From Candidatus Methanomethylophilaceae archaeon (GTDB taxonomy: Archaea > Thermoplasmatota > Thermoplasmata > Methanomassiliicoccales > Methanomethylophilaceae), in NCBI GenBank assembly GCA_017519045.1, contig JAFWTC010000051.1, positions 1 to 52,466 on the forward strand: 52,466 nt of DNA. The letters are read 5' to 3'. The position numbers were made by a program, and so were the translations under genes. The notes under the pieces were generated by a model. The model did no database searches. It was given only the letters and a program-made list of their open reading frames with translations, and was not told where the DNA came from. Shown here one piece after another: positions 1 through 52,466 of the stretch (the stretch's first letter is position 1; every line of letters starts with the position of its first letter).

Positions 1-228
1 ATGGATAAATGCGCCGCCGAATCCCTGCTGCTTCAGCTCGAGGAGCATGCGGTCGATGTCATCGGTGGTCACGTCGGTGTTCCACACCCATAGCGGCGCA
101 GGGCGGTATTCGGCAGACGGTGTCTGGAACTGGGAGCGAATCTGTTGGAAACTCGTCTCGATGGTCTCGGTTGTCTGGCAGGCGCTGAACAGGAGCAGGG
201 CCAGGGGGAGTATGAATGACTTTTTCAT
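1..228 (-). CDS. N-terminal fragment of a Bacteroidota-like lipoprotein (probable glycoside hydrolase)
   Basis: Only the first 76 codons lie in the window; the gene runs off the left edge. Seen: a short basic start (MKKSF), a hydrophobic stretch and a lipobox-like LFSAC with Cys17, then an Asp/Glu/Gln-rich spacer and the motif PAPLWVWNTDV followed by GFGGAFIH. Known: this order resembles N-termini of secreted Bacteroidota glycoside hydrolases of the large rhamnosidase-like type. The ATG overlaps the TGA of the upstream BASS frame by four bases. A bacterial-style lipoprotein beside archaeal genes suggests a chimeric contig end or a recent transfer. The enzyme class is a guess because the catalytic part is absent. 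Confidence 0.6.
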   Translation of the reverse strand, partial: MKKSFILPLALLLFSACQTTETIETSFQQIRSQFQTPSAEYRPAPLWVWNTDVTTDDIDRMLLELKQQGFGGAFIH

Positions 229-1121
229 CTTCGGGCTCCTGAGACGTTGTGCCACACGCTGAAGATCGCTCCGGGAACCGTGGCCAGCGGAAGCGCCGGG
301 AAAGAGGAGGCGGCCAGCGAGGTGGCTAGGCCGGAGTTCTGCATCCCCACCTCTATGGACAGCGTCCTTCTCCTGTTCCGTTCCATTCCGGCTATGCGAC
401 CGACGACGTATCCCGCAGCATATCCGGCCAGGTTGTGAAGTACAACCACCGCGATGACCGTCAGGCCGCACTCTTCCAAAAGGCCGACCGAGCGGGATAC
501 GACGCACATCACTATCAGCACGATGGCGGCCAAGGACACCACGGGGAGCGCCCCGGAGGCCTTCTCCGTGGCCGACGGGAGGAAATGAGTCACGAGGAAC
601 CCTGCGGCCAGCGGGAGGACGACCACCTTGGCCATGGACAGGAACATCCCGGCCGCATCCACGTCTATAGACTGCCCGATAGCTAAAAGGACGATGAGCG
701 GGGTGACCAGCGGGGCCAGGAGGGTGTTGACGGCGGTCATCCCGACCGAGAACGGGACGTCCCCCTTGGCGAAGTAGGTGATCACGTTGCTGGCGGTTCC
801 CCCGGGACAGGCCCCCACGAGGATCACGCCGGCGGTCAGGCCTGCTTCCAGACCGAAGACGGAGCATAAGGCGTAAGCGGCCAGGGGCATGATGGTGAAC
901 TGCGCCGCGCATCCGATGGCGACATCCCTGGGGCGGACGAACACGGCCTTGAAGTCGGCCGGCCTTATCGTCAGCCCCATGCCGAACATTATGGCCATCA
1001 GCAGCCAGTCGATCCATCCCGTGCTTATCCACAGTCCCGTCGCCGGCGCCAGGAAAGCGAGGACGGCCGCCGCTAGGACCACCGCGGCCATGAAGCGCCC
1101 GACCGCCTCAGATGCGTTCAT
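225..1121 (-). CDS. Bile acid:sodium symporter (BASS) family transporter
   Basis: A 298-residue membrane protein with about nine hydrophobic segments. It carries the BASS signatures GACPGGTASNVITYFAKGD (about residues 103-121) and, near the end, the EVGMQNSGLA motif. The family uses a sodium gradient to move organic anions across the cytoplasmic membrane; the substrate cannot be read here. A TATA-like GCTATAAC lies about 27 nt before the ATG, fitting a leaderless transcript. Relatives usually continue some residues after the SVWHNVSG motif; here the frame ends just after it as GARR. The penultimate codon is CGA (231-233), so the real stop may be there. The downstream lipoprotein start overlaps by four bases. 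Confidence 0.88.
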   Translation of the reverse strand: MNASEAVGRFMAAVVLAAAVLAFLAPATGLWISTGWIDWLLMAIMFGMGLTIRPADFKAVFVRPRDVAIGCAAQFTIMPLAAYALCSVFGLEAGLTAGVILVGACPGGTASNVITYFAKGDVPFSVGMTAVNTLLAPLVTPLIVLLAIGQSIDVDAAGMFLSMAKVVVLPLAAGFLVTHFLPSATEKASGALPVVSLAAIVLIVMCVVSRSVGLLEECGLTVIAVVVLHNLAGYAAGYVVGRIAGMERNRRRTLSIEVGMQNSGLATSLAASSFPALPLATVPGAIFSVWHNVSGARR

Positions 1122-1143
1122 GCGACGCCCAGGACGAGGACGG

Positions 1144-1152
1144 TGTTATAGC
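1144..1152 (-). promoter_or_regulatory. TATA-like box of the BASS transporter gene
   Basis: On the minus strand GCTATAAC is centred about 27 nt upstream of the ATG at 1121, the usual archaeal distance from box to transcription start, so the mRNA is probably leaderless. No Shine-Dalgarno sequence is visible. Confidence 0.45.
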
Positions 1153-1206
1153 TTGCCTTGAATCTGCACATGAGCCCGCTCTATGATGCACTCAAGGGGC
1201 GTTAAC

Positions 1207-1216
1207 AGATATATCC
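1207..1216 (+). promoter_or_regulatory. TATA-like box of the NRPS1 operon
   Basis: AGATATATCC stands about 45 nt before the ATG at 1259, which predicts a short leader of roughly 20 nt. It is the only AT-rich element in the gap between the divergent BASS gene and NRPS1, so it probably drives NRPS1 and the SpoIIE and STAS genes behind it. Confidence 0.4.
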
Positions 1217-1258
1217 GATGCAGTAGCATACGGAATACATCACGAAGACGGGCGGCCG

Positions 1259-4200
1259 ATGGATATGCGGAACGTACTCGAGACTATTTTGGAAAGGGCG
1301 GAGTCCACGCCGGACAAGACGGCCATCTGGACTGACAAAGGGGCTTTCACATACAAGGAGCTGCGCGACTACTCGTACCGCACGGCGGCGGCCATGAAGA
1401 AGGACGGGCTGCGCAAGGGCGGGGGGATCACCATAGAGCTCCCCAGATGCAAGGAGTACATGGGATTCATGCTGGGCGCATGGATGCTGGGAGGATTCTT
1501 CGTCCCCTCCGACGACGCATATCCGAAGGACAGGAAGGACTACATCGCGGAGGACTGCAAGGCCAGGATACGCATCACGCCCGATTATCTGGAAAAGGTA
1601 GGCTCCAAGACGCTGGACTGCGACCCCGAGTTCTCCGCTCCCGAAGACGTGGCGTTCATAATCTACACGTCCGGCTCCACCGGAAGGCCGAAGGGGGTCG
1701 TCCATTCCCATCGCTCGATCTCCGCCCTCGTGGACAGGATCGGCGACCTCGTCAAGATCGAGGAGGACGACAAGTTCGCGAATCCCGCCTCGTTCACCTT
1801 CATCGTCGGGACCACCAACAACATCTTCCTCCTGGCCCTGGGGTGCCCGGACTACATCGTGCCCGCCGAAGCCCGCATGAACCTCAACAAGCTCTCCGAA
1901 TTCAACTCGGACCACGGGATAACCTACACGTTCATGGCCCCCGCCATGCTCCCGTATTACCGCCAGAAGAGCAAGACCCTCCGCATGGTCATCATCGGAG
2001 GGGAGCGCGCAGTCAAGGTCTGGTCCGACGACTTCACCATAGTCAACGGGTACGGGTCGTCGGAGACCTGCAGCATGGCCACATGCTTCTTCCTCGACAA
2101 GGCCTACGAGAAGACCCCTCTGGGGAAGCCCCTCAAAGGGGTGAACGCCTACATACTGGACGAGGACGGCGAAGAGGCGGAGGAGGGCGAGATATGCTTC
2201 ACAGGGCACTTCTCTGAAGGATACCTGAACCTCCCGGAGGCCACCGCGAAGACGTTCGTCCCGAATCCGTTCAAGGACCGCGACGGACATGACATGATGA
2301 TCCGCACCGGGGACATCGGGAGGCGCCTGGAGGACGGCAACCTCCTCTACCTGGAGCGCAAGGACTGGATGGTGAACATCAACGGCCAGCGCGTCGAGCC
2401 GGGAGAGATATCCGGGGTCATGATGACCATCCCCGGAATCGTACAAGCAGCGGTCAAGGACTTCCAGGGCGCCGACGACCAGACGTTCCTGTGCGCATAT
2501 TACGCGGCCGCCGTCGACATCCCCGAGGACGCCGTCCGCGACTATCTCAAGAGCAAGCTGCCCGGATACATGGTGCCCGCGTATCTGATGCGCATGGACA
2601 GGCTCCCGCTGAACCCCAGCGGAAAGATAGACAGGCATTCCCTCCCGGACCCCACCGCGCCCGGAAGCGGCTCCGCGGTCACCGCCGGACCCACGGACTT
2701 CGAGGAGAACGCGGTCACCAAGGGCGTGAGGGAGATACTGAAGGGCCTGACCGGAAGGGACGACTTCCGCTACGACGAGAATCTGGTCTACTGCGGACTG
2801 AGCTCGCTCACGGCCATCAAATTCGCATCGGAGGTCATGGGAAAGTTCGGCGTGGACATAGACGTGGCCTCGATGCTGGGAGGATGCTCCATAGCCTCCG
2901 TGTCCGACGAGATAATCTCGAAGCTCGTGGAGAAGGCGACGTCGGCTCCGGTCGATAGGAAGGCCCTCAGGGACAGATACCCGCTCACGAAGACGCAGAT
3001 GGGCGTCTACCAGGCGTGCTACGCCGACCCCGAGACCGTGATGTACAACATCCCGATGCAGGCCAGGTTCACGAAGGAGCAGCTGGCCGGGAGAAGCCTC
3101 GAGGACGCCTTCAGAAGCGCCGTCGAAGCCCATCCCGGGCTGAAATGCACCATAGAGCCCGACGGCAAGGGCGAGATGTGCATGGTCCCGCACCCGGACG
3201 CGGAGGTCAGGATCGAGCACATGGAAGGCTCCGAGTCCGACCTGGAGGCGTACCGCGGATCCTTCGTGAGGCCGTTCGACATGTCCGAGGGGCTGTACAG
3301 GGCGGTAATCTTCGACACCGGCGAGGCGGAGACGCTTCTCCTGGACTTCAGCCACATAATGTTCGACGGCTCGTCCAGCCTCATCCTCATGGACGACCTG
3401 AAGACCGCCCTGTCCGGAAAACGGCCAGCGGCGGAGACTTTCACCATGTTCGACCTCTCAGACGAGGAATCCGGGCGCATTGGATCCGGAGACTACGCCC
3501 GCTCCGAGAAGTACTATTCGGAGTTGCTCTCGGACGCGGACGGCGTCTCGCTCATACAGAGGGACGTCTACGGGGACGGGAGGGTCAAAGGACATCTGAG
3601 ATCCAAGCTGGACCTCCCTCCCGGGAAGCTGAAGGCGTTCGTCGAGTCCATAGGGACGAGCGAGAACGCGTTCTTCCAGTCGGCGATGGGATTCGCGCTG
3701 TCCAGGTTCAACTGCACCGACGACGCCTGCCATGCAACCGTATACGCGGGAAGGAGCGGGGGAAGGACGGCCCGCCTCGTGGGGATGCTGGTCAAGACCC
3801 TCCCGGTCGTGTTCAGGTTCGATCCGGACGAGAGCCCCGGGGCGCTCATAAGACGCACGGGGGACCAGATGATATCCTCGATGCAGAACGACGCGTTCCC
3901 GTTCTCGGAGATCAGCGCCCGCTTCGGAGTGACCTCGGACGTCCTGTTCGCATATCAGGGGATATTGGAGGACGAGGGCGCCCTGGACTCCCAGATGGAG
4001 ATAAGGGACGTCAAGAACCCCCTGACGGTGCAGGTGTACCCCATGACGGACGGGTTCCTCATGGACGTCGAATACGACGCGTCCATGTACTCGGAAGGAA
4101 TCATGAAGAGCTTCCTGTCCACGATGGAGAGATGCTCCCTCGGATTCCTGGACGCCCCGACGCTCAGGGACGTGGCGGTGGCCGGGGACGAGGACGTCGC

Positions 4201-7200
4201 CCTGGCGAAGAAGGTCAACTCCACCGACAGGGAGTACGACAAGAGTAAGACTATAGTCGATATGTACAGGGCCAGAGCGGCGGAACGCCCTGACGACGAC
4301 GCCGTGATATTTGGTAAGACTATAGTCTCATATTCGGAGCTGGACAGGATCTCGGACCATATAGCATCGTATATCTCTTCAAAAGGAATAGGCAAGGAGC
4401 AGTTCGTCTCCATACTGGTTCCGAGGTCCGCGACCATGGCAGTGGCCGCCATGGGAGTCGTGAAGTCGGGAGCCGCCTATCAGCCCCTGGACCCCACGTA
4501 TCCCGAGGAGCGCCTGCTGTTCATGATGCAGGACTCCGGGGTCAGGCTGCTGATAGCGGACAGGTCGCTGGTGGACCGGGTGCGCGGATACGAGTGTGAC
4601 ATCCTCTATACAGACGAGTTCGACCGGCTGTTCGCGGGAGAGGCTCCGAACGTGAAGGCGCTGGCCCCCTCGCCCGAGGACGCGTTCGTCATCCTTTACA
4701 CGTCCGGGACCACAGGAACTCCCAAGGGCTGCGTGCTGGAGAACAGGAACATAGCGGCATTCGCGGACTGGTACGGCAAGAAGACGGAGCTGGGGCCGGG
4801 ATCCAGATACGCCACATACGCCAGCTTCGGGTTCGACGCCTGCATGATGGACATCATGGTCCCCCTCTCCTACGGCGCCTGCATAGCCGTCATCCCCGAC
4901 GAGATCCGCAGCGACCTGAACGCCTTGGACGAATTCTACTCCGAGAACAGGATCACCCACGGGTTCATGACCACCCAGATGGGAAGGATGTTCATCGAGA
5001 ACACCAAGTGCAAGACCTTGAGGCACTTCTCCACCGGAGGCGAAGCGTTGGTTCCGGTCAAGCCGCCGGAGTGGCTGGAGTTCCACAACATCTACGGCCC
5101 CACGGAGACCACCGTGAGCGTTACCTCCTTCCTGGTGAAGAACGACTACCCCCTTCTGCCCATAGGGGTGCCGAACACCAACGTGAGAGTTTACGTGCTG
5201 GACAAGGACCGCAGGATCGTCCCCACGGGCGCGTGCGGAGAGCTGTGCATAAGCGGACCCCAAGTGTTCAGGGGATACCTGAACAATCCGGAGAAGACCG
5301 CCGCCGCGCTTGTGGACAACCCGTACTCCGACGGCCCGGACCACGACCGCATGTATCGGACTGGGGACATAGTCCGCCTGCTCCCTGACGGCAACGTGGA
5401 CTACATCGGACGCCGCGACGGAATGGTAAAGGTCCGCGGGTTCAGGATAGAGCTCACCGAAGTGGAGAGGGCGATACGCGCGTTCAAGGGAATCAAGGAC
5501 GCGACCGTCCAGGCGTTCGACTCCCCGTCCGGAGGAAAGCAGATCGCCGCGTACGTCGTATCCGACGAGAAGGTGGACGTCAGGGCATTGGAGAGTTTCA
5601 TACTCAGGACCAAGCCGCCGTACATGGTCCCGGCCGTGACGATGCAGCTCGACAGCATCCCGCTGACCGTGAACAGCAAGGTGGACAGAAGGAAACTTCC
5701 CGTTCCGACCATCGACCTGGGCGCGTCCACGCCGCCTAAAACTGACGTCCAGAAGCGCATTTTCAAGATTGCCTCGGAGGTCCTGGGCACCGACAGGTTC
5801 GGAATAGACACCGATCTTTTCCAGGCGGGCCTGACGTCCATAAGCAGCATCCGCTTCAACGTGCTCCTCTCGGAGGAGTTCGGCATACCGTTCAAGTCCA
5901 AGGACGTCAAGGAGAATAGCACTATAGTGAAACTCGAGAAGCTCATCGAGAGTTCCGCCCCCGCCGAGACGTTCGAGGTCCAGGACGACTATCCGCTCAC
6001 CAAGTCCCAGGAGGGGGTGTTCGTGGAATGCATGGCCAGGCCGGACAGCACCACATACAACATCCCCCTGCTGATAAGATACGACGGCTCGTTGGACGAA
6101 TCGAGGCTGAGGTCGGCCATCGCAGAGGCCGTCAACGCCCACCCGTACATGATGACCACCCTGGCCATGAACGACTCAGGGGACATCCGCCTCGTCAGGA
6201 AGGGCATACAGACGTTCAGCCCGGACGAGATAGAAGATGTCTCGACGGACTCCATCGGCTCCATCCTGCCGACGCTGGCCAAGCCGTTCCAGCTGATGGG
6301 TTCGAGGCTGTTCCGCATCAAGCTCATCCATGCCGACGGGAAGTACCTGTTCCTGGAGATGCACCACATCATCAGCGACGGGACGTCCATGAAGGTCCTG
6401 ATCGACGACATCTCCAGAGCGTACGCGGGCGAGAGGCTGGAGCCTGAGAGGTTCAGCGGATTCGAGGCGTCGCTCAAGGAGGCGGAGGAGAGGACCCCGG
6501 AGGCCCTCGCCGGCGCCAGGAAGTACTACGAGGACCTCCTGGCCGGCTACGACAGGGAGTTCCTCCCCAGGGGCGACAGATACCATCCGGACCCGGGATC
6601 CGAAGGAACCTTCCTGATGAGGAGCGGAAACGGGCTGGGCAGGATTCTGGCCGAGCGCTGCGAGAGGGCAGGAATCACCATGAACGGCCTCATGTGCGCC
6701 GCGTTCGGATACGTCCTCGCGAAGTACAACGGCAGCGGCCACTCGGTATTCACCACGATATACAACGGAAGGAGCGACTCCAGGACCATGGGCTCGGTGT
6801 CGATGTACGTCAAGACCCTCCCGGTCCTCTGCGACGTCTCGGACGACTCCATGTCCCCTCTGCGCCTGTCCGAGAAGATCGGCGCCCAGATCCTGGACAG
6901 CATGGCCAACGACATCTACTCCTTCTCGGAGGTCAGCCGCGAGCTCGAGGTCAAGGCCGACGTCATGTTCGTCTACCAGGGCGACGGATTCAAGTTCGAC
7001 GTCTTCTGCGGAAAGCCCTCCGAATCCGTCCAGGTCAGCCTGTCCGGCGAGAAGGAGCCCATACTGTTCCAGGTGGCCATGGACGGCGACGAGCTGGCGT
7101 ATCTCGTGGAGTTCGACAGGGACAGGTTCACCAAGGAGTTCATCAGGTTCTTCACGAAGTCGTTCGACAAGGCCGTGTCGGAGTTCCCGGTCTGCACCAC

Positions 7201-10200
7201 GCTGAGGGAGGTCGACCTGGCCGACGCCGACACCATGGCGGCCGTGAAGAGGATGAACGACACCGACGCCCCGTTCGACGGATCCATCACGGTGGTGGAC
7301 ATGTTCAGGAGGAACGCCAGGGAGCATCCAGACAATCTGGCGGTGGTCCATCTGGACGACAGCCTGACCTACGGGGAGCTGGACGAGAGGACGGACTACA
7401 TCGCCGGCTACATCCGCTCCAAGGGGATCGGGAAGGACGAGTACGTCGCCGTGCTTGTCCCAAGGTCCATGGACATGGTCGTCGCCGCGGAAGGCGTGAT
7501 AAAGTCTGGAGCGGCCTACCAGCCCCTAGACCCCACGTATCCCGAGGAGCGCCTGCTGTTCATGATGCAGGACTCCGGGACGAGGCTCCTGATAGCCGAC
7601 AGGTCCCTCCGCGGGCTTGTGTCCGGTTATAGCGGGGACGTCCTGTACACTGACGAGATCGACGGATTGTGCAACGGAAGACGCCCGGACGTCACGCAAT
7701 TCGCTCCAGCGCCCGAGGACGCCTTCATAATCCTGTACACGTCCGGAACCACCGGCACGCCCAAGGGATGCGTCCTGGAGCACAGGAACATAGCCAGCTT
7801 CCTCAACTGGATGATCCCGGAGGTCAAGCTCGACAGCAAGTCCAGATACGCCTCCTATGCGAGCTACGGGTTCGACGCGTGCATGATGGACATCCACTCC
7901 TCCCTCTCCGCCGGGGCCGCCGTCCATATAATTCCAGAGGACATGCGCAAGGACTTGGCCGAGATAGACCGGTACTTCATCAGCAACGGGATCACCCACG
8001 GGTTCATGACCACTCAGATGGGCAGGATGTTCATGGAGAACACGGAATGCAGGTCCCTCAAGGCGTTCATGACCGGAGGGGAGAGGCTGGTTCCGCTGAG
8101 CCCTCCCAAGTGGGTCGACTTCTACAACATCTACGGCCCGACTGAATGCACCGTGAACGTCACCACCTTCATCGTCAGAGACGACAGCCCCCTGCTCCCG
8201 ATAGGGAGGCCGAACACCAACGTGAGGCTGTACGTCCTGGACGGAAGCGACAGGATCGTCCCGGTGGGATGCTGCGGGGAGCTCTGCATCAGCAGCCCCC
8301 AGGTGTTCAGGGAGTACCTCAACAACCCCGAGAAGACCGCCAAGACCGTCACCAGGAGCCCGTTCTCCGACGAGCCCGGATTCGACCGCCTCTACAGAAC
8401 CGGGGACGTGGTCCGCATGCTCCCCGACGGGAACATAGACTACATCGGCCGCCGCGACGGGATGGTCAAGGTCCGCGGGTTCAGGATAGAGCTCGGAGAG
8501 GTCGAAGGCGCCGTGCGCGGATACCCGGGCATAAAGGACGCCACCGTGAAGGCCTTCGACGACCCCGCCGGAGGGAAGTCGATCACCGCCTACGTCGTCT
8601 CCGACGCCCCCGTCGACTTCAAGGGCCTCGCCGACTTCATCAGGAGCACCAAGCCGCCGTACATGGTCCCCGCCCACTTCATCCAGCTGGACTCCATCCC
8701 CATGACCGTCAACGGGAAGGTGGACAAGAGGAAGCTTCCAGAGCCCTCGTCCGAGCCCAGGAGGGCGGGAAGGGAGCCGTCCGGACCCGTGGAGACAAAG
8801 CTGTGCGAGATATTCGCCGGGGTCCTGGGCCTGGAGAAGGTGTACGCGGACGACGACTTCTTCGAGATCGGAGGGACGTCCATATCCGCGTCCAAGCTCG
8901 TGCTAAGCTGCATGAACTCGGGCTTCCCGATAGTATACAAGAACGTCTTCGACAACCCCTCCCCGGAGGCGCTGGCCAGGTTCATGGACACCCTCGGGAA
9001 GACCTCAGGAGAGGAGAAGAGGGCCGCCATAGACGAGAGCCCGCTGGCGGCCAACGTCGAGGAGAGCCTGGACTCCATAGGGTCGCACATCCCCCGCAGG
9101 ATCCTCCTGACGGGAGCCACCGGATACCTGGGCGCCCACGTCCTCCAGGAGCTTCTCAGAAGGAACGCGAAGCACGTCTGCTGCCTCGTGAGGAGCGGAA
9201 GGGGACAGACGTCCGAGGAGAGGCTGAAGACCGTCTTCATGTACTACTTCGGCGGGATGGCCTCCGAGGACTCCCTGAAAGACGTCTCCATAGTGGACGG
9301 CGACATCACCGACCAAAACCTTCTGGAGAAGCTGGAGGGATGCGAGTTCGACACGATAATCAACTGCGCCGCGGTGGTCAAGCACTTCGCTGCCGACGAC
9401 TCCATCGAAAAGGTCAACGTCGGAGGCGTCAAGAACCTCATAGACGTGGCCGAGAGGACCGGGTCCATGCTGGTCCAGATCTCCACGGAGAGCGTCGCCG
9501 GGGAGTCCGTCAACGGGAGCATCCCCGCGGACAGGAGGCTGAGGGAGAACGAGCTCGACTTCGGGCAGAACCTGGACAACAAGTACGCCCGCTCCAAGTT
9601 CATGGCCGAGGAGGAGATAATAAAGGCGATCCCGGGAGGCCTGAAGGCGAAGATCATCCGCGTGGGGAACCTCATGAGCCGCGACAGCGACGGGGAGTTC
9701 CAGATCAACTTCAACACCAACGCGTTCATGAAGCAGATGAGGTCCTACGTGAAGCTGGGATTCTTCCCCGTCACCGACATGGACGCGGAGGTGGAGTTCT
9801 CGCCGATAGACATGGTCGCCAAGGCCGTCGTGATCCTCGCCGGCACCCCCGACCGGTTCACCGTGTTCCACGTGAACAACTGCCACAAGGTCCACATGGC
9901 GAACGTCCTGAAGGTCATGAGGGACAACGGCATGCCCGTGGAGGTCGTCTCCAAGAAGGAGTTCGACAGAAGGTTCTTCGAGGCCATGAAGGACGAGGCC
10001 AACGAGGAGTACGTGTCCGGGCTGATAAGCTACCTCGGGAACGCCGGGGAGACCCGCAGGTTCATCGCGGCCGACGACTCCTACACGGTGAAGGCGCTGT
10101 ACAGGCTGGGATTCTCATGGCCCATAATCTCCGACGGATACATGGACAAGGCGTTCAAGACGCTGAAGTCCCTGAGGTTCTTCAGGCGAGGCCGCTTCTG

Positions 10201-10252
10201 GAGGATGAGCGATGAACGCATCGACGGGCCGTACCATCGTATCGCGTATTAA
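1259..10252 (+). CDS. Three-module nonribosomal peptide synthetase with terminal reductase (A-T-C-A-T-C-A-T-R)
   Basis: 2,997 residues. Approximate order: A1 1-460 (TSGSTGRPKG near 137, NPSGKIDR near 452), T1 GLSSL near 513, C1 574-985 (SHIMFDG), A2 993-1480 (TSGTTGTPKG), T2 GLTSI near 1522, C2 1578-1990 (HHIISDG), A3 2004-2490, T3 GGTSIS near 2538, and an NAD(P)H reductase from 2614 with TGATGYLG and YARSK. It starts with A-T and no C domain, so A1 loads the first acyl group. Release should be reductive, giving an aldehyde or alcohol. By eye against GrsA, A2 and A3 keep the Asp that binds the amino group (codes about DAMFSGIVSK and DAMFMGIVNK), while A1 has Ile there. No phosphopantetheinyl transferase is seen. 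The only CGA codon in the frame is at 10187-10189, 21 codons before the TAA. Confidence 0.95.
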   Translation: MDMRNVLETILERAESTPDKTAIWTDKGAFTYKELRDYSYRTAAAMKKDGLRKGGGITIELPRCKEYMGFMLGAWMLGGFFVPSDDAYPKDRKDYIAEDCKARIRITPDYLEKVGSKTLDCDPEFSAPEDVAFIIYTSGSTGRPKGVVHSHRSISALVDRIGDLVKIEEDDKFANPASFTFIVGTTNNIFLLALGCPDYIVPAEARMNLNKLSEFNSDHGITYTFMAPAMLPYYRQKSKTLRMVIIGGERAVKVWSDDFTIVNGYGSSETCSMATCFFLDKAYEKTPLGKPLKGVNAYILDEDGEEAEEGEICFTGHFSEGYLNLPEATAKTFVPNPFKDRDGHDMMIRTGDIGRRLEDGNLLYLERKDWMVNINGQRVEPGEISGVMMTIPGIVQAAVKDFQGADDQTFLCAYYAAAVDIPEDAVRDYLKSKLPGYMVPAYLMRMDRLPLNPSGKIDRHSLPDPTAPGSGSAVTAGPTDFEENAVTKGVREILKGLTGRDDFRYDENLVYCGLSSLTAIKFASEVMGKFGVDIDVASMLGGCSIASVSDEIISKLVEKATSAPVDRKALRDRYPLTKTQMGVYQACYADPETVMYNIPMQARFTKEQLAGRSLEDAFRSAVEAHPGLKCTIEPDGKGEMCMVPHPDAEVRIEHMEGSESDLEAYRGSFVRPFDMSEGLYRAVIFDTGEAETLLLDFSHIMFDGSSSLILMDDLKTALSGKRPAAETFTMFDLSDEESGRIGSGDYARSEKYYSELLSDADGVSLIQRDVYGDGRVKGHLRSKLDLPPGKLKAFVESIGTSENAFFQSAMGFALSRFNCTDDACHATVYAGRSGGRTARLVGMLVKTLPVVFRFDPDESPGALIRRTGDQMISSMQNDAFPFSEISARFGVTSDVLFAYQGILEDEGALDSQMEIRDVKNPLTVQVYPMTDGFLMDVEYDASMYSEGIMKSFLSTMERCSLGFLDAPTLRDVAVAGDEDVALAKKVNSTDREYDKSKTIVDMYRARAAERPDDDAVIFGKTIVSYSELDRISDHIASYISSKGIGKEQFVSILVPRSATMAVAAMGVVKSGAAYQPLDPTYPEERLLFMMQDSGVRLLIADRSLVDRVRGYECDILYTDEFDRLFAGEAPNVKALAPSPEDAFVILYTSGTTGTPKGCVLENRNIAAFADWYGKKTELGPGSRYATYASFGFDACMMDIMVPLSYGACIAVIPDEIRSDLNALDEFYSENRITHGFMTTQMGRMFIENTKCKTLRHFSTGGEALVPVKPPEWLEFHNIYGPTETTVSVTSFLVKNDYPLLPIGVPNTNVRVYVLDKDRRIVPTGACGELCISGPQVFRGYLNNPEKTAAALVDNPYSDGPDHDRMYRTGDIVRLLPDGNVDYIGRRDGMVKVRGFRIELTEVERAIRAFKGIKDATVQAFDSPSGGKQIAAYVVSDEKVDVRALESFILRTKPPYMVPAVTMQLDSIPLTVNSKVDRRKLPVPTIDLGASTPPKTDVQKRIFKIASEVLGTDRFGIDTDLFQAGLTSISSIRFNVLLSEEFGIPFKSKDVKENSTIVKLEKLIESSAPAETFEVQDDYPLTKSQEGVFVECMARPDSTTYNIPLLIRYDGSLDESRLRSAIAEAVNAHPYMMTTLAMNDSGDIRLVRKGIQTFSPDEIEDVSTDSIGSILPTLAKPFQLMGSRLFRIKLIHADGKYLFLEMHHIISDGTSMKVLIDDISRAYAGERLEPERFSGFEASLKEAEERTPEALAGARKYYEDLLAGYDREFLPRGDRYHPDPGSEGTFLMRSGNGLGRILAERCERAGITMNGLMCAAFGYVLAKYNGSGHSVFTTIYNGRSDSRTMGSVSMYVKTLPVLCDVSDDSMSPLRLSEKIGAQILDSMANDIYSFSEVSRELEVKADVMFVYQGDGFKFDVFCGKPSESVQVSLSGEKEPILFQVAMDGDELAYLVEFDRDRFTKEFIRFFTKSFDKAVSEFPVCTTLREVDLADADTMAAVKRMNDTDAPFDGSITVVDMFRRNAREHPDNLAVVHLDDSLTYGELDERTDYIAGYIRSKGIGKDEYVAVLVPRSMDMVVAAEGVIKSGAAYQPLDPTYPEERLLFMMQDSGTRLLIADRSLRGLVSGYSGDVLYTDEIDGLCNGRRPDVTQFAPAPEDAFIILYTSGTTGTPKGCVLEHRNIASFLNWMIPEVKLDSKSRYASYASYGFDACMMDIHSSLSAGAAVHIIPEDMRKDLAEIDRYFISNGITHGFMTTQMGRMFMENTECRSLKAFMTGGERLVPLSPPKWVDFYNIYGPTECTVNVTTFIVRDDSPLLPIGRPNTNVRLYVLDGSDRIVPVGCCGELCISSPQVFREYLNNPEKTAKTVTRSPFSDEPGFDRLYRTGDVVRMLPDGNIDYIGRRDGMVKVRGFRIELGEVEGAVRGYPGIKDATVKAFDDPAGGKSITAYVVSDAPVDFKGLADFIRSTKPPYMVPAHFIQLDSIPMTVNGKVDKRKLPEPSSEPRRAGREPSGPVETKLCEIFAGVLGLEKVYADDDFFEIGGTSISASKLVLSCMNSGFPIVYKNVFDNPSPEALARFMDTLGKTSGEEKRAAIDESPLAANVEESLDSIGSHIPRRILLTGATGYLGAHVLQELLRRNAKHVCCLVRSGRGQTSEERLKTVFMYYFGGMASEDSLKDVSIVDGDITDQNLLEKLEGCEFDTIINCAAVVKHFAADDSIEKVNVGGVKNLIDVAERTGSMLVQISTESVAGESVNGSIPADRRLRENELDFGQNLDNKYARSKFMAEEEIIKAIPGGLKAKIIRVGNLMSRDSDGEFQINFNTNAFMKQMRSYVKLGFFPVTDMDAEVEFSPIDMVAKAVVILAGTPDRFTVFHVNNCHKVHMANVLKVMRDNGMPVEVVSKKEFDRRFFEAMKDEANEEYVSGLISYLGNAGETRRFIAADDSYTVKALYRLGFSWPIISDGYMDKAFKTLKSLRFFRRGRFWRMSDERIDGPYHRIAY

Positions 10253-12029
10253 GAGGAAGATGTCCAAGGACGATCCCTCCGACGACATACTGGACGAGAT
10301 AGTGGCCTACAGGGACAGCCGCGCGGACAGAACGGTCGGGATCATAATAGTGGCGGTCCTCGTCATGAATTTCGTGTGGATCTACATAGGCGAGATCGGC
10401 ACGAACGGGAGACCGAATTACGTTGAGTACGTGTATATGTCGATGGCGCTGATGGCCGTCTGCGCCGGGACGTGCTTCGCGATAGGAAGCCGCTGGTGGA
10501 CGAAATACGCGCTGATCGGATCCCTGTTCTTCAATTCGTTCGCGATAGTGGCCGGCGTTGACTACACCATGATGCTGCTGCTCGTCCTGCCGGTGGTATC
10601 CTGCAGCATCTACTACCGCAGCGGATTGACCAAGGCGGCGATAATCCTCGGAGCGCTCCTGATGCCGATAGCACTGATCATAAACGACTACATCTCGCCG
10701 ATCTTCTTCGGATTCTACTACGGGATGACGATGGTAGATAGGGCCCTGGCCGTCTTGAAGTCGTACTACGTCGTCAACCTGCTCGTCTATCTGCTGATAT
10801 GCGTGCCCTGCTACTACGCCACGAAGAACGGCATAGACGACGTCAGAAGGCAATCCGACCTCAGGAAGGACCAGATAGGCGTGGAGAAGGAGATGTCCAA
10901 CGCCAGGAGGATACAGCAGGGCCTGCTGATGACGGACTTCCCGTGCAAGCCGTACTGCAGGATATCCTCGTCCATGTCCGCCGCGAAGGAGGTCGGAGGG
11001 GACTTCTACGACTGCTTCAGCGTGGGCGACGACCGCTTGGCCGTTGTGATCGCGGACGTCTCAGGCAAAGGGCTTCCCGCGTCTCTGTTCATGGCCGCCT
11101 CCATGACGCTGATAAGGTCCAACGTCCAGGCCGGAGGGGACCTCGACAAGGCCATGGAGAAGGCAAACAGGGAGCTGTTCGCCACCAACTCGATGAAGTA
11201 CTTCGTCACGGTCTGGATAGGGGTGATAAACCTCAGGACGGGACAGGTCTCCTATGTAAACGCGGGACACAACCCCCCGTTCGTGAGCCGCGATGGAAGA
11301 TACGAGATGCTCAAGTCCCAGCCGGACTTCGTGTTCGGAAGGAAGAAGAGGACCACCTACAACAGGCACCAGATGAGGCTGGACGTGGGCGACGGCCTTT
11401 TCCTGTATACCGACGGCATAACCGAGGCGACCAGGTCGGACGGGACCATGTTCGGCGAAGAGCGCCTCTTGGAATCCCTGTCCTCCACGGGGAGGAGCCC
11501 CCCCGGCGAAGTCCTTGCCAAGGTGGGATCCGACGTGTCCGCCTTCGTCGGAGAAGCCGACCAGTACGACGACATGACCATGATGAAGGTGGATTACATC
11601 CACGCGTACGACATCCGGCCGGACGAGGGGATCAGGGTCCGCGCCGACCACCAGGGATACACCCAGGTCATGGGACGTATCAGGCAGAGGATGATCGAAG
11701 CGGGATGTCCGTCCAGGACGATAACCGAGATGGAGACCGCCTGCTCCGAGATATACGCGAACATCGACTCATACGCCTATTCCGACAGGGAGGAGAAGGG
11801 GGAAGTCCTCGTGACCACGGACATTGTCAACGGGGCGGTCCGCGTCACGTTCATGGACTGGGGGGTCCCGTTCAACCCGCTTGACCGCGAGGACCCCGAC
11901 CCGATCGCCAGCTTCAAGGAGCGCAGGCGCGGGGGCCTGGGCATCATGCTCGTAAAGAAGATATGCGACGAGGTGACGTATTCGCGGGAAGGTGACTGCA
12001 ACATATTGAAGTTGGAAAAGGAGATGTGA
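10212..12029 (+). CDS. Membrane-bound SpoIIE-type PP2C phosphatase with C-terminal anti-sigma-like ATPase domain
   Basis: 605 residues. Residues about 40-210 hold five or six hydrophobic segments. A signalling linker (EMSNARRIQQGLL) leads to a SpoIIE/PP2C domain with GGDFYD near 263, IADVSGKGLPASLFM, YTDGITEA and QYDDMTMM near 451, so the metal-binding acidic residues are present. From about 470 there is a HATPase fold like RsbW/SpoIIAB, ending with GGLGIMLVKKICDEV. Known: such proteins dephosphorylate a STAS protein, and the kinase domain re-phosphorylates it. The STAS partner follows directly. The start at 10212 has GGAGG about 8 nt before it; ATG 10260 is an alternative. It overlaps the NRPS frame by 41 bases, but not if NRPS1 ends at the CGA at 10187. 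Confidence 0.9.
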   Translation: MNASTGRTIVSRIKRKMSKDDPSDDILDEIVAYRDSRADRTVGIIIVAVLVMNFVWIYIGEIGTNGRPNYVEYVYMSMALMAVCAGTCFAIGSRWWTKYALIGSLFFNSFAIVAGVDYTMMLLLVLPVVSCSIYYRSGLTKAAIILGALLMPIALIINDYISPIFFGFYYGMTMVDRALAVLKSYYVVNLLVYLLICVPCYYATKNGIDDVRRQSDLRKDQIGVEKEMSNARRIQQGLLMTDFPCKPYCRISSSMSAAKEVGGDFYDCFSVGDDRLAVVIADVSGKGLPASLFMAASMTLIRSNVQAGGDLDKAMEKANRELFATNSMKYFVTVWIGVINLRTGQVSYVNAGHNPPFVSRDGRYEMLKSQPDFVFGRKKRTTYNRHQMRLDVGDGLFLYTDGITEATRSDGTMFGEERLLESLSSTGRSPPGEVLAKVGSDVSAFVGEADQYDDMTMMKVDYIHAYDIRPDEGIRVRADHQGYTQVMGRIRQRMIEAGCPSRTITEMETACSEIYANIDSYAYSDREEKGEVLVTTDIVNGAVRVTFMDWGVPFNPLDREDPDPIASFKERRRGGLGIMLVKKICDEVTYSREGDCNILKLEKEM

Positions 12030-12331
12030 AGAGCATGGAGATCGGAATAGAGAGGAAGGACGGGGTGACGACGATATCGCCCAAAGGGAACATCGACTAC
12101 GTCACGGCTCCGGAGCTGGACGAGGCCGTCGAAAGGGAGTCGGCCACGGCGGCCTCGCTGGTGTTCGACATGTCCGAGGTCTCGTACATATCGTCGGCCG
12201 GGCTCAGGTCCCTGCTGAACGCGGACGAGATCATGGAGGACAAGAACGGGATCAAGCTGGTGAACGTCAACAAGGAGGTCAAGGCCGTCCTGGACATGAC
12301 CAACTTCTCCGGCCTGCTTAAAATCGAGTGA
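12026..12331 (+). CDS. STAS-domain anti-sigma factor antagonist (SpoIIAA/RsbV-like)
   Basis: 101 residues covering a single STAS domain: GNIDYVTAPELDEAV followed by FDMSEVSYISSAGLRSLLNA, where Ser56/Ser57 is the expected phosphorylation site. It should cycle between phosphorylated and free forms under the phosphatase and ATPase domains of the preceding gene. The GTG start overlaps the TGA of that gene by four bases; ATG at 12035 is an alternative with better Shine-Dalgarno spacing. No sigma factor exists in archaea, so the final target is unknown; it could be the NRPS or a transcription factor elsewhere. Confidence 0.9.
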   Translation: MKSMEIGIERKDGVTTISPKGNIDYVTAPELDEAVERESATAASLVFDMSEVSYISSAGLRSLLNADEIMEDKNGIKLVNVNKEVKAVLDMTNFSGLLKIE

Positions 12332-12407
12332 CCGGCGCCGAGATGCTTCGGACCTTTCGAAACATCCGGACGAACAGGATTAATAAAGGTCCGATCTCGA
12401 TTCCGGC

Positions 12408-13589
12408 ATGCTCGAAAGCTGCCTTTATCGTGACGCGCCCATAGGGAGCCGCGAGGACGACCTGCTCGGGCGCGCCCCCATGGCAGACCGCCTGGCCTCC
12501 CTGATCGCGGAGGACCCGGGAAGCGGCCGCTGCTCCATAGGGATCGTCGGACCGAGGGGAAGCGGGAAGACGTCCGTCATCAACATGGTCCGCGAGAGGC
12601 TCCGGGAGGCCGAGAACGTGTTCGTCCTGGAGTTCGACCCGTTGTTGTACAGGTCCGGCTCCGACGCCATGGCGCTATCGTTCTTCAGGTCTATAACCGC
12701 GGACCTCAGATCCATGAGCAAGGAGTCCCCGGACCTGAAGGACCGGAAGCCGAAATACGGCAGGATAGCCGGAGACACCCTCAAGGTCGTCGACAGGACG
12801 GTCAAGATGAGGGTAGTGGGCGAGCTCTCGGCCCTGTCCGGGTCCATCGTGGCCACGAGCGACGAGCCGATCATGACGGTGAGGGAGAAGATCTCGGAGC
12901 AGCTTAGAAAAACCGGATACAAGCTCGTCATAGTGGTCGACAGCCTGGACCTGCTCACTCCCAAGGAGCTCACCCAGTTCTTCCGTCTAATCGACGCCAC
13001 CGCCGGGTTCGACAACACGTTCTACATCCTCGGATACGACGAGAGGTCGTTCCTCAAGATAAGCACGCACGACGTCGTCTCGTTGAACCTTAAGAAGGCC
13101 GTCCAGCTGGAGGTCCGTCTCCCGGAGCCCGACGGACGCATGGTGAAGAAGGCGCTCCGCAACGAGCTTCCAAGGGTCATGGAAAGGTTCGATCAGAAGC
13201 CTGACGGATACACGGACCAGGCGTGCGATTCGATAAGCCCCGGGAATCTCAGGGACGTATACCGGATCCTCAACGGTTTGGCGTTCAAGCTTTCCGTTCA
13301 TCCCGGACTGTGCTGCGGAGACCTCCTCGCGCTCACCTATCTGGATCTGGAATTCCCTGCCGTGTACGATTGGATCCTCAAGAATCGCAAGGAGCTATGC
13401 GACGTCGGAGCGAACCCCGGGATCGTTGAGGAATTCAAGAAGATCGGAGTCGACGAGAGGATCCTCAAGGCGATCGGGTTCCTGTATCCGTCCCTGACTG
13501 GGTCTGGAATCGTCTTCAAGGACTACGACGGGGACGATGGACATGTGCGCTCGGCATCCTCGTGCGATGCGTACTTCCACCTGTCGTGA
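12408..13589 (+). CDS. KAP-family P-loop NTPase
   Basis: 393 residues. Walker A is GPRGSGKTS near residue 48 and a Walker B-like VIVVDSLDLL lies near 174. The layout (DDLLGRAPMADRLASLI before Walker A and FDPLLYRSG after it) matches KAP NTPases. No transmembrane insertion is obvious, although many KAP members have one. TTAATAAA lies about 26 nt before the ATG, so it is probably leaderless and separately transcribed from the NRPS operon. KAP proteins are often linked to membrane or defence functions, but there is no neighbouring effector here, so its role is open. Confidence 0.75.
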   Translation: MLESCLYRDAPIGSREDDLLGRAPMADRLASLIAEDPGSGRCSIGIVGPRGSGKTSVINMVRERLREAENVFVLEFDPLLYRSGSDAMALSFFRSITADLRSMSKESPDLKDRKPKYGRIAGDTLKVVDRTVKMRVVGELSALSGSIVATSDEPIMTVREKISEQLRKTGYKLVIVVDSLDLLTPKELTQFFRLIDATAGFDNTFYILGYDERSFLKISTHDVVSLNLKKAVQLEVRLPEPDGRMVKKALRNELPRVMERFDQKPDGYTDQACDSISPGNLRDVYRILNGLAFKLSVHPGLCCGDLLALTYLDLEFPAVYDWILKNRKELCDVGANPGIVEEFKKIGVDERILKAIGFLYPSLTGSGIVFKDYDGDDGHVRSASSCDAYFHLS

Positions 13590-13622
13590 AGCACGGGACG
13601 ACCGAGAGAGGCCGATAAGAAA

Positions 13623-13653
13623 GGACGCCCCGCCCTCCACAGGACGGGGGTCC
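13623..13653. terminator. GC-rich hairpin between convergent genes
   Basis: The arms around GGACGCCCCGCCC and GGACGGGGGTCC pair across a loop of about six bases. It lies between the KAP gene (+) and the small anchored protein gene (-), so it could end both transcripts. There is no clear T-run on either side. Confidence 0.4.
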
Positions 13654-13659
13654 CGGGAC

Positions 13660-14076
13660 TCACTCCCCTCCGAGGCAGGAGATGCTCATCGTCCCGGTGG
13701 CCTTGCCGAAGAAGATGTTGTTGGAAATATAAATCGAAGCGCTGCTGGTCAGCTCGCTGCCGCTTCCGCTGCCCTTCTCGCCGGCGTCGTTCTCCCAGCT
13801 GCCGCCATAGGCGATGGTGTGCCTCTGTCCGTCGAGCGTGGTCGCGGTCAGAGTCGCGTCGCCCGTAAACGTGACGACGTCCTTGTCCTTGATCTCCTTG
13901 TCTCCCCAGACGACTTTCAGCTTCGTCTCGTCGATGGTGAAGGTCAGCTCTATCGGAGAGTGCCCGTTGGTCTGGCCGTCGCGGTGATCGTCGCCACCAT
14001 AGACGAACGTGAGGGCGAGTATCACGACGATAACGGCCGCGACTACGGCGATTATCGATAAATTCTTCCCGTTCAT
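13660..14076 (-). CDS. Small membrane-anchored extracellular protein of unknown function
   Basis: 138 residues from the ATG at 14076 (MNGKNLSII); an upstream in-frame ATG at 14136 is less likely because the anchor should begin near the N-terminus. One hydrophobic helix (about residues 6-27) is followed by a charged linker rich in His, Asp and Gly, then a beta-rich domain with alternating Thr/Val and a Ser/Gly-rich stretch. No catalytic motif was recognised. It probably faces outward, held by its N-terminal helix. Confidence 0.6.
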   Translation of the reverse strand: MNGKNLSIIAVVAAVIVVILALTFVYGGDDHRDGQTNGHSPIELTFTIDETKLKVVWGDKEIKDKDVVTFTGDATLTATTLDGQRHTIAYGGSWENDAGEKGSGSGSELTSSASIYISNNIFFGKATGTMSISCLGGE

Positions 14077-14148
14077 AATGCCGTTATCGTCAAAGAGAAT
14101 GAAAAACGTATGCCATGCCGGGACGGAGCCCTGCAACCCGCATCCGCT

Positions 14149-15168
14149 TCAACTGTCTGACGGACGTCCCACGACGACCGCTACCCCTTCCGGAACCCAA
14201 CCCATCCATTCGATCTTGTCCCCTTCGACGTATACCGTCCTGAGGCTTTCGCAGCCGACGAACGCATCATCGGACACGTGATAGACCTCGGGCGGAATGT
14301 TGATGCTTTCCAGGCTGCTGCAACGCTGGAAGGCCTTCTCCCATATCGCCACGACAGTGCTGGGAAGCCTTATCGTCCTGATGTTCGGACAATCGAGGAA
14401 AGCGGAGTTGTTGACGTCGCGGATCCCCTCCGATATGGAGACGCTGACGAGGGATTCGCATCCTCCGACGACCGCGTAGTCCAGCTGGTCGAACCCGGGA
14501 GGAAAGACGAACTCCTTCAGCTTGACGCAATTGGCGAAGGATTCCGCACCGAGGTAGTCGAGCCTGTCAGGAAGGACGACGTCTTCCAAGGAGTAGCAGC
14601 AGAAGAACGCGTACATCGGGATGCCGTCCACCGTCTGGGGGACCCTGATAGACATGAGGGCCTCGCACCATTCGAAGGCCCCGCTGCCGATGGTCCTGAG
14701 GCCTTCCGGCAGGACGATGCTCTTGAGGCCGGTGCAATAGGCGAAGGCGTCAGGAGCGATGTCCTCCACCGTGTCCGGCACCACGTACGAGTCCCCCGAC
14801 TTGCACTGAGGATATTGGATCAGGGTCCTCATGTCCTTGGAGAACAGCACCCCGTCCACCGCACATAAGGAAGAATTGCCGGGATCTACGACGAACTCCT
14901 CCAGCTTCCCGTCGCTGCCGATGAAGAAGGAATCCTCTGCCATATCGGTCAGGGTCGAAGGAATCCGGAAGCGTCTTATCGAGAGGCAATCCTGGAAGAC
15001 GAAACGGCCCACCGACTCCACGCCCTCGGGGATCGTCACCTCCTTCAGCCTGGAGCAGTTGTAAAAGGCGCCGTCCTCGATGCGCCTCACCTTCCCGCCC
15101 AGCTCCAACACCCTGATTTTACGGCCGTAGAACTCTCCGTTCCCGATGGTCTCCTTATTCACCTTCAC
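14149..15168 (-). CDS. BspA-type leucine-rich-repeat protein (LRR_5)
   Basis: 339 residues, built almost entirely of repeats of about 23 residues of the BspA type: ...IPxxVxxIGxxAFxxCxxLxxV.... Examples are IEDGAFYNCSRLKEVTIPEG and IAPDAFAYCTGLKSIVLPEG. There is no signal peptide and no membrane segment, so unlike classical BspA surface adhesins this form looks cytoplasmic or is exported in an unrecognised way. Two similar genes lie at 47813 and 49018. Confidence 0.85.
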   Translation of the reverse strand: MKVNKETIGNGEFYGRKIRVLELGGKVRRIEDGAFYNCSRLKEVTIPEGVESVGRFVFQDCLSIRRFRIPSTLTDMAEDSFFIGSDGKLEEFVVDPGNSSLCAVDGVLFSKDMRTLIQYPQCKSGDSYVVPDTVEDIAPDAFAYCTGLKSIVLPEGLRTIGSGAFEWCEALMSIRVPQTVDGIPMYAFFCCYSLEDVVLPDRLDYLGAESFANCVKLKEFVFPPGFDQLDYAVVGGCESLVSVSISEGIRDVNNSAFLDCPNIRTIRLPSTVVAIWEKAFQRCSSLESINIPPEVYHVSDDAFVGCESLRTVYVEGDKIEWMGWVPEGVAVVVGRPSDS

Positions 15169-15227
15169 GCTCCACGCATAACCGTGGCTTTATTTCAGTC
15201 TGACCTTGATGATAAATGAGATGAAAA

Positions 15228-15342
15228 CGTCGGATCTGCACGAGGTCGAACTTGTAGACCTTGCGCTCCCTCTCGATCTTGTCCGGCTAGACGGCCGTGT
15301 ACGTCCTCTTGACGAACAGGTAGACGTACTTCCCGCGCCATT
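15228..15342 (-). pseudogene. Possible transposase-like remnant
   Basis: The 275 bases between the LRR gene and the PHP gene hold no intact gene. On the minus strand one frame reads RGKYVYLFVKRTY, then an in-frame TAG, then PDKIERERKVYKF, which recalls N-terminal segments of some transposases. No inverted repeats or start codon were found. The TAG could be sense in this organism, but the piece is too short to be a gene. This is a weak call. Confidence 0.22.
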
Positions 15343-15443
15343 ATTGCTTTAAACAGGGTAAACGTCACAACCAGGTAAGAAAATGCCTCGTCCCGACGCC
15401 TTGTAAAAACAAGCATTACGATACTCTGTTTTACCGAATGGAA

Positions 15444-16190
15444 TCAAAAAAAGGGATTATGACTCCCGAACTTCCAGTTGAAGACGTTTCGAATCCGAAA
15501 AATTGCTAAAATGTGGATGCGCCGATTCCGCCCTCGCATCTTCTTGAATCCTCTGAGCATCCATTCCCCGATGGACTTGAACCCGTACTTCAGGGTCCCC
15601 TTCATGTGGCGGCTCTGGCTGTGCGCCGTCGCCTTTCCCGCCATGACCGCCTCGACGACCTCCTGCCACGTCTCCAGGCCGTCCGGAATCTCCATGTAGC
15701 CCTCGCCTATGTGCGTCGGGGTGTGGGCGTCGCTCCCTGCGGTTATCGGCTTCCCGACCTTCCTGGCCAGGGCCTCCGACTTCCTGTTGGCCGACGGCAC
15801 GGACCTGCCGTTCCTCGCCTCGATGCCGTCGAACGGATAGGCCAAGGTGTTCTTCTCGCCCAGGCCGGACCACCACCTGTACGGGTGGGCCGCGAAGGCG
15901 TACCCTCCCGCCTCGTGGATCAGGTCGATGGTCTCCTGGATGGGGAGCCCCCTGGGGATGAGCCTGTCTATCCCCAGGGCGACTATGTGCCCCTCCTTGG
16001 AGGAGACCTCCTCGGCAGGGATGATTATCACCCTGCCGTTGTCCTTCACCTGCTCGTAGGCGTCGAAGCTGTTGTGGTCGGTGACGGCCACGCACCCTAT
16101 CCCGTTCATGACGGCGTATTCGACCAGCTCCTCGAGCGTGGTCCTGCCGTCTTTCGAAAAGAGCGTGTGGACGTGCAGATCGGCCTTCAT
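15444..16190 (-). CDS. PHP-domain metal-dependent phosphoesterase
   Basis: 248 residues from the ATG at 16190 (MKADLHVHT). PHP motifs are visible: DLHVHTLFSKDG, AVTDHNS, a Glu in IIPAEEVSS, AAHPYRW and AGSDAHT. These His/Asp/Glu residues bind metals for phosphoester hydrolysis; the substrate is not evident. The ATG overlaps the TGA of metG by four bases, so the two are co-translated. The last 31 codons are AT-rich and unlike the rest of the gene. The first in-frame CGA (15534-15536, after FKKM) may be the true end, giving 218 residues. Confidence 0.88.
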   Translation of the reverse strand: MKADLHVHTLFSKDGRTTLEELVEYAVMNGIGCVAVTDHNSFDAYEQVKDNGRVIIIPAEEVSSKEGHIVALGIDRLIPRGLPIQETIDLIHEAGGYAFAAHPYRWWSGLGEKNTLAYPFDGIEARNGRSVPSANRKSEALARKVGKPITAGSDAHTPTHIGEGYMEIPDGLETWQEVVEAVMAGKATAHSQSRHMKGTLKYGFKSIGEWMLRGFKKMRGRNRRIHILAIFRIRNVFNWKFGSHNPFF

Positions 16191-18424
16191 ACTACGTCCG
16201 CACCGTCCATGACCTCGGATTCCACGGTCATGACGCATCCCTTGCCGTCTCCCAGGGGGACGGCCTTGTCGCCGTCGATGACGGCCGCCACGACCTCGGG
16301 GGAGCCCTCAGGAAGCTCTATGTCCTTGCCGAGGAACTTCCCGTCCTTCACGCGGGCGACCTTTATCGTCGCCTTCTCGCAGTGCTTCACCTCTATGCGA
16401 GACGAGGAGCACTGCATGCCGCAGTTCACCGCAGTTCCGTTGGGAACGTCCTTCGACGGCTTCAGCAGGAGGATCGCGGATCCGCCCAGGGGCTCGTCGT
16501 CCGCCGCCATGAGCATCCCGGAGGACTGGACCCCGCGGAACTTGGCCGGCTTGAGGTTGGATATGACCAGGAGCTTCCTTTCAAGCATCTGCTCCCTGGA
16601 ATACACGCTCTTCAGATTGGTGACTATCTGCCTTGGCTCCTCCTCCCCCAGATCGATCTTCAGGACGTAGAGTTTCTCCGCCTCGGGATGGTCGTCCACC
16701 GAGATCACCTCGCCCACGCGGATGTCCATCCTGCGGAAGTCGGCGAACGGCCCGTCCAGGACCGCCGCGGGAGCCTCCTTCTTCTGCTCCTTCGGCTTCT
16801 CCTCCTTCTTGACCTCGATCTTCCTGTACACGGGTATGGGCTCCTGAAGAGCCTGTCCGGCGGGGACGGGCTCCATGATCTTGTCGAATCCCATGTCCTC
16901 CGGGGTGCCGCAGTACCCCAGGTAGCTCCAGACCTTCTCGGACGACCTGGGCATGTAGGGCCAGGCCATCATGCAGAGGGCCTTCACGATGCGCAGGTTG
17001 TCGCCCATGACCCTCCCGCAGGCTTCTTTATCGTCCTTGACGAGGGCCCAGGGCTTCTTGGAGTCGAAGTACCTGTTCCCGAAGTGGGCCAGGTCCATCA
17101 TGACCTTCAGGCCCTTCTTGAAGTCGCACCTGCCGACGCATTCGGAGTACTCCTTGAAGGCGTCCTCGATGGCCTTCCCGGCCTCGGGGTCGCCTCCGGC
17201 CTCCGGGACGGTCCCGAAGTTCTTCTTGGTGAAGCTGAGGCACCTGTGGTAGTAGTTCCCGAGGTCCGCGACCAGCTCGTTGTTGATCTTCGTGATGAAG
17301 TCGTCCCAGGAGAATTCGGAGTCGTGTGTGTCCGGCATTATCGCCGACAGGTAGTACCTTATCAGGTCCGCGTCGTACTCCTTCAGCACCGAAGGGATGT
17401 CTATCGCCCCTCCGCGGCTCTTGGAGAACTTCCCGCCGCCGATCATCAGGTACTCGTTGGCAGGGATGTCGTAGGGCAGGTCCATTCCGCCCACGCCCAT
17501 CAGTATGGCGGGCCAGATTATCGAATGGAAGGGGATGTTGTCCTTCCCTATGAAGTAGTAATGCCTGCACTCGGGGTCCTTCCAGAACTCCTTCCAGTAG
17601 TCGGGCTTCCCGATCATCCTGGAGTACTCGACGGACGCGCTCAGGTATCCTATGACGGCGTCGAACCAGACGTAGATAACCTTGTCGTCCCATCCCTCCT
17701 CCGGGATCGGCACCCCCCAGGACATGTCCCTGGTTATCGCCCTGTCCTGGAGGCCGCCCTCCAGCCAGTTCTGGGTGAACGCCTTGACGTTGGACCTCCA
17801 GTCCTCCTTGGACTCGATGAACCTTATCAGGTCGTCGGTGAACGCGCTCAGCTTGAGGAAGAAGTGGCTGGTCGGCCTGACCTCGGGCCTCGAGCCGCAC
17901 AAGGTGCAGTAGGGGTCTATGAGCATTCCCGCCTCGAACGTCGTGCCGCAGCTGTCGCACTGGTCGCTGCGGGTCTTCTCGGCCTTGCACACGGGGCACA
18001 CGCCCTCCACGTAGCGGTCCGGGAGGAAGCGGGCGCATTTGGGGCAGTAGTACTGCTCCGTCTCCTTGACGTAGATGTAGCCCTTGGACTTCAGCTCCTC
18101 GAATATCTTCTGCACGACCTCGAAATGGGTGGGGCAATGGGTCTTGTTGTAGAGGGTGTACTCTATGCCCATGTCCTCGATCGCCTTCTTGTTGATCTCG
18201 TGATACTTGTCCGCGTACTGCTCCGGGGTCATCCCGTTCTTCTCCGCGGATACGGTGATGGGGGTCCCGTGCTGGTCGGACCCGCCCACCATCAGGACCT
18301 CGTCCCCCAGCAGGCGGTGGTACCTGCTGAAAATGTCCGGGGGCAGGAGGGAGCCGGCCAGATGGCCCAGGTGGATCGGCCCGTTGGCGTACGGCCAGGC
18401 GATGTTTATGCAGATCTTCGACAT
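16187..18424 (-). CDS. metG: Methionyl-tRNA synthetase
   Basis: 745 residues, the class I enzyme that charges tRNA-Met. HLGH near residue 18 is the HIGH motif and KFSKS is the KMSKS motif. A four-Cys zinc knuckle region (CPKCARFLPDRY ... CPVC ... CDSC ... CTLC) marks the two-knuckle type. The C-terminal part from about residue 600 is an EMAP/Arc1p-like tRNA-binding domain (DIRVGEVISVDDHPEAEKL), joined by a Lys/Glu-rich linker. A TATA-like element lies about 39 nt upstream. It is translationally coupled to the PHP gene downstream. No CGA codon was found when read codon by codon. Confidence 0.97.
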   Translation of the reverse strand: MSKICINIAWPYANGPIHLGHLAGSLLPPDIFSRYHRLLGDEVLMVGGSDQHGTPITVSAEKNGMTPEQYADKYHEINKKAIEDMGIEYTLYNKTHCPTHFEVVQKIFEELKSKGYIYVKETEQYYCPKCARFLPDRYVEGVCPVCKAEKTRSDQCDSCGTTFEAGMLIDPYCTLCGSRPEVRPTSHFFLKLSAFTDDLIRFIESKEDWRSNVKAFTQNWLEGGLQDRAITRDMSWGVPIPEEGWDDKVIYVWFDAVIGYLSASVEYSRMIGKPDYWKEFWKDPECRHYYFIGKDNIPFHSIIWPAILMGVGGMDLPYDIPANEYLMIGGGKFSKSRGGAIDIPSVLKEYDADLIRYYLSAIMPDTHDSEFSWDDFITKINNELVADLGNYYHRCLSFTKKNFGTVPEAGGDPEAGKAIEDAFKEYSECVGRCDFKKGLKVMMDLAHFGNRYFDSKKPWALVKDDKEACGRVMGDNLRIVKALCMMAWPYMPRSSEKVWSYLGYCGTPEDMGFDKIMEPVPAGQALQEPIPVYRKIEVKKEEKPKEQKKEAPAAVLDGPFADFRRMDIRVGEVISVDDHPEAEKLYVLKIDLGEEEPRQIVTNLKSVYSREQMLERKLLVISNLKPAKFRGVQSSGMLMAADDEPLGGSAILLLKPSKDVPNGTAVNCGMQCSSSRIEVKHCEKATIKVARVKDGKFLGKDIELPEGSPEVVAAVIDGDKAVPLGDGKGCVMTVESEVMDGADVV

Positions 18425-18558
18425 TTTAACCTGGCGACCCCAGTACGTTGGACCGTCTTATATCTTTCATATACGGAAGAGACGCTAGGAAGAGGAATAC
18501 GCCTCGATTCAGATCCGATATGCTAAACCCTTTTATCGGATGAGCAAATCAAAGGCGC

Positions 18559-20325
18559 ATGAGAATAGCCGCGGTCCTGGCCGACAGGTGTCAGCCCAAG
18601 AAGTGCAACAAGGAGTGCGAGCGCTTCTGCCCCTTGAACCGCACGGGGGCCCAGTGCGTCGTCTTCGGCGAGAAGGGAAAGCCCATCATCTCCGAGACCC
18701 TCTGCCAGGGATGCGGGATATGCACCAACAAGTGCCAGTTCAAGGCCGTCAAGATCATCGGCCTCGCCGACGAGCTCAAGGAGGACATCATCCACCGCTA
18801 CGGGGAGAACGCCTTCCGTCTGTACCGCCTTCCCGTCCCGAAGAAGGGCCTGGTGACTGGAATCCTCGGCCCCAACGGAATCGGGAAGTCCACCGCTATC
18901 AGGATGCTGTCCGGAGCCGAGATACCCAACCTCGGGAACTACGAGAACCCCCCGACGAAGGAGGAGGTCCTGAAGCATTTCGCCGGAACCGAGATCCACG
19001 ACTACCTCCAGAACGTCTACGACGGGAAGATAAAGACGGCCATCAAGCCACAGTACGTGGACAAGCTCCCCCAGTCCGTGAAGGGCGTGGTCAGGGACCT
19101 GCTGTCGAAGGTCGAGGAGCGCATGACCATCCAGGAGGCCGCCGAGATGTTCGACCTCACCGAGGTCCTGGACAGGGAACTGGACAAGCTCTCAGGAGGG
19201 GAGCTGCAGAGGCTCGCCATGGCCGCCACCGTGATGAAGGACGCCGACGTCTACTACTTCGACGAGCCCACTTCCTACCTGGACATCTACCAGAGGGTGA
19301 AGATGGCAAGGATCATCAAGGACCTGAGCGCGGACAAGCAGGTGGTCGTCATCGAGCACGACCTCGCCATCCTGGACTTCCTGGCGGACAACGTCCACCT
19401 CGTCTACGGCTCCGAGGGGGCGTACGGCGTGTTCACATTGGCCAGACAGGTCAGGACCGCCATCAACGCCTATCTGGACGGATACCTCCCGGAGGAGAAC
19501 ATAAGGTTCAGGGAGCGCCCGATAGAGTTCGAGGCGTCCCCGCCCAGGAGCGACTGGCAGACCCCCGACGTCATCTCCTTCGACAGCCTGGAGAAGGACT
19601 TCGGGGAGTTCAAGATGGACATCACCGGAGGATCGGTGAAGATAGGGGAGTCCGTGGGGGTCGTGGGGCCGAACGCCACCGGGAAGACCACCTTCGTGAA
19701 GATCCTGGCCGGGGTCATCGAGGCCGACTCTGGGACCATGGAGGGCAAGGTGAAGGTGTCGTACAAGCCGCAGTACATATCCGCGGACTTCGAAGGCACC
19801 GTCCAGGACCTCCTGCTCACCTGCGACTACGACACGATCAGCTCCGGTTTCTTCACCGGGGAGGTCATCGAGCCCCTGGGGATCAAGTACCTCATGGACA
19901 AGAAGGTGTCCAGGCTGTCCGGGGGAGAGCTCCAGAGGGTGGCCATCACCATCTGCCTGTCCAAGGAGGCCGACATGTACCTCTTCGACGAGCCCTCCGC
20001 CTACCTGGACTCCAACCAGAGGATGATAGCCGCCAAGACCATCAGGAGGATGATGGAGAAGACCGGACGCAGCGCCATGATAGTGGACCACGACGTCTAC
20101 TTCCTGGACATGGTCTCCGACTCCCTCATGGTGTTCGGAGGCGAGCCCGGCCACCACGGCATAGGCGACGGGCCGTTCGACATGAGGGAGGGCATGAACC
20201 GCTTCCTCTCGGCCGTGGACATCACGTTCAGACGCGACGCGGACACTCACCGTCCGAGGATAAACAAACCCGAGTCGAGGCTGGACAGGGAGCAGAAGTC
20301 GTCGGGCGAGTACTACTACTCCTGA
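18559..20325 (+). CDS. ABCE1/Rli1 ribosome-recycling ATPase
   Basis: 588 residues. The N-terminus has two ferredoxin-like 4Fe-4S sites (CQPKKCNKECERFCP and CQGCGICTNKCQF), then two ABC ATPase domains with Walker A GPNGIGKST and GPNATGKTT, signatures LSGGELQR (twice) and Walker B FDEP (twice). This protein splits the archaeal ribosome after termination and is strictly archaeal or eukaryotic, which fixes the domain of life. A TATA-like TTTTATC lies about 25 nt before the ATG, so the gene is probably leaderless. Confidence 0.97.
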   Translation: MRIAAVLADRCQPKKCNKECERFCPLNRTGAQCVVFGEKGKPIISETLCQGCGICTNKCQFKAVKIIGLADELKEDIIHRYGENAFRLYRLPVPKKGLVTGILGPNGIGKSTAIRMLSGAEIPNLGNYENPPTKEEVLKHFAGTEIHDYLQNVYDGKIKTAIKPQYVDKLPQSVKGVVRDLLSKVEERMTIQEAAEMFDLTEVLDRELDKLSGGELQRLAMAATVMKDADVYYFDEPTSYLDIYQRVKMARIIKDLSADKQVVVIEHDLAILDFLADNVHLVYGSEGAYGVFTLARQVRTAINAYLDGYLPEENIRFRERPIEFEASPPRSDWQTPDVISFDSLEKDFGEFKMDITGGSVKIGESVGVVGPNATGKTTFVKILAGVIEADSGTMEGKVKVSYKPQYISADFEGTVQDLLLTCDYDTISSGFFTGEVIEPLGIKYLMDKKVSRLSGGELQRVAITICLSKEADMYLFDEPSAYLDSNQRMIAAKTIRRMMEKTGRSAMIVDHDVYFLDMVSDSLMVFGGEPGHHGIGDGPFDMREGMNRFLSAVDITFRRDADTHRPRINKPESRLDREQKSSGEYYYS

Positions 20326-20364
20326 TCTCCATAAACGGATCCCGATACGAATCAATATATAGCA

Positions 20365-20378
20365 TTAGGAAATCCTAA
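20365..20378. promoter_or_regulatory. Palindromic DtxR/IdeR-like box at the start of the PHP gene
   Basis: TTAGGA-AA-TCCTAA is a perfect inverted repeat placed between a TATA-like element (20354-20360) and the ATG at 20384, just where a repressor would block initiation. Its TTAGG...CCTAA shape recalls DtxR-family metal-repressor sites. A similar site is found at 23356. Confidence 0.4.
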
Positions 20379-20383
20379 ACGTC

Positions 20384-21436
20384 ATGGGCAGGGCTGACAC
20401 GCACCTCCATACGCATTACTCGGGATACTCGCAGCTCGGCAAGAGCATGAAGTTCCCCGAGTCCGTCATATCCCCCGAGACCCAGGTCGACAAGATGAGG
20501 TCTCTCGGCTACGACGTCATGGCCATAACCGACCACGACGAGACCGCCGGGGCGTTCAGGGGAGCGAAGTACGCCAAGAAGTTCGACGACATCGAGCTCA
20601 TCGTAGGCGAGGAGGTCAGCACCGCGGACGGCGAAATCATAGGGCTTTTCCTCAACGAAAGGGTCCCCAAGGGCCTCTCCGTCGAGGAGACCGTCGACAT
20701 CATCAGGTCCCAGGACGGGATGGTCATCGCCCCTCACCCCTTCAGCTTCCACGTCCCCGGCCTTCAGGAGAAGATCCTCGAGATAGACATAGACGGCTTC
20801 GAGACCATCAACGGAGGCCATCCGGACAAGTACTCCAACATGTTCGCCAAGAAGGTCATGGACGCCTATCCCGGGAGATGGGCCGACCTGGCAGGCAGCG
20901 ACGCGCATTCAGTATACACGTCCGGCACCTGCTGGACGGAGTTCGAGGGCGTCACTGCCGAGGATTTCCGCAAGTCCATCGAGAAGAGGACCACCCGCGC
21001 CGTAGGGAAGGCCGCTCCTCCGTTCGGACAGGTCCAATGGAGCGCGGAGGTCGTCATGGGAGGGCAGAAGCTCCTCTTCAAGAAGCTCAAAGGCGACCTG
21101 GACCAGGAAGAGGGCGACCAGCTCGCCGAGAAGATCCTCAGCATCAACAGCCTCAAGGCCGCGTCCGGGCTCATCGCCGGAAGCATGTACCTGTTCCCCC
21201 CGATAACCTGTCTGGCCAGCACCCTGAGCCTCATCTACCTGGGCATCGGGTCCAGGAAGATGATCTCGAAGATGGGCGACAGGCTCGCCGGAATCGACAA
21301 GATCCTTCGCAAGAGGGACGGCGGGGAGGTCAAGAATGCCGTGCTACAAGGTGGCGACCTGCATTCCGAGAAGGTTCCTAGACCCGTTGATGGACGAAGT
21401 GACGGCATCGGTCAGCCCCCTATACGGCGGCTATGA
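20384..21436 (+). CDS. PHP-domain protein with C-terminal membrane segment
   Basis: 350 residues. PHP motifs: DTHLHTHYSG, AITDHDE, GEEVS, APHPFSFH and AGSDAHS, so it is a probable metal-dependent phosphoesterase. Residues about 255-290 hold a hydrophobic pair of segments (GLIAGSMYLFPPITCLASTL...). The last third of the extra tail overlaps the next gene by about 100 bases and does not look coding. The true end may lie earlier; an in-frame CGA stands at 21395-21397. A palindromic metal-box-like site covers the start. ATG 20384 follows a TATA-like box by about 27 nt. Confidence 0.85.
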   Translation: MGRADTHLHTHYSGYSQLGKSMKFPESVISPETQVDKMRSLGYDVMAITDHDETAGAFRGAKYAKKFDDIELIVGEEVSTADGEIIGLFLNERVPKGLSVEETVDIIRSQDGMVIAPHPFSFHVPGLQEKILEIDIDGFETINGGHPDKYSNMFAKKVMDAYPGRWADLAGSDAHSVYTSGTCWTEFEGVTAEDFRKSIEKRTTRAVGKAAPPFGQVQWSAEVVMGGQKLLFKKLKGDLDQEEGDQLAEKILSINSLKAASGLIAGSMYLFPPITCLASTLSLIYLGIGSRKMISKMGDRLAGIDKILRKRDGGEVKNAVLQGGDLHSEKVPRPVDGRSDGIGQPPIRRL

Positions 21437-21692
21437 CAGATGCTTCTCGTACTGGCCCGTCACCGGCACATGGAGGCCGCTGGAAGGCTCCCGCCCGTTT
21501 CTGGGAAGGATAGGGGAGATCGAGGCCGCGGAAGAGTACAGGGTCGAGTTCGCCGTGCGCGAGGAGGACCTGGGCGCCGCGGTGGCAGCGATCCGCAGGA
21601 TCCATCCTTACGAAGAGCCGGCGATAGACATCATCCCGATGATTCCGTGGAAGGACGTCGCTGCTTCGGACGATAGGAGTAGATGTTGTCGA
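21336..21692 (+). CDS. NIF3/CutA-like small protein (YqfO C-terminal type)
   Basis: About 118 residues. MPCYKVATCIP, YDRCFSYWPVTGTWRPLEGS, IGEIEAAEEYRVEF and IHPYEEPAIDI match the stand-alone form of the domain inserted in NIF3/YqfO proteins, related to CutA; its role is unclear, possibly metal or nucleotide sensing. GGGGAGGT sits 7 nt before the ATG. Family members end near PYEEPAxD plus about ten residues. No standard stop occurs there; the frame would run to 21758 into antisense of the next gene, while CGA at 21690-21692 would close it. The end is therefore uncertain. Confidence 0.75.
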
Positions 21693-22239
21693 AGGTCTTC
21701 TGCATCCTGTGAATCTGAAGGCTCTGCCTCCTGTACGAGAGCTCCTCCGGGTCCATGATGCCTATCCTGACGTAATCGGCCAGGACGTCGAAGGCCTCGT
21801 CATAGTCGCACTCGACGCCGACCATGATGTCTATCAGCCTGTTGCGGCACCTTATGTTCTTGGGGAGCTCGTCGCCGTTGTCCTGGAGGAACCTCTCCTA
21901 GATCTCCGGGAACCTGTCCAGGTTGATGCAGCACTGCTCCTTGGCCTCGTCGTACCTCTCGGACCCGTACAGCCCGTCTATGTACGCCTCGGTGACCTTG
22001 AAGCGATCGTACTCGTCCATGTCCAGTGATAGGGCGTAGGAGCCCGCGGAGGCCGAAAGGCCGTAGTTGTGGTCCTCCTCCGAGCGGAGCATGAGGTCGA
22101 TGAAGAACGCCTGGGGGGACGAGACGTCGATTCCGGGGAGGTACCTCCTCACCTTCACCTTGAAGGGGTCGTTGAGGCCCTCGTACCATTCGGCGACGCC
22201 GGCTGCGGATATCTCCGGGGGGACGGGGTTCTGGTTCAT
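21631..22239 (-). CDS. Unknown protein with an in-frame TAG (possible pyrrolysine) codon
   Basis: 202 residues counting codon 114, which is TAG (21898-21900). Upstream: MNQNPVPPEISAAGVAEWYE..., ending NLDRFPEI. Downstream, the same frame continues with normal GC3-rich codons (ERFLQDNGDELPKN, GVECDYDEAFDVLADYV, MDPEELSYRRQSLQIHRM) to a TGA at 21631. The composition is acidic and helical with no known motif. The start ATG overlaps the TGA of the CDF gene by four bases, so both are in one operon. Known: Methanomassiliicoccales can decode TAG as pyrrolysine; a nonsense mutation is the alternative. The last eight codons after CGA (21658-21660) look non-coding. Confidence 0.7.
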
Positions 22240-23297
22240 GGACGTGTATCCCGCATCTCGCTTTTATCCGTTTCATCCAGATTGAAGACGACCATCCCGT
22301 CGGGGCCGTGGGGGTTGGTGCAACAGAGGGTGCGGGAGGTCCATTCCAGGCTCCTCTCGAACTGCGCCGCCCTGTGCGCGCACGCGTACTCGCAATAGCG
22401 GCAGATGAAGTCCGGGCAAGGGACGGTGGTTATCGAGACGTCGGTGGACTCCCCGAACCTGGAACACAGGGCCTCCTCCACCTCCGACGTCTCCACGGAC
22501 GCCGCCTCCACGGTCATGTCGCGGGGAAGGACCGCGCGCATGTCGACGTACAGCCTCGGGCCGTACTTGATTATCCTGAGCCCGTAGACGTCTATCCAAT
22601 GGTAGTGGCGGTGGTCGTTCAGGCAGTCGGCCACGTCGGATATTAGCTTCTCGTCGGAGCCGTCCACGACGTCGTGAAGGCATTCCCGTATGACCTTGAC
22701 CCCGGTGCGGATGATGACGAACCCGAAGAACATGGCTATGACCGGATCCAGCCAAAGCGCCTCGTACCCCAGCGCCTGCACGGCGTACATGACGGCCAGC
22801 CCGGCTATTATGCCGATGGACGAGAGGGTGTCGGAGCACAGGTGCTTCCCGCTGGCCTCCAGCGCCGCGGAGCGGTTCCTCCTCCCGCGCGATATGGCCG
22901 CCCTGCCGACCGCCAGGTTGACGACGGCCGTCACCGCGATGAGAATCAGCCCCACGTCCAGGTCGCGTATCTCGCTCGGATTGATCAGCCTGTCCACCGA
23001 TTCCAGAAGTATCAGGCCTCCCGCGATGGTTATGAGCGTACCCTCCACGGAGGCGGAGATCGTCTCCACCTTCCCGTGTCCGAAAGGATGGTCCCTGTCC
23101 GCAGGCTTGGCGGACATGTACAGCGCGTACAGGCCGACGAACGCGGCGACCACGTTCACTATGGACTCCAGCGCGTCCGTGAGGATCGAGACGGAGCCGG
23201 TGAGGCCGTAGGCCAGGAACTTCATGGCCATCAGGGTGACCCCTACCACGGCCACGATCTTCTGGAAATTGAAATTCTCCTTGGAGGCTTCCGTCAC
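22236..23297 (-). CDS. Cation diffusion facilitator (CDF) metal exporter with Cys-rich tail
   Basis: 353 residues from the GTG at 23297, which lies about 27 nt after an ATTTAA box; a TTG further upstream is less likely. Six hydrophobic helices with DALES and HPFGHGKVE in the first half and HLCSDTLSSIG later, the usual metal-site positions of CDF proteins. The cytoplasmic domain ends in CPDFICRYCEYACAHR, a Cys-rich extension not typical of the family that could bind metal or a cluster. It probably exports Zn, Fe or Mn by proton antiport. A metal-box-like site lies about 60 bp upstream. Confidence 0.9.
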   Translation of the reverse strand: MTEASKENFNFQKIVAVVGVTLMAMKFLAYGLTGSVSILTDALESIVNVVAAFVGLYALYMSAKPADRDHPFGHGKVETISASVEGTLITIAGGLILLESVDRLINPSEIRDLDVGLILIAVTAVVNLAVGRAAISRGRRNRSAALEASGKHLCSDTLSSIGIIAGLAVMYAVQALGYEALWLDPVIAMFFGFVIIRTGVKVIRECLHDVVDGSDEKLISDVADCLNDHRHYHWIDVYGLRIIKYGPRLYVDMRAVLPRDMTVEAASVETSEVEEALCSRFGESTDVSITTVPCPDFICRYCEYACAHRAAQFERSLEWTSRTLCCTNPHGPDGMVVFNLDETDKSEMRDTRP

Positions 23298-23355
23298 GCA
23301 TACCCGATGCAAATTCGTGTTAAATGCTTTTTCAGATAGTATGCACTTAAATATT

Positions 23356-23373
23356 ATTAGTGAAACCTAAACG
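23356..23373. promoter_or_regulatory. DtxR/IdeR-like half-palindrome upstream of the CDF gene
   Basis: ATTAGTGAAACCTAAACG matches 14 of 18 positions of the site at 20364-20381. TTAG and CCTAA are the arms. It lies next to an AATATTTAA element in the 88-bp gap before the CDF gene. Metal control of a metal exporter would make sense, but no regulator gene is in the window. Confidence 0.35.
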
Positions 23374-23385
23374 ATTCGGACCGGC

Positions 23386-24774
23386 TCAGGCGGCCTCAGA
23401 CGCCTGCTTCCCGCGCAGCATCGACGCCGCCGCCCCCGCCAGGCACATGCCCGTGCACACTACGAAGGATATCCTCAGGACGGCCATGAAGTCCCCGTAG
23501 GTCTCCGGGACGATGTTGTCCGCGGACCCCATTATCACCGAGATGAACGTCATCGCTATCCCCATGCTGACCATCATCCCGGTCTGCCTCATGACCGAGA
23601 TCATCGCCGAGGCCTCGCCCGTGTCCTGGGGAGGCACCGACGAGAGGACTATGGACGTGTTCGGGGCGGAGAACATCGAGAATCCCAGCCCCACGGTGAC
23701 CATGGTCGCGAGGACGCACCACAGCGGGGTGTCCACCTGGTAGAACACTATGGAAGCGACTCCTGCGGCTATGATCAGCATGCCGGTCGTCGGAAGGATG
23801 CGCTTGTCCTCGATTATGTCGGACCTCCTTCCGAAGTACGGGGTCAGGAAGGCCTGGATCGCCGGCTGCACCAGCATGAGGGCGCCCGCCTCGGTGGCCG
23901 ACATCCCCTGAAGGCTCTGGAGGTACAGCGCCATGAAGAACGAGATCGAGTAGGATGAGGCGTAGTTCAAGAACGCCGCGGCGCAGGACCCCGAGAACAT
24001 CCTGTTGCGGAACAGCCTGACGTCCAGGATGCGGTCCTCGGACAGGTACTGCTGGCGTACGAAGACTGCGAGAAGCGCAAGCCCGGCCAGAAGGGACGCC
24101 GCCGCCCACGGCGCTGGAAGGTTTATGACCCCGCCCATCGCCAGGAGGATGGAGACGCCGTACAGGACGCATCCGCTCCAGCTCATCCTCTCCCCTGCGC
24201 ACGGCGCTATCTCGTGCTTGAACGAGGAGATCATGAAGACCGCCACCGCCGCGAAGGGCAGTATGACCAGAAAGAGCGCGCGCCATCCCAGGAGGTCGTT
24301 CAGGACGCCGCCCACGAACGGCCCCATGGCCAGGCCGATGTACACGCAGGTCGTGTTGATCCCTATCGCCCAGCCCCTGCGGCCGCGGTCGAAGACGTCG
24401 GATATCATCGACACGCTGGTGCAGGCCACCGCGGCCGCCCCGATCCCGATAAGGACCCTGAACAGGATGATGATCCAGAAGTCGTTGCTCAGAGGGGCGA
24501 GTATGCAGGACGCCGCTATCACGGCCACCCCGGATATGAAGAGCCTCCTCTTCCCGGCTATGTCCCCCATCCTGGCGAGAGGGACCATGAAGATCACCGA
24601 TGCGAGGAGGAACGCCGTGTTGACGTACCCCAGCGAGTGGGACCCCACCGAGAACTCGTGGCCGAGGGCGTCGAGCGACAGGTTCATCATGGTGCTCAAC
24701 AGGGGCGTTATGAACGCGGCCGCGCAGCATGCCAGCATCAGCGACCTCCTCTCCGAATCGGTGTACTGTTCCAC
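23386..24774 (-). CDS. MFS multidrug-type transporter (DHA2/EmrB-like, about 14 TM)
   Basis: 462 residues from the GTG at 24774 (MEQYTDSERRS). A longer reading to 24870 would collide with the divergent cobO start. Motif A-like GDIAGKRRLFISG follows TM2, and motif C-like GPFVGGVLNDLLGWRALF lies in TM5. The number of hydrophobic segments and the long central loop fit the 14-TM drug:proton antiporter branch. It probably exports small organic compounds by proton antiport; one possible cargo is an NRPS product, but that is only inference. A TATA-like GATATAGA lies about 23 nt upstream. Confidence 0.88.
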   Translation of the reverse strand: MEQYTDSERRSLMLACCAAAFITPLLSTMMNLSLDALGHEFSVGSHSLGYVNTAFLLASVIFMVPLARMGDIAGKRRLFISGVAVIAASCILAPLSNDFWIIILFRVLIGIGAAAVACTSVSMISDVFDRGRRGWAIGINTTCVYIGLAMGPFVGGVLNDLLGWRALFLVILPFAAVAVFMISSFKHEIAPCAGERMSWSGCVLYGVSILLAMGGVINLPAPWAAASLLAGLALLAVFVRQQYLSEDRILDVRLFRNRMFSGSCAAAFLNYASSYSISFFMALYLQSLQGMSATEAGALMLVQPAIQAFLTPYFGRRSDIIEDKRILPTTGMLIIAAGVASIVFYQVDTPLWCVLATMVTVGLGFSMFSAPNTSIVLSSVPPQDTGEASAMISVMRQTGMMVSMGIAMTFISVIMGSADNIVPETYGDFMAVLRISFVVCTGMCLAGAAASMLRGKQASEAA

Positions 24775-24868
24775 GCCCGTCCTATCCCTAACCTCTATAT
24801 CCTCTTTTTCGACGGACGCCGAGCATGCTGTCGCATGGTTTATGTCGTCTTGAGGAGATGCCGCATCC

Positions 24869-25414
24869 ATGGCTCCGGATTCCGAGACGAAGAGGAGGCT
24901 TGGGCTCGTCCAGGTCTACACCGGCAACGGCAAGGGAAAGACTACCGCCTGCCTCGGGCTGGCGTTCCGCGCCTCCGGAAGGGGGCTCAACGTCCTCATG
25001 CTGCAGTTCCTGAAGCCCGCGAAGGGATACGGCGAGCACCTGGCCGCCGAGCTGATCCCGAACCTGACGATCATCCCGATGGGAGCGGACCACATGTGCG
25101 GCAAGGAGGTGACCCGTGAGGAGGACGTCGCGCTCACCAGGGAGGGCATGAGGAAGGCCGAGGAGGCCCTGAAGTCCGGCGAATACGACCTCGTCATACT
25201 CGACGAGATCAACAACTCCATGGCGTTCGGACTGGCCACGCCCGCCGACGTCATCGCGATGCTGGAGAGCCGCGCCCCGCACACGGAGGTCGTCCTCAGC
25301 GGAAGGGGGGTCCCGAAGGAGATCGTGGACTATGCGGACCTCGTCACGGAGATGAGGCTGGTCAAGCACCCGTTCGACAAGGGGATCGGAGCCAGGAAAG
25401 GAATAGAGTACTGA
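24869..25414 (+). CDS. Cob(I)yrinic acid a,c-diamide adenosyltransferase (CobO/BtuR type)
   Basis: 181 residues. The N-terminal VYTGNGKGKTTACLGLAFRA is the CobO/BtuR P-loop; further on are LVILDEINNSM and VVLSGRGVP, both typical. The enzyme transfers the adenosyl group of ATP to cob(I)alamin precursors in coenzyme B12 synthesis or salvage. A TTTATG element lies about 27 nt before the ATG. RidA starts six bases after its stop, so the two are probably one operon. Confidence 0.93.
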   Translation: MAPDSETKRRLGLVQVYTGNGKGKTTACLGLAFRASGRGLNVLMLQFLKPAKGYGEHLAAELIPNLTIIPMGADHMCGKEVTREEDVALTREGMRKAEEALKSGEYDLVILDEINNSMAFGLATPADVIAMLESRAPHTEVVLSGRGVPKEIVDYADLVTEMRLVKHPFDKGIGARKGIEY

Positions 25415-25419
25415 TAACC

Positions 25420-25794
25420 ATGAGAGTCGTCGCAACAGACAAGGCGCCGCCGGCCGCGGGCCCGTATTCCCAGGCCGTCGTCCAGAACGGAACCGTGTAC
25501 GTGTCGGGCCAGATACCCGTGGACCCTTCGACCGGGAGAATGCCGGAAGGCGCCGCGGCTCAGGCCAGGCAGGCGCTGGAGAATCTCAGGAAGGTCGTGG
25601 AGGCGTCCGGATCGTCCATGGACAAGGTCCTGAAAGTCACCGTATACCTGAAGGACATGGGCTCCTTCGCCGACGTCAACGCCGTCTATGCGGAATTCTT
25701 CTCGAAGCCGTACCCCGCCAGGTCGTGCGTGGGATGCCAGGACCTCCCGAAAGGCTCCCTGGTGGAGATCGACGCCGTGGCGTACATCGGCCGA
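25420..25794 (+). CDS. RidA family enamine/imine deaminase lacking a standard stop codon
   Basis: 124 residues plus CGA. SQAVVQNGTVYVSGQIPVDP, KVTVYLKDMGSFADVNAVY and PARSCVGCQDLPKGSLVEID are classic RidA motifs; the protein hydrolyses reactive enamines. Family members end right after the last strand, here VEIDAVAYIG. At that exact place the codon is CGA (25792-25794) instead of a stop. Under the standard code the frame stays open to 26244, through antisense of the radical SAM gene, with clearly non-coding composition. Either CGA terminates here or the stop has been lost. Confidence 0.88.
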
Positions 25795-25957
25795 CGAGGT
25801 ATCTCCGGTCGAAATCCTCCCTCTCGGCGCCGTGCAGGAAGCGGTAGTACGCCTGATGGGCCGATATGCGGGGAACCCCCTAGACGTTCCTGCCCCCGGG
25901 CCCGACGCAATACCTGCGCGGATCGTATCCTAGATACGCGCGTCCCGGCCGGCTCAT
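25787..25957 (-). CDS. Small ORF coupled to the radical SAM gene, containing in-frame TAG
   Basis: About 56 residues if TAG (25880-25882, codon 26) is read and CGA (25787-25789) ends it. Its ATG overlaps the TGA of the radical SAM gene by four bases, the junction used repeatedly in this genome. Before TAG: MSRPGRAYLGYDPRRYC...; after TAG: GVPRISAHQAYYRFLHGAE then REDFDRRYLVG. About 25 of 30 codons after TAG end in G or C, as in real genes here. The role is unknown; it could be an accessory or second peptide of the adjacent enzyme. Without TAG readthrough only 25 residues remain. Confidence 0.45.
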
Positions 25958-27087
25958 TGAATCACGGTCTTGGGGTTTACCAGCTTCCCGACCACCGCGT
26001 CCCTGACGAAGCGGTTGTACCCGCTCATGTCGGGCTTCTCGTCCAGGATCCTCTGCGTCTCCTCCACCACATGGGAGAATATGCCCTTGTATATCCTGCA
26101 GGAGTCCCCGGAGTTGTCCTCCAGGCCGCATTCGTGGTAGAAGTCCATGCTGCATCCGCCTCCGCAATAGTCGTAGATGGCGCACGAGGAGCACTTCTCC
26201 CTCCTCTTCACGGATCCTTCGAGGATCCTGGCGAACCCTTCTGACCTGAAGAGCTCGGAGATGGATCCCACGTCGTTCACGTTCCCCATGAGGAACTCCT
26301 TCGGGCAGGCCTTGGCGCAGGGGTACACGGAGCCGTCCGGATTGACGCAGATCCATTTCGTGAGGCAGGACGTGTGGGCGCAGTCCGAGGGGACGGGATC
26401 CCCCAGGTAGTTCAGCATGTACAGGTAATGCGGGATCAGAGGTATCTCCGCCTCGGAATCGTGCAGCCAGTCGTCGAACGCCTCCAGGCTTCCCCTGACG
26501 TACTCGTCCGGGTCCGGGACGAGTCCCCCGCATCTGGCGCATCCTGCGGGGATGACGGGAGACAGGGAAACGTCCGTCCTCCTGTCGCGGAAGTAGCGGT
26601 ATATCTCCCTCTGGCGGAGCGCCGTCTCCGCGCATATCGTGGCGCTGACGGAGTACTTGTTGTCCTTGTCGGAGAGCGAGGATATCGCCTTGGAGGCGTC
26701 GCCTTCCCTCAGGACGCCGTTGAAAGGACCCTCATAAGAAACGCCCACGTTGATCTGCTTCTGCCTGCAGTAGGCCATCAGCCTCCTATTCAGGCCGAGG
26801 CCGTTGGTCTGGATGGTGTTCCCGTAACGGAAGGAGCCCTTCCCGAAGTGCTTCTCCTCCAGCTCGAGGGCCTTCTTGTAGAAAGATAACGGGAGCGTCA
26901 GCGGCTCTCCGCCGTGCCATATGAACCATGCGGCCTCGTACTCCTCGGAGACCATCCTGATGAGCTTCTCCAGGGTCTGCATGGAAATCTCGCCCGGAAC
27001 GCGTTCATCGGGCGTATGATAGCAATGCTTGCAATCCGTGCCGCAGAAAAGCGTAGGCTTGACGACGACGGAAAGATACTGTTTCAT
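25954..27087 (-). CDS. Radical SAM/SPASM enzyme, possible peptide maturase
   Basis: 377 residues. Radical SAM motif CGTDCKHC (Cys15, Cys19, Cys22) followed by WHGGEPL. The C-terminal SPASM region has CLTKWICVNPDGSVYPCAKAC and later CSSCAIYDYCGGGCSMDF, enough Cys for two auxiliary clusters. Similar proteins are often labelled anaerobic sulfatase maturases, but no sulfatase is present here. Instead a Cys-rich small protein gene lies 49 bases upstream in the same direction, so peptide modification (thioether formation) is the better guess. The gene is co-directional and probably co-transcribed with that gene. Confidence 0.9.
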   Translation of the reverse strand: MKQYLSVVVKPTLFCGTDCKHCYHTPDERVPGEISMQTLEKLIRMVSEEYEAAWFIWHGGEPLTLPLSFYKKALELEEKHFGKGSFRYGNTIQTNGLGLNRRLMAYCRQKQINVGVSYEGPFNGVLREGDASKAISSLSDKDNKYSVSATICAETALRQREIYRYFRDRRTDVSLSPVIPAGCARCGGLVPDPDEYVRGSLEAFDDWLHDSEAEIPLIPHYLYMLNYLGDPVPSDCAHTSCLTKWICVNPDGSVYPCAKACPKEFLMGNVNDVGSISELFRSEGFARILEGSVKRREKCSSCAIYDYCGGGCSMDFYHECGLEDNSGDSCRIYKGIFSHVVEETQRILDEKPDMSGYNRFVRDAVVGKLVNPKTVIQ

Positions 27088-27136
27088 GATGGAATCCAGC
27101 CCGCCGCGTACGATGCTGCGCGACGGGACGGTCCGT

Positions 27137-27433
27137 TCAGAAGGGCCAGTACGTCCAGACGCCGTTGAACCCGTGCGTGATGTAACAGCAGCAGGCGCAG
27201 CAGCAGATCACTCCGCCGGCCAGGCAGGCGTACCATCCGGAGGACGAGCAGCATCCCTTCTCGTCGCAGCAGCAGTAATCGCACTTTCCTCCGCCGTCGT
27301 GGTCGCCCTTGTCGTAACGCTCGGCATGCTCGCTCTCAGGGAGTCCGTGCATGGCGAACGCGGTAAAGGCGGACGGGGATTGGCTCTCGTAAAGCGCGGT
27401 CAGTTTATCGATAGCGGCTGCATCGCAGGACAT
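27137..27433 (-). CDS. Cys-rich small protein, candidate RiPP precursor
   Basis: 98 residues from the ATG at 27433, which has AGGTGA about 7 nt upstream; an ATG at 27460 would be followed at once by CGA. The N-terminal half is a leader-like acidic helix (DAAAIDKLTALYESQ) and a Gly/Asp/His linker. The C-terminal half holds 13 of the 14 Cys between residues 51 and 83 (CDYCCC, GCC, ICCCACCCY), then an aromatic tail GVWTYWPF. Next to a SPASM enzyme this suggests a precursor of a thioether-bridged peptide. Alternative: a membrane-associated Cys-rich tail resembling eukaryotic CYSTM modules. Confidence 0.65.
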   Translation of the reverse strand: MSCDAAAIDKLTALYESQSPSAFTAFAMHGLPESEHAERYDKGDHDGGGKCDYCCCDEKGCCSSSGWYACLAGGVICCCACCCYITHGFNGVWTYWPF

Positions 27434-27596
27434 CTGGTTCACCTTGTCCGAACTTCGCATTCGGTCAACGGGCGCTGTACTGTTTACCGATATTTAACGT
27501 TTCGTGGATTAGGTATAATATGGTTTTCTACCGCCAGAACGTCCGGCCAGGCCGTCGATGGGCAACGGTTATAACGGGCACTCCGATGGCCTCCCG

Positions 27597-28508
27597 ATGT
27601 TCGGATACACCGTCCCTTCCTACCAGAGGCTCTCCCCCCTGGACCTGGCGAGGTACAGGAAGTACTACTGCGAGGGATGCCACCAGCTCAGGGACGGCTT
27701 CGGCCTTCCTGGGACGGCGACGGTGAACTTCGACATGACGTTCAACGCTATACTTCTGGCGGGGGTCACCGGGGAGGCGCTGGAGTTCGACGGGACCAGG
27801 CGGAGGATATGCGTCCTGGACTCCCCCAAGGCCGACTCGGACCTCATGAGGAGGATGGCCGCGTATACCATCATATTGACCAAATGGGAGCTCTACGACG
27901 ACGAGACCGACAAGCCGTCCATGAAGACCAGGCTCATATCCTCCGTGCTAGGAAAGGCCATGGAGAAGGCCGTGAAGGCATATCCGGAATACGACGAGAT
28001 GGTCGGGAAGGGGTTCCGGGACCTGCGCAAGCTGGAGCTGGACGGATGCAAGGACGCCAGGATGATGGGCCTGACGTTCGGGAAGGGGCTCACGGGCGCC
28101 CTGAACGACTTCGCCGGAGACCATGCCTGCGAGGATCTGGACGTCCTTTTCGAGGAGCTCTCCGCCGCGGTCTACATAATGGACGCCATCGACGACCTCG
28201 GCGACGACTTCATGGACGGGACCTACAACCCGTTCCTCCCGGAAAAGGGGTTCGTGAACCCGGAGAGCTTCATCAACTCCAACCTCTACTCCCTGTCCGA
28301 GACGATCAACGCCACTGTCGGAAGCCTCCAGGCCCGCTACTCGAAGATAAGGCCGGGGATGTCCGGCAACGTCTCCCTGTGCGACAACATCGTCTATTAC
28401 GGGATCCCGGAGTCGGCCAAGAGGGTCCTCACCGGCGACACCACCGCCAAGGCGAGCGTGAAGAACGTCCTCTCCAACAGGAAGGACAGGATGTCACGCG
28501 GGTCCTGA
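27597..28508 (+). CDS. DUF5685 family protein
   Basis: 303 residues from MFGYTVPSYQRL; the ATG at 27597 is chosen because relatives begin MFGY and a TTATAAC box lies about 27 nt upstream. YYCEGCHQLRDGFG near the N-terminus matches the conserved YYCGLC-like segment. Several acidic patches (DAIDDLGDDFMDGTYNP) lie near residue 210, recalling metal-binding helical folds, but the biochemical function of the family is not known. It is divergent from the Cys-rich peptide gene. The 3' end overlaps the next minus-strand gene by 15 bases. Confidence 0.8.
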   Translation: MFGYTVPSYQRLSPLDLARYRKYYCEGCHQLRDGFGLPGTATVNFDMTFNAILLAGVTGEALEFDGTRRRICVLDSPKADSDLMRRMAAYTIILTKWELYDDETDKPSMKTRLISSVLGKAMEKAVKAYPEYDEMVGKGFRDLRKLELDGCKDARMMGLTFGKGLTGALNDFAGDHACEDLDVLFEELSAAVYIMDAIDDLGDDFMDGTYNPFLPEKGFVNPESFINSNLYSLSETINATVGSLQARYSKIRPGMSGNVSLCDNIVYYGIPESAKRVLTGDTTAKASVKNVLSNRKDRMSRGS

Positions 28509-28730
28509 GGGATCGAAGAGCCCGCAGACGTCCAGCTCGTAGGTCTCGCGTCCGGATGCGGAGCAGACGCCGTTCCCGTAGAAGGAGCAGTTCTCGCAGC
28601 ACCCCGGCCTGTACCTACCGCAGGTGGAGTCCGGCCCGGTGGGACGGCCCTCCGGCACGCAATTCCACGAGTCCCCCTCATGGCGGCACAGCCTGCACGT
28701 CCTGCACTTGCGGTAGCTCTCGTCCGACAT
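28494..28730 (-). CDS. Small Cys-rich, probably metal-binding protein
   Basis: 78 residues from the ATG at 28730, with a GTTTACTA box about 27 nt before it. Ten Cys occur in the patterns CRTCRLC, NC, TC, CCENC, VC and VC, typical of a zinc- or cluster-binding fold with three or four short loops. The ending ELDVCGLFDPSGPA resembles C-termini of small methanogen Cys-rich proteins. No function is assigned. Confidence 0.6.
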   Translation of the reverse strand: MSDESYRKCRTCRLCRHEGDSWNCVPEGRPTGPDSTCGRYRPGCCENCSFYGNGVCSASGRETYELDVCGLFDPSGPA

Positions 28731-28837
28731 GGACGGCCGTAGGGTGGCGGCGTAGTAAACGGTTGCGCCTTCCTCCGCGCGACGCATCGAGCAATTTATG
28801 GTCATCCGCCGCATTCCGTCGATTCGGAAGCGATACG

Positions 28838-29374
28838 ATGATCTCAGACCTTATCGAAGAGGATGCGCGCAGCCTCGAGGAGATGACCGCCGAGCTCAAC
28901 AAGGAGGCCAGCAAGCACCGCGAGGCCAGGGACAAGTACCACCAGCAGGCGTCCGTGCTGGCGGAGAAGCGCAACAGGCTTCAGCAGAGGGCGAGGGAGC
29001 TGTCGTCCCAGGCCCAGGTCTACCGCAAGAAGAGGGACGAATGCAACGCCGCCGCGAGGGACGCCAAGGCCAAGCGCGAGGAATGCAACGACCGCGCCGC
29101 CCAGATCCGCGCCAGAGGAGGCGTCGGGGACATCGACGGGGCCAGGTCCCAGGCGCAGGAGCACCACGCGACCGTGGTGAAGATGTCCGCGGACGGCCAG
29201 GCGAACCACGAGAAGATGTCCCAGCTCATGGACGAGGCGTCCAAGCTGAGGGACGAGGCCCAGGTCTGCCACGAGCAGTTCCTCACCTGCAAGGCCGCCG
29301 CCGACTCGGAACACGCCAAGCTCGTGGAGGTCCTGAAGAGGATCAGCGACCTCAGGGACAATCTTCCCGACTGA
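28838..29374 (+). CDS. Coiled-coil protein
   Basis: 178 residues, almost wholly a long charged coiled coil (EEMTAELNKEASKHREARD, KRNRLQQRARELSSQAQVY, then a second half after a Gly-rich hinge RARGGVGDID). It resembles the archaeal coiled-coil proteins of COG1340 type; the role is unknown, perhaps structural. The ATG at 28838 is chosen as the first Met before the coil; the same frame is open far upstream but there it is only a shadow of the DUF5685 gene. Its end overlaps the zinc-ribbon gene by 23 bases. Confidence 0.7.
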   Translation: MISDLIEEDARSLEEMTAELNKEASKHREARDKYHQQASVLAEKRNRLQQRARELSSQAQVYRKKRDECNAAARDAKAKREECNDRAAQIRARGGVGDIDGARSQAQEHHATVVKMSADGQANHEKMSQLMDEASKLRDEAQVCHEQFLTCKAAADSEHAKLVEVLKRISDLRDNLPD

Positions 29375-29879
29375 CGTCCGGGACGGGCAGATTCCTGACC
29401 ACTCCCTGGACCAGGCTGAACGGGATCCCGAGGGAAATGGAGATCTTGACGACGGGAACCCCCTTCGCGTACAGCTCCGCGATGCGGGACTCCGCCTCGG
29501 GGCCGAGCTTGGACTGGGCGCTCTTGGAGCCCTTCTCCGGCTCGTCCTTCTCGCTGTCCCAGTACCTGCTCCCGCAGTAGGGGCACTTGCCGGGGCGGCG
29601 GTCGTTGGATGCCGTCCACCTCCCGCCGCAGCGGACGCAGACGTGCTCCTTCGGAGGGACGTTCCAGCACTTCGACCCGCAGTTGGGGCAACGCTGGGGG
29701 TTCCCCCTGTGGGAGTTCCACTTGTGCCCGCAGCGGAGGCATTCCGCCAGGAGATTGGGGCTGTTCCACTTGATGGAACGGCACTCGGGACAGCGCTTGG
29801 GCAGCTCGCTCCCGCGTGGGAACCAGTCGTACGAACATCTGCAGCAATGCATGGGTGTCACGGATTCACGCTCGGCCAT
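29352..29879 (-). CDS. Multi-zinc-ribbon protein with C-terminal helix-turn-helix
   Basis: 175 residues. Four CxxC...CxxC modules follow one another: CCRC/CPEC, CLRC/CPNC, CVRC/CPYC, with spacer Trp residues (KWN, CWN, RYW). Residues about 130-170 (ESRIAELYAKGVPVVKISIS, then LGIPFSLVQGVVRNL) look like a resolvase-type helix-turn-helix. It is probably a nucleic-acid-binding regulator. GGAGG lies about 7 nt before the ATG, one of the clear Shine-Dalgarno sites here. Confidence 0.75.
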   Translation of the reverse strand: MAERESVTPMHCCRCSYDWFPRGSELPKRCPECRSIKWNSPNLLAECLRCGHKWNSHRGNPQRCPNCGSKCWNVPPKEHVCVRCGGRWTASNDRRPGKCPYCGSRYWDSEKDEPEKGSKSAQSKLGPEAESRIAELYAKGVPVVKISISLGIPFSLVQGVVRNLPVPDVSREDCP

Positions 29880-29901
29880 TAGTCTCCCTCCTTCGGAGAA
29901 A

Positions 29902-30288
29902 TTAAGAGGATTGCGGCCTGCGGTAGCTCTCCCCCGGATTGGTGACGATCCGGATCCCTACCAGCCATAGCACGATCATCACGGACAGGCACAGCGGCAC
30001 CATTACCGTGGACGACAACGCCACATAGAGCGCCACGACGCTCGATGCGAATATCGCCACGGCCGCGATCGGATGCCCCGTCACAAGCCCTCCGAGCCCT
30101 GGCACCAGCACCGACAGCATCACTGCCCATCCTGGACCGGAGGAGGAAGACGAGGTATTCTCGGCTTTGTGCGTGCTGCCCTCTCCGGTATAGCCGCTCA
30201 GGGCGGCGAAGCAGTTGCCGCAGTAGACATCTTCGGAGCCCACTTCCTTTCCGCAGTTCGGACAGTACACGTCGCTAGTATCGTCCAT
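29902..30288 (-). CDS. Zinc-ribbon membrane protein
   Basis: 128 residues. The N-terminal YCPNCGKEVGSEDVYCGNC is a typical zinc ribbon of the double-CxxC type, followed by a Ser-rich linker and two or three hydrophobic helices (about residues 52-115) and a short cytoplasmic tail. Such proteins are common and uncharacterised in archaea. The start is preceded by a very AT-rich 100-bp gap. Confidence 0.75.
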   Translation of the reverse strand: MDDTSDVYCPNCGKEVGSEDVYCGNCFAALSGYTGEGSTHKAENTSSSSSGPGWAVMLSVLVPGLGGLVTGHPIAAVAIFASSVVALYVALSSTVMVPLCLSVMIVLWLVGIRIVTNPGESYRRPQSS

Positions 30289-30388
30289 TCAGAATATAAT
30301 TCACACGGACGAAATTGATATGGTTTTAACATCCAATTATCTATATAATCCATTTTATATCATAAACTAAACGTCTTAGCTGAATGTG

Positions 30389-31444
30389 TCACCACCCGTA
30401 TCTGAATCCCATCCAACACGCCATGTACACGCGCGCGTACCTCGGACGGCGGACCATGGCCGCGACGCCCCTGGGGATGCTCGCCTTTCCGGCCAGCGGC
30501 CGCATCGCGTCCTCCGCCTCGGCGTCCGTCCATCCGGAGACGGCGCGATGGGCGTCCATGAAGCGGCGGTCGAACATGACGCTCTTCCCGATCCAGCGCT
30601 CATATCCGCGATAATCCCCGGAGGCGGCGGCCTCGGCGGCCTTCCTGCCGGATACCAGCGCGGCCCCGATCCCTCCGCAGGACAGGGGGTTTGGAAGGCA
30701 CGCCGCGTCTCCCGTCAGAAGGCACCTTCCGCGCCTGACCTCCGGGACGCGGCCGACCGGGATGCAGCGCCCTCCGTGCGGGACCCCCTCCGGGACGGCC
30801 CCCTGCCCCTTCACGAACCCGACCGAGTTCAGGCCGCCGGACGAGGGGAACCTCCATGAATACGCGCCCGGCCCGGCCCCTCCGATATGGAACCTCAGGA
30901 CGTCGTCCGATTCGCCCGGGACCAGGGTGTTGACGGCCTTCACCATGACCTCCGGGCGGGTCCCGAAGACGTCCCTCCTCACCACGGAATGGGCTCCGTC
31001 CGCCCCTATGAGGCATTCGCAGACGAAGGCTCCGACGGTGGTCTCGACGAGGAATCCGTCCTCCAGGGACGCGACCGATGAGGCACTCGCATGTATGCGG
31101 CGCGCCGACGAGGACGACAGGAGCCCTTCTATCATGGCGTTGCGGTCGATGACCTGTCCCTTGACGCCTATCTCTGTCGTGGAGGAGCCGTTGACGCTGA
31201 TGCTTATCCTGTCCACGGCGCGGACGGAATGCTCCGTGCCGACCCCGGCCAGACGCAGCATCCTGTCGCTGACCGCCTCCCCGCATACGGAATGGTATCT
31301 GCGGTGCTGGCTGGAGGAAAGCCTTTCGAGGACGACGACGTCATCCGCCCCGAGGCGGGAGAACCAGAATGCAGCGGACGCCCCCGCGGGACCGGAGCCC
31401 ACGATGAGGAACTTGCACCTTGTGGACTCCATCGAAAGCACCAT
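30389..31444 (-). CDS. Geranylgeranyl reductase family flavoprotein
   Basis: 351 residues. The FAD-binding Rossmann motif is VGSGPAGASAA near residue 15; YHSVCGEAVSD is the typical Cys-containing segment, CLIGADGAHSVVRRD and LTGDAACLPNPLSCGGIGAA are the other two FAD motifs. Relatives saturate the isoprenoid chains of archaeal lipids or cofactors; the exact substrate is not evident. ATG 31432 is an alternative start. It is transcribed away from the tRNA-Arg region. Confidence 0.88.
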   Translation of the reverse strand: MVLSMESTRCKFLIVGSGPAGASAAFWFSRLGADDVVVLERLSSSQHRRYHSVCGEAVSDRMLRLAGVGTEHSVRAVDRISISVNGSSTTEIGVKGQVIDRNAMIEGLLSSSSARRIHASASSVASLEDGFLVETTVGAFVCECLIGADGAHSVVRRDVFGTRPEVMVKAVNTLVPGESDDVLRFHIGGAGPGAYSWRFPSSGGLNSVGFVKGQGAVPEGVPHGGRCIPVGRVPEVRRGRCLLTGDAACLPNPLSCGGIGAALVSGRKAAEAAASGDYRGYERWIGKSVMFDRRFMDAHRAVSGWTDAEAEDAMRPLAGKASIPRGVAAMVRRPRYARVYMACWMGFRYGW

Positions 31445-31456
31445 GAATGAAAGAAT

Positions 31457-31534
31457 GGCGGGCAGGAGGGGATTCGAACCCCCGGCTTGCAGCTTAGGAG
31501 GCTGCCGCCATATCCAGACTAGGCCACCTGTCCG
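31457..31534 (-). tRNA. tRNA-Arg (CCT anticodon)
   Basis: Cloverleaf by eye: acceptor GGACAGG with CCTGCCC, anticodon stem GCAGC/GCTGC around loop CTCCTAA (anticodon CCT, reads AGG), T-loop TTCGAAT and an encoded CCA after discriminator G. Pair 3-70 is A-C, a mismatch. AGG is a major arginine codon in the genes here. Confidence 0.93.
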
Positions 31535-31612
31535 TCAAATCCTCTGATTACCCTATCATATTTAACCTTGTTTGCTCGGCCACGGGATGCGACCGTGCCG
31601 TTATCGACGCTC

Positions 31613-31639
31613 ATAACATTATTAATCGCAACAAGTTAT
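31613..31639. promoter_or_regulatory. ATAAC-type motifs in the promoter of the DUF6293-like regulator
   Basis: ATAAC (31613-31617) and its inverse GTTAT (31635-31639) flank a TTATTAAT TATA-like box whose distance to the ATG at 31649 fits a leaderless start. The same pentamer is repeated behind the gene, suggesting autoregulation. Confidence 0.4.
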
Positions 31640-31648
31640 CATATCTGC

Positions 31649-32458
31649 ATGACTACAGGGCGCAGAAGGAGGGTGATGGTCGCCTGCGTCACCTTCGAGA
31701 CCTCCAAGATAGTGGACCCGGTCGACTTCTACGAGGCCAACGAGGTCCACCTGATCCACTATTCCAAGAATCCGGACGACGCCGACAACGTCTACAACGC
31801 GTTCTACAACCGCGTCGTCGAGATGATCCTCGCCATTCCGAGGAATATAGAGATCGTGGAGCACAACGAGGTCGTTTACGACTTCGGGGTGATGCTCAGG
31901 ACCGTCCTCGAGATCCTCCAATCCGACGACGGGGACCGCGAGGTCTACGTGAACGTCTCCGCCGGGACCTCGGAATACACCGCCGCGTCCACGATAGCGT
32001 CGATGATGGTCCCCGGGACCGTCCCGTTCTCCGTCAACACCAGGGAGTTCACCGTGGCCGGAGACCGCATCAAGGACCTCTACTACGTTGACGGGAAGCC
32101 CGTCGGGCTGACCAAGGTCGCCGGGGAGCCCAAGACCCTTCCGAGCTACAGCATAGACATACCCGAGGAGCACCTGGTCCGCGGGCTCAGGATCCTGGAC
32201 GACAGGAACGCCAGGAAGCTGTCCATAAGCAGCCCGAACATGGTTACGGCCCTCAAGGAGGCCGGGATATGGTACAGGGACACCGAGGGGCGCGAGGACA
32301 TGAAGACGTCCCAGCGCCAGACCGAGGCCGTGTACTACCAGAGGGACTTCGTGTCGAAATGGCAGAAGAGCGGATGGATCCGCAAGCACGAGATGACCGG
32401 GAAATACGTCCTCACCGAGCAGGGCAGGATCGTCATCGAGACGTTCTACACCGTATAA
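31649..32458 (+). CDS. DUF6293/HFX_2341-type regulator (CARF-like domain plus winged helix)
   Basis: 269 residues from the ATG at 31649. The N-terminal half (VACVTFETSKIV, EVHLIHYSKNPD, VYVNVSAGTSEYTAASTIAS) has the Rossmann-like pattern with a conserved NVSAGT turn seen in CARF-related sensor domains. The C-terminal half ends in a winged-helix region (YYQRDFVSKWQKSGWIRKHE then TGKYVLTEQGR). Known: this family contains archaeal transcription regulators; the ligand is unknown. No CRISPR array is visible nearby. Repeated ATAAC motifs on both sides of the gene are candidate operators. Confidence 0.75.
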   Translation: MTTGRRRRVMVACVTFETSKIVDPVDFYEANEVHLIHYSKNPDDADNVYNAFYNRVVEMILAIPRNIEIVEHNEVVYDFGVMLRTVLEILQSDDGDREVYVNVSAGTSEYTAASTIASMMVPGTVPFSVNTREFTVAGDRIKDLYYVDGKPVGLTKVAGEPKTLPSYSIDIPEEHLVRGLRILDDRNARKLSISSPNMVTALKEAGIWYRDTEGREDMKTSQRQTEAVYYQRDFVSKWQKSGWIRKHEMTGKYVLTEQGRIVIETFYTV

Positions 32459-32463
32459 CTTTC

Positions 32464-32499
32464 ATAACTAGTATAACAAATATAACAAGTTAATGTTAT
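32464..32499. repeat. Three 9-bp iterons (ATAAC...) plus an inverted copy, operator candidate
   Basis: ATAACTAGT, ATAACAAAT and ATAACAAGT follow one another with exact 9-bp period (starting 32464, 32473, 32482), then TAATGTTAT gives the inverted copy; ATAACA...TGTTAT is a perfect palindrome. The array lies just before a TATA-like element (32495-32503), 50-85 bp before the small ORF at 32549. Probable binding site of the preceding regulator. Confidence 0.5.
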
Positions 32500-32548
32500 T
32501 ATACGCAATCCGCCATGTAGAACCGCTCTCAGGAGCAGGAGAACACAC

Positions 32549-32695
32549 ATGGCGCAATACAGACAGACGGTGCTGATGCCTCTGCCCAGGCAGCACCTCT
32601 CAGAGAAGGACTGGTATTCGAGGAACCCACGCGGAAGAAGGCAGGACAACAGGCGCGGAGAGGAGATCAACTCCATCATCGCGTTCTTCAAGCGA
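32549..32695 (+). CDS. Small basic ORF, uncertain
   Basis: 48 residues if CGA (32693-32695) ends it; the standard-code frame runs to 33052 inside another gene. The ATG has CAGGAGAA upstream and codon use is gene-like up to ...INSIIAFFK. The protein is basic (SRNPRGRRQDNRRGEE) and not recognised. It lies directly downstream of the iteron array, so it could be the regulated gene. It might also be a leader or a decayed gene. Confidence 0.35.
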
Positions 32696-32744
32696 GGTGG
32701 CCCTTGCATCGAAGATTATAAAGGACCTGATGCATCGCCCGGCC

Positions 32745-33191
32745 ATGGAGTATCCGGAGAAGCGTTTCAGGCTGACCGACGAGCCCGTCGAGGACGACGA
32801 CTCCTGCGCGTCGGTGGCGGGGAAGAGGTTCAGAAGATGCGTCGGATGCGTCCGCTGCCTGACGGAGACGCCGGGCAGATGCGTCCTCAAGGACGGCTTT
32901 CCCGAGATCTCCGACAGAATCATGGATTCCGACGTGCTGGAGATCCGTTCCGAATCCCACAAGAACGGCATGAGCCCTACTGTCCTCAAGCTCTCGGAGA
33001 GGCTGAGCAACGAGCTCCAGGCGTTCACCGAGCTCGGAGGCAACGAGCCTAGAAGCAAGGAGGAGGTGCGCCTGAGGAAGATAGTGATCGTCATGAGGGG
33101 AGAGATGGAGGACAGGAAGTCCTTCGAATCGGAGACCCTGGAGAGCCTCAGGATGGGCCCTGTGGAAGAAGTGGAGTTCGAATACGTTTGA
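32745..33191 (+). CDS. Flavodoxin/NADPH-dependent FMN reductase-like protein lacking the N-terminal half
   Basis: 148 residues from the ATG at 32745, with ATTATAAAG about 27 nt upstream; GTG 32697 is a longer alternative. CVGCVRCLTETPGRCVLKDG and EISDRIMDSDVLEI match the central Cys-rich segment of iron-sulfur flavoproteins and WrbA-like reductases. The FMN phosphate loop that should precede it is absent, and the later YYG-type flavin segment is degenerate. It is probably a decayed or repurposed domain that may hold a cluster but not FMN. Confidence 0.55.
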   Translation: MEYPEKRFRLTDEPVEDDDSCASVAGKRFRRCVGCVRCLTETPGRCVLKDGFPEISDRIMDSDVLEIRSESHKNGMSPTVLKLSERLSNELQAFTELGGNEPRSKEEVRLRKIVIVMRGEMEDRKSFESETLESLRMGPVEEVEFEYV

Positions 33192-33228
33192 TGCACGGAG
33201 CCCCCGAGGAGACCCCGTGCGGTGAGAA

Positions 33229-33921
33229 TCACTCTTTCTTGGGGACGTCCCAGACCTGGAGGAACTCGACCCTGTCGATGCCGAGGACCTGCCTGAGGTC
33301 GGCGACGAGCTTGTACTTGGCGATGGCCCAGTTGGAGTCGTACTTGCACAGGTCGGGCTCGGTGACTACGACCTTGTCATCGGAGACGGCGAACTCGAAG
33401 CCCTCGGTCATGGAGAAATCGGCCTCGACGACGGCCTTGGCCTTCTCGACGGGGTCGGTGACCTCCTCGACCACAGTGAACTTGTACATCAGGTCGTGGC
33501 CGGCGAGGGGGTTGTTGAAGTCGACCTTGACGCGTCCGGCTCCGACGGAGGAGATGACTCCGCTCTTGTTGCCGACGGTGACGGTCATGCCGGGCTGGGG
33601 GTACTGGTTCCTCTCCCTGTCGATGAAGTCCTTGATGGGGCGGTACTCGACGTTCTTGGGGTTCCTGGGACCGGCGGCCTTCTCGCAAGGGATGGTGACC
33701 TCGTACTCCTTGCCGATCTCGGCGGAGGCGATGGCGTCCTCGAGATCGGGGAAGAGCCTCTTGGTGCCGATGATGTGGGCGACGGGCTCGTAGGGGACCT
33801 TCTCGTTGTAGATGCCGGCCTCTTTGGCGGCCTCGGCGATGTTGGTGTCGTAGAGCCTGTCCTCGTCGGCGAGGTACGCCTTGAAATTGAAACGGATGAG
33901 CTTCTTTGCTTCGTCTGCCAT
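33229..33921 (-). CDS. FKBP/SlyD-type peptidyl-prolyl isomerase
   Basis: 230 residues. RFNFKAYLADEDRLYDTNIAEAA, VPYEPVAHIIGTKRLFPDLEDA and IGKEYEVTIPCEKAAGPRNP follow the SlyD-like archaeal FKBP with its inserted flap domain; VDFNNPLAGHDLMYKFTV is the conserved FKBP strand with the NPLAG motif. The C-terminal 70 residues form an extra domain seen in long archaeal FKBPs. It acts as a cytosolic folding helper. AAGGTG stands about 6 nt before the ATG. Confidence 0.93.
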   Translation of the reverse strand: MADEAKKLIRFNFKAYLADEDRLYDTNIAEAAKEAGIYNEKVPYEPVAHIIGTKRLFPDLEDAIASAEIGKEYEVTIPCEKAAGPRNPKNVEYRPIKDFIDRERNQYPQPGMTVTVGNKSGVISSVGAGRVKVDFNNPLAGHDLMYKFTVVEEVTDPVEKAKAVVEADFSMTEGFEFAVSDDKVVVTEPDLCKYDSNWAIAKYKLVADLRQVLGIDRVEFLQVWDVPKKE

Positions 33922-34044
33922 AATTACACCTTTATCAAGATGAAACGGATGGGCTGGCGATGTGGTTAACTATCTTAAACGTATCGGACGGGCCTGATAG
34001 GGCAGGAAAACGGTTATATTGGAAACGAGGATACGACGCTCAAG

Positions 34045-34121
34045 GCCACTTTTGCATAGCCCGGTAGTGCGGCTGACTTGTAATCAGCAGGTCGGGGATT
34101 CGAATTCCTCAAGTGGCTCCA
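34045..34121 (+). tRNA. tRNA-Thr (TGT anticodon)
   Basis: Acceptor GCCACTT pairs perfectly with AAGTGGC; anticodon stem GCTGA/TCAGC encloses CTTGTAA (anticodon TGT); the T-loop is TTCGAAT and CCA is encoded. A T-rich stretch (TTCTTTCTTC) follows and may end transcription. Confidence 0.95.
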
Positions 34122-34267
34122 TTCTTTCTTCACGATGTGCTTATACTTCTACGGATTACACGAGAATCCAGATTCTTCTGCAAGATTCTGAGACCCCTCT
34201 GTTAAGACCATCCCTATAGTGATTTCCATAGGCCAAAGGTCCTCTAAAGTTCAGTATCCCGATGTAT

Positions 34268-34297
34268 GGAGGAGGCGATGGAATCCATCCCTCCTCC
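34268..34297. other. Strong hairpin in the 225-bp gap after tRNA-Thr
   Basis: GGAGGAGGCGATGG and CCATCCCTCCTCC form a 13-bp stem with one bulged C and a 3-base loop (AAT). It lies about 50 bases behind the stop of the minus-strand surface-protein gene and may be its terminator or part of an RNA. No other feature is seen in this gap. Confidence 0.4.
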
Positions 34298-34346
34298 GCA
34301 GACACCGTAGTACAAGGGGTCCGCACAGCCCTTTGATCTCGAGCCG

Positions 34347-36176
34347 TCATCCGAACAGGGAGCCCCATGACGACGACGCCCCTACCACGAAGGTCTTCCT
34401 GATCTTGTTCACGGAGTAGTTGTAGCTGAAGACCTCCCCCAGATCGTATCCGGTGCCGGTGGTCTCGCAGAGGACGTACTTCTTGCCGCTTATCGTGACG
34501 ACCTCGTCCCCGTAGTTGTCCTTGTCGTTGGGGAAGTGTATGGACGCCATCGCATGGTCGTAGAAAACGATCAGCGCCGTATCGTAGCCCATCGCCTTCA
34601 TCAGCGTACAATACAAGATGGACGAGTCCTCGCAGTCCCCTCCGCCGTCCCAGAACGTCTCGGCGGGGTACTTCCAATACTCCTCCGCATGACGGGACAC
34701 CTCGTCGTACTGGTACGGAATGGTCTGCACGCATATCATGACGAACTCGGCGAACTCGCGGTCGGTCATGGACTCCTGCTGCCTGTACTTCAGGAGCTCG
34801 GCGCACATCAGCCGCACGTACTTGTCGTCCACCGTGAAATAGGGGGACACGTCGGAGTATGACTGGAACGCGTCCCTGGCCTTCCCGTTGCTGGTGTACT
34901 CGTACACGTCGCTGTACTTGACGTCGAACGAGATCGTGTACTTCTTTCCGTACGGGTACCAGAACGAGGTTCCGTACTCCCAGGTGACCGAGAATTTGAC
35001 GGACTTCTCGATGTACAGCTTCATGATGCAGTGCACCGGCTCACTGCTGTCGACGAGCGTGACGATTCCGTTGAGGCTGGAACCGAATCTGACCCCGTTC
35101 TCGAACTCCCTGGCGGTCCCGTCGTCCAGCATGACGGTCACCGGGCTCTTCAGCCCGTAGTCCTCGAAGTACAGCTCGCTCTCCTCGTAGGTTATGTATT
35201 CCTGCGTGGAACGGGCCTCGTACACCTTATCGGGGGTGGGACGGCTGTCAACCAGCGTGCGGGACTCGGTGAAGAGCCTCCCGTCCACGTACCATCCGCC
35301 GAAGTCGTAGCCGGAGGCGGTCAAGGTGAACGTCTCTCCGATCCTCGCCGTCCCGGGATCGGCGACATGGATCCCCCTGTATGCGTAGACCCGGGGCTCG
35401 AACTCGGTGACCGGGTCGAAGGTGAGCGCCCTGCTGAAGGTGTATGTAAGGTTGACCCCGTTGATGGAGGACTCCATCCTGAGGGCGTAGTAGCTACGGT
35501 AGACGTACTGGACGTCCTCCTCGGATTCCCAAACCTCGCACAGGTACGACCCCTTCTCCCCGAAGAAGTCGCCGGCTATCGTCTCGTTCCCCTTGTAGAC
35601 GTAATCGAGGTCGTCGTCGGAGACCTCGTCTGTCCAGTAGTAATCGGTCGTGTCGATGCGATCGCCTCCGAACGGCCCCAGTCCGCCGATCCTCAGGTTC
35701 GTGTCGCGCTGGACGTAGTATGCGCCGTCGTTGTACGCCGCATATTGCCAGGACATCGTGCCGGAGTACTTCTTCTTGAAGAGGAACGAGTCCGCATACC
35801 CGTCGATGTCCATCACGAACCCTGTGCCCACGAGGTTGTCCGTCCAGGAGGCATAGAGGACCTGGTCCCCGGTGACGGACGCGAGTATCGCCCCTATGGG
35901 CACCGTGCACGCCTCGTCCGTGTACCATCCCTCGAAGAACCTGTCTCCGTTCTCGGGAACGGGAAGGTCCGTGTACTTCCCCGAGGTGTATTTGGAAGGG
36001 GCCCCGTCATCGAGGACGCCTCCGTTCAGCACGTACGTTATGCCGTATTCGACTCCGCCGGGGCTCACATCGCCCCCGTTGTCGCTGTTCTCTTCCGCCG
36101 GGGCGAAAAGAACGACTGCGCCCGCTATCGCCGCGATCGCGACTATGAGAACGATGAACGCCGCTCCTCTTGACAT
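34347..36176 (-). CDS. Secreted transglutaminase-like surface protein with InlB-type repeat
   Basis: 609 residues. N-terminal signal anchor (about residues 5-25) followed by a Glu/Asn/Asp-rich spacer. Residues about 45-110 (YVLNGGVLDDGAPSKYTSG, FFEGWYTDEACTVPIG) are a Listeria-Bacteroides (InlB/Flg_new) repeat; a second GGWY module lies near 290. The C-terminal region from about 450 has GGGDCEDSSILYCTLMKAMG and YDHAMASIHF, the Cys and His of a transglutaminase/cysteine-protease core. It is probably anchored outside the cell and involved in cleaving or crosslinking surface polymers. It is flanked by tRNA-Thr and the second NRPS. Confidence 0.8.
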   Translation of the reverse strand: MSRGAAFIVLIVAIAAIAGAVVLFAPAEENSDNGGDVSPGGVEYGITYVLNGGVLDDGAPSKYTSGKYTDLPVPENGDRFFEGWYTDEACTVPIGAILASVTGDQVLYASWTDNLVGTGFVMDIDGYADSFLFKKKYSGTMSWQYAAYNDGAYYVQRDTNLRIGGLGPFGGDRIDTTDYYWTDEVSDDDLDYVYKGNETIAGDFFGEKGSYLCEVWESEEDVQYVYRSYYALRMESSINGVNLTYTFSRALTFDPVTEFEPRVYAYRGIHVADPGTARIGETFTLTASGYDFGGWYVDGRLFTESRTLVDSRPTPDKVYEARSTQEYITYEESELYFEDYGLKSPVTVMLDDGTAREFENGVRFGSSLNGIVTLVDSSEPVHCIMKLYIEKSVKFSVTWEYGTSFWYPYGKKYTISFDVKYSDVYEYTSNGKARDAFQSYSDVSPYFTVDDKYVRLMCAELLKYRQQESMTDREFAEFVMICVQTIPYQYDEVSRHAEEYWKYPAETFWDGGGDCEDSSILYCTLMKAMGYDTALIVFYDHAMASIHFPNDKDNYGDEVVTISGKKYVLCETTGTGYDLGEVFSYNYSVNKIRKTFVVGASSSWGSLFG

Positions 36177-36332
36177 GCGGCCATGGTAATCCTCTGCCGT
36201 GATTTATAGTTGAATGCCAGCAAGACGGCCTGTGACGAACAAGAGGAAACGAAAGACTGTTGCAATCGTTGCTTTGAAAACCTGCGATACGACCCTGAAG
36301 AACCCTTCGGACCAGTCGACCATCCCTGCGGT

Positions 36333-36344
36333 TACATTATTAAT
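36333..36344 (+). promoter_or_regulatory. TATA-like box of NRPS2
   Basis: TACATTATTAAT is centred about 27 nt before the GTG at 36365, consistent with a leaderless NRPS2 mRNA. The rest of the 188-bp gap to the divergent surface-protein gene shows nothing else. Confidence 0.45.
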
Positions 36345-36364
36345 CAACCAAAACATGGCGTGCC

Positions 36365-39300
36365 GTGACCGACGACCGCTATTTCGACGACGTTCTTTCA
36401 GACTACGTAGACAGAAGCCCTTTCCCGCTGGACTCGGACATCTATGCCCCGGGAATCACGCAGGGCTCCGCGAGGATCTCCGACGTCGCCGAAAGGTTCT
36501 CGTGCACCGTATCCGAGGCGGCCGCAGCGGTATTCGCCTACGCGCTATCGCGTTTCATAGGAAGCAGGGACGTAGTCTTCACGGTCGAGGAGAAGGGGCG
36601 GTCGTTCCCGATACGCATGGATTGCGGCGACAAGGATTCCAAGGAATTCGTATCGTCCGCGAGCGACGCGCTCAGGAAGGCCTCGGCGACCGGGGCATCC
36701 TTCGCCCAGGAGGATTTCGAGCGCTACGACATCGGACAGGACGTGGTCTTCGGCGAGATAAGGAAGGACGAGAGGACCAACCTGGCGTTCCGCAACGACG
36801 GCGACGCCATGAGCCTGTACCGCTCCTCGCACGTTTCCGAGAGGACCGCCGAACGCTTCCTGGACGTCTGCGGAAGGATCGCGGAAGGGCTGCTTGAGGA
36901 AAATGAGCTGTCTTCCATCGGCTATCTGAGCGGCAGCGACCTGGAGCTCATGGACTCCCTCAACGACAACGCCGCGGACCTGAGCTTCCACAACCTGCCG
37001 GAGATGTTCGAGAAGACCGTCTCCGAATGCCCGGACAGGACATTCTGCAAGTATCTGGACAGGTCCATGACCTACGCCGAGGCCGAGGAGGTCACCCGCG
37101 CATGCGCGTCGGAGCTCCTGGACGCGGGAGTGAAAAGAGAGGAGTGCGTCGTCATAGCCATCTCGAAATCGAAATGGTATCTACTGGCCCCCGTGGCCAT
37201 CGTGCGCTCGGGCGCCTGCTACGCATCCATCGACCATCGCATGCCCGACGAGATGGCCGCGATGATCATCAAGGAGACGCGGGCCGGGATCGTGCTGGTA
37301 GATTCCCAGACGAAAGAGCGCATGACGAAGATCGCCGGCCTCTTCGGGTGCAGAATGATCGACGTAGCCGATTTCGGGAAGAAAGGCGTTTCGCACGACC
37401 TCCCCATGGACGCCGGCCTGGAATCGATCGCGTACATACAGTACACCTCGGGGACCACGGGCGTCCCCAAAGGCGCCGTGGTTCGCCACGCCGGCGTGAT
37501 CAACCCCATGACGAACGACGACCTCAGGTTCGATACCCCCCATGGAGGATGCTTCGCGATAGCCTCCACCCCGAGCTTCCTCGCGTTCCACGTCGAGTTC
37601 TGGAGCTGCGTCTACTATGGAAAGACCGTGGTGATCGTGCCGGACGACCTGCGCTACGACATCGCGTCCCTGAACAGGTTCTACTCGGAGAACGGGATCG
37701 ACACGGCGTTTCTGATAACGCCGCTGGCCAAGCTGTACGTGTCCAATGTCGAGAAGAGTCCCCTCAAGACGCTTTCCATCGGCGGAGAGCCGACCGGCTG
37801 CTTCGAATACGACGTCGACGTCGACCTGAAGGAGGGGTACGGATGCACGGAATACGGGTGCATCGCATCCACGAAGGTACGTGACAGGACCAACCCCAGC
37901 AGCGTCGGGAAGGTGGCATGCAACACCAAGGCCTACATACTGGACGACGAGGGGAGGAGGGTCCCCTACGGGGCCGTCGGGACCCTGCACATAGCCGGGC
38001 CCGCCTTGACCAAAGGATACCTGTTCCGCGACAGGGACAACGAGGAATCCTTCCGCAGGAACCCGTTCTGCGACGAGCCCGGATACGAGAGGATGTTCCG
38101 CGTCGGGGACACGGCCAGGTTCCTGCCGGACGGCACCCTGGGAGTCCTGGGACGCAAGGACGGACAGGTCAAGATAAGGGGATTCCGCGTGGAGCTGACC
38201 GAGGTGGAGGCGGCGATCCGCAGATGCGAGGACGTGGTGGACGTCTGCGTCACGGCGCCCAGGATCGGAAGCGGGACCCGCAGCCTCGTCGCATATGTGG
38301 TCGGGAGGCGGAGGTTCGGCCAGGAGGAGATCGGCAGGATAGTCCGCGAGACCAAGGCCGAGCACATGGTCCCGTCGTACGTGGTCAATATGGAGAGGCT
38401 CCCGATAGGGAGGACCGGGAAGATAGACAGGAAGGCGCTCCCCGTGCCGGAGCCGGAAGGAAACGGGGCGGCGCCCTCCGACGGCCCGGAGAGGATCATC
38501 TGCGAGTGCATGTCGAAGACGCTCGGAGTCCCTGCTGGACCTGACGACGACTTCATAGCCCTCGGCGGGGACTCCCTGAAGGCCGCCGCCATGGCCGTGG
38601 CCGTATCCGCCGACCCGGGATGGCCGAAGGACAGGCTGCTGAAGAGCGCCGACATCATGAGGCTCCGCACGCCCAGGAGGATGGCCTCGGAATGCAGGAG
38701 CAGGCTGGAATGCCCCAGGAGATTCGATTTCGGAACGGGATGCCCCATGCCGGACGGGATGCTGAACTTCTTCCTGAACGGGACCGAAGGGCAGGACTTC
38801 CTCCTGTCGTTCGCGATCGCGTCAGACGGCTGGACCGACGCGGAGAGGCTGAAGGCGGCGGTCGAGGCGGTCGTCAAGGCCCATCCGATCCTCGGATGCC
38901 GCTGCGAGGTCCGCGACGGGGTTCCGTGGGCGACGTTCGGGACGCCTGTGAGGATAGGATTCTCGGAGAAGGACGTCTTCGAGGAAGGAGCGGAGCCCTC
39001 GGAGCCCATGGACATCCGCAACGAGGCGATGAGCAGGTTCACCATATGCAGGAACGGCGGCGGATACGGCGTGGTGGCGGACATAAGCCACGTGATATTC
39101 GACGGGTTCTCGGTGAACCCGCTGGTCCGGTCCCTGAAAGATGCGTACGACGGCAAGGCCCTGAAGACGGACGAGGGGATCCTGGAGGCCTCGGCGTTCT
39201 CCGTCGCGGTCCGCGGGACGCCAGAATTCGAGGAGTCCAGGCGCATGATGACGGCCGAGGTCGCCGGAAAGGACTTCTCCCCGGTCATAAGGACGGCCGG

Positions 39301-39928
39301 GTCGGAGAAACGGGAGGGGCCCCGCAGGATGAACGCCGTAGTAAGGGAGCTGTCCGCCGGCAGAGACGCCGTCGAGGAGAGGGCGAGGTCCGCGGGGGTC
39401 TCCGCGGGGATGCTGCTCTCCGCCGCTTTCGGGATCGCCCGGGCCAGATACGGCGGGAGAAGCGCCTCGCTGTTCGCCCAGGTCCAGAACGGAAGGGGGA
39501 ACTCCGACCTCGACGGCACCATATGCAACTACGCCAACCCGGTGCCTTTCTTCACCGACCTGGGCGAGGACATGGAGATCACGGAGCACCTCAGGAGATG
39601 CGCCGATCGCAGCTACCGTTTCATTTCGAAGGACCAGTACCCCATGTGGATGCTGATCGAGGAGGCCGGATGGTACACGGACGCCATGTTCCAGTACTTC
39701 CCGTACGAGGAGATGTCCGGATCCGTCCCCGGATGCGGCGTGATGGGCTACGTCAAGACCGCCATGAAGAGCCTGGACAACTTCGAGGTCCTCCCCGACG
39801 ACGGCAGGCTGATCATGGCGGCCATGCCCAAGCCGGGGTGCGACCTGGAGGACCTGGACGCGTTCATCAGCAAGTTCGACGAAATCGTGTCCGGGATGCT
39901 CTCCAAGACCCGGCTCTCTGAGCTCTGA
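36365..39928 (+). CDS. NRPS with half condensation domain, A-T and C domain
   Basis: 1,187 residues. Residues about 30-195 resemble only the C-terminal lobe of a condensation domain (VSEAAAAVFAYALSRFIGS...), without the HHxxxDG motif. Then an A domain of about 210-690 (YTSGTTGVPKG near 359, GRTGKIDR), a carrier domain with LGGDSLKAA near 733, and a full C domain of about 780-1187 with SHVIFDG. There is no releasing domain, so it probably works with another NRPS, perhaps the one at 1259. By eye the amino-group-binding Asp of the A domain is Leu, suggesting a substrate that is not an ordinary alpha-amino acid. GTG start, leaderless. It ends next to the FecBCD-type transporter locus. Confidence 0.9.
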   Translation: MTDDRYFDDVLSDYVDRSPFPLDSDIYAPGITQGSARISDVAERFSCTVSEAAAAVFAYALSRFIGSRDVVFTVEEKGRSFPIRMDCGDKDSKEFVSSASDALRKASATGASFAQEDFERYDIGQDVVFGEIRKDERTNLAFRNDGDAMSLYRSSHVSERTAERFLDVCGRIAEGLLEENELSSIGYLSGSDLELMDSLNDNAADLSFHNLPEMFEKTVSECPDRTFCKYLDRSMTYAEAEEVTRACASELLDAGVKREECVVIAISKSKWYLLAPVAIVRSGACYASIDHRMPDEMAAMIIKETRAGIVLVDSQTKERMTKIAGLFGCRMIDVADFGKKGVSHDLPMDAGLESIAYIQYTSGTTGVPKGAVVRHAGVINPMTNDDLRFDTPHGGCFAIASTPSFLAFHVEFWSCVYYGKTVVIVPDDLRYDIASLNRFYSENGIDTAFLITPLAKLYVSNVEKSPLKTLSIGGEPTGCFEYDVDVDLKEGYGCTEYGCIASTKVRDRTNPSSVGKVACNTKAYILDDEGRRVPYGAVGTLHIAGPALTKGYLFRDRDNEESFRRNPFCDEPGYERMFRVGDTARFLPDGTLGVLGRKDGQVKIRGFRVELTEVEAAIRRCEDVVDVCVTAPRIGSGTRSLVAYVVGRRRFGQEEIGRIVRETKAEHMVPSYVVNMERLPIGRTGKIDRKALPVPEPEGNGAAPSDGPERIICECMSKTLGVPAGPDDDFIALGGDSLKAAAMAVAVSADPGWPKDRLLKSADIMRLRTPRRMASECRSRLECPRRFDFGTGCPMPDGMLNFFLNGTEGQDFLLSFAIASDGWTDAERLKAAVEAVVKAHPILGCRCEVRDGVPWATFGTPVRIGFSEKDVFEEGAEPSEPMDIRNEAMSRFTICRNGGGYGVVADISHVIFDGFSVNPLVRSLKDAYDGKALKTDEGILEASAFSVAVRGTPEFEESRRMMTAEVAGKDFSPVIRTAGSEKREGPRRMNAVVRELSAGRDAVEERARSAGVSAGMLLSAAFGIARARYGGRSASLFAQVQNGRGNSDLDGTICNYANPVPFFTDLGEDMEITEHLRRCADRSYRFISKDQYPMWMLIEEAGWYTDAMFQYFPYEEMSGSVPGCGVMGYVKTAMKSLDNFEVLPDDGRLIMAAMPKPGCDLEDLDAFISKFDEIVSGMLSKTRLSEL

Positions 39929-39934
39929 TCGCCG

Positions 39935-40870
39935 TCGGTGCTTCGTGGTCATCTCCAATTCTATGTTGAAGAACCCGTTGCTGACGCTGTACGGGAGGGC
40001 CCTGTTGTCCTCCGCAGTCACGGTCTCGCCGTCGTCGAACACGAAGGTCATGGACTTCTCCGAAAGGGCCTTGTAATCCCTTTCGGGAATCCCGGTCCAG
40101 GCGAGCATGCCGCAGGATTCGATGGTCCTCTTTATATTGGACATGGTCTCGGCGTCCACCGGCTTCTCGCTCTCGTACTCGTTGGGCCCGTAGCGGGACC
40201 TCTTCCTGTTGATCCCGGTCCCGTCCGCGTTGAACGTGAGTGTCGCCCGGACGTATCCGTCATTGCGCTCCTCGGATAGGCGTATCTCCCTGAGGCCGGA
40301 CAGGTCCTTGAGGGGGACCCTCTCCTCCTTCATGAAGGACTCGAACATGCCTTCCATCCTGAGCGCCATGTCGTACGGGAGCACCGGACACTGGTTGTTC
40401 GAAGTGCTTATCTTCTCCCCGCTGGCGTATTTCACGAGGATGCTACCTCCGAAGTTCTCCGGCAGGCCGTAGGTGTTGGAATGGGATCCGTTCCACTTGG
40501 CCAGATCGAATTCGTTGACCAGGTCCACCAGGTCCGGCATCACGTCCCTCTTGACGAGGGCGAGAGACGACTTCACGGGGCCTCTGCACTCCTTGACCTT
40601 CGCAAGATTCACGAAGGTCCCCTTCTCGCCGTGGATCGCGAACGCCGAGATGTACCAGAGCCTGTCGCGATTATCGTATTCCGGGGGGAGCGCGATCGTG
40701 GAGAACGACGAATCGACTTCGAAGAGCGTCATATCCTTAGAAAGGATCTTCTTGGGGGCCTTCGTGTCGCGATAGGCGTCGGTGCCTCCGCACATCATGG
40801 GCTCTACCTTGCTGATTATCTCGATGCCGTCCGGCTCGACCTGCTCGTCATCCGTCTGCTTCCCGCACAT
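39935..40870 (-). CDS. Unknown protein lacking a standard stop codon
   Basis: 311 residues from MCGKQTDDEQ (ATG 40870) to ELEMTTKH, where CGA follows (39935-39937). It contains a Cys pair (MMCGG), a run of well-formed beta/alpha segments (ALVKRDVMPDLVDLVNEFDL, LRMEGMFESFMKEERVPL) and a C-terminal FVFDDGETVTAED. I do not recognise the family. Under the standard code the frame stays open to 38822, 1.1 kb antisense inside NRPS2, with non-coding composition. Upstream extension to 41032 contains CGA codons and overlaps the divergent ABC gene. It ends seven bases from the NRPS2 stop if CGA terminates. Confidence 0.65.
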
Positions 40871-41001
40871 GGACCATCGGCGACGAATCGACGGGCGAGG
40901 GGATATCGTTTGCGCTCCCCGACGGCCATGATGGCCTGAACATCGGAACAAATGCGGCATCGTAGACACGGAAGCGTCGTTACGGAGGATCCCTCCCATC
41001 G

Positions 41002-41010
41002 TTTTATATC
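41002..41010. promoter_or_regulatory. Shared divergent TATA-like element
   Basis: TTTTATATC reads as a TATA-like box on both strands. It is about 25 nt before the ATG at 41031 of the ATPase gene and upstream of the minus-strand unknown gene. Confidence 0.4.
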
Positions 41011-41030
41011 GGATAATGCATCCAATCAGC

Positions 41031-41801
41031 ATGCAGGTCGAGACCGCGGACCTGTCCTTCTCCTACAAGGACAAGAGAGTCCTGGAATCCGTCTCCCTCA
41101 GGTTCGGCGAGGGGGAAGTCGTATCCATTATCGGCCCGAACGGAGTGGGCAAGTCGACCTTCCTGCATTGCCTCAACAAGCTGCTGACCCCCTCCGGCGG
41201 AAGCGTCATGGTCGATGGAAGGGGCGTGTCCGAGTACGGGCTGAAGGAGCTGGCCAGGGTGATGGGGTACGTCCCGTACTCCCCGGCGTCCAACTTCCCC
41301 CTGAGCGTGATAGACATGGTCGTCATGGGGCGCCACCCCTACAGCAGAATCGGCTCGGCCAGAGACGATCTGAAGGCAGCGCACTCCATACTCGAGAAAC
41401 TCGATATAGAGAACCTGGCGTTCCGCCCGTTCACGGAGCTCTCTGCCGGACAGCGCCAGAAGGTGATGATAGCGAGAGGCCTCGTCCAAGACCCGGACGT
41501 CCTCCTGCTGGACGAGCCCACCGCCAACCTGGACGTCAAGCACCAGATGGAGGTCGCCGGCCTTCTCAAGGACCTGTCCCGCAGGAACAGCCTCTCGGTG
41601 GTGATGGTGAGCCATGAGCTGAACATCGCCGCGAAATATTCCGATAGGATGGTGCTCCTAAGCGAAGGGAAGGTCTTCACCGCAGGAACCCCTTGGGAGG
41701 TCCTGACCCCTGAGAACCTGCGCGCGGTGTACGAGGTCGACGCCGACGTGGCCGACCACGGAGGGAGACCATACGTAATGCTGAACGGACCGGTGCGGCG
41801 A
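41031..41801 (+). CDS. ABC transporter ATPase, FecE/BtuD type, lacking a standard stop codon
   Basis: 256 residues. Walker A GPNGVGKST, Q-loop region MGYVPYSPAS, signature LSAGQRQKVMIARGL, Walker B VLLLDEPTANLD and the switch His in VSHELN are intact. It powers import of an iron-siderophore, heme or corrinoid by the two permeases that follow. ATG 41031 is about 25 nt after a TATA-like box. The C-terminus PYVMLNGPVR is where relatives end, and the next codon is CGA (41799-41801), one base before the permease ATG. With the standard code the frame would run 700 codons through permease 1 and into permease 2. Confidence 0.93.
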
Positions 41802-41802
41802 T

Positions 41803-42876
41803 ATGTCCGAGCAGGAGTTCGCCGACGGGTACCTCAGATACGTCCGTCACAAGGTCGTGTTCATATCCGCGGCCTTGGCGGCCCTGGCAATCGCCGCGGG
41901 GGCATCCTGCCTAGTCGACGGCAGGCCCATCGGAATCCTGGACGTCTACAGGATAATCTGGGAGCACCTGACTGGAGCCAGATACGAGTACGCTACGCCC
42001 GAGTACTGGGACGACTTCGTCGTATGCCAGATGAGGCTCCCCAGGACCGTCCTCGCAATCGTCGCCGGATCCTCGCTGGCCGTCTGCGGGACGGTGATGC
42101 AGAGCATAATGTCCAATCCTCTGGCAGACCCCTACACCACCGGGATGTCCTCCGGCGCATGCCTCGGATCGATAATCGCCATCGCCATGGGCTTCGCGTT
42201 CACCGGGCCCTCGATATACGGGATCGTCGGGATGTCCTTCCTCATGGCCCTCGTGCCCGCCTTCGTGGTCATCCTGGCCTCCAGGCTCGTGAACACCTCG
42301 CCGGCGACGCTGATCCTCATGGGCACGATAATGTCGTATCTGTTCAGCGCCGTGAACACCCTCATACTGGTCAATCAAGAGGGCGAGACCCTGTCCGCGG
42401 CGTACCTGTGGACCATAGGGTCCCTGGACAACGTCATCTGGAGCGACCTCTGGATCCCCGGGATGACCTCGGTCCTGGGATGCGCCGCGATGCTCGCCAT
42501 GTCCGGGAAGCTGAACGTGATGATGATGGGCGACGACCAGGCCCGCAGCATGGGCCTCGACGTCGACAACTTCAGGACGGTCCTCCTTCTGGTGCTGTCC
42601 GTCATGGTCGCGTCCATAATCAGCTTCACCGGAATCCTCGGATTCGTAGGCCTGGTGGCCCCGCACATCGTCAGGATGGCCATAGGGTCGGACAACAAGT
42701 TCGTGATCCCGGCGTCCATGGCCTTCGGATCGGCGCTCCTGCTGGTCACGGACACGGTCGCCAGACTGGTCGTCTATCCGTACGAGATACCCGTCGGCAT
42801 AGTCCTGATGTTCATCGGCGGGCCGCTGTTCTTGTACGTAGTCGTGCGCAAGAAAGGATACGGGGGGATTTACTGA
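41803..42876 (+). CDS. FecCD/BtuC-type ABC permease 1
   Basis: 357 residues with eight to ten hydrophobic helices. Typical FecCD signatures: RLPRTVLAIVAGSSLAVCGT, MSNPLADPYTTGMSSGACLG and GFVGLVAPHIVRMAIGSDN. It forms half of the membrane channel. It begins one base after the probable CGA end of the ATPase gene and ends in a four-base overlap with the next permease. Confidence 0.94.
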   Translation: MSEQEFADGYLRYVRHKVVFISAALAALAIAAGASCLVDGRPIGILDVYRIIWEHLTGARYEYATPEYWDDFVVCQMRLPRTVLAIVAGSSLAVCGTVMQSIMSNPLADPYTTGMSSGACLGSIIAIAMGFAFTGPSIYGIVGMSFLMALVPAFVVILASRLVNTSPATLILMGTIMSYLFSAVNTLILVNQEGETLSAAYLWTIGSLDNVIWSDLWIPGMTSVLGCAAMLAMSGKLNVMMMGDDQARSMGLDVDNFRTVLLLVLSVMVASIISFTGILGFVGLVAPHIVRMAIGSDNKFVIPASMAFGSALLLVTDTVARLVVYPYEIPVGIVLMFIGGPLFLYVVVRKKGYGGIY

Positions 42877-43925
42877 CCTGGGACGACTTTCTCCCGAGGC
42901 TCCTGTCCATACGCAGGAGGAAGGCGGCCTTCGTCATCGCCATGGCGGCCCTCCTCACGGCTATGCTGATGGCCTCTCCCGCCTTGGGCGCGTACGACGT
43001 GTCGCCTGGAGAGGTGCTCAGGATAATCCTGTCCCACCTGACGGGGAATCCGCCGGGGGACCGGACGGACTTCGTGGTCTGGGACGTGCGCCTGACGTCG
43101 AGCGCAATGGCCGTGATCACCGGCTTCGCCCTGGGGGTCTGCGGGTCGGTCATGCAGGCGGTGATGAGGAACCCCTTGGCGGACCCGTACACGATGGGCG
43201 TCTCGTCGGGAGCGTCCTTGGGGGCAGTCCTGTCGCTGGTGATGGGGATCTCCATCATCCCGGGGCTCAGAGGAGACGCGTCCGTGATGTCCAACGCCTT
43301 CCTGCTTTCACTGGTGCCCATGGCCGCCATACTCGTGCTGTCGATCTCAAGGCGGATGACGGACACGATGATGATACTGTGCGGGATCGGGGTCATGTAC
43401 TTCTTCTCGGCGACCACGTCGCTTCTGATGCTGACGGCGGACCCCACCCAGATGAGCGCCGTCTACTCGTGGAACCTGGGGAACATAGGGGTCGGATATT
43501 GGGATAACCTGCCCACCATGGCCATTCCCACGGCGTTATGCACGGCGTTCCTGATGCTGTCCGCATCTAAGATTGACATCCTTACCTCGGGAGACAGCCT
43601 GTCCCACACCGTGGGCGTCGACCCCTTCAGGCTGAGGGTCGTCTCGTCTCTGGTCGTCTCGGTGATGATAGCGGCGATCGTAAGCTTCACCGGAACCATA
43701 GGGTTCATCGGGCTCGTGTCCCCGCACATAGCCAGGGCGTTCGTCGGGTCGAGGCAGTCGTGGCTCATCCCGGCTTCCGGGCTCGTGGGGGCGGCAATGC
43801 TCCTTGCCGCCAACGACGCGGCCAGAGTCCTAGGGTCGCTTCCGGTGGGCGTGATAACGACCCTGGTGGGATGCCCGATATTCTTCGCGCTCCTGATACG
43901 CCAGAGGCGCTCCCAGTGGATTTGA
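42873..43925 (+). CDS. FecCD/BtuC-type ABC permease 2, apparent CTG start
   Basis: 350 residues. RLTSSAMAVITGFALGVCGS, MRNPLADPYTMGVSSGASLG and GFIGLVSPHIARAFVGSRQ match permease 1 closely, so the two likely form a heterodimer. No ATG, GTG or TTG is available before the first membrane helix; CTG at 42873 gives a CTGA overlap with the upstream stop, just like the ATGA junctions elsewhere, and is taken as start. The next ATG would cut into the first helix. This is unusual and worth confirming. Confidence 0.88.
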   Translation: MTWDDFLPRLLSIRRRKAAFVIAMAALLTAMLMASPALGAYDVSPGEVLRIILSHLTGNPPGDRTDFVVWDVRLTSSAMAVITGFALGVCGSVMQAVMRNPLADPYTMGVSSGASLGAVLSLVMGISIIPGLRGDASVMSNAFLLSLVPMAAILVLSISRRMTDTMMILCGIGVMYFFSATTSLLMLTADPTQMSAVYSWNLGNIGVGYWDNLPTMAIPTALCTAFLMLSASKIDILTSGDSLSHTVGVDPFRLRVVSSLVVSVMIAAIVSFTGTIGFIGLVSPHIARAFVGSRQSWLIPASGLVGAAMLLAANDAARVLGSLPVGVITTLVGCPIFFALLIRQRRSQWI

Positions 43926-43958
43926 AGAAACATGGCCATCGTTAATATACAGGCGAGA

Positions 43959-43975
43959 GGTTGGATTATACAACC
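43959..43975. promoter_or_regulatory. Inverted repeat in the leader of the binding-protein gene
   Basis: GGTTG-7 nt-CAACC lies about 10 nt after a TTAATATAC box and 34 nt before the ATG at 44009. It could be an operator or a short RNA hairpin. No cobalamin riboswitch core was seen. Confidence 0.25.
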
Positions 43976-44008
43976 ATATGGGAGCGAACGCCCCCTGGGA
44001 GTGATGAA

Positions 44009-45289
44009 ATGAACAAGACAGCCATAATCGTCACGTGCGTCGTCGCGGTAGCCATTGTCGCGATCGCGGCGGCGGCGGTGCTGCTGATGCAGGAAGGGGA
44101 CAACGGATACAGGTCCTCGGACTCCACCGGCCGCCTCATGATAATGGGAAACGCGAACAACGACGACTATCTCGACCAAAAGGACGTGGACGCTCTGATA
44201 AAGCTGAAAAACGCCTCGGACTGGGCCAAGGACCACCCCCTCGCCGACGCGAACAACGACGGCCGCATCACCGACGCCGACGTCGAAATGGTGAAGAGGA
44301 TGGTCAAGCGCGAAGCCATGGACATCTACTACGCGTACTCGTCGGACTCCGGGCTCGTGATATCCAAGATCGCCTACCCCGTCAAGAACTTCCTGATGGT
44401 CGGAGACGACGTCTCGATAGCCCTCCAGTCCATCTCTGCGACCGCCAAGTGCAAGGGCGTCGCCGTCTCCGACTTCGACGACCCCATCAACGCGTGGGTC
44501 GGGAACCTCGCCCGCATAGGCAACAAGTCGACCGCCGCCGACGTGGCCCTGGCCACCAACGTCGCAGACAGGGACACCGTCCTGATAACCTCCGCCGCGT
44601 CCCGCTACCTGACCAATCAGGACGCCTTCGAGCTCGCCGGAATCAAGGTCATAAGGATGAACCTCGGGACCGGGACCTCCGGGAACATCGCGGCCAACTA
44701 CCGGCTCCTCACGATGGGATACCTCCTCGGCCTGGAGGACAAGGCGAACGATGTCGTGAAGTTCAGCGACGACGTCGTAAAGAAGGTCCAGGACAAGGTC
44801 GCCGGGCTCCCCGATTCCAAGAAGACCAAGGCCATCGTCGCCAACAGGACCGCCAACATCTCCGGCAAGTCCTCCGAATACTACTACATTGCGAAGCTGG
44901 CCGGAGCCAGGAACATGATAGACGAAAACACCTCGTTCACCTCCTTCAACGTCTCCAAGGGGGACGACTGGCTCTACGGAGTGGACGTGGATGCCATACT
45001 CCACTTCACCTCCCTCGGATACGGGGTCGCCGACAAGGCCTCCACATTCTCCAGCTACGATACCAACTTCAAGCTCACCGACGCCTACAAGGCTGGCAAG
45101 TACTATCTGATGAACGCCAACATGCCCACCGCCGCAAGCGTGGCGTTCTCCGCCGCCGCCATGTATCCCGATCTCTTCGAGAACGGCTTCGGATACGGAA
45201 TCCTGAACGAGTACATCCAGAAGTACACCTGCCTTCCCTCAGGATACGATGCCAGAACCAGCGGGGCGTTCTTCTTCATGAGCTCCTGA
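44009..45289 (+). CDS. Substrate-binding protein of the ABC importer with N-terminal dockerin-like repeats
   Basis: 426 residues. Start ATG 44009 has GGGAGTGAT upstream. One N-terminal anchor helix, then two dockerin-type calcium loops near residues 45 and 80 (GNANNDDYLDQKDVDAL and ADANNDGRITDADVEM). From about 110 comes a BtuF/FecB-like binding protein: NVADRDTVLITSAASRYL, VIRMNLGTGTSGNI, LGLEDKANDVVKF and the C-terminal INMPTAASVAF-like region. It binds the metal complex outside the cell and passes it to the permeases. A dockerin pair on a binding protein is unusual. It ends before a clear hairpin terminator. Confidence 0.85.
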   Translation: MNKTAIIVTCVVAVAIVAIAAAAVLLMQEGDNGYRSSDSTGRLMIMGNANNDDYLDQKDVDALIKLKNASDWAKDHPLADANNDGRITDADVEMVKRMVKREAMDIYYAYSSDSGLVISKIAYPVKNFLMVGDDVSIALQSISATAKCKGVAVSDFDDPINAWVGNLARIGNKSTAADVALATNVADRDTVLITSAASRYLTNQDAFELAGIKVIRMNLGTGTSGNIAANYRLLTMGYLLGLEDKANDVVKFSDDVVKKVQDKVAGLPDSKKTKAIVANRTANISGKSSEYYYIAKLAGARNMIDENTSFTSFNVSKGDDWLYGVDVDAILHFTSLGYGVADKASTFSSYDTNFKLTDAYKAGKYYLMNANMPTAASVAFSAAAMYPDLFENGFGYGILNEYIQKYTCLPSGYDARTSGAFFFMSS

Positions 45290-45295
45290 AACCCT

Positions 45296-45316
45296 GGTGG
45301 GGGCCCGTCCCCCGCC
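45296..45316 (+). terminator. Hairpin terminator of the ABC importer operon
   Basis: GGTGGGGG pairs with CCCCCGCC (one G-C/T mismatch) around CCCGT, followed by a short TTT. It sits seven bases behind the binding-protein stop. Confidence 0.5.
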
Positions 45317-45323
45317 TTTCCCC

Positions 45324-46052
45324 ATGAAGACAATCATCATTACGGGGTTCGGATCCAGCAGCCCGTCCCTGAGGAGGAGGACGTTCGGGCCGATAGTCAC
45401 GGACGCGGAGGCCATGTTCCCTGACGCCGAGGTGCGCATAGCATTCACCGGCAGGGATGTCATCGAAAGGATACGCTCCCGCGGAGGAGAGGCCGACAGC
45501 CTGGAGGACGCCCTGGCGAAGGCCGCATCCGAGGGCTCGGAGGAAGCAGCGGTAATGCCGACCCTCCCGATAGCCGGAGGCCAGTTCAGGCTTGTACAGG
45601 ATGCATGCTCCAGATTCTCTGGCAGGATCCCGGTGCGCCTATGCGGCCCGCTTCTAAGCTCCAGGGAACCCATATCGAAGTTCCTGGACGCCCTCCCCGA
45701 GATCTTCCCGGACGCCTTCGAGGAGGGATGCGCCCTCGTGATGATGGGGCACGGCCGCGGCGCGGAGGCTGACGGGAACCTCTGCATGGTGCAGCACATG
45801 GCAGACGTGAGGGGGATGGACGCGTTCTTCGTGACCGCCACCGGCACTCCGTCGCCAGGAGACGCCGCGGAGCTCATGAGACGCGCCGGAGTCGGAAAAG
45901 CCGTTCTGGCTCCGCTGATGTTCGAAGCGGGGTTCCATGCCCGTCGCGACATGGCCGCCGAGGACGGCCCGGTCAGATCGGCCCTCGAATCCGCGGGGTT
46001 CGACGTGGAATGCGTCATGAAGGGCATGGGAGAGATCCCGGAGTTCCGCTAG
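45324..46052 (+). CDS. cbiK: CbiK-type sirohydrochlorin cobaltochelatase
   Basis: 242 residues from MKTIIITGFGS. Family signs: MMGHGRG (catalytic His), VTATGTPSP in the position of the metal-site Glu segment, and LMFEAGFHARRDM (second His). It inserts cobalt into sirohydrochlorin, the anaerobic B12 route, matching the neighbouring corrinoid-type importer and CobO at 24869. It ends in TAG (46050-46052), the only TAG stop noted here. If TAG is sense, 11 more residues (MFLSRLEDLIG) would follow to CGA at 46086. Confidence 0.88.
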   Translation: MKTIIITGFGSSSPSLRRRTFGPIVTDAEAMFPDAEVRIAFTGRDVIERIRSRGGEADSLEDALAKAASEGSEEAAVMPTLPIAGGQFRLVQDACSRFSGRIPVRLCGPLLSSREPISKFLDALPEIFPDAFEEGCALVMMGHGRGAEADGNLCMVQHMADVRGMDAFFVTATGTPSPGDAAELMRRAGVGKAVLAPLMFEAGFHARRDMAAEDGPVRSALESAGFDVECVMKGMGEIPEFR

Positions 46053-46127
46053 ATGTTCCTGTCACGTCTGGAAGACCTGATTGGGCGATGGAAAAAACGT
46101 ATTATTCCGACAGGCGATGAGATCCCC

Positions 46128-46290
46128 ATGGACGGGTTCGCCGACAAGGCAGACAGGTTCTTCCGCGTCAGCGAGAGGGGCTCCACGTTCGCCACGGAGA
46201 TCAAGGGCGGACTGATAACGTTCCTCTCGATGGCCTACGTCCTGGCCGTCAACCCGGCGATCCTCCACGAGGCCGCCGCCGACTCCGTCG
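46128..46290 (+). pseudogene. Truncated N-terminus of an AzgA-type purine permease
   Basis: Starts like a normal gene: ATG 46128 stands about 25 nt after a TATTATT box. MDGFADKADRFFRVSERGST and LITFLSMAYVLAVNPAIL match the N-terminus of xanthine/uracil/adenine permeases. Similarity stops after about 52 residues (HEAAADSVDG) out of about 430. The rest of the gene is missing from the window. Confidence 0.65.
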
Positions 46291-46294
46291 ACGG

Positions 46295-46373
46295 TCCTGA
46301 TGACTCTCTTGACGTTGGTGGCGGTTCTGGATACCGTGCTGACGGTCTTGTTGAAATCGTTAAGCAACCCCAT
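46295..46373 (-). pseudogene. Truncated N-terminus of a second unknown gene, facing the AzgA fragment
   Basis: ATG 46373 begins MGLLNDFNKTVSTVSRTATN and VKRVIRTVDG, a plausible amphipathic N-terminus of a small membrane-linked protein; an AATTATTATG box lies about 35 nt upstream. The frame then runs into antisense of the AzgA fragment. Two gene starts meet head to head with both 3' parts missing, marking a deletion, rearrangement or assembly joint. Confidence 0.35.
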
Positions 46374-46466
46374 TTGAAGGACCGCCGATGAATCCGCGAC
46401 GGACGCATAATAATTTGCGAACGAACGCAACAATAATAACGGGAGGCTCAATCACATGTCGGTCAG

Positions 46467-47801
46467 ATGGCTAGCATATCCCAACGCCTGGAATCCCTCC
46501 CCATGACGAGGACCTCGTGGATGATCCTCATCATCATCGGGCTGGGATGGATGTTCGACGCGATGGACCAGGGCATGGTCAGCGGCGTCATAGCGTCCAT
46601 AGGGACCGACTGGAACCTTTCCCTCTATGAGAAGAGCTGGCTCACCAGCTCCGGCATCTTCGGGATGATCATAGGGGCCGCCCTGTCAGGAAACATCGCG
46701 GACAGATGGGGAAGGCGCAACGTCATCCTCGGAACCCTGCTGATCTACTCAGCGGGAAGCGCCCTCTGCGGGATATGCACGGAATACTGGATGCTCATAG
46801 TCTGCCGTTTCATAACCGGATTCGGGCTGGGAGGCGAGCTCCCTACCGCGTCCACGATGGTCACCGAGATGTCCCCCGCCCGCTACCGCGGCAGGAACGT
46901 GGTCCTGCTGGAGAGCTTCTGGGCATGGGGATGGATCGCCGCCTCCCTGGTCGCGTTCCTGGTCATCCCCGTGTACGGGTGGCGCGCGGCGTTCTTCGTC
47001 GGAGCCCTTCCCGCCCTGTTCGCGGCCGTCCTGAGGTTCTCCATCCCCGAATCCCCCAGATACCTGGAGATCGCCGGCCGCCACGAGGAAGCCAACGCCA
47101 TCGTCTCCAGGATGGAGGAGGAGGCGGGAGTCAAGCCCAACGACGGAGGGCCGGAGGAAGCGTGCGCGAAGCCCAGGTGGACCGATTCCTTCAGAAAGAT
47201 CTGGTCCCGCGGGAACATCCGTTCGACCGCGGTCCTCTGGATCATATGGTTCGGCATCAACTTCGGATACTACGGGTTCGTTCTCTGGACCCCAAGCCTG
47301 CTCATGGACAGGGGGTTCGAGATGGTGCGCGGGTTCGAGTTCACCGTGATAATGTGCTTCGCCCAGCTGCCCGGATACTTCAGCGCGGCCTACCTCATAG
47401 AGAGGATAGGACGCAAGCCCACCATGATAATCTACTTCGCAGGGACGGCCGTGGCCGCCTGGCTGTTCGGACACGCCGGGGACGAGGGCTCCATACTGGC
47501 CTCCGGATGCCTCCTGTACTTCTTCGCCCTCGGGGCCTGGGGATGTGTCTACTCCTACACCCCCGAGGTGTACCCCACCGACGTCCGGGCCTCCGGATCC
47601 GGATGGGCATCGGCGTTCGGACGCATAGGCGCGTTCATAGCCCCCTTCATAGTCCCGGCGCTCTACGAAATGTACGACTCCGACACGGGCTTCACCATGG
47701 TCTTCGCGGTGCTCACCGCGACCTTCGCCATAGTGGCGATAACCGTGGCGGTGTTCGGGAAGGAGACGAAGAACCGCAGGCTCAAGGACGTCTCCGACCG
47801 A
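46467..47801 (+). CDS. MFS permease, sugar/aromatic-acid type (12 TM)
   Basis: About 444 residues. MFDAMDQGMVSGVIASI, GNIADRWGRRNVILGTL and CRFITGFGLGGELPTASTMV are typical of the metabolite:H+ symporter branch; RYLEIAGRHEEANAIV lies in the central loop and PEVYPTDVRASG in the second half. The substrate is unknown. It ends at FGKETKNRRLKDVSD, then CGA (47799-47801), which is followed at once by a GAGGTGATGG ribosome site for the next gene. The standard reading would go on to 47897, overlapping that gene by 85 bases. Confidence 0.9.
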
Positions 47802-47812
47802 GGTGATGGACG

Positions 47813-48988
47813 ATGTTCGGGAAGCCGTCGGCCAAGAGGTTCGAGGACGTCAGGCTGGACGGCGTCCCGGAGGCCGCTCCCGACTCGGCGGAGATAGGAA
47901 AGACGGTCTACCAGCGCATCGACGAGGGGCGCGTCCGCGTCCTGAGGCATCAGGGAGGGAAGCCCCATGTGGAGGTTCCGCCCGAGATATACGTCGCCAA
48001 GAAGGAATACGCCGTGGTCGAGATCGGCGAGGGCGCGTTCGCCGGACATTCAGAGCTGGCCTCCGTCAGCCTTCCGGACGGCGTCGAGACCATCGGGGAC
48101 CAGGCGTTCGAGGGATGCTCCGGGCTCGTCGAGATCGTCATACCGCGCGGAACGACCAGCATACGCGGGGGCGCCTTCGCCAGTTGCTCGAAGCTGGAGA
48201 CGGTCCGCATGCCAGACAGCCCGAGGAAGATAGCCAAGCATGCGTTCGAGGGATGCTCCTCGCTCAAGGCCTTCATCGCCGAGAAAGGAAAGGGGGACTA
48301 CGTCTCCGACAAGGAAGGATGCCTTTATGACAACGGGTCCGACCGCCTCTTCCGCGTGCCGTACGCCGCATCCGGGACGGTGGACGTCCCTCCCGGAACC
48401 AAGGAGATAGCCGGCGAGGCCCTCTCCGGATGCGTCGGCGTGACCTCCGTCAGGATACCTTCCAGCGTGGAGAAGATGGGCGACAAGGTCTTCTCGGGAT
48501 GCGGCGCCATCGCCATGATCTACGTCAACCCCCGCAACGAGCGCTTCAGATCCGACCTCCAGGGGATTCTTTACGACTCCGAGGTCACCGAGGTCGTCCG
48601 CGCCCCGAACAGCGTGACCGGGGAGCTTGAGATCCCCGCGACGGTCAGGAGGATACGCATGAACGCCTTCGAGAAATGCTCCGGGCTGACCTCGGTGACC
48701 ATCCCGTACGGGACCGCCACCATAGAGGACTCCGCCTTCGAGGGCTGCTCCAAGATACGCAGGCTCTCGCTTTCCGGCAGCATACGCTACATCGGCGAGG
48801 GCGCGTTCAGGGGATGCGCCGGGATCGTCTCCGTGACCATACCGGACAGCGTGGAGGAGATTGGGGACGGCGCCTTCGCAGGATGCTCCCGCCTGGTCTC
48901 CGCATCGATCCCCATGGGCACGAGGCTCGGAGAGCGGGTGTTCCCGGCCAACTGCGACATCAGGCTGGAGCGACGGACGGGAAAGTAA
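47813..48988 (+). CDS. BspA-type leucine-rich-repeat protein (LRR_5)
   Basis: 391 residues. After a 60-residue N-terminal part (RVLRHQGGKPHVEVPPEIYV) come about twelve repeats such as IGDQAFEGCSGLVEIVIPRG and IEDSAFEGCSKIRRLSLSGS. No signal peptide is seen. GAGGTGAT lies 5-8 nt before the ATG. It follows the MFS gene closely. The only CGA codon stands at 48971-48973, five codons before the TAA; the fold ends there (ANCDIRLE). Confidence 0.85.
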   Translation: MFGKPSAKRFEDVRLDGVPEAAPDSAEIGKTVYQRIDEGRVRVLRHQGGKPHVEVPPEIYVAKKEYAVVEIGEGAFAGHSELASVSLPDGVETIGDQAFEGCSGLVEIVIPRGTTSIRGGAFASCSKLETVRMPDSPRKIAKHAFEGCSSLKAFIAEKGKGDYVSDKEGCLYDNGSDRLFRVPYAASGTVDVPPGTKEIAGEALSGCVGVTSVRIPSSVEKMGDKVFSGCGAIAMIYVNPRNERFRSDLQGILYDSEVTEVVRAPNSVTGELEIPATVRRIRMNAFEKCSGLTSVTIPYGTATIEDSAFEGCSKIRRLSLSGSIRYIGEGAFRGCAGIVSVTIPDSVEEIGDGAFAGCSRLVSASIPMGTRLGERVFPANCDIRLERRTGK

Positions 48989-49017
48989 CTTAACATCGGC
49001 ATCGCATGGGCCGGCGC

Positions 49018-50451
49018 ATGGACAGAAGAGAGCTATTCGAGAAGATCGCGGACCGTCTCCGCGACCCCGCCTCGCTGGCGAGGAACATGTCGGAGTCGGG
49101 GTTCGACAAGAAGGACGTCAACGTCGTCAAGTTCATGGTGTCGGCGAGCGAGGAGGACTTCAGGGCCGCCGCCTACTCCGAGGACGCCTCCGCGTCCACC
49201 AAGGCGGTCACCAAGCTGTCGGAGGAGACCTCCATCGAGAGGGCGACGATCGCCTCGTTGATAGCGGAAATCCGCTCGACCCTCGGCCTGGTGCGCCCCG
49301 CGACCCACGTCAGCGAGCTCATGGAGGTCAAGAACGCTGGAAACAACCTCATGCTCGGCCCCGGCGGGTTCCTGTTCAGGCCGGATCCCAACAGGGCCAG
49401 GAGCCTGTTCCTGTACAGGTACGTCGGGGAGGACCGCGACGTGGAGGTCCCGGAGGCTGTGCAGATGGGCGGCCTGCGCTACGAGGTGGACTCGATCGGG
49501 GACAGCGCGTTCAAAGGGACGAAGGTCGAGTCGGTAGCCTTGCATGACGGGATCAGGACCGTGGGCGCCACGGCGTTCAGGGACTGCACCGAGCTGAAGT
49601 CGATGACGATACCCCGCACGGTCCTGGAGGTCGGCGTGGGCGCGTTCAGGGGATGCTCCGCCCTCCCTTCCATCGAGGTCGAGGAGGGGAGCCGCGGATA
49701 CGCGTCAGTGGACGGAATCGTATACGACAGGGACCTCAAGGAGCTGCTCCATGCCCCCGGAGGGCTGGAAGGGGACGTGAAAATACCGGAAGGCACCGAG
49801 AGGATAGGGGCGTTCGCATTCTACGGATGCGAGAAGATGACGTCCGTCTGCCTTCCGGATACGCTGAAGGCCATCGGCGATTCGGCGTTCAACGGATGCT
49901 CCGGGCTGGCCGCCTTGAGGATTCCCGCATCGCTAGACTCCATCGGGGGATACGCGTTCAGCGGATGCTCCGGGATCAAGGGGTTCACGGTCGAGGGCGG
50001 GAACATGACGTATTCATCCATGGACGGATGCCTCTGCTCCAAAGACGGGAGGACCCTGATCAAGGCCCCTGCCGGCGACTTGACGGAAGCCAGGATCCCC
50101 GCCTCCGTGGAAGAGGTCGGGACGGGCGCCTTCGGAGGCTGCCTGAAGATCGAGAAGGCGAGGATAGGCCCGGGGGTCCGCTCCGTAGGGCAGGACGCCT
50201 TCAAGGGATGCGCCTCCCTGAAGGACTTGGAGATCTCCGAGGGGGTGGAGAGCATCGGGAAGTACGCGTTCTTCGGATGCACGTCACTGGAGGAGGTCGT
50301 CGTGCCGGATACGGTGAGGTCGATGGGGACCTGGGCGTTCGGAGACTGCTCCTCGCTCAAGAAAGCGTCGGTGCCGTCTTCTATGGATCTGGGGCCCACG
50401 TCGTTCCCGCAGGTCACGGAGATTGTCAGGAGACGAGGGAAGAACAATTAA
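49018..50451 (+). CDS. BspA-type leucine-rich-repeat protein with helical N-terminal domain
   Basis: 477 residues from the ATG at 49018, about 28 nt after a TTAAC box; ATG 49006 is possible. Residues 1-90 are helical and charged (ELFEKIADRLRDPASLARNM, AVTKLSEETSIERATIASLI) and may bind a partner. From about 115 follow LRR_5 repeats (IGDSAFNGCSGLAALRIPAS, VGQDAFKGCASLKDLEISEG). No signal peptide. The only CGA (50434-50436, after EIVRR) lies five codons before the TAA. Confidence 0.85.
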   Translation: MDRRELFEKIADRLRDPASLARNMSESGFDKKDVNVVKFMVSASEEDFRAAAYSEDASASTKAVTKLSEETSIERATIASLIAEIRSTLGLVRPATHVSELMEVKNAGNNLMLGPGGFLFRPDPNRARSLFLYRYVGEDRDVEVPEAVQMGGLRYEVDSIGDSAFKGTKVESVALHDGIRTVGATAFRDCTELKSMTIPRTVLEVGVGAFRGCSALPSIEVEEGSRGYASVDGIVYDRDLKELLHAPGGLEGDVKIPEGTERIGAFAFYGCEKMTSVCLPDTLKAIGDSAFNGCSGLAALRIPASLDSIGGYAFSGCSGIKGFTVEGGNMTYSSMDGCLCSKDGRTLIKAPAGDLTEARIPASVEEVGTGAFGGCLKIEKARIGPGVRSVGQDAFKGCASLKDLEISEGVESIGKYAFFGCTSLEEVVVPDTVRSMGTWAFGDCSSLKKASVPSSMDLGPTSFPQVTEIVRRRGKNN

Positions 50452-50510
50452 AGTACATCGCAATCCAGCCGCGAGCCCAGCGCATGGACGCTGAATTCAA
50501 GGAGCATAAC

Positions 50511-51491
50511 ATGGACAGCAACAAACGTCCCGAGTCTATGGAGCGCATCACGACGCCCGCCCTCGCCGAGGCGTTCATAAACGAACAGGTGCCGGCGCTG
50601 AAGAACCAGATAAAAGACGGAAAGGTCATACTCGCCCTCTCCGGAGGAGTCGACTCCTCCGTGGTGGCGGCCCTGCTGATCAAGGCCGTCGGAAAGCAGC
50701 TGACCTGCGTGCACGTGAACCACGGCCTGCTCAGGAAGGGAGAGCCTGAGCAGGTCGTCAAGGTCTTCCGCGACGAGATGGACGCCAACCTTGTATACAT
50801 CGACGCGACCGACCGCTTCCTCGGAAAGCTGGAGGGTGTGTCGGACCCGGAGCGGAAGAGGAAGATCATCGGAGCGGAGTTCATACGCGTCTTCGAGGAG
50901 GAGGCCCGCAAGATCTCCGGAGTGAAGTTCCTGGCCCAGGGGACCATCTACCCCGATATCATCGAGAGCAAGGGCGTGAAGGCCCACCACAACGTCGGAG
51001 GCCTCCCGGAGGACCTGGGATTCGAGCTCTGCGAGCCCATCAAGTTCCTGTACAAGGACGAGGTCCGCATGGTCGGCAAGACCCTCGGACTTCCCGACTC
51101 GATGGTCTACCGCCAGCCCTTCCCCGGACCCGGGCTCGGAGTCAGATGCACCGGCGCCATAACCCGCGACAGGCTCGAGGCCGTCAGGGAGTCGGACGCC
51201 ATCCTGAGGGAGGAGTTCGCCAAGAACGGACTCGAAGGCAAGGTGTGGCAGTACTTCACCGTCGTTCCCGACTACCGCTCCACCGGAGTCCGCGAAGGCG
51301 AGCGCTGCTGGGACTGGCCCGTGGTGATCCGCGCGGTCAACACCAAGGACGCCATGACGGCCACCGTCGAGGAGATTCCGTACGCGCTCCTCAAGCGCAT
51401 AACGGACCGCATCCTCTCCGAGGTCAAGGGGGTCAACCGCGTCCTCTACGACCTGTCTCCCAAGCCCTGCGCCACCATCGAGTGGGAATGA
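50511..51491 (+). CDS. guaAb: GMP synthase, ATP-pyrophosphatase subunit (archaeal split type)
   Basis: 326 residues. The PP-loop LALSGGVDSSVVAALL lies near residue 42, then GVKFLAQGTIYPDIIES and the C-terminal dimer region ending NRVLYDLSPKPCATIEWE, the typical GuaA terminus. It aminates XMP to GMP using ammonia from a separate glutaminase subunit, which is not in the window. Start ATG 50511 is chosen because AAGGAG lies 6 nt upstream; ATG 50484 is possible. A long hairpin terminator follows. Confidence 0.95.
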   Translation: MDSNKRPESMERITTPALAEAFINEQVPALKNQIKDGKVILALSGGVDSSVVAALLIKAVGKQLTCVHVNHGLLRKGEPEQVVKVFRDEMDANLVYIDATDRFLGKLEGVSDPERKRKIIGAEFIRVFEEEARKISGVKFLAQGTIYPDIIESKGVKAHHNVGGLPEDLGFELCEPIKFLYKDEVRMVGKTLGLPDSMVYRQPFPGPGLGVRCTGAITRDRLEAVRESDAILREEFAKNGLEGKVWQYFTVVPDYRSTGVREGERCWDWPVVIRAVNTKDAMTATVEEIPYALLKRITDRILSEVKGVNRVLYDLSPKPCATIEWE

Positions 51492-51530
51492 AAACGGCGC
51501 CCCGGAAGACCCGGGGCCCCTTTCCGTTTT
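51491..51530 (+). terminator. Hairpin terminator behind GMP synthase
   Basis: AAAACGG pairs with CCGTTTT, and inside it GCCCCGG pairs with CCGGGGC around AAGAC, ending in a T-run (GTTTTTTAC). Confidence 0.65.
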
Positions 51531-51709
51531 TTACGACCGAAAGTATATACTTGCTATGGGGGATTACAGGGCCGTGACAGACGTCGGCTCCGCGATCCAT
51601 GCTCTTCGGCACATTCGGAAGGACTCGGCAGGACCGTCCGACGCCCCGGACGAGACTCAATTCGGACGGGAGAAACCGCTTGACCCTATACCCCTCTTTT
51701 CGTGATATT

Positions 51710-52466
51710 ATGCTATTCGGTAAGAAAAGGACGATCGAGGAGCTGAAGAAGAAGCTCGGGAAAACAGAAGCGGAGCTGAAGGCATCTCAAGACCTGCTGA
51801 AGGACACCAACGACAGGTTCAACGACGCCCGGAGGCACTCGACGGCCGTCAAGACCGATCTGCAAGACTCCATCGAAGAAAAGGACAAGACCATAGCCGC
51901 CCTCAAGAGCAGGCTCAGCACCACTGAGGAAGACTTGAAAAAAGCCGTCATGGAGAAGGAATCCGCTCTCAATGAACTGACGGCCGCGAAAGCCGAGATA
52001 GGATCATTGGAATCCAGAATCGAAGCTGCCGCAAAAGAGAAGACGGAGCTCCTGTCGAAACTGTCATCCAAAGCGTCAACGGCCGAAGTCCTGGAAGAAA
52101 AAGACGAGGGATACGACGTCAAGTTCATCGTTGACGGAAAGGAGATCGCCAAAGTAAGAATGGACTCCGAAGCAGACTCCGGCAAAATACCCGAGGTACC
52201 TTTCAAAAAACACTACATCGGCGAATGGCAATACGAAAGAAGCGGCAAGGACGTCACGGTCAACGCGGTGTACACCCCCATAGTCTACGACCTGGTCTTC
52301 TTCGTGGACGACGCGAAGTATGCGGAGAAGAAAGCCACGGCCGACCAGTTCTCAGACCTCCCGCCAGTACCGGCGAGGGAGGACTACGAGGGCGAGTGGA
52401 GGTACACCGTGATCGACGGGAGCAGCGCCAGGATAGACGCGGTGTACACCCCCATAGTCTACGACC
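51710..52466 (+). CDS. Coiled-coil protein with InlB-type tandem repeats, 3' end missing
   Basis: 252 codons are visible and the frame is open at the right edge. Start ATG 51710 lies about 24 nt after a CTATACC box. Residues 1-125 form a long coiled coil (TIEELKKKLGKTEAELKAS...). From about 135 come repeats of 58 residues (VNAVYTPIVYDLVFFVDDAK), a Listeria-Bacteroides (Flg_new) type module that usually sits on surface proteins, though no signal peptide is visible. Function unknown. The last 30 bases repeat exactly an upstream segment 174 bp away. Confidence 0.75.
   Translation, partial: MLFGKKRTIEELKKKLGKTEAELKASQDLLKDTNDRFNDARRHSTAVKTDLQDSIEEKDKTIAALKSRLSTTEEDLKKAVMEKESALNELTAAKAEIGSLESRIEAAAKEKTELLSKLSSKASTAEVLEEKDEGYDVKFIVDGKEIAKVRMDSEADSGKIPEVPFKKHYIGEWQYERSGKDVTVNAVYTPIVYDLVFFVDDAKYAEKKATADQFSDLPPVPAREDYEGEWRYTVIDGSSARIDAVYTPIVYD
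52263..52292 (+). repeat. 30-bp direct repeat, second copy at 52437-52466
   Basis: The two copies are identical and spaced 174 bp (58 codons), matching one protein repeat unit (NAVYTPIVYD). The window ends on the last base of the second copy, so the sequence was probably cut where an assembler could not pass the repeat. Confidence 0.85.

Follow-up and report, generated by a model that had tools for sequence, protein, structure and literature searches.

Does the arginine codon CGA end genes in an archaeon of the Methanomethylophilaceae (order Methanomassiliicoccales)? The question was raised by a 52,466-nucleotide stretch of its 1.9-Mb genome (the window), for which an initial annotation had listed 14 CGA positions as likely gene ends and proposed that the codon terminates translation. 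All of these positions (14/14) read CGA on the strand meant, and CGA was found to be the last codon of 10 of the 36 confident window genes.

Family models run out shortly before the CGA in several of these genes. The NRPS gene (1259-10189, plus strand; 2,976 aa) is matched by NF047350 up to model position 2365 of 2373 at residue 2966; its CGA (10187..10189) is codon 2977, and the next stop lies 21 codons further. RidA (25420-25794, plus; 124 aa), in which residues 2-122 match positions 2-124 of the 125-position profile TIGR00004, has CGA (25792..25794) as codon 125 and its next standard stop 150 codons downstream. Matches of four ATPase models (253-261 positions) to the FecE/BtuD-like ABC ATPase (41031-41801, plus; 256 aa) stop at residues 242-250, and its CGA (41799..41801) is codon 257; the next stop is 708 codons on and the ATG of the following gene is at 41803. 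In the MFS transporter (46521-47801, plus; 426 aa), the TIGR00898 match ends at residue 423 (505/506), CGA (47799..47801) is codon 427 and the next stop is 32 codons further. For the PanS-type/bile-acid transporter gene (231-1121, minus), the match to the PanS model runs to residue 296 (290/299) and CGA (231..233) is codon 297.

Relatives or the local arrangement mark the end in other genes. Where a gene for a PHP-domain metallohydrolase (15534-16190, minus) has its CGA (15534..15536), the homologues in the related genomes G006 (68% identity) and G036 (73% identity) have TGA at exactly that codon; the next stop of the gene itself is 30 codons away. A minus-strand gene with no family match (39935-40870; CGA 39935..39937) stays open for 371 codons past CGA, an extension that runs antisense to a convergent gene ending at 39928. 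In another PHP-domain protein gene (20384-21397, plus), CGA (21395..21397) closes a high-scoring coding segment 13 codons ahead of the next stop. Two BspA-type leucine-rich-repeat genes on the plus strand (47813-48973, CGA 48971..48973; 49018-50436, CGA 50434..50436) were recognized by coding score. As the initial annotation had cautioned, sites with a standard stop 2-5 codons later are weak singly; this applies to both BspA-type genes, each with TAA 5 codons on, and to the transporter at 231, with TGA 2 codons downstream. Its list was less reliable elsewhere. CGA is present at 21658, 21690 and 32693, but the ORFs are short or low-scoring and weak as evidence of gene ends; the possible CGA-ended short ORF at 32549-32695 (plus; CGA 32693..32695) has a low coding score and one weak G006 homologue (31% identity, 43 bits) with TGA at the matching codon. 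The minus-strand CGA at 25787 lies antisense to RidA and is unsupported as a gene end.

The behavior of CGA was then compared with that of other codons in a coding-versus-non-coding test over 397 kb of the host genome (G000). Coding stretches gave way to non-coding sequence after CGA in 112 of 125 cases and after TGA in 208 of 246, versus only 84 of 366 after CGG (Fisher p ~3e-41 for CGA versus CGG, p = 0.20 for CGA versus TGA), counts to be read with the calibration caveat that TAA scores non-coding in only 16/34 cases and TAG in 42/150. Fifteen other sense codons gave non-coding fractions of 0.06-0.24; CGA resembles TGA and none of these, and CAA and CAG act as sense codons in the same test. 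The median distance to the next stop is alike for the two codons, 28 codons after CGA (n=112) and 22 after TGA (n=208), and these distances at the 112 CGA sites revealed no back-up stops downstream. Both the +4 base and the codon preceding terminal CGA are variable. Judged from sequence, the effect is one that reaches beyond the 52-kb window.

Gene ends of homologues were compared in 82 cases, which covered 47 of the 93 CGA-ended ORFs. A standard stop stands at offset 0 from the CGA in 32 of the 82 comparisons, and the first terminator of the homologue lies no more than 2 codons from the CGA in 64 of 80. The 32 offset-0 replacements comprise 30 TGA, one TAA and one TAG, with codon-exact examples in the NF003700, Kae1, ACT-domain, PUA and UMP-kinase genes. 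The two marks of a sense-to-stop change, standard stops of relatives at the CGA sites and near-absence of the codon inside genes, are both found. That CGA would terminate translation in the sampled genome, with relatives in agreement, is thus strongly supported, and the core proposal of the initial annotation appears to hold: CGA tracks TGA and not CGG, and the gene ends of relatives agree.

Inside genes, CGA is nearly absent. Codon-by-codon reading bore out the earlier statement that the NRPS and MetG genes lack internal CGA: among the 2,977 codons of the former, CGA occurs solely as the last, beside 57 CGC, 7 CGG, 20 AGA and 103 AGG, and the latter (746 codons including the stop) has none. 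When the window was read from stop to stop, 30 ORFs with 860 arginine codons held 9 CGA, of which seven fall within 30 codons of the stop and the remaining two at the N-terminal ORF edge, upstream of the starts chosen by coding-score gene calling. That gene calling splits genes at CGA by design, and the absence of internal CGA from its models is no evidence. Over the 397 kb, CGA has coding sequence on both sides in 4 of 125 cases, the clearly internal ones being in the release-factor gene (aRF1) and CobQ; 14 of 14 relatives have CAG at the CobQ site, and internal CGA also occurs in an unnamed gene of three relatives. The claim that CGA is never an internal arginine codon survives as near-absence but not as a rule, with codon 78 of aRF1 as the conserved exception in the genus.

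Internal CGA were also counted by homology. These counts are confounded by ORFs that extend upstream of their starts and by others that overlap antisense or out of frame; at face value they weigh against a stop reading. The first count returned 10 CGA in the host genome, 5 of them aligned mostly to R. In the other members of the genus it found 383 CGA among 8,030 arginine codons, and 270 of these CGA aligned mostly to R. The second gave 26 of 561 arginine codons in the host (4.6%, 32 genes) and 184 of 4,775 in other genus members (3.9%), no lower than the 3.6-7.1% of most relatives with sense CGA. By our reading, 23 of the 26 host cases lie before the likely start, 2 at the end and 1 in aRF1, with closer inspection of three ORFs in which 24 of these cases are found; among the 184, 19 are aRF1 codon 78 and the remainder was inspected in part. 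Because the 26 host cases but only some of the 184 were inspected, these counts were not relied on.

Relatives differ in their use of the codon. CGA leads into non-coding sequence in 26/36 cases in G006, 10/13 in G036, 5/5 in G083, 59/74 in G005 and 64/84 in COG_1 (G097), with CGG fractions of 0.22-0.40 in those relatives. The outgroup G018 has CGA as an ordinary sense codon, followed by coding sequence in 98 of 143 cases. COG_1 is a Methanomethylophilus-like member of a second clade, defined below by aRF1 Arg25, and on these counts clearly appears to use CGA as a stop; five pooled RUG-type species of that clade have few CGA, of which 2/9 lead into non-coding sequence. CGA stands between the end of the (d)CMP-kinase gene and the in-frame start of cbf5 in 6 of 7 examined members of the Arg25 clade. 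Some relatives rarely have CGA as a stop, and there too the codon is scarce; the GC content of the samples is 53-63%. An early per-genome version of the coding test used 6-38 kb samples, which were too small, and it was visibly mistrained for G005 and G007.

The aRF1 gene, which lies outside the window, carries one in-frame CGA, at the conserved Arg78, a position that is arginine in human eRF1 too. Throughout the genus, aRF1 has exactly one CGA, always codon 78 (29/29 rows, 21 non-redundant). The next base is C in 29/29 rows and the preceding codon is GCT or TCT in all 27 rows with letters there; T-ending GCN/TCN codons elsewhere in the gene amount to 6.7%. In the second clade, aRF1 likewise has exactly one CGA, always codon 25 (11/11 rows), followed by GGA in 10 of 11. 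With a gene length of ~410 codons, CGA78 and CGA25 are thus both early in-frame codons. The frame runs on through codon 78, and full-length aRF1 requires no frameshift. Among 59 aRF1 rows outside both clades, 13 have CGA at codon 25, 8 have it at codon 78 and 20 have exactly one CGA; a single CGA in aRF1 is not rare per se, only its fixed position is.

The initial annotation had suggested that tRNA-Arg(UCG) was lost. This was not the case: the gene is present in all three genomes with listed tRNA sets, G000 (C55), G006 and G097, and what is altered in the genus is the anticodon arm. One of two anticodon-arm defects is found in 19/19 recovered tRNA-Arg(UCG) copies of the genus and in 0/18 rows outside it; the COG_1 tRNA has neither. 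Loss of the tRNA in the subclade of G006 was likewise rejected, as the gene exists there, with C33.

A changed release factor had also been suggested, and here the evidence is divided. The equivalent of human eRF1 Arg68 is Met in the host aRF1 and Met or Leu in all 68 aRF1 sequences from the clade to which this genus belongs, versus Arg or Lys in 20 of 22 outgroup aRF1, but the same Met/Leu is shared by Methanoplasma-like species in which CGA acts as sense. According to the available text of PMC5681627, Arg68Ala in eRF1 is predicted to lower the penalty against a first-base C from ~6 to 1-2 kcal/mol, a prediction that extends to CAA/CAG, although both behave as sense codons in the host. Because relatives that read CGA as arginine have the change too, loss of Arg68 can at most be permissive and would not be sufficient for a CGA stop. 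Other residues were considered and rejected as the cause. The NIKS to NIRS change (K63R) occurs only in G000 and G005/L137 among 99 aRF1 rows, and CGA use is similar in L080-L082, which have NIKS; both Tyr56 to Gln and Ser59 to Ala are common to Methanoplasma-like sense clades; and the only genus-fixed, elsewhere-rare residues in aRF1 1-159 are positions 17 and 76, which most of the Arg25 clade lacks.

In this genus, and in at least one member (COG_1) of a Methanomethylophilus-like clade, CGA has very probably passed from coding for arginine to being a stop; it would be read by an aRF1 that limits its own synthesis. An aRF1 without an arginine of the eRF1-Arg68 type to enforce U at the first base may read CGA beside UGA, and a tRNA-Arg(UCG) that is kept but weakened would lose the competition at gene ends. 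The tRNA may be retained mainly for the in-frame CGA at Arg78 of aRF1. When aRF1 is plentiful, its synthesis would halt at codon 78; when it is scarce, the tRNA would read that codon as arginine and full-length aRF1 would be made, a possible negative feedback by readthrough of a reassigned sense codon.

Three other readings were weighed against this reassignment. Should CGA still be a very rare arginine codon that is tolerated near C-termini, proteins would run to the next standard stop. Run-on of as many as 708 codons through non-coding, antisense or overlapping sequence would result, families and homologues end at or beside the CGA, and this reading leaves the match with the next-stop distances after TGA unaccounted for; even with the tRNA-Arg(UCG) gene present and a stop within 5 codons at several window sites, we find this scarcely credible. 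Ribosomes might instead stall at an unassigned, poorly read CGA and be rescued by aPelota/ABCE1, without recognition by aRF1. Such stalling would agree with the weakened look of the tRNA and with the scarcity of CGA in relatives that barely use it as a stop, but is improbable, as rescue in each round of translation would be costly for the 10 of 36 confident window genes and the housekeeping genes for Kae1, Cbf5 and UMP kinase that end in CGA, and the conserved internal CGA of aRF1 would be left unexplained.

C-to-U editing makes some stop codons in plant organelles, and a deaminase that turns CGA into UGA in mRNA would leave the code standard. The prevalence of TGA among the offset-0 replacements (30/32), a single C/T step, is in line with this, and plant mitochondrial genome papers are among the matches listed for CGA as a stop. 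We know of no such mRNA editing in archaea. Perhaps a quarter of genes, whose flanks vary, would need editing, yet the aRF1 codon would have to be spared at least partly; editing predicts neither the release factor as the gene with a conserved internal CGA nor the defects of tRNA-Arg(UCG). It accounts for the aRF1 pattern less well than reassignment and is very unlikely.

To our knowledge, code changes in cells, as distinct from organelles, either assign a sense to a stop codon or exchange one amino acid for another. For mitochondria, change of a sense codon to a stop is reported (PMC6821328): the available excerpts describe UCA in Scenedesmus and other Sphaeropleales and UUR in Pycnococcus, with release-factor changes noted (PMC6821328, PMC4695839) and the cognate tRNA absent where UCA is the stop (PMC4695839). 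A sense codon becomes a terminator there as it would here, but those are organelle genomes with a bacterial-type mtRF1a, unlike a 1.9-Mb cellular genome with an archaeal aRF1 and the tRNA kept. In prokaryotes, reassignment has repeatedly affected the CGN codons of arginine, as seen in the accessible text on the Codetta screen (PMC8629427), with CGA/CGG to tryptophan in Absconditabacteria and CGG reassignments in Firmicutes; those changes are sense-to-sense at low GC (0.26-0.38), whereas the present one would be sense-to-stop at the higher GC given above. Among the matches listed in the open-access literature, preprints not included, none reports CGA as a terminator in archaea or in other cells, maybe because Codetta cannot detect sense-to-stop changes, as stated in the excerpt of PMC9825746. 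We lean towards a first cellular sense-to-stop reassignment, captured by at least two lineages within a single archaeal family once aRF1 had undergone a permissive change (loss of Arg68), with an aRF1 readthrough switch in each lineage (Arg78 or Arg25) and tRNA-Arg(UCG) preserved, weakened in the Arg78 lineage; the odds of this whole reading are slightly lowered because CGA25 and CGA78 occur outside both clades and the fork separating the genus from the Arg25 clade has a support of only 89/83.

Stages of such a change seem to exist side by side, with CGA as sense, CGA hardly used and CGA at no less than a quarter of terminations, so that one could test in which order factor loosening, codon avoidance, capture and feedback came about. 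Should the reassignment hold, annotating these methanogens of gut and rumen with the standard code yields spurious C-terminal extensions, spurious fusions and overlooked gene ends. It would also single out residues in the eRF1/aRF1 family by which the first base of a stop codon is held.

The available part of PMC12421855 describes how RF2 (prfB) is autoregulated through an in-frame stop codon, read by the factor itself, within its own gene. The aRF1 gene would resemble prfB in its conserved early in-frame terminator, but differs in that prfB uses a programmed frameshift, whereas the aRF1 frame continues and CGA must be read as arginine, and in that RF2 is bacterial and aRF1 of the archaeal/eukaryotic type. 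The prfB site, CUU UGA C, has U before the codon and C after it, as at aRF1 CGA78. The host also encodes PylS, and coding sequence comes after TAG in 43 of 147 cases. Pyrrolysine decoding of TAG in methanogens and the proposed decoding of CGA would both be competitions between a tRNA and a release factor, although TAG goes from stop to sense and CGA in the opposite direction.

CGA was confirmed at all 14 window positions where the initial annotation had placed it at or near an expected C terminus. When 30 window ORFs were extended to the next standard stop, CGA made up 9 of 860 arginine codons, seven of these nine lying within 30 codons of the stop. With CGA permitted as a gene end, 36 genes with a coding score of at least 45 ended in CGA (10), TGA (22), TAG (2), TAA (1) or at the contig edge (1), a count for which the gene caller cuts at CGA by design. 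In four genes the family models reach the CGA or finish a little short of it: RidA (residues 122–124 of 124; next stop 150 codons off), the FecE-like ABC ATPase (next stop 708 codons off), the MFS transporter and the NRPS. The NRPS (1259–10189; 2,976 aa) carries three adenylation domains, with an NAD-binding domain resembling a reductase at its C terminus; its closest model, in this gut methanogen, is aureusimine synthetase.

The source genome is archaeal (1.9 Mb, 91% complete), and the window is C50 of its 86 contigs. The named relatives of its archaeal class-I release factor (aRF1) belong to Methanomassiliicoccales and the nearest are rumen and gut MAGs of Methanomethylophilaceae. In a 397-kb sample (21% of the genome), each codon that followed 25 open, coding-like codons was classed by the coding or non-coding character of the 25 codons downstream, using a coding model in which CGA has zero weight. 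CGA (n = 125) was followed by non-coding sequence in 112 cases and by coding sequence in 4, and TGA (n = 246) in 208 and 19, respectively. Fifteen other sense codons preceded non-coding sequence in 6–24% of cases; counts included CGG (84/366), CGT (53/224), CGC (157/1,820), AGA (63/429) and CAA (18/136). TAA (16/34) and TAG (42/150) fell below the CGA share. For TAA, small numbers are the sole explanation we can offer, and TAA ends were scarce in the sample (17 vs 210 TGA). TAG split evenly (43 coding and 43 non-coding, n = 147) and may be sense, at least in part, in this genome, which encodes PylS. The sample held 93 distinct CGA-ended ORFs, or roughly one in four of the gene ends that this test scored. 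The median distance to the next in-frame stop was 28 codons past CGA vs 22 past TGA, so CGA is not followed by a back-up stop.

Homologues often terminate at or close to the same codon. Aligning the 93 ORFs to relatives' DNA and keeping matches of at least 70 bits that reach the gene end yielded 82 gene-by-group pairs from 47 genes, the other 46 genes having no qualifying match. A standard stop stood exactly at the CGA position in 32 of 82 pairs, compared with 12 at each adjacent codon and 0–6 at each further codon up to 10 away; in three more pairs the homologue likewise had CGA. The first terminator of the homologue lay within two codons of CGA in 64/80. Examples picked from these pairs include an NF003700 family member (SFKN-CGA, replaced by TGA in the relatives G006, 90% identity, and G083, 92%), Kae1 (VTWRS-CGA, with TGA instead in G006), an ACT-domain protein, a PUA protein in which no other stop follows the CGA for 485 codons, UMP kinase (CGA here and in genome G097, COG_1; TGA in four others) and the window PHP gene at 15534 (TGA in G006 and G036).

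By the same method, upstream-coding, downstream-coding and downstream-non-coding counts for CGA were stop-like in G006 (36:3:26), G036 (13:2:10), G083 (5:0:5), pooled named loci of the genus (33:5:20 and 23:4:17), G005 (74:4:59), COG_1 (84:1:64) and L107, a 21-kb locus near the COG_1 clade (9:0:7). CGA was mostly sense in the outgroup G018 (143:98:19), Methanoplasma-like loci (19:11:3) and G100 (41:23:14). COG_1 is a clear user of CGA as stop within the Methanomethylophilus-like clade; in the same clade CGA use is low in five RUG-type species taken together, so avoidance may have preceded capture.

That CGA terminates translation in the genus is close to certain, and aRF1 is likely to be its reader. 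The rival readings, all improbable, are plain run-on through CGA, stalling at CGA followed by rescue, and editing of CGA in the mRNA, already raised in the initial annotation. The alternative offered there to editing, loss of tRNA-Arg(UCG) with a changed release factor, fared unevenly. The tRNA gene was found in this genome, as in G006 and COG_1. Among 19 copies recovered from the genus (18 of 31 genomes plus one named genome), anticodon-stem positions 31 and 39 are mismatched in 11, and C33 replaces the near-universal U33 in the remaining eight. Neither occurs in 18 rows outside the genus, of which L176 and L221 are apparently the same place. The COG_1 tRNA has neither defect, yet it scores below every other tRNA match in that genome (30.8 bits).

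A candidate change was located in the release factor. Position 65, aligned with human eRF1 Arg68 by counting from Lys63 of NIKS, is Met/Leu in all 68 aRF1 of the clade containing the genus and Arg/Lys in 20 of 22 outgroup rows, which include L140, L147 and L155, likewise titled Methanomethylophilaceae. According to published free-energy calculations, eRF1 Arg68Ala would lower the penalty against first-position C from ~6 to 1–2 kcal/mol (PMC5681627). Sense-CGA relatives share the change, which we therefore regard as permissive. Both CAA and CAG are still sense here, which the Arg68Ala prediction alone leaves unexplained. The genome encodes PylS and coding sequence frequently continues after TAG (43/147), so aRF1 may have become UGA-centred. 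Under aRF1 reading, the factor would recognise CGA in the same way as UGA, with tRNA-Arg(UCG) a weak competitor. NIKS is NIRS in the aRF1 of this genome and G005 (L051 6364–7593; L062) and intact in all other rows covering the site.

The claim that CGA is never an internal arginine codon fails at one conserved site in the genus, in aRF1 itself. All 29 rows of the genus (21 once known duplicates are removed) have a single in-frame CGA, at Arg78, also Arg in human eRF1; the remaining conserved arginines are AGG, CGC, CGT or AGA. The preceding codon is GCT or TCT in 27/27 rows with letters (6.7% of GCN/TCN codons elsewhere in the gene end in T), and the following base is C in 29/29; at the 93 CGA gene ends the +4 base is C in 17 and T in 43. 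In the second clade, Methanomethylophilus and relatives, the single CGA is at Arg25 (11/11 rows). Caution is warranted, because among 59 rows outside both clades CGA occurs at codon 25 in 13 and codon 78 in 8, and 20 have exactly one CGA, at varied positions. Each clade is recovered as one in the aRF1 tree; the fork joining the Arg25 clade to Methanoplasma-like species rather than the genus has support of only 89/83, so a single origin with reversal is possible. Autoregulation of aRF1 through its own CGA is probable, its level then being set by tRNA/aRF1 competition at codon 78 (or 25). Taken as a whole, reassignment of CGA to an aRF1-read stop with aRF1 self-limiting is very likely.

In mitochondria, sense-to-stop changes are known (PMC6821328, PMC4695839). 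The method of a large prokaryote code screen (PMC8629427) could not detect them (PMC9825746). Our searches, which covered open-access papers other than preprints, turned up no such report for a cellular genome.

CGA also marks a gene junction. In six of the seven Arg25-clade members examined (L121, L122, L131, L135, L138 and L148; L145 differs), CGA plus at most one codon separates the end of (d)CMP kinase from an in-frame cbf5 start, an apparent fusion under standard annotation. The junction falls in the opening 1.6 kb of each of these six loci; in L121, the one locus scanned, the kinase model ends at residue 296 of 298. A fast-evolving gene near aRF1 (L060 6227–7522, L063 5585–6919 and L093 6060–7325, all on the minus strand) has an internal CGA in one shared aligned column, DI[RKS]-CGA-[IL][TS], in three G006-subclade species and may be a second CGA-controlled gene. 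Its L060 and L093 copies had no Pfam or NCBIfam match; the L117 copy lacks that CGA and has an in-frame TAG further on, and the L091 copy has CGA at another place. In CobQ of this genome (L049, contig C39), CGA follows GICGGY at about 17700 (minus strand), where 14/14 genus relatives have CAG (Gln), two bases different, possibly because the assembly is wrong there or the gene is damaged.
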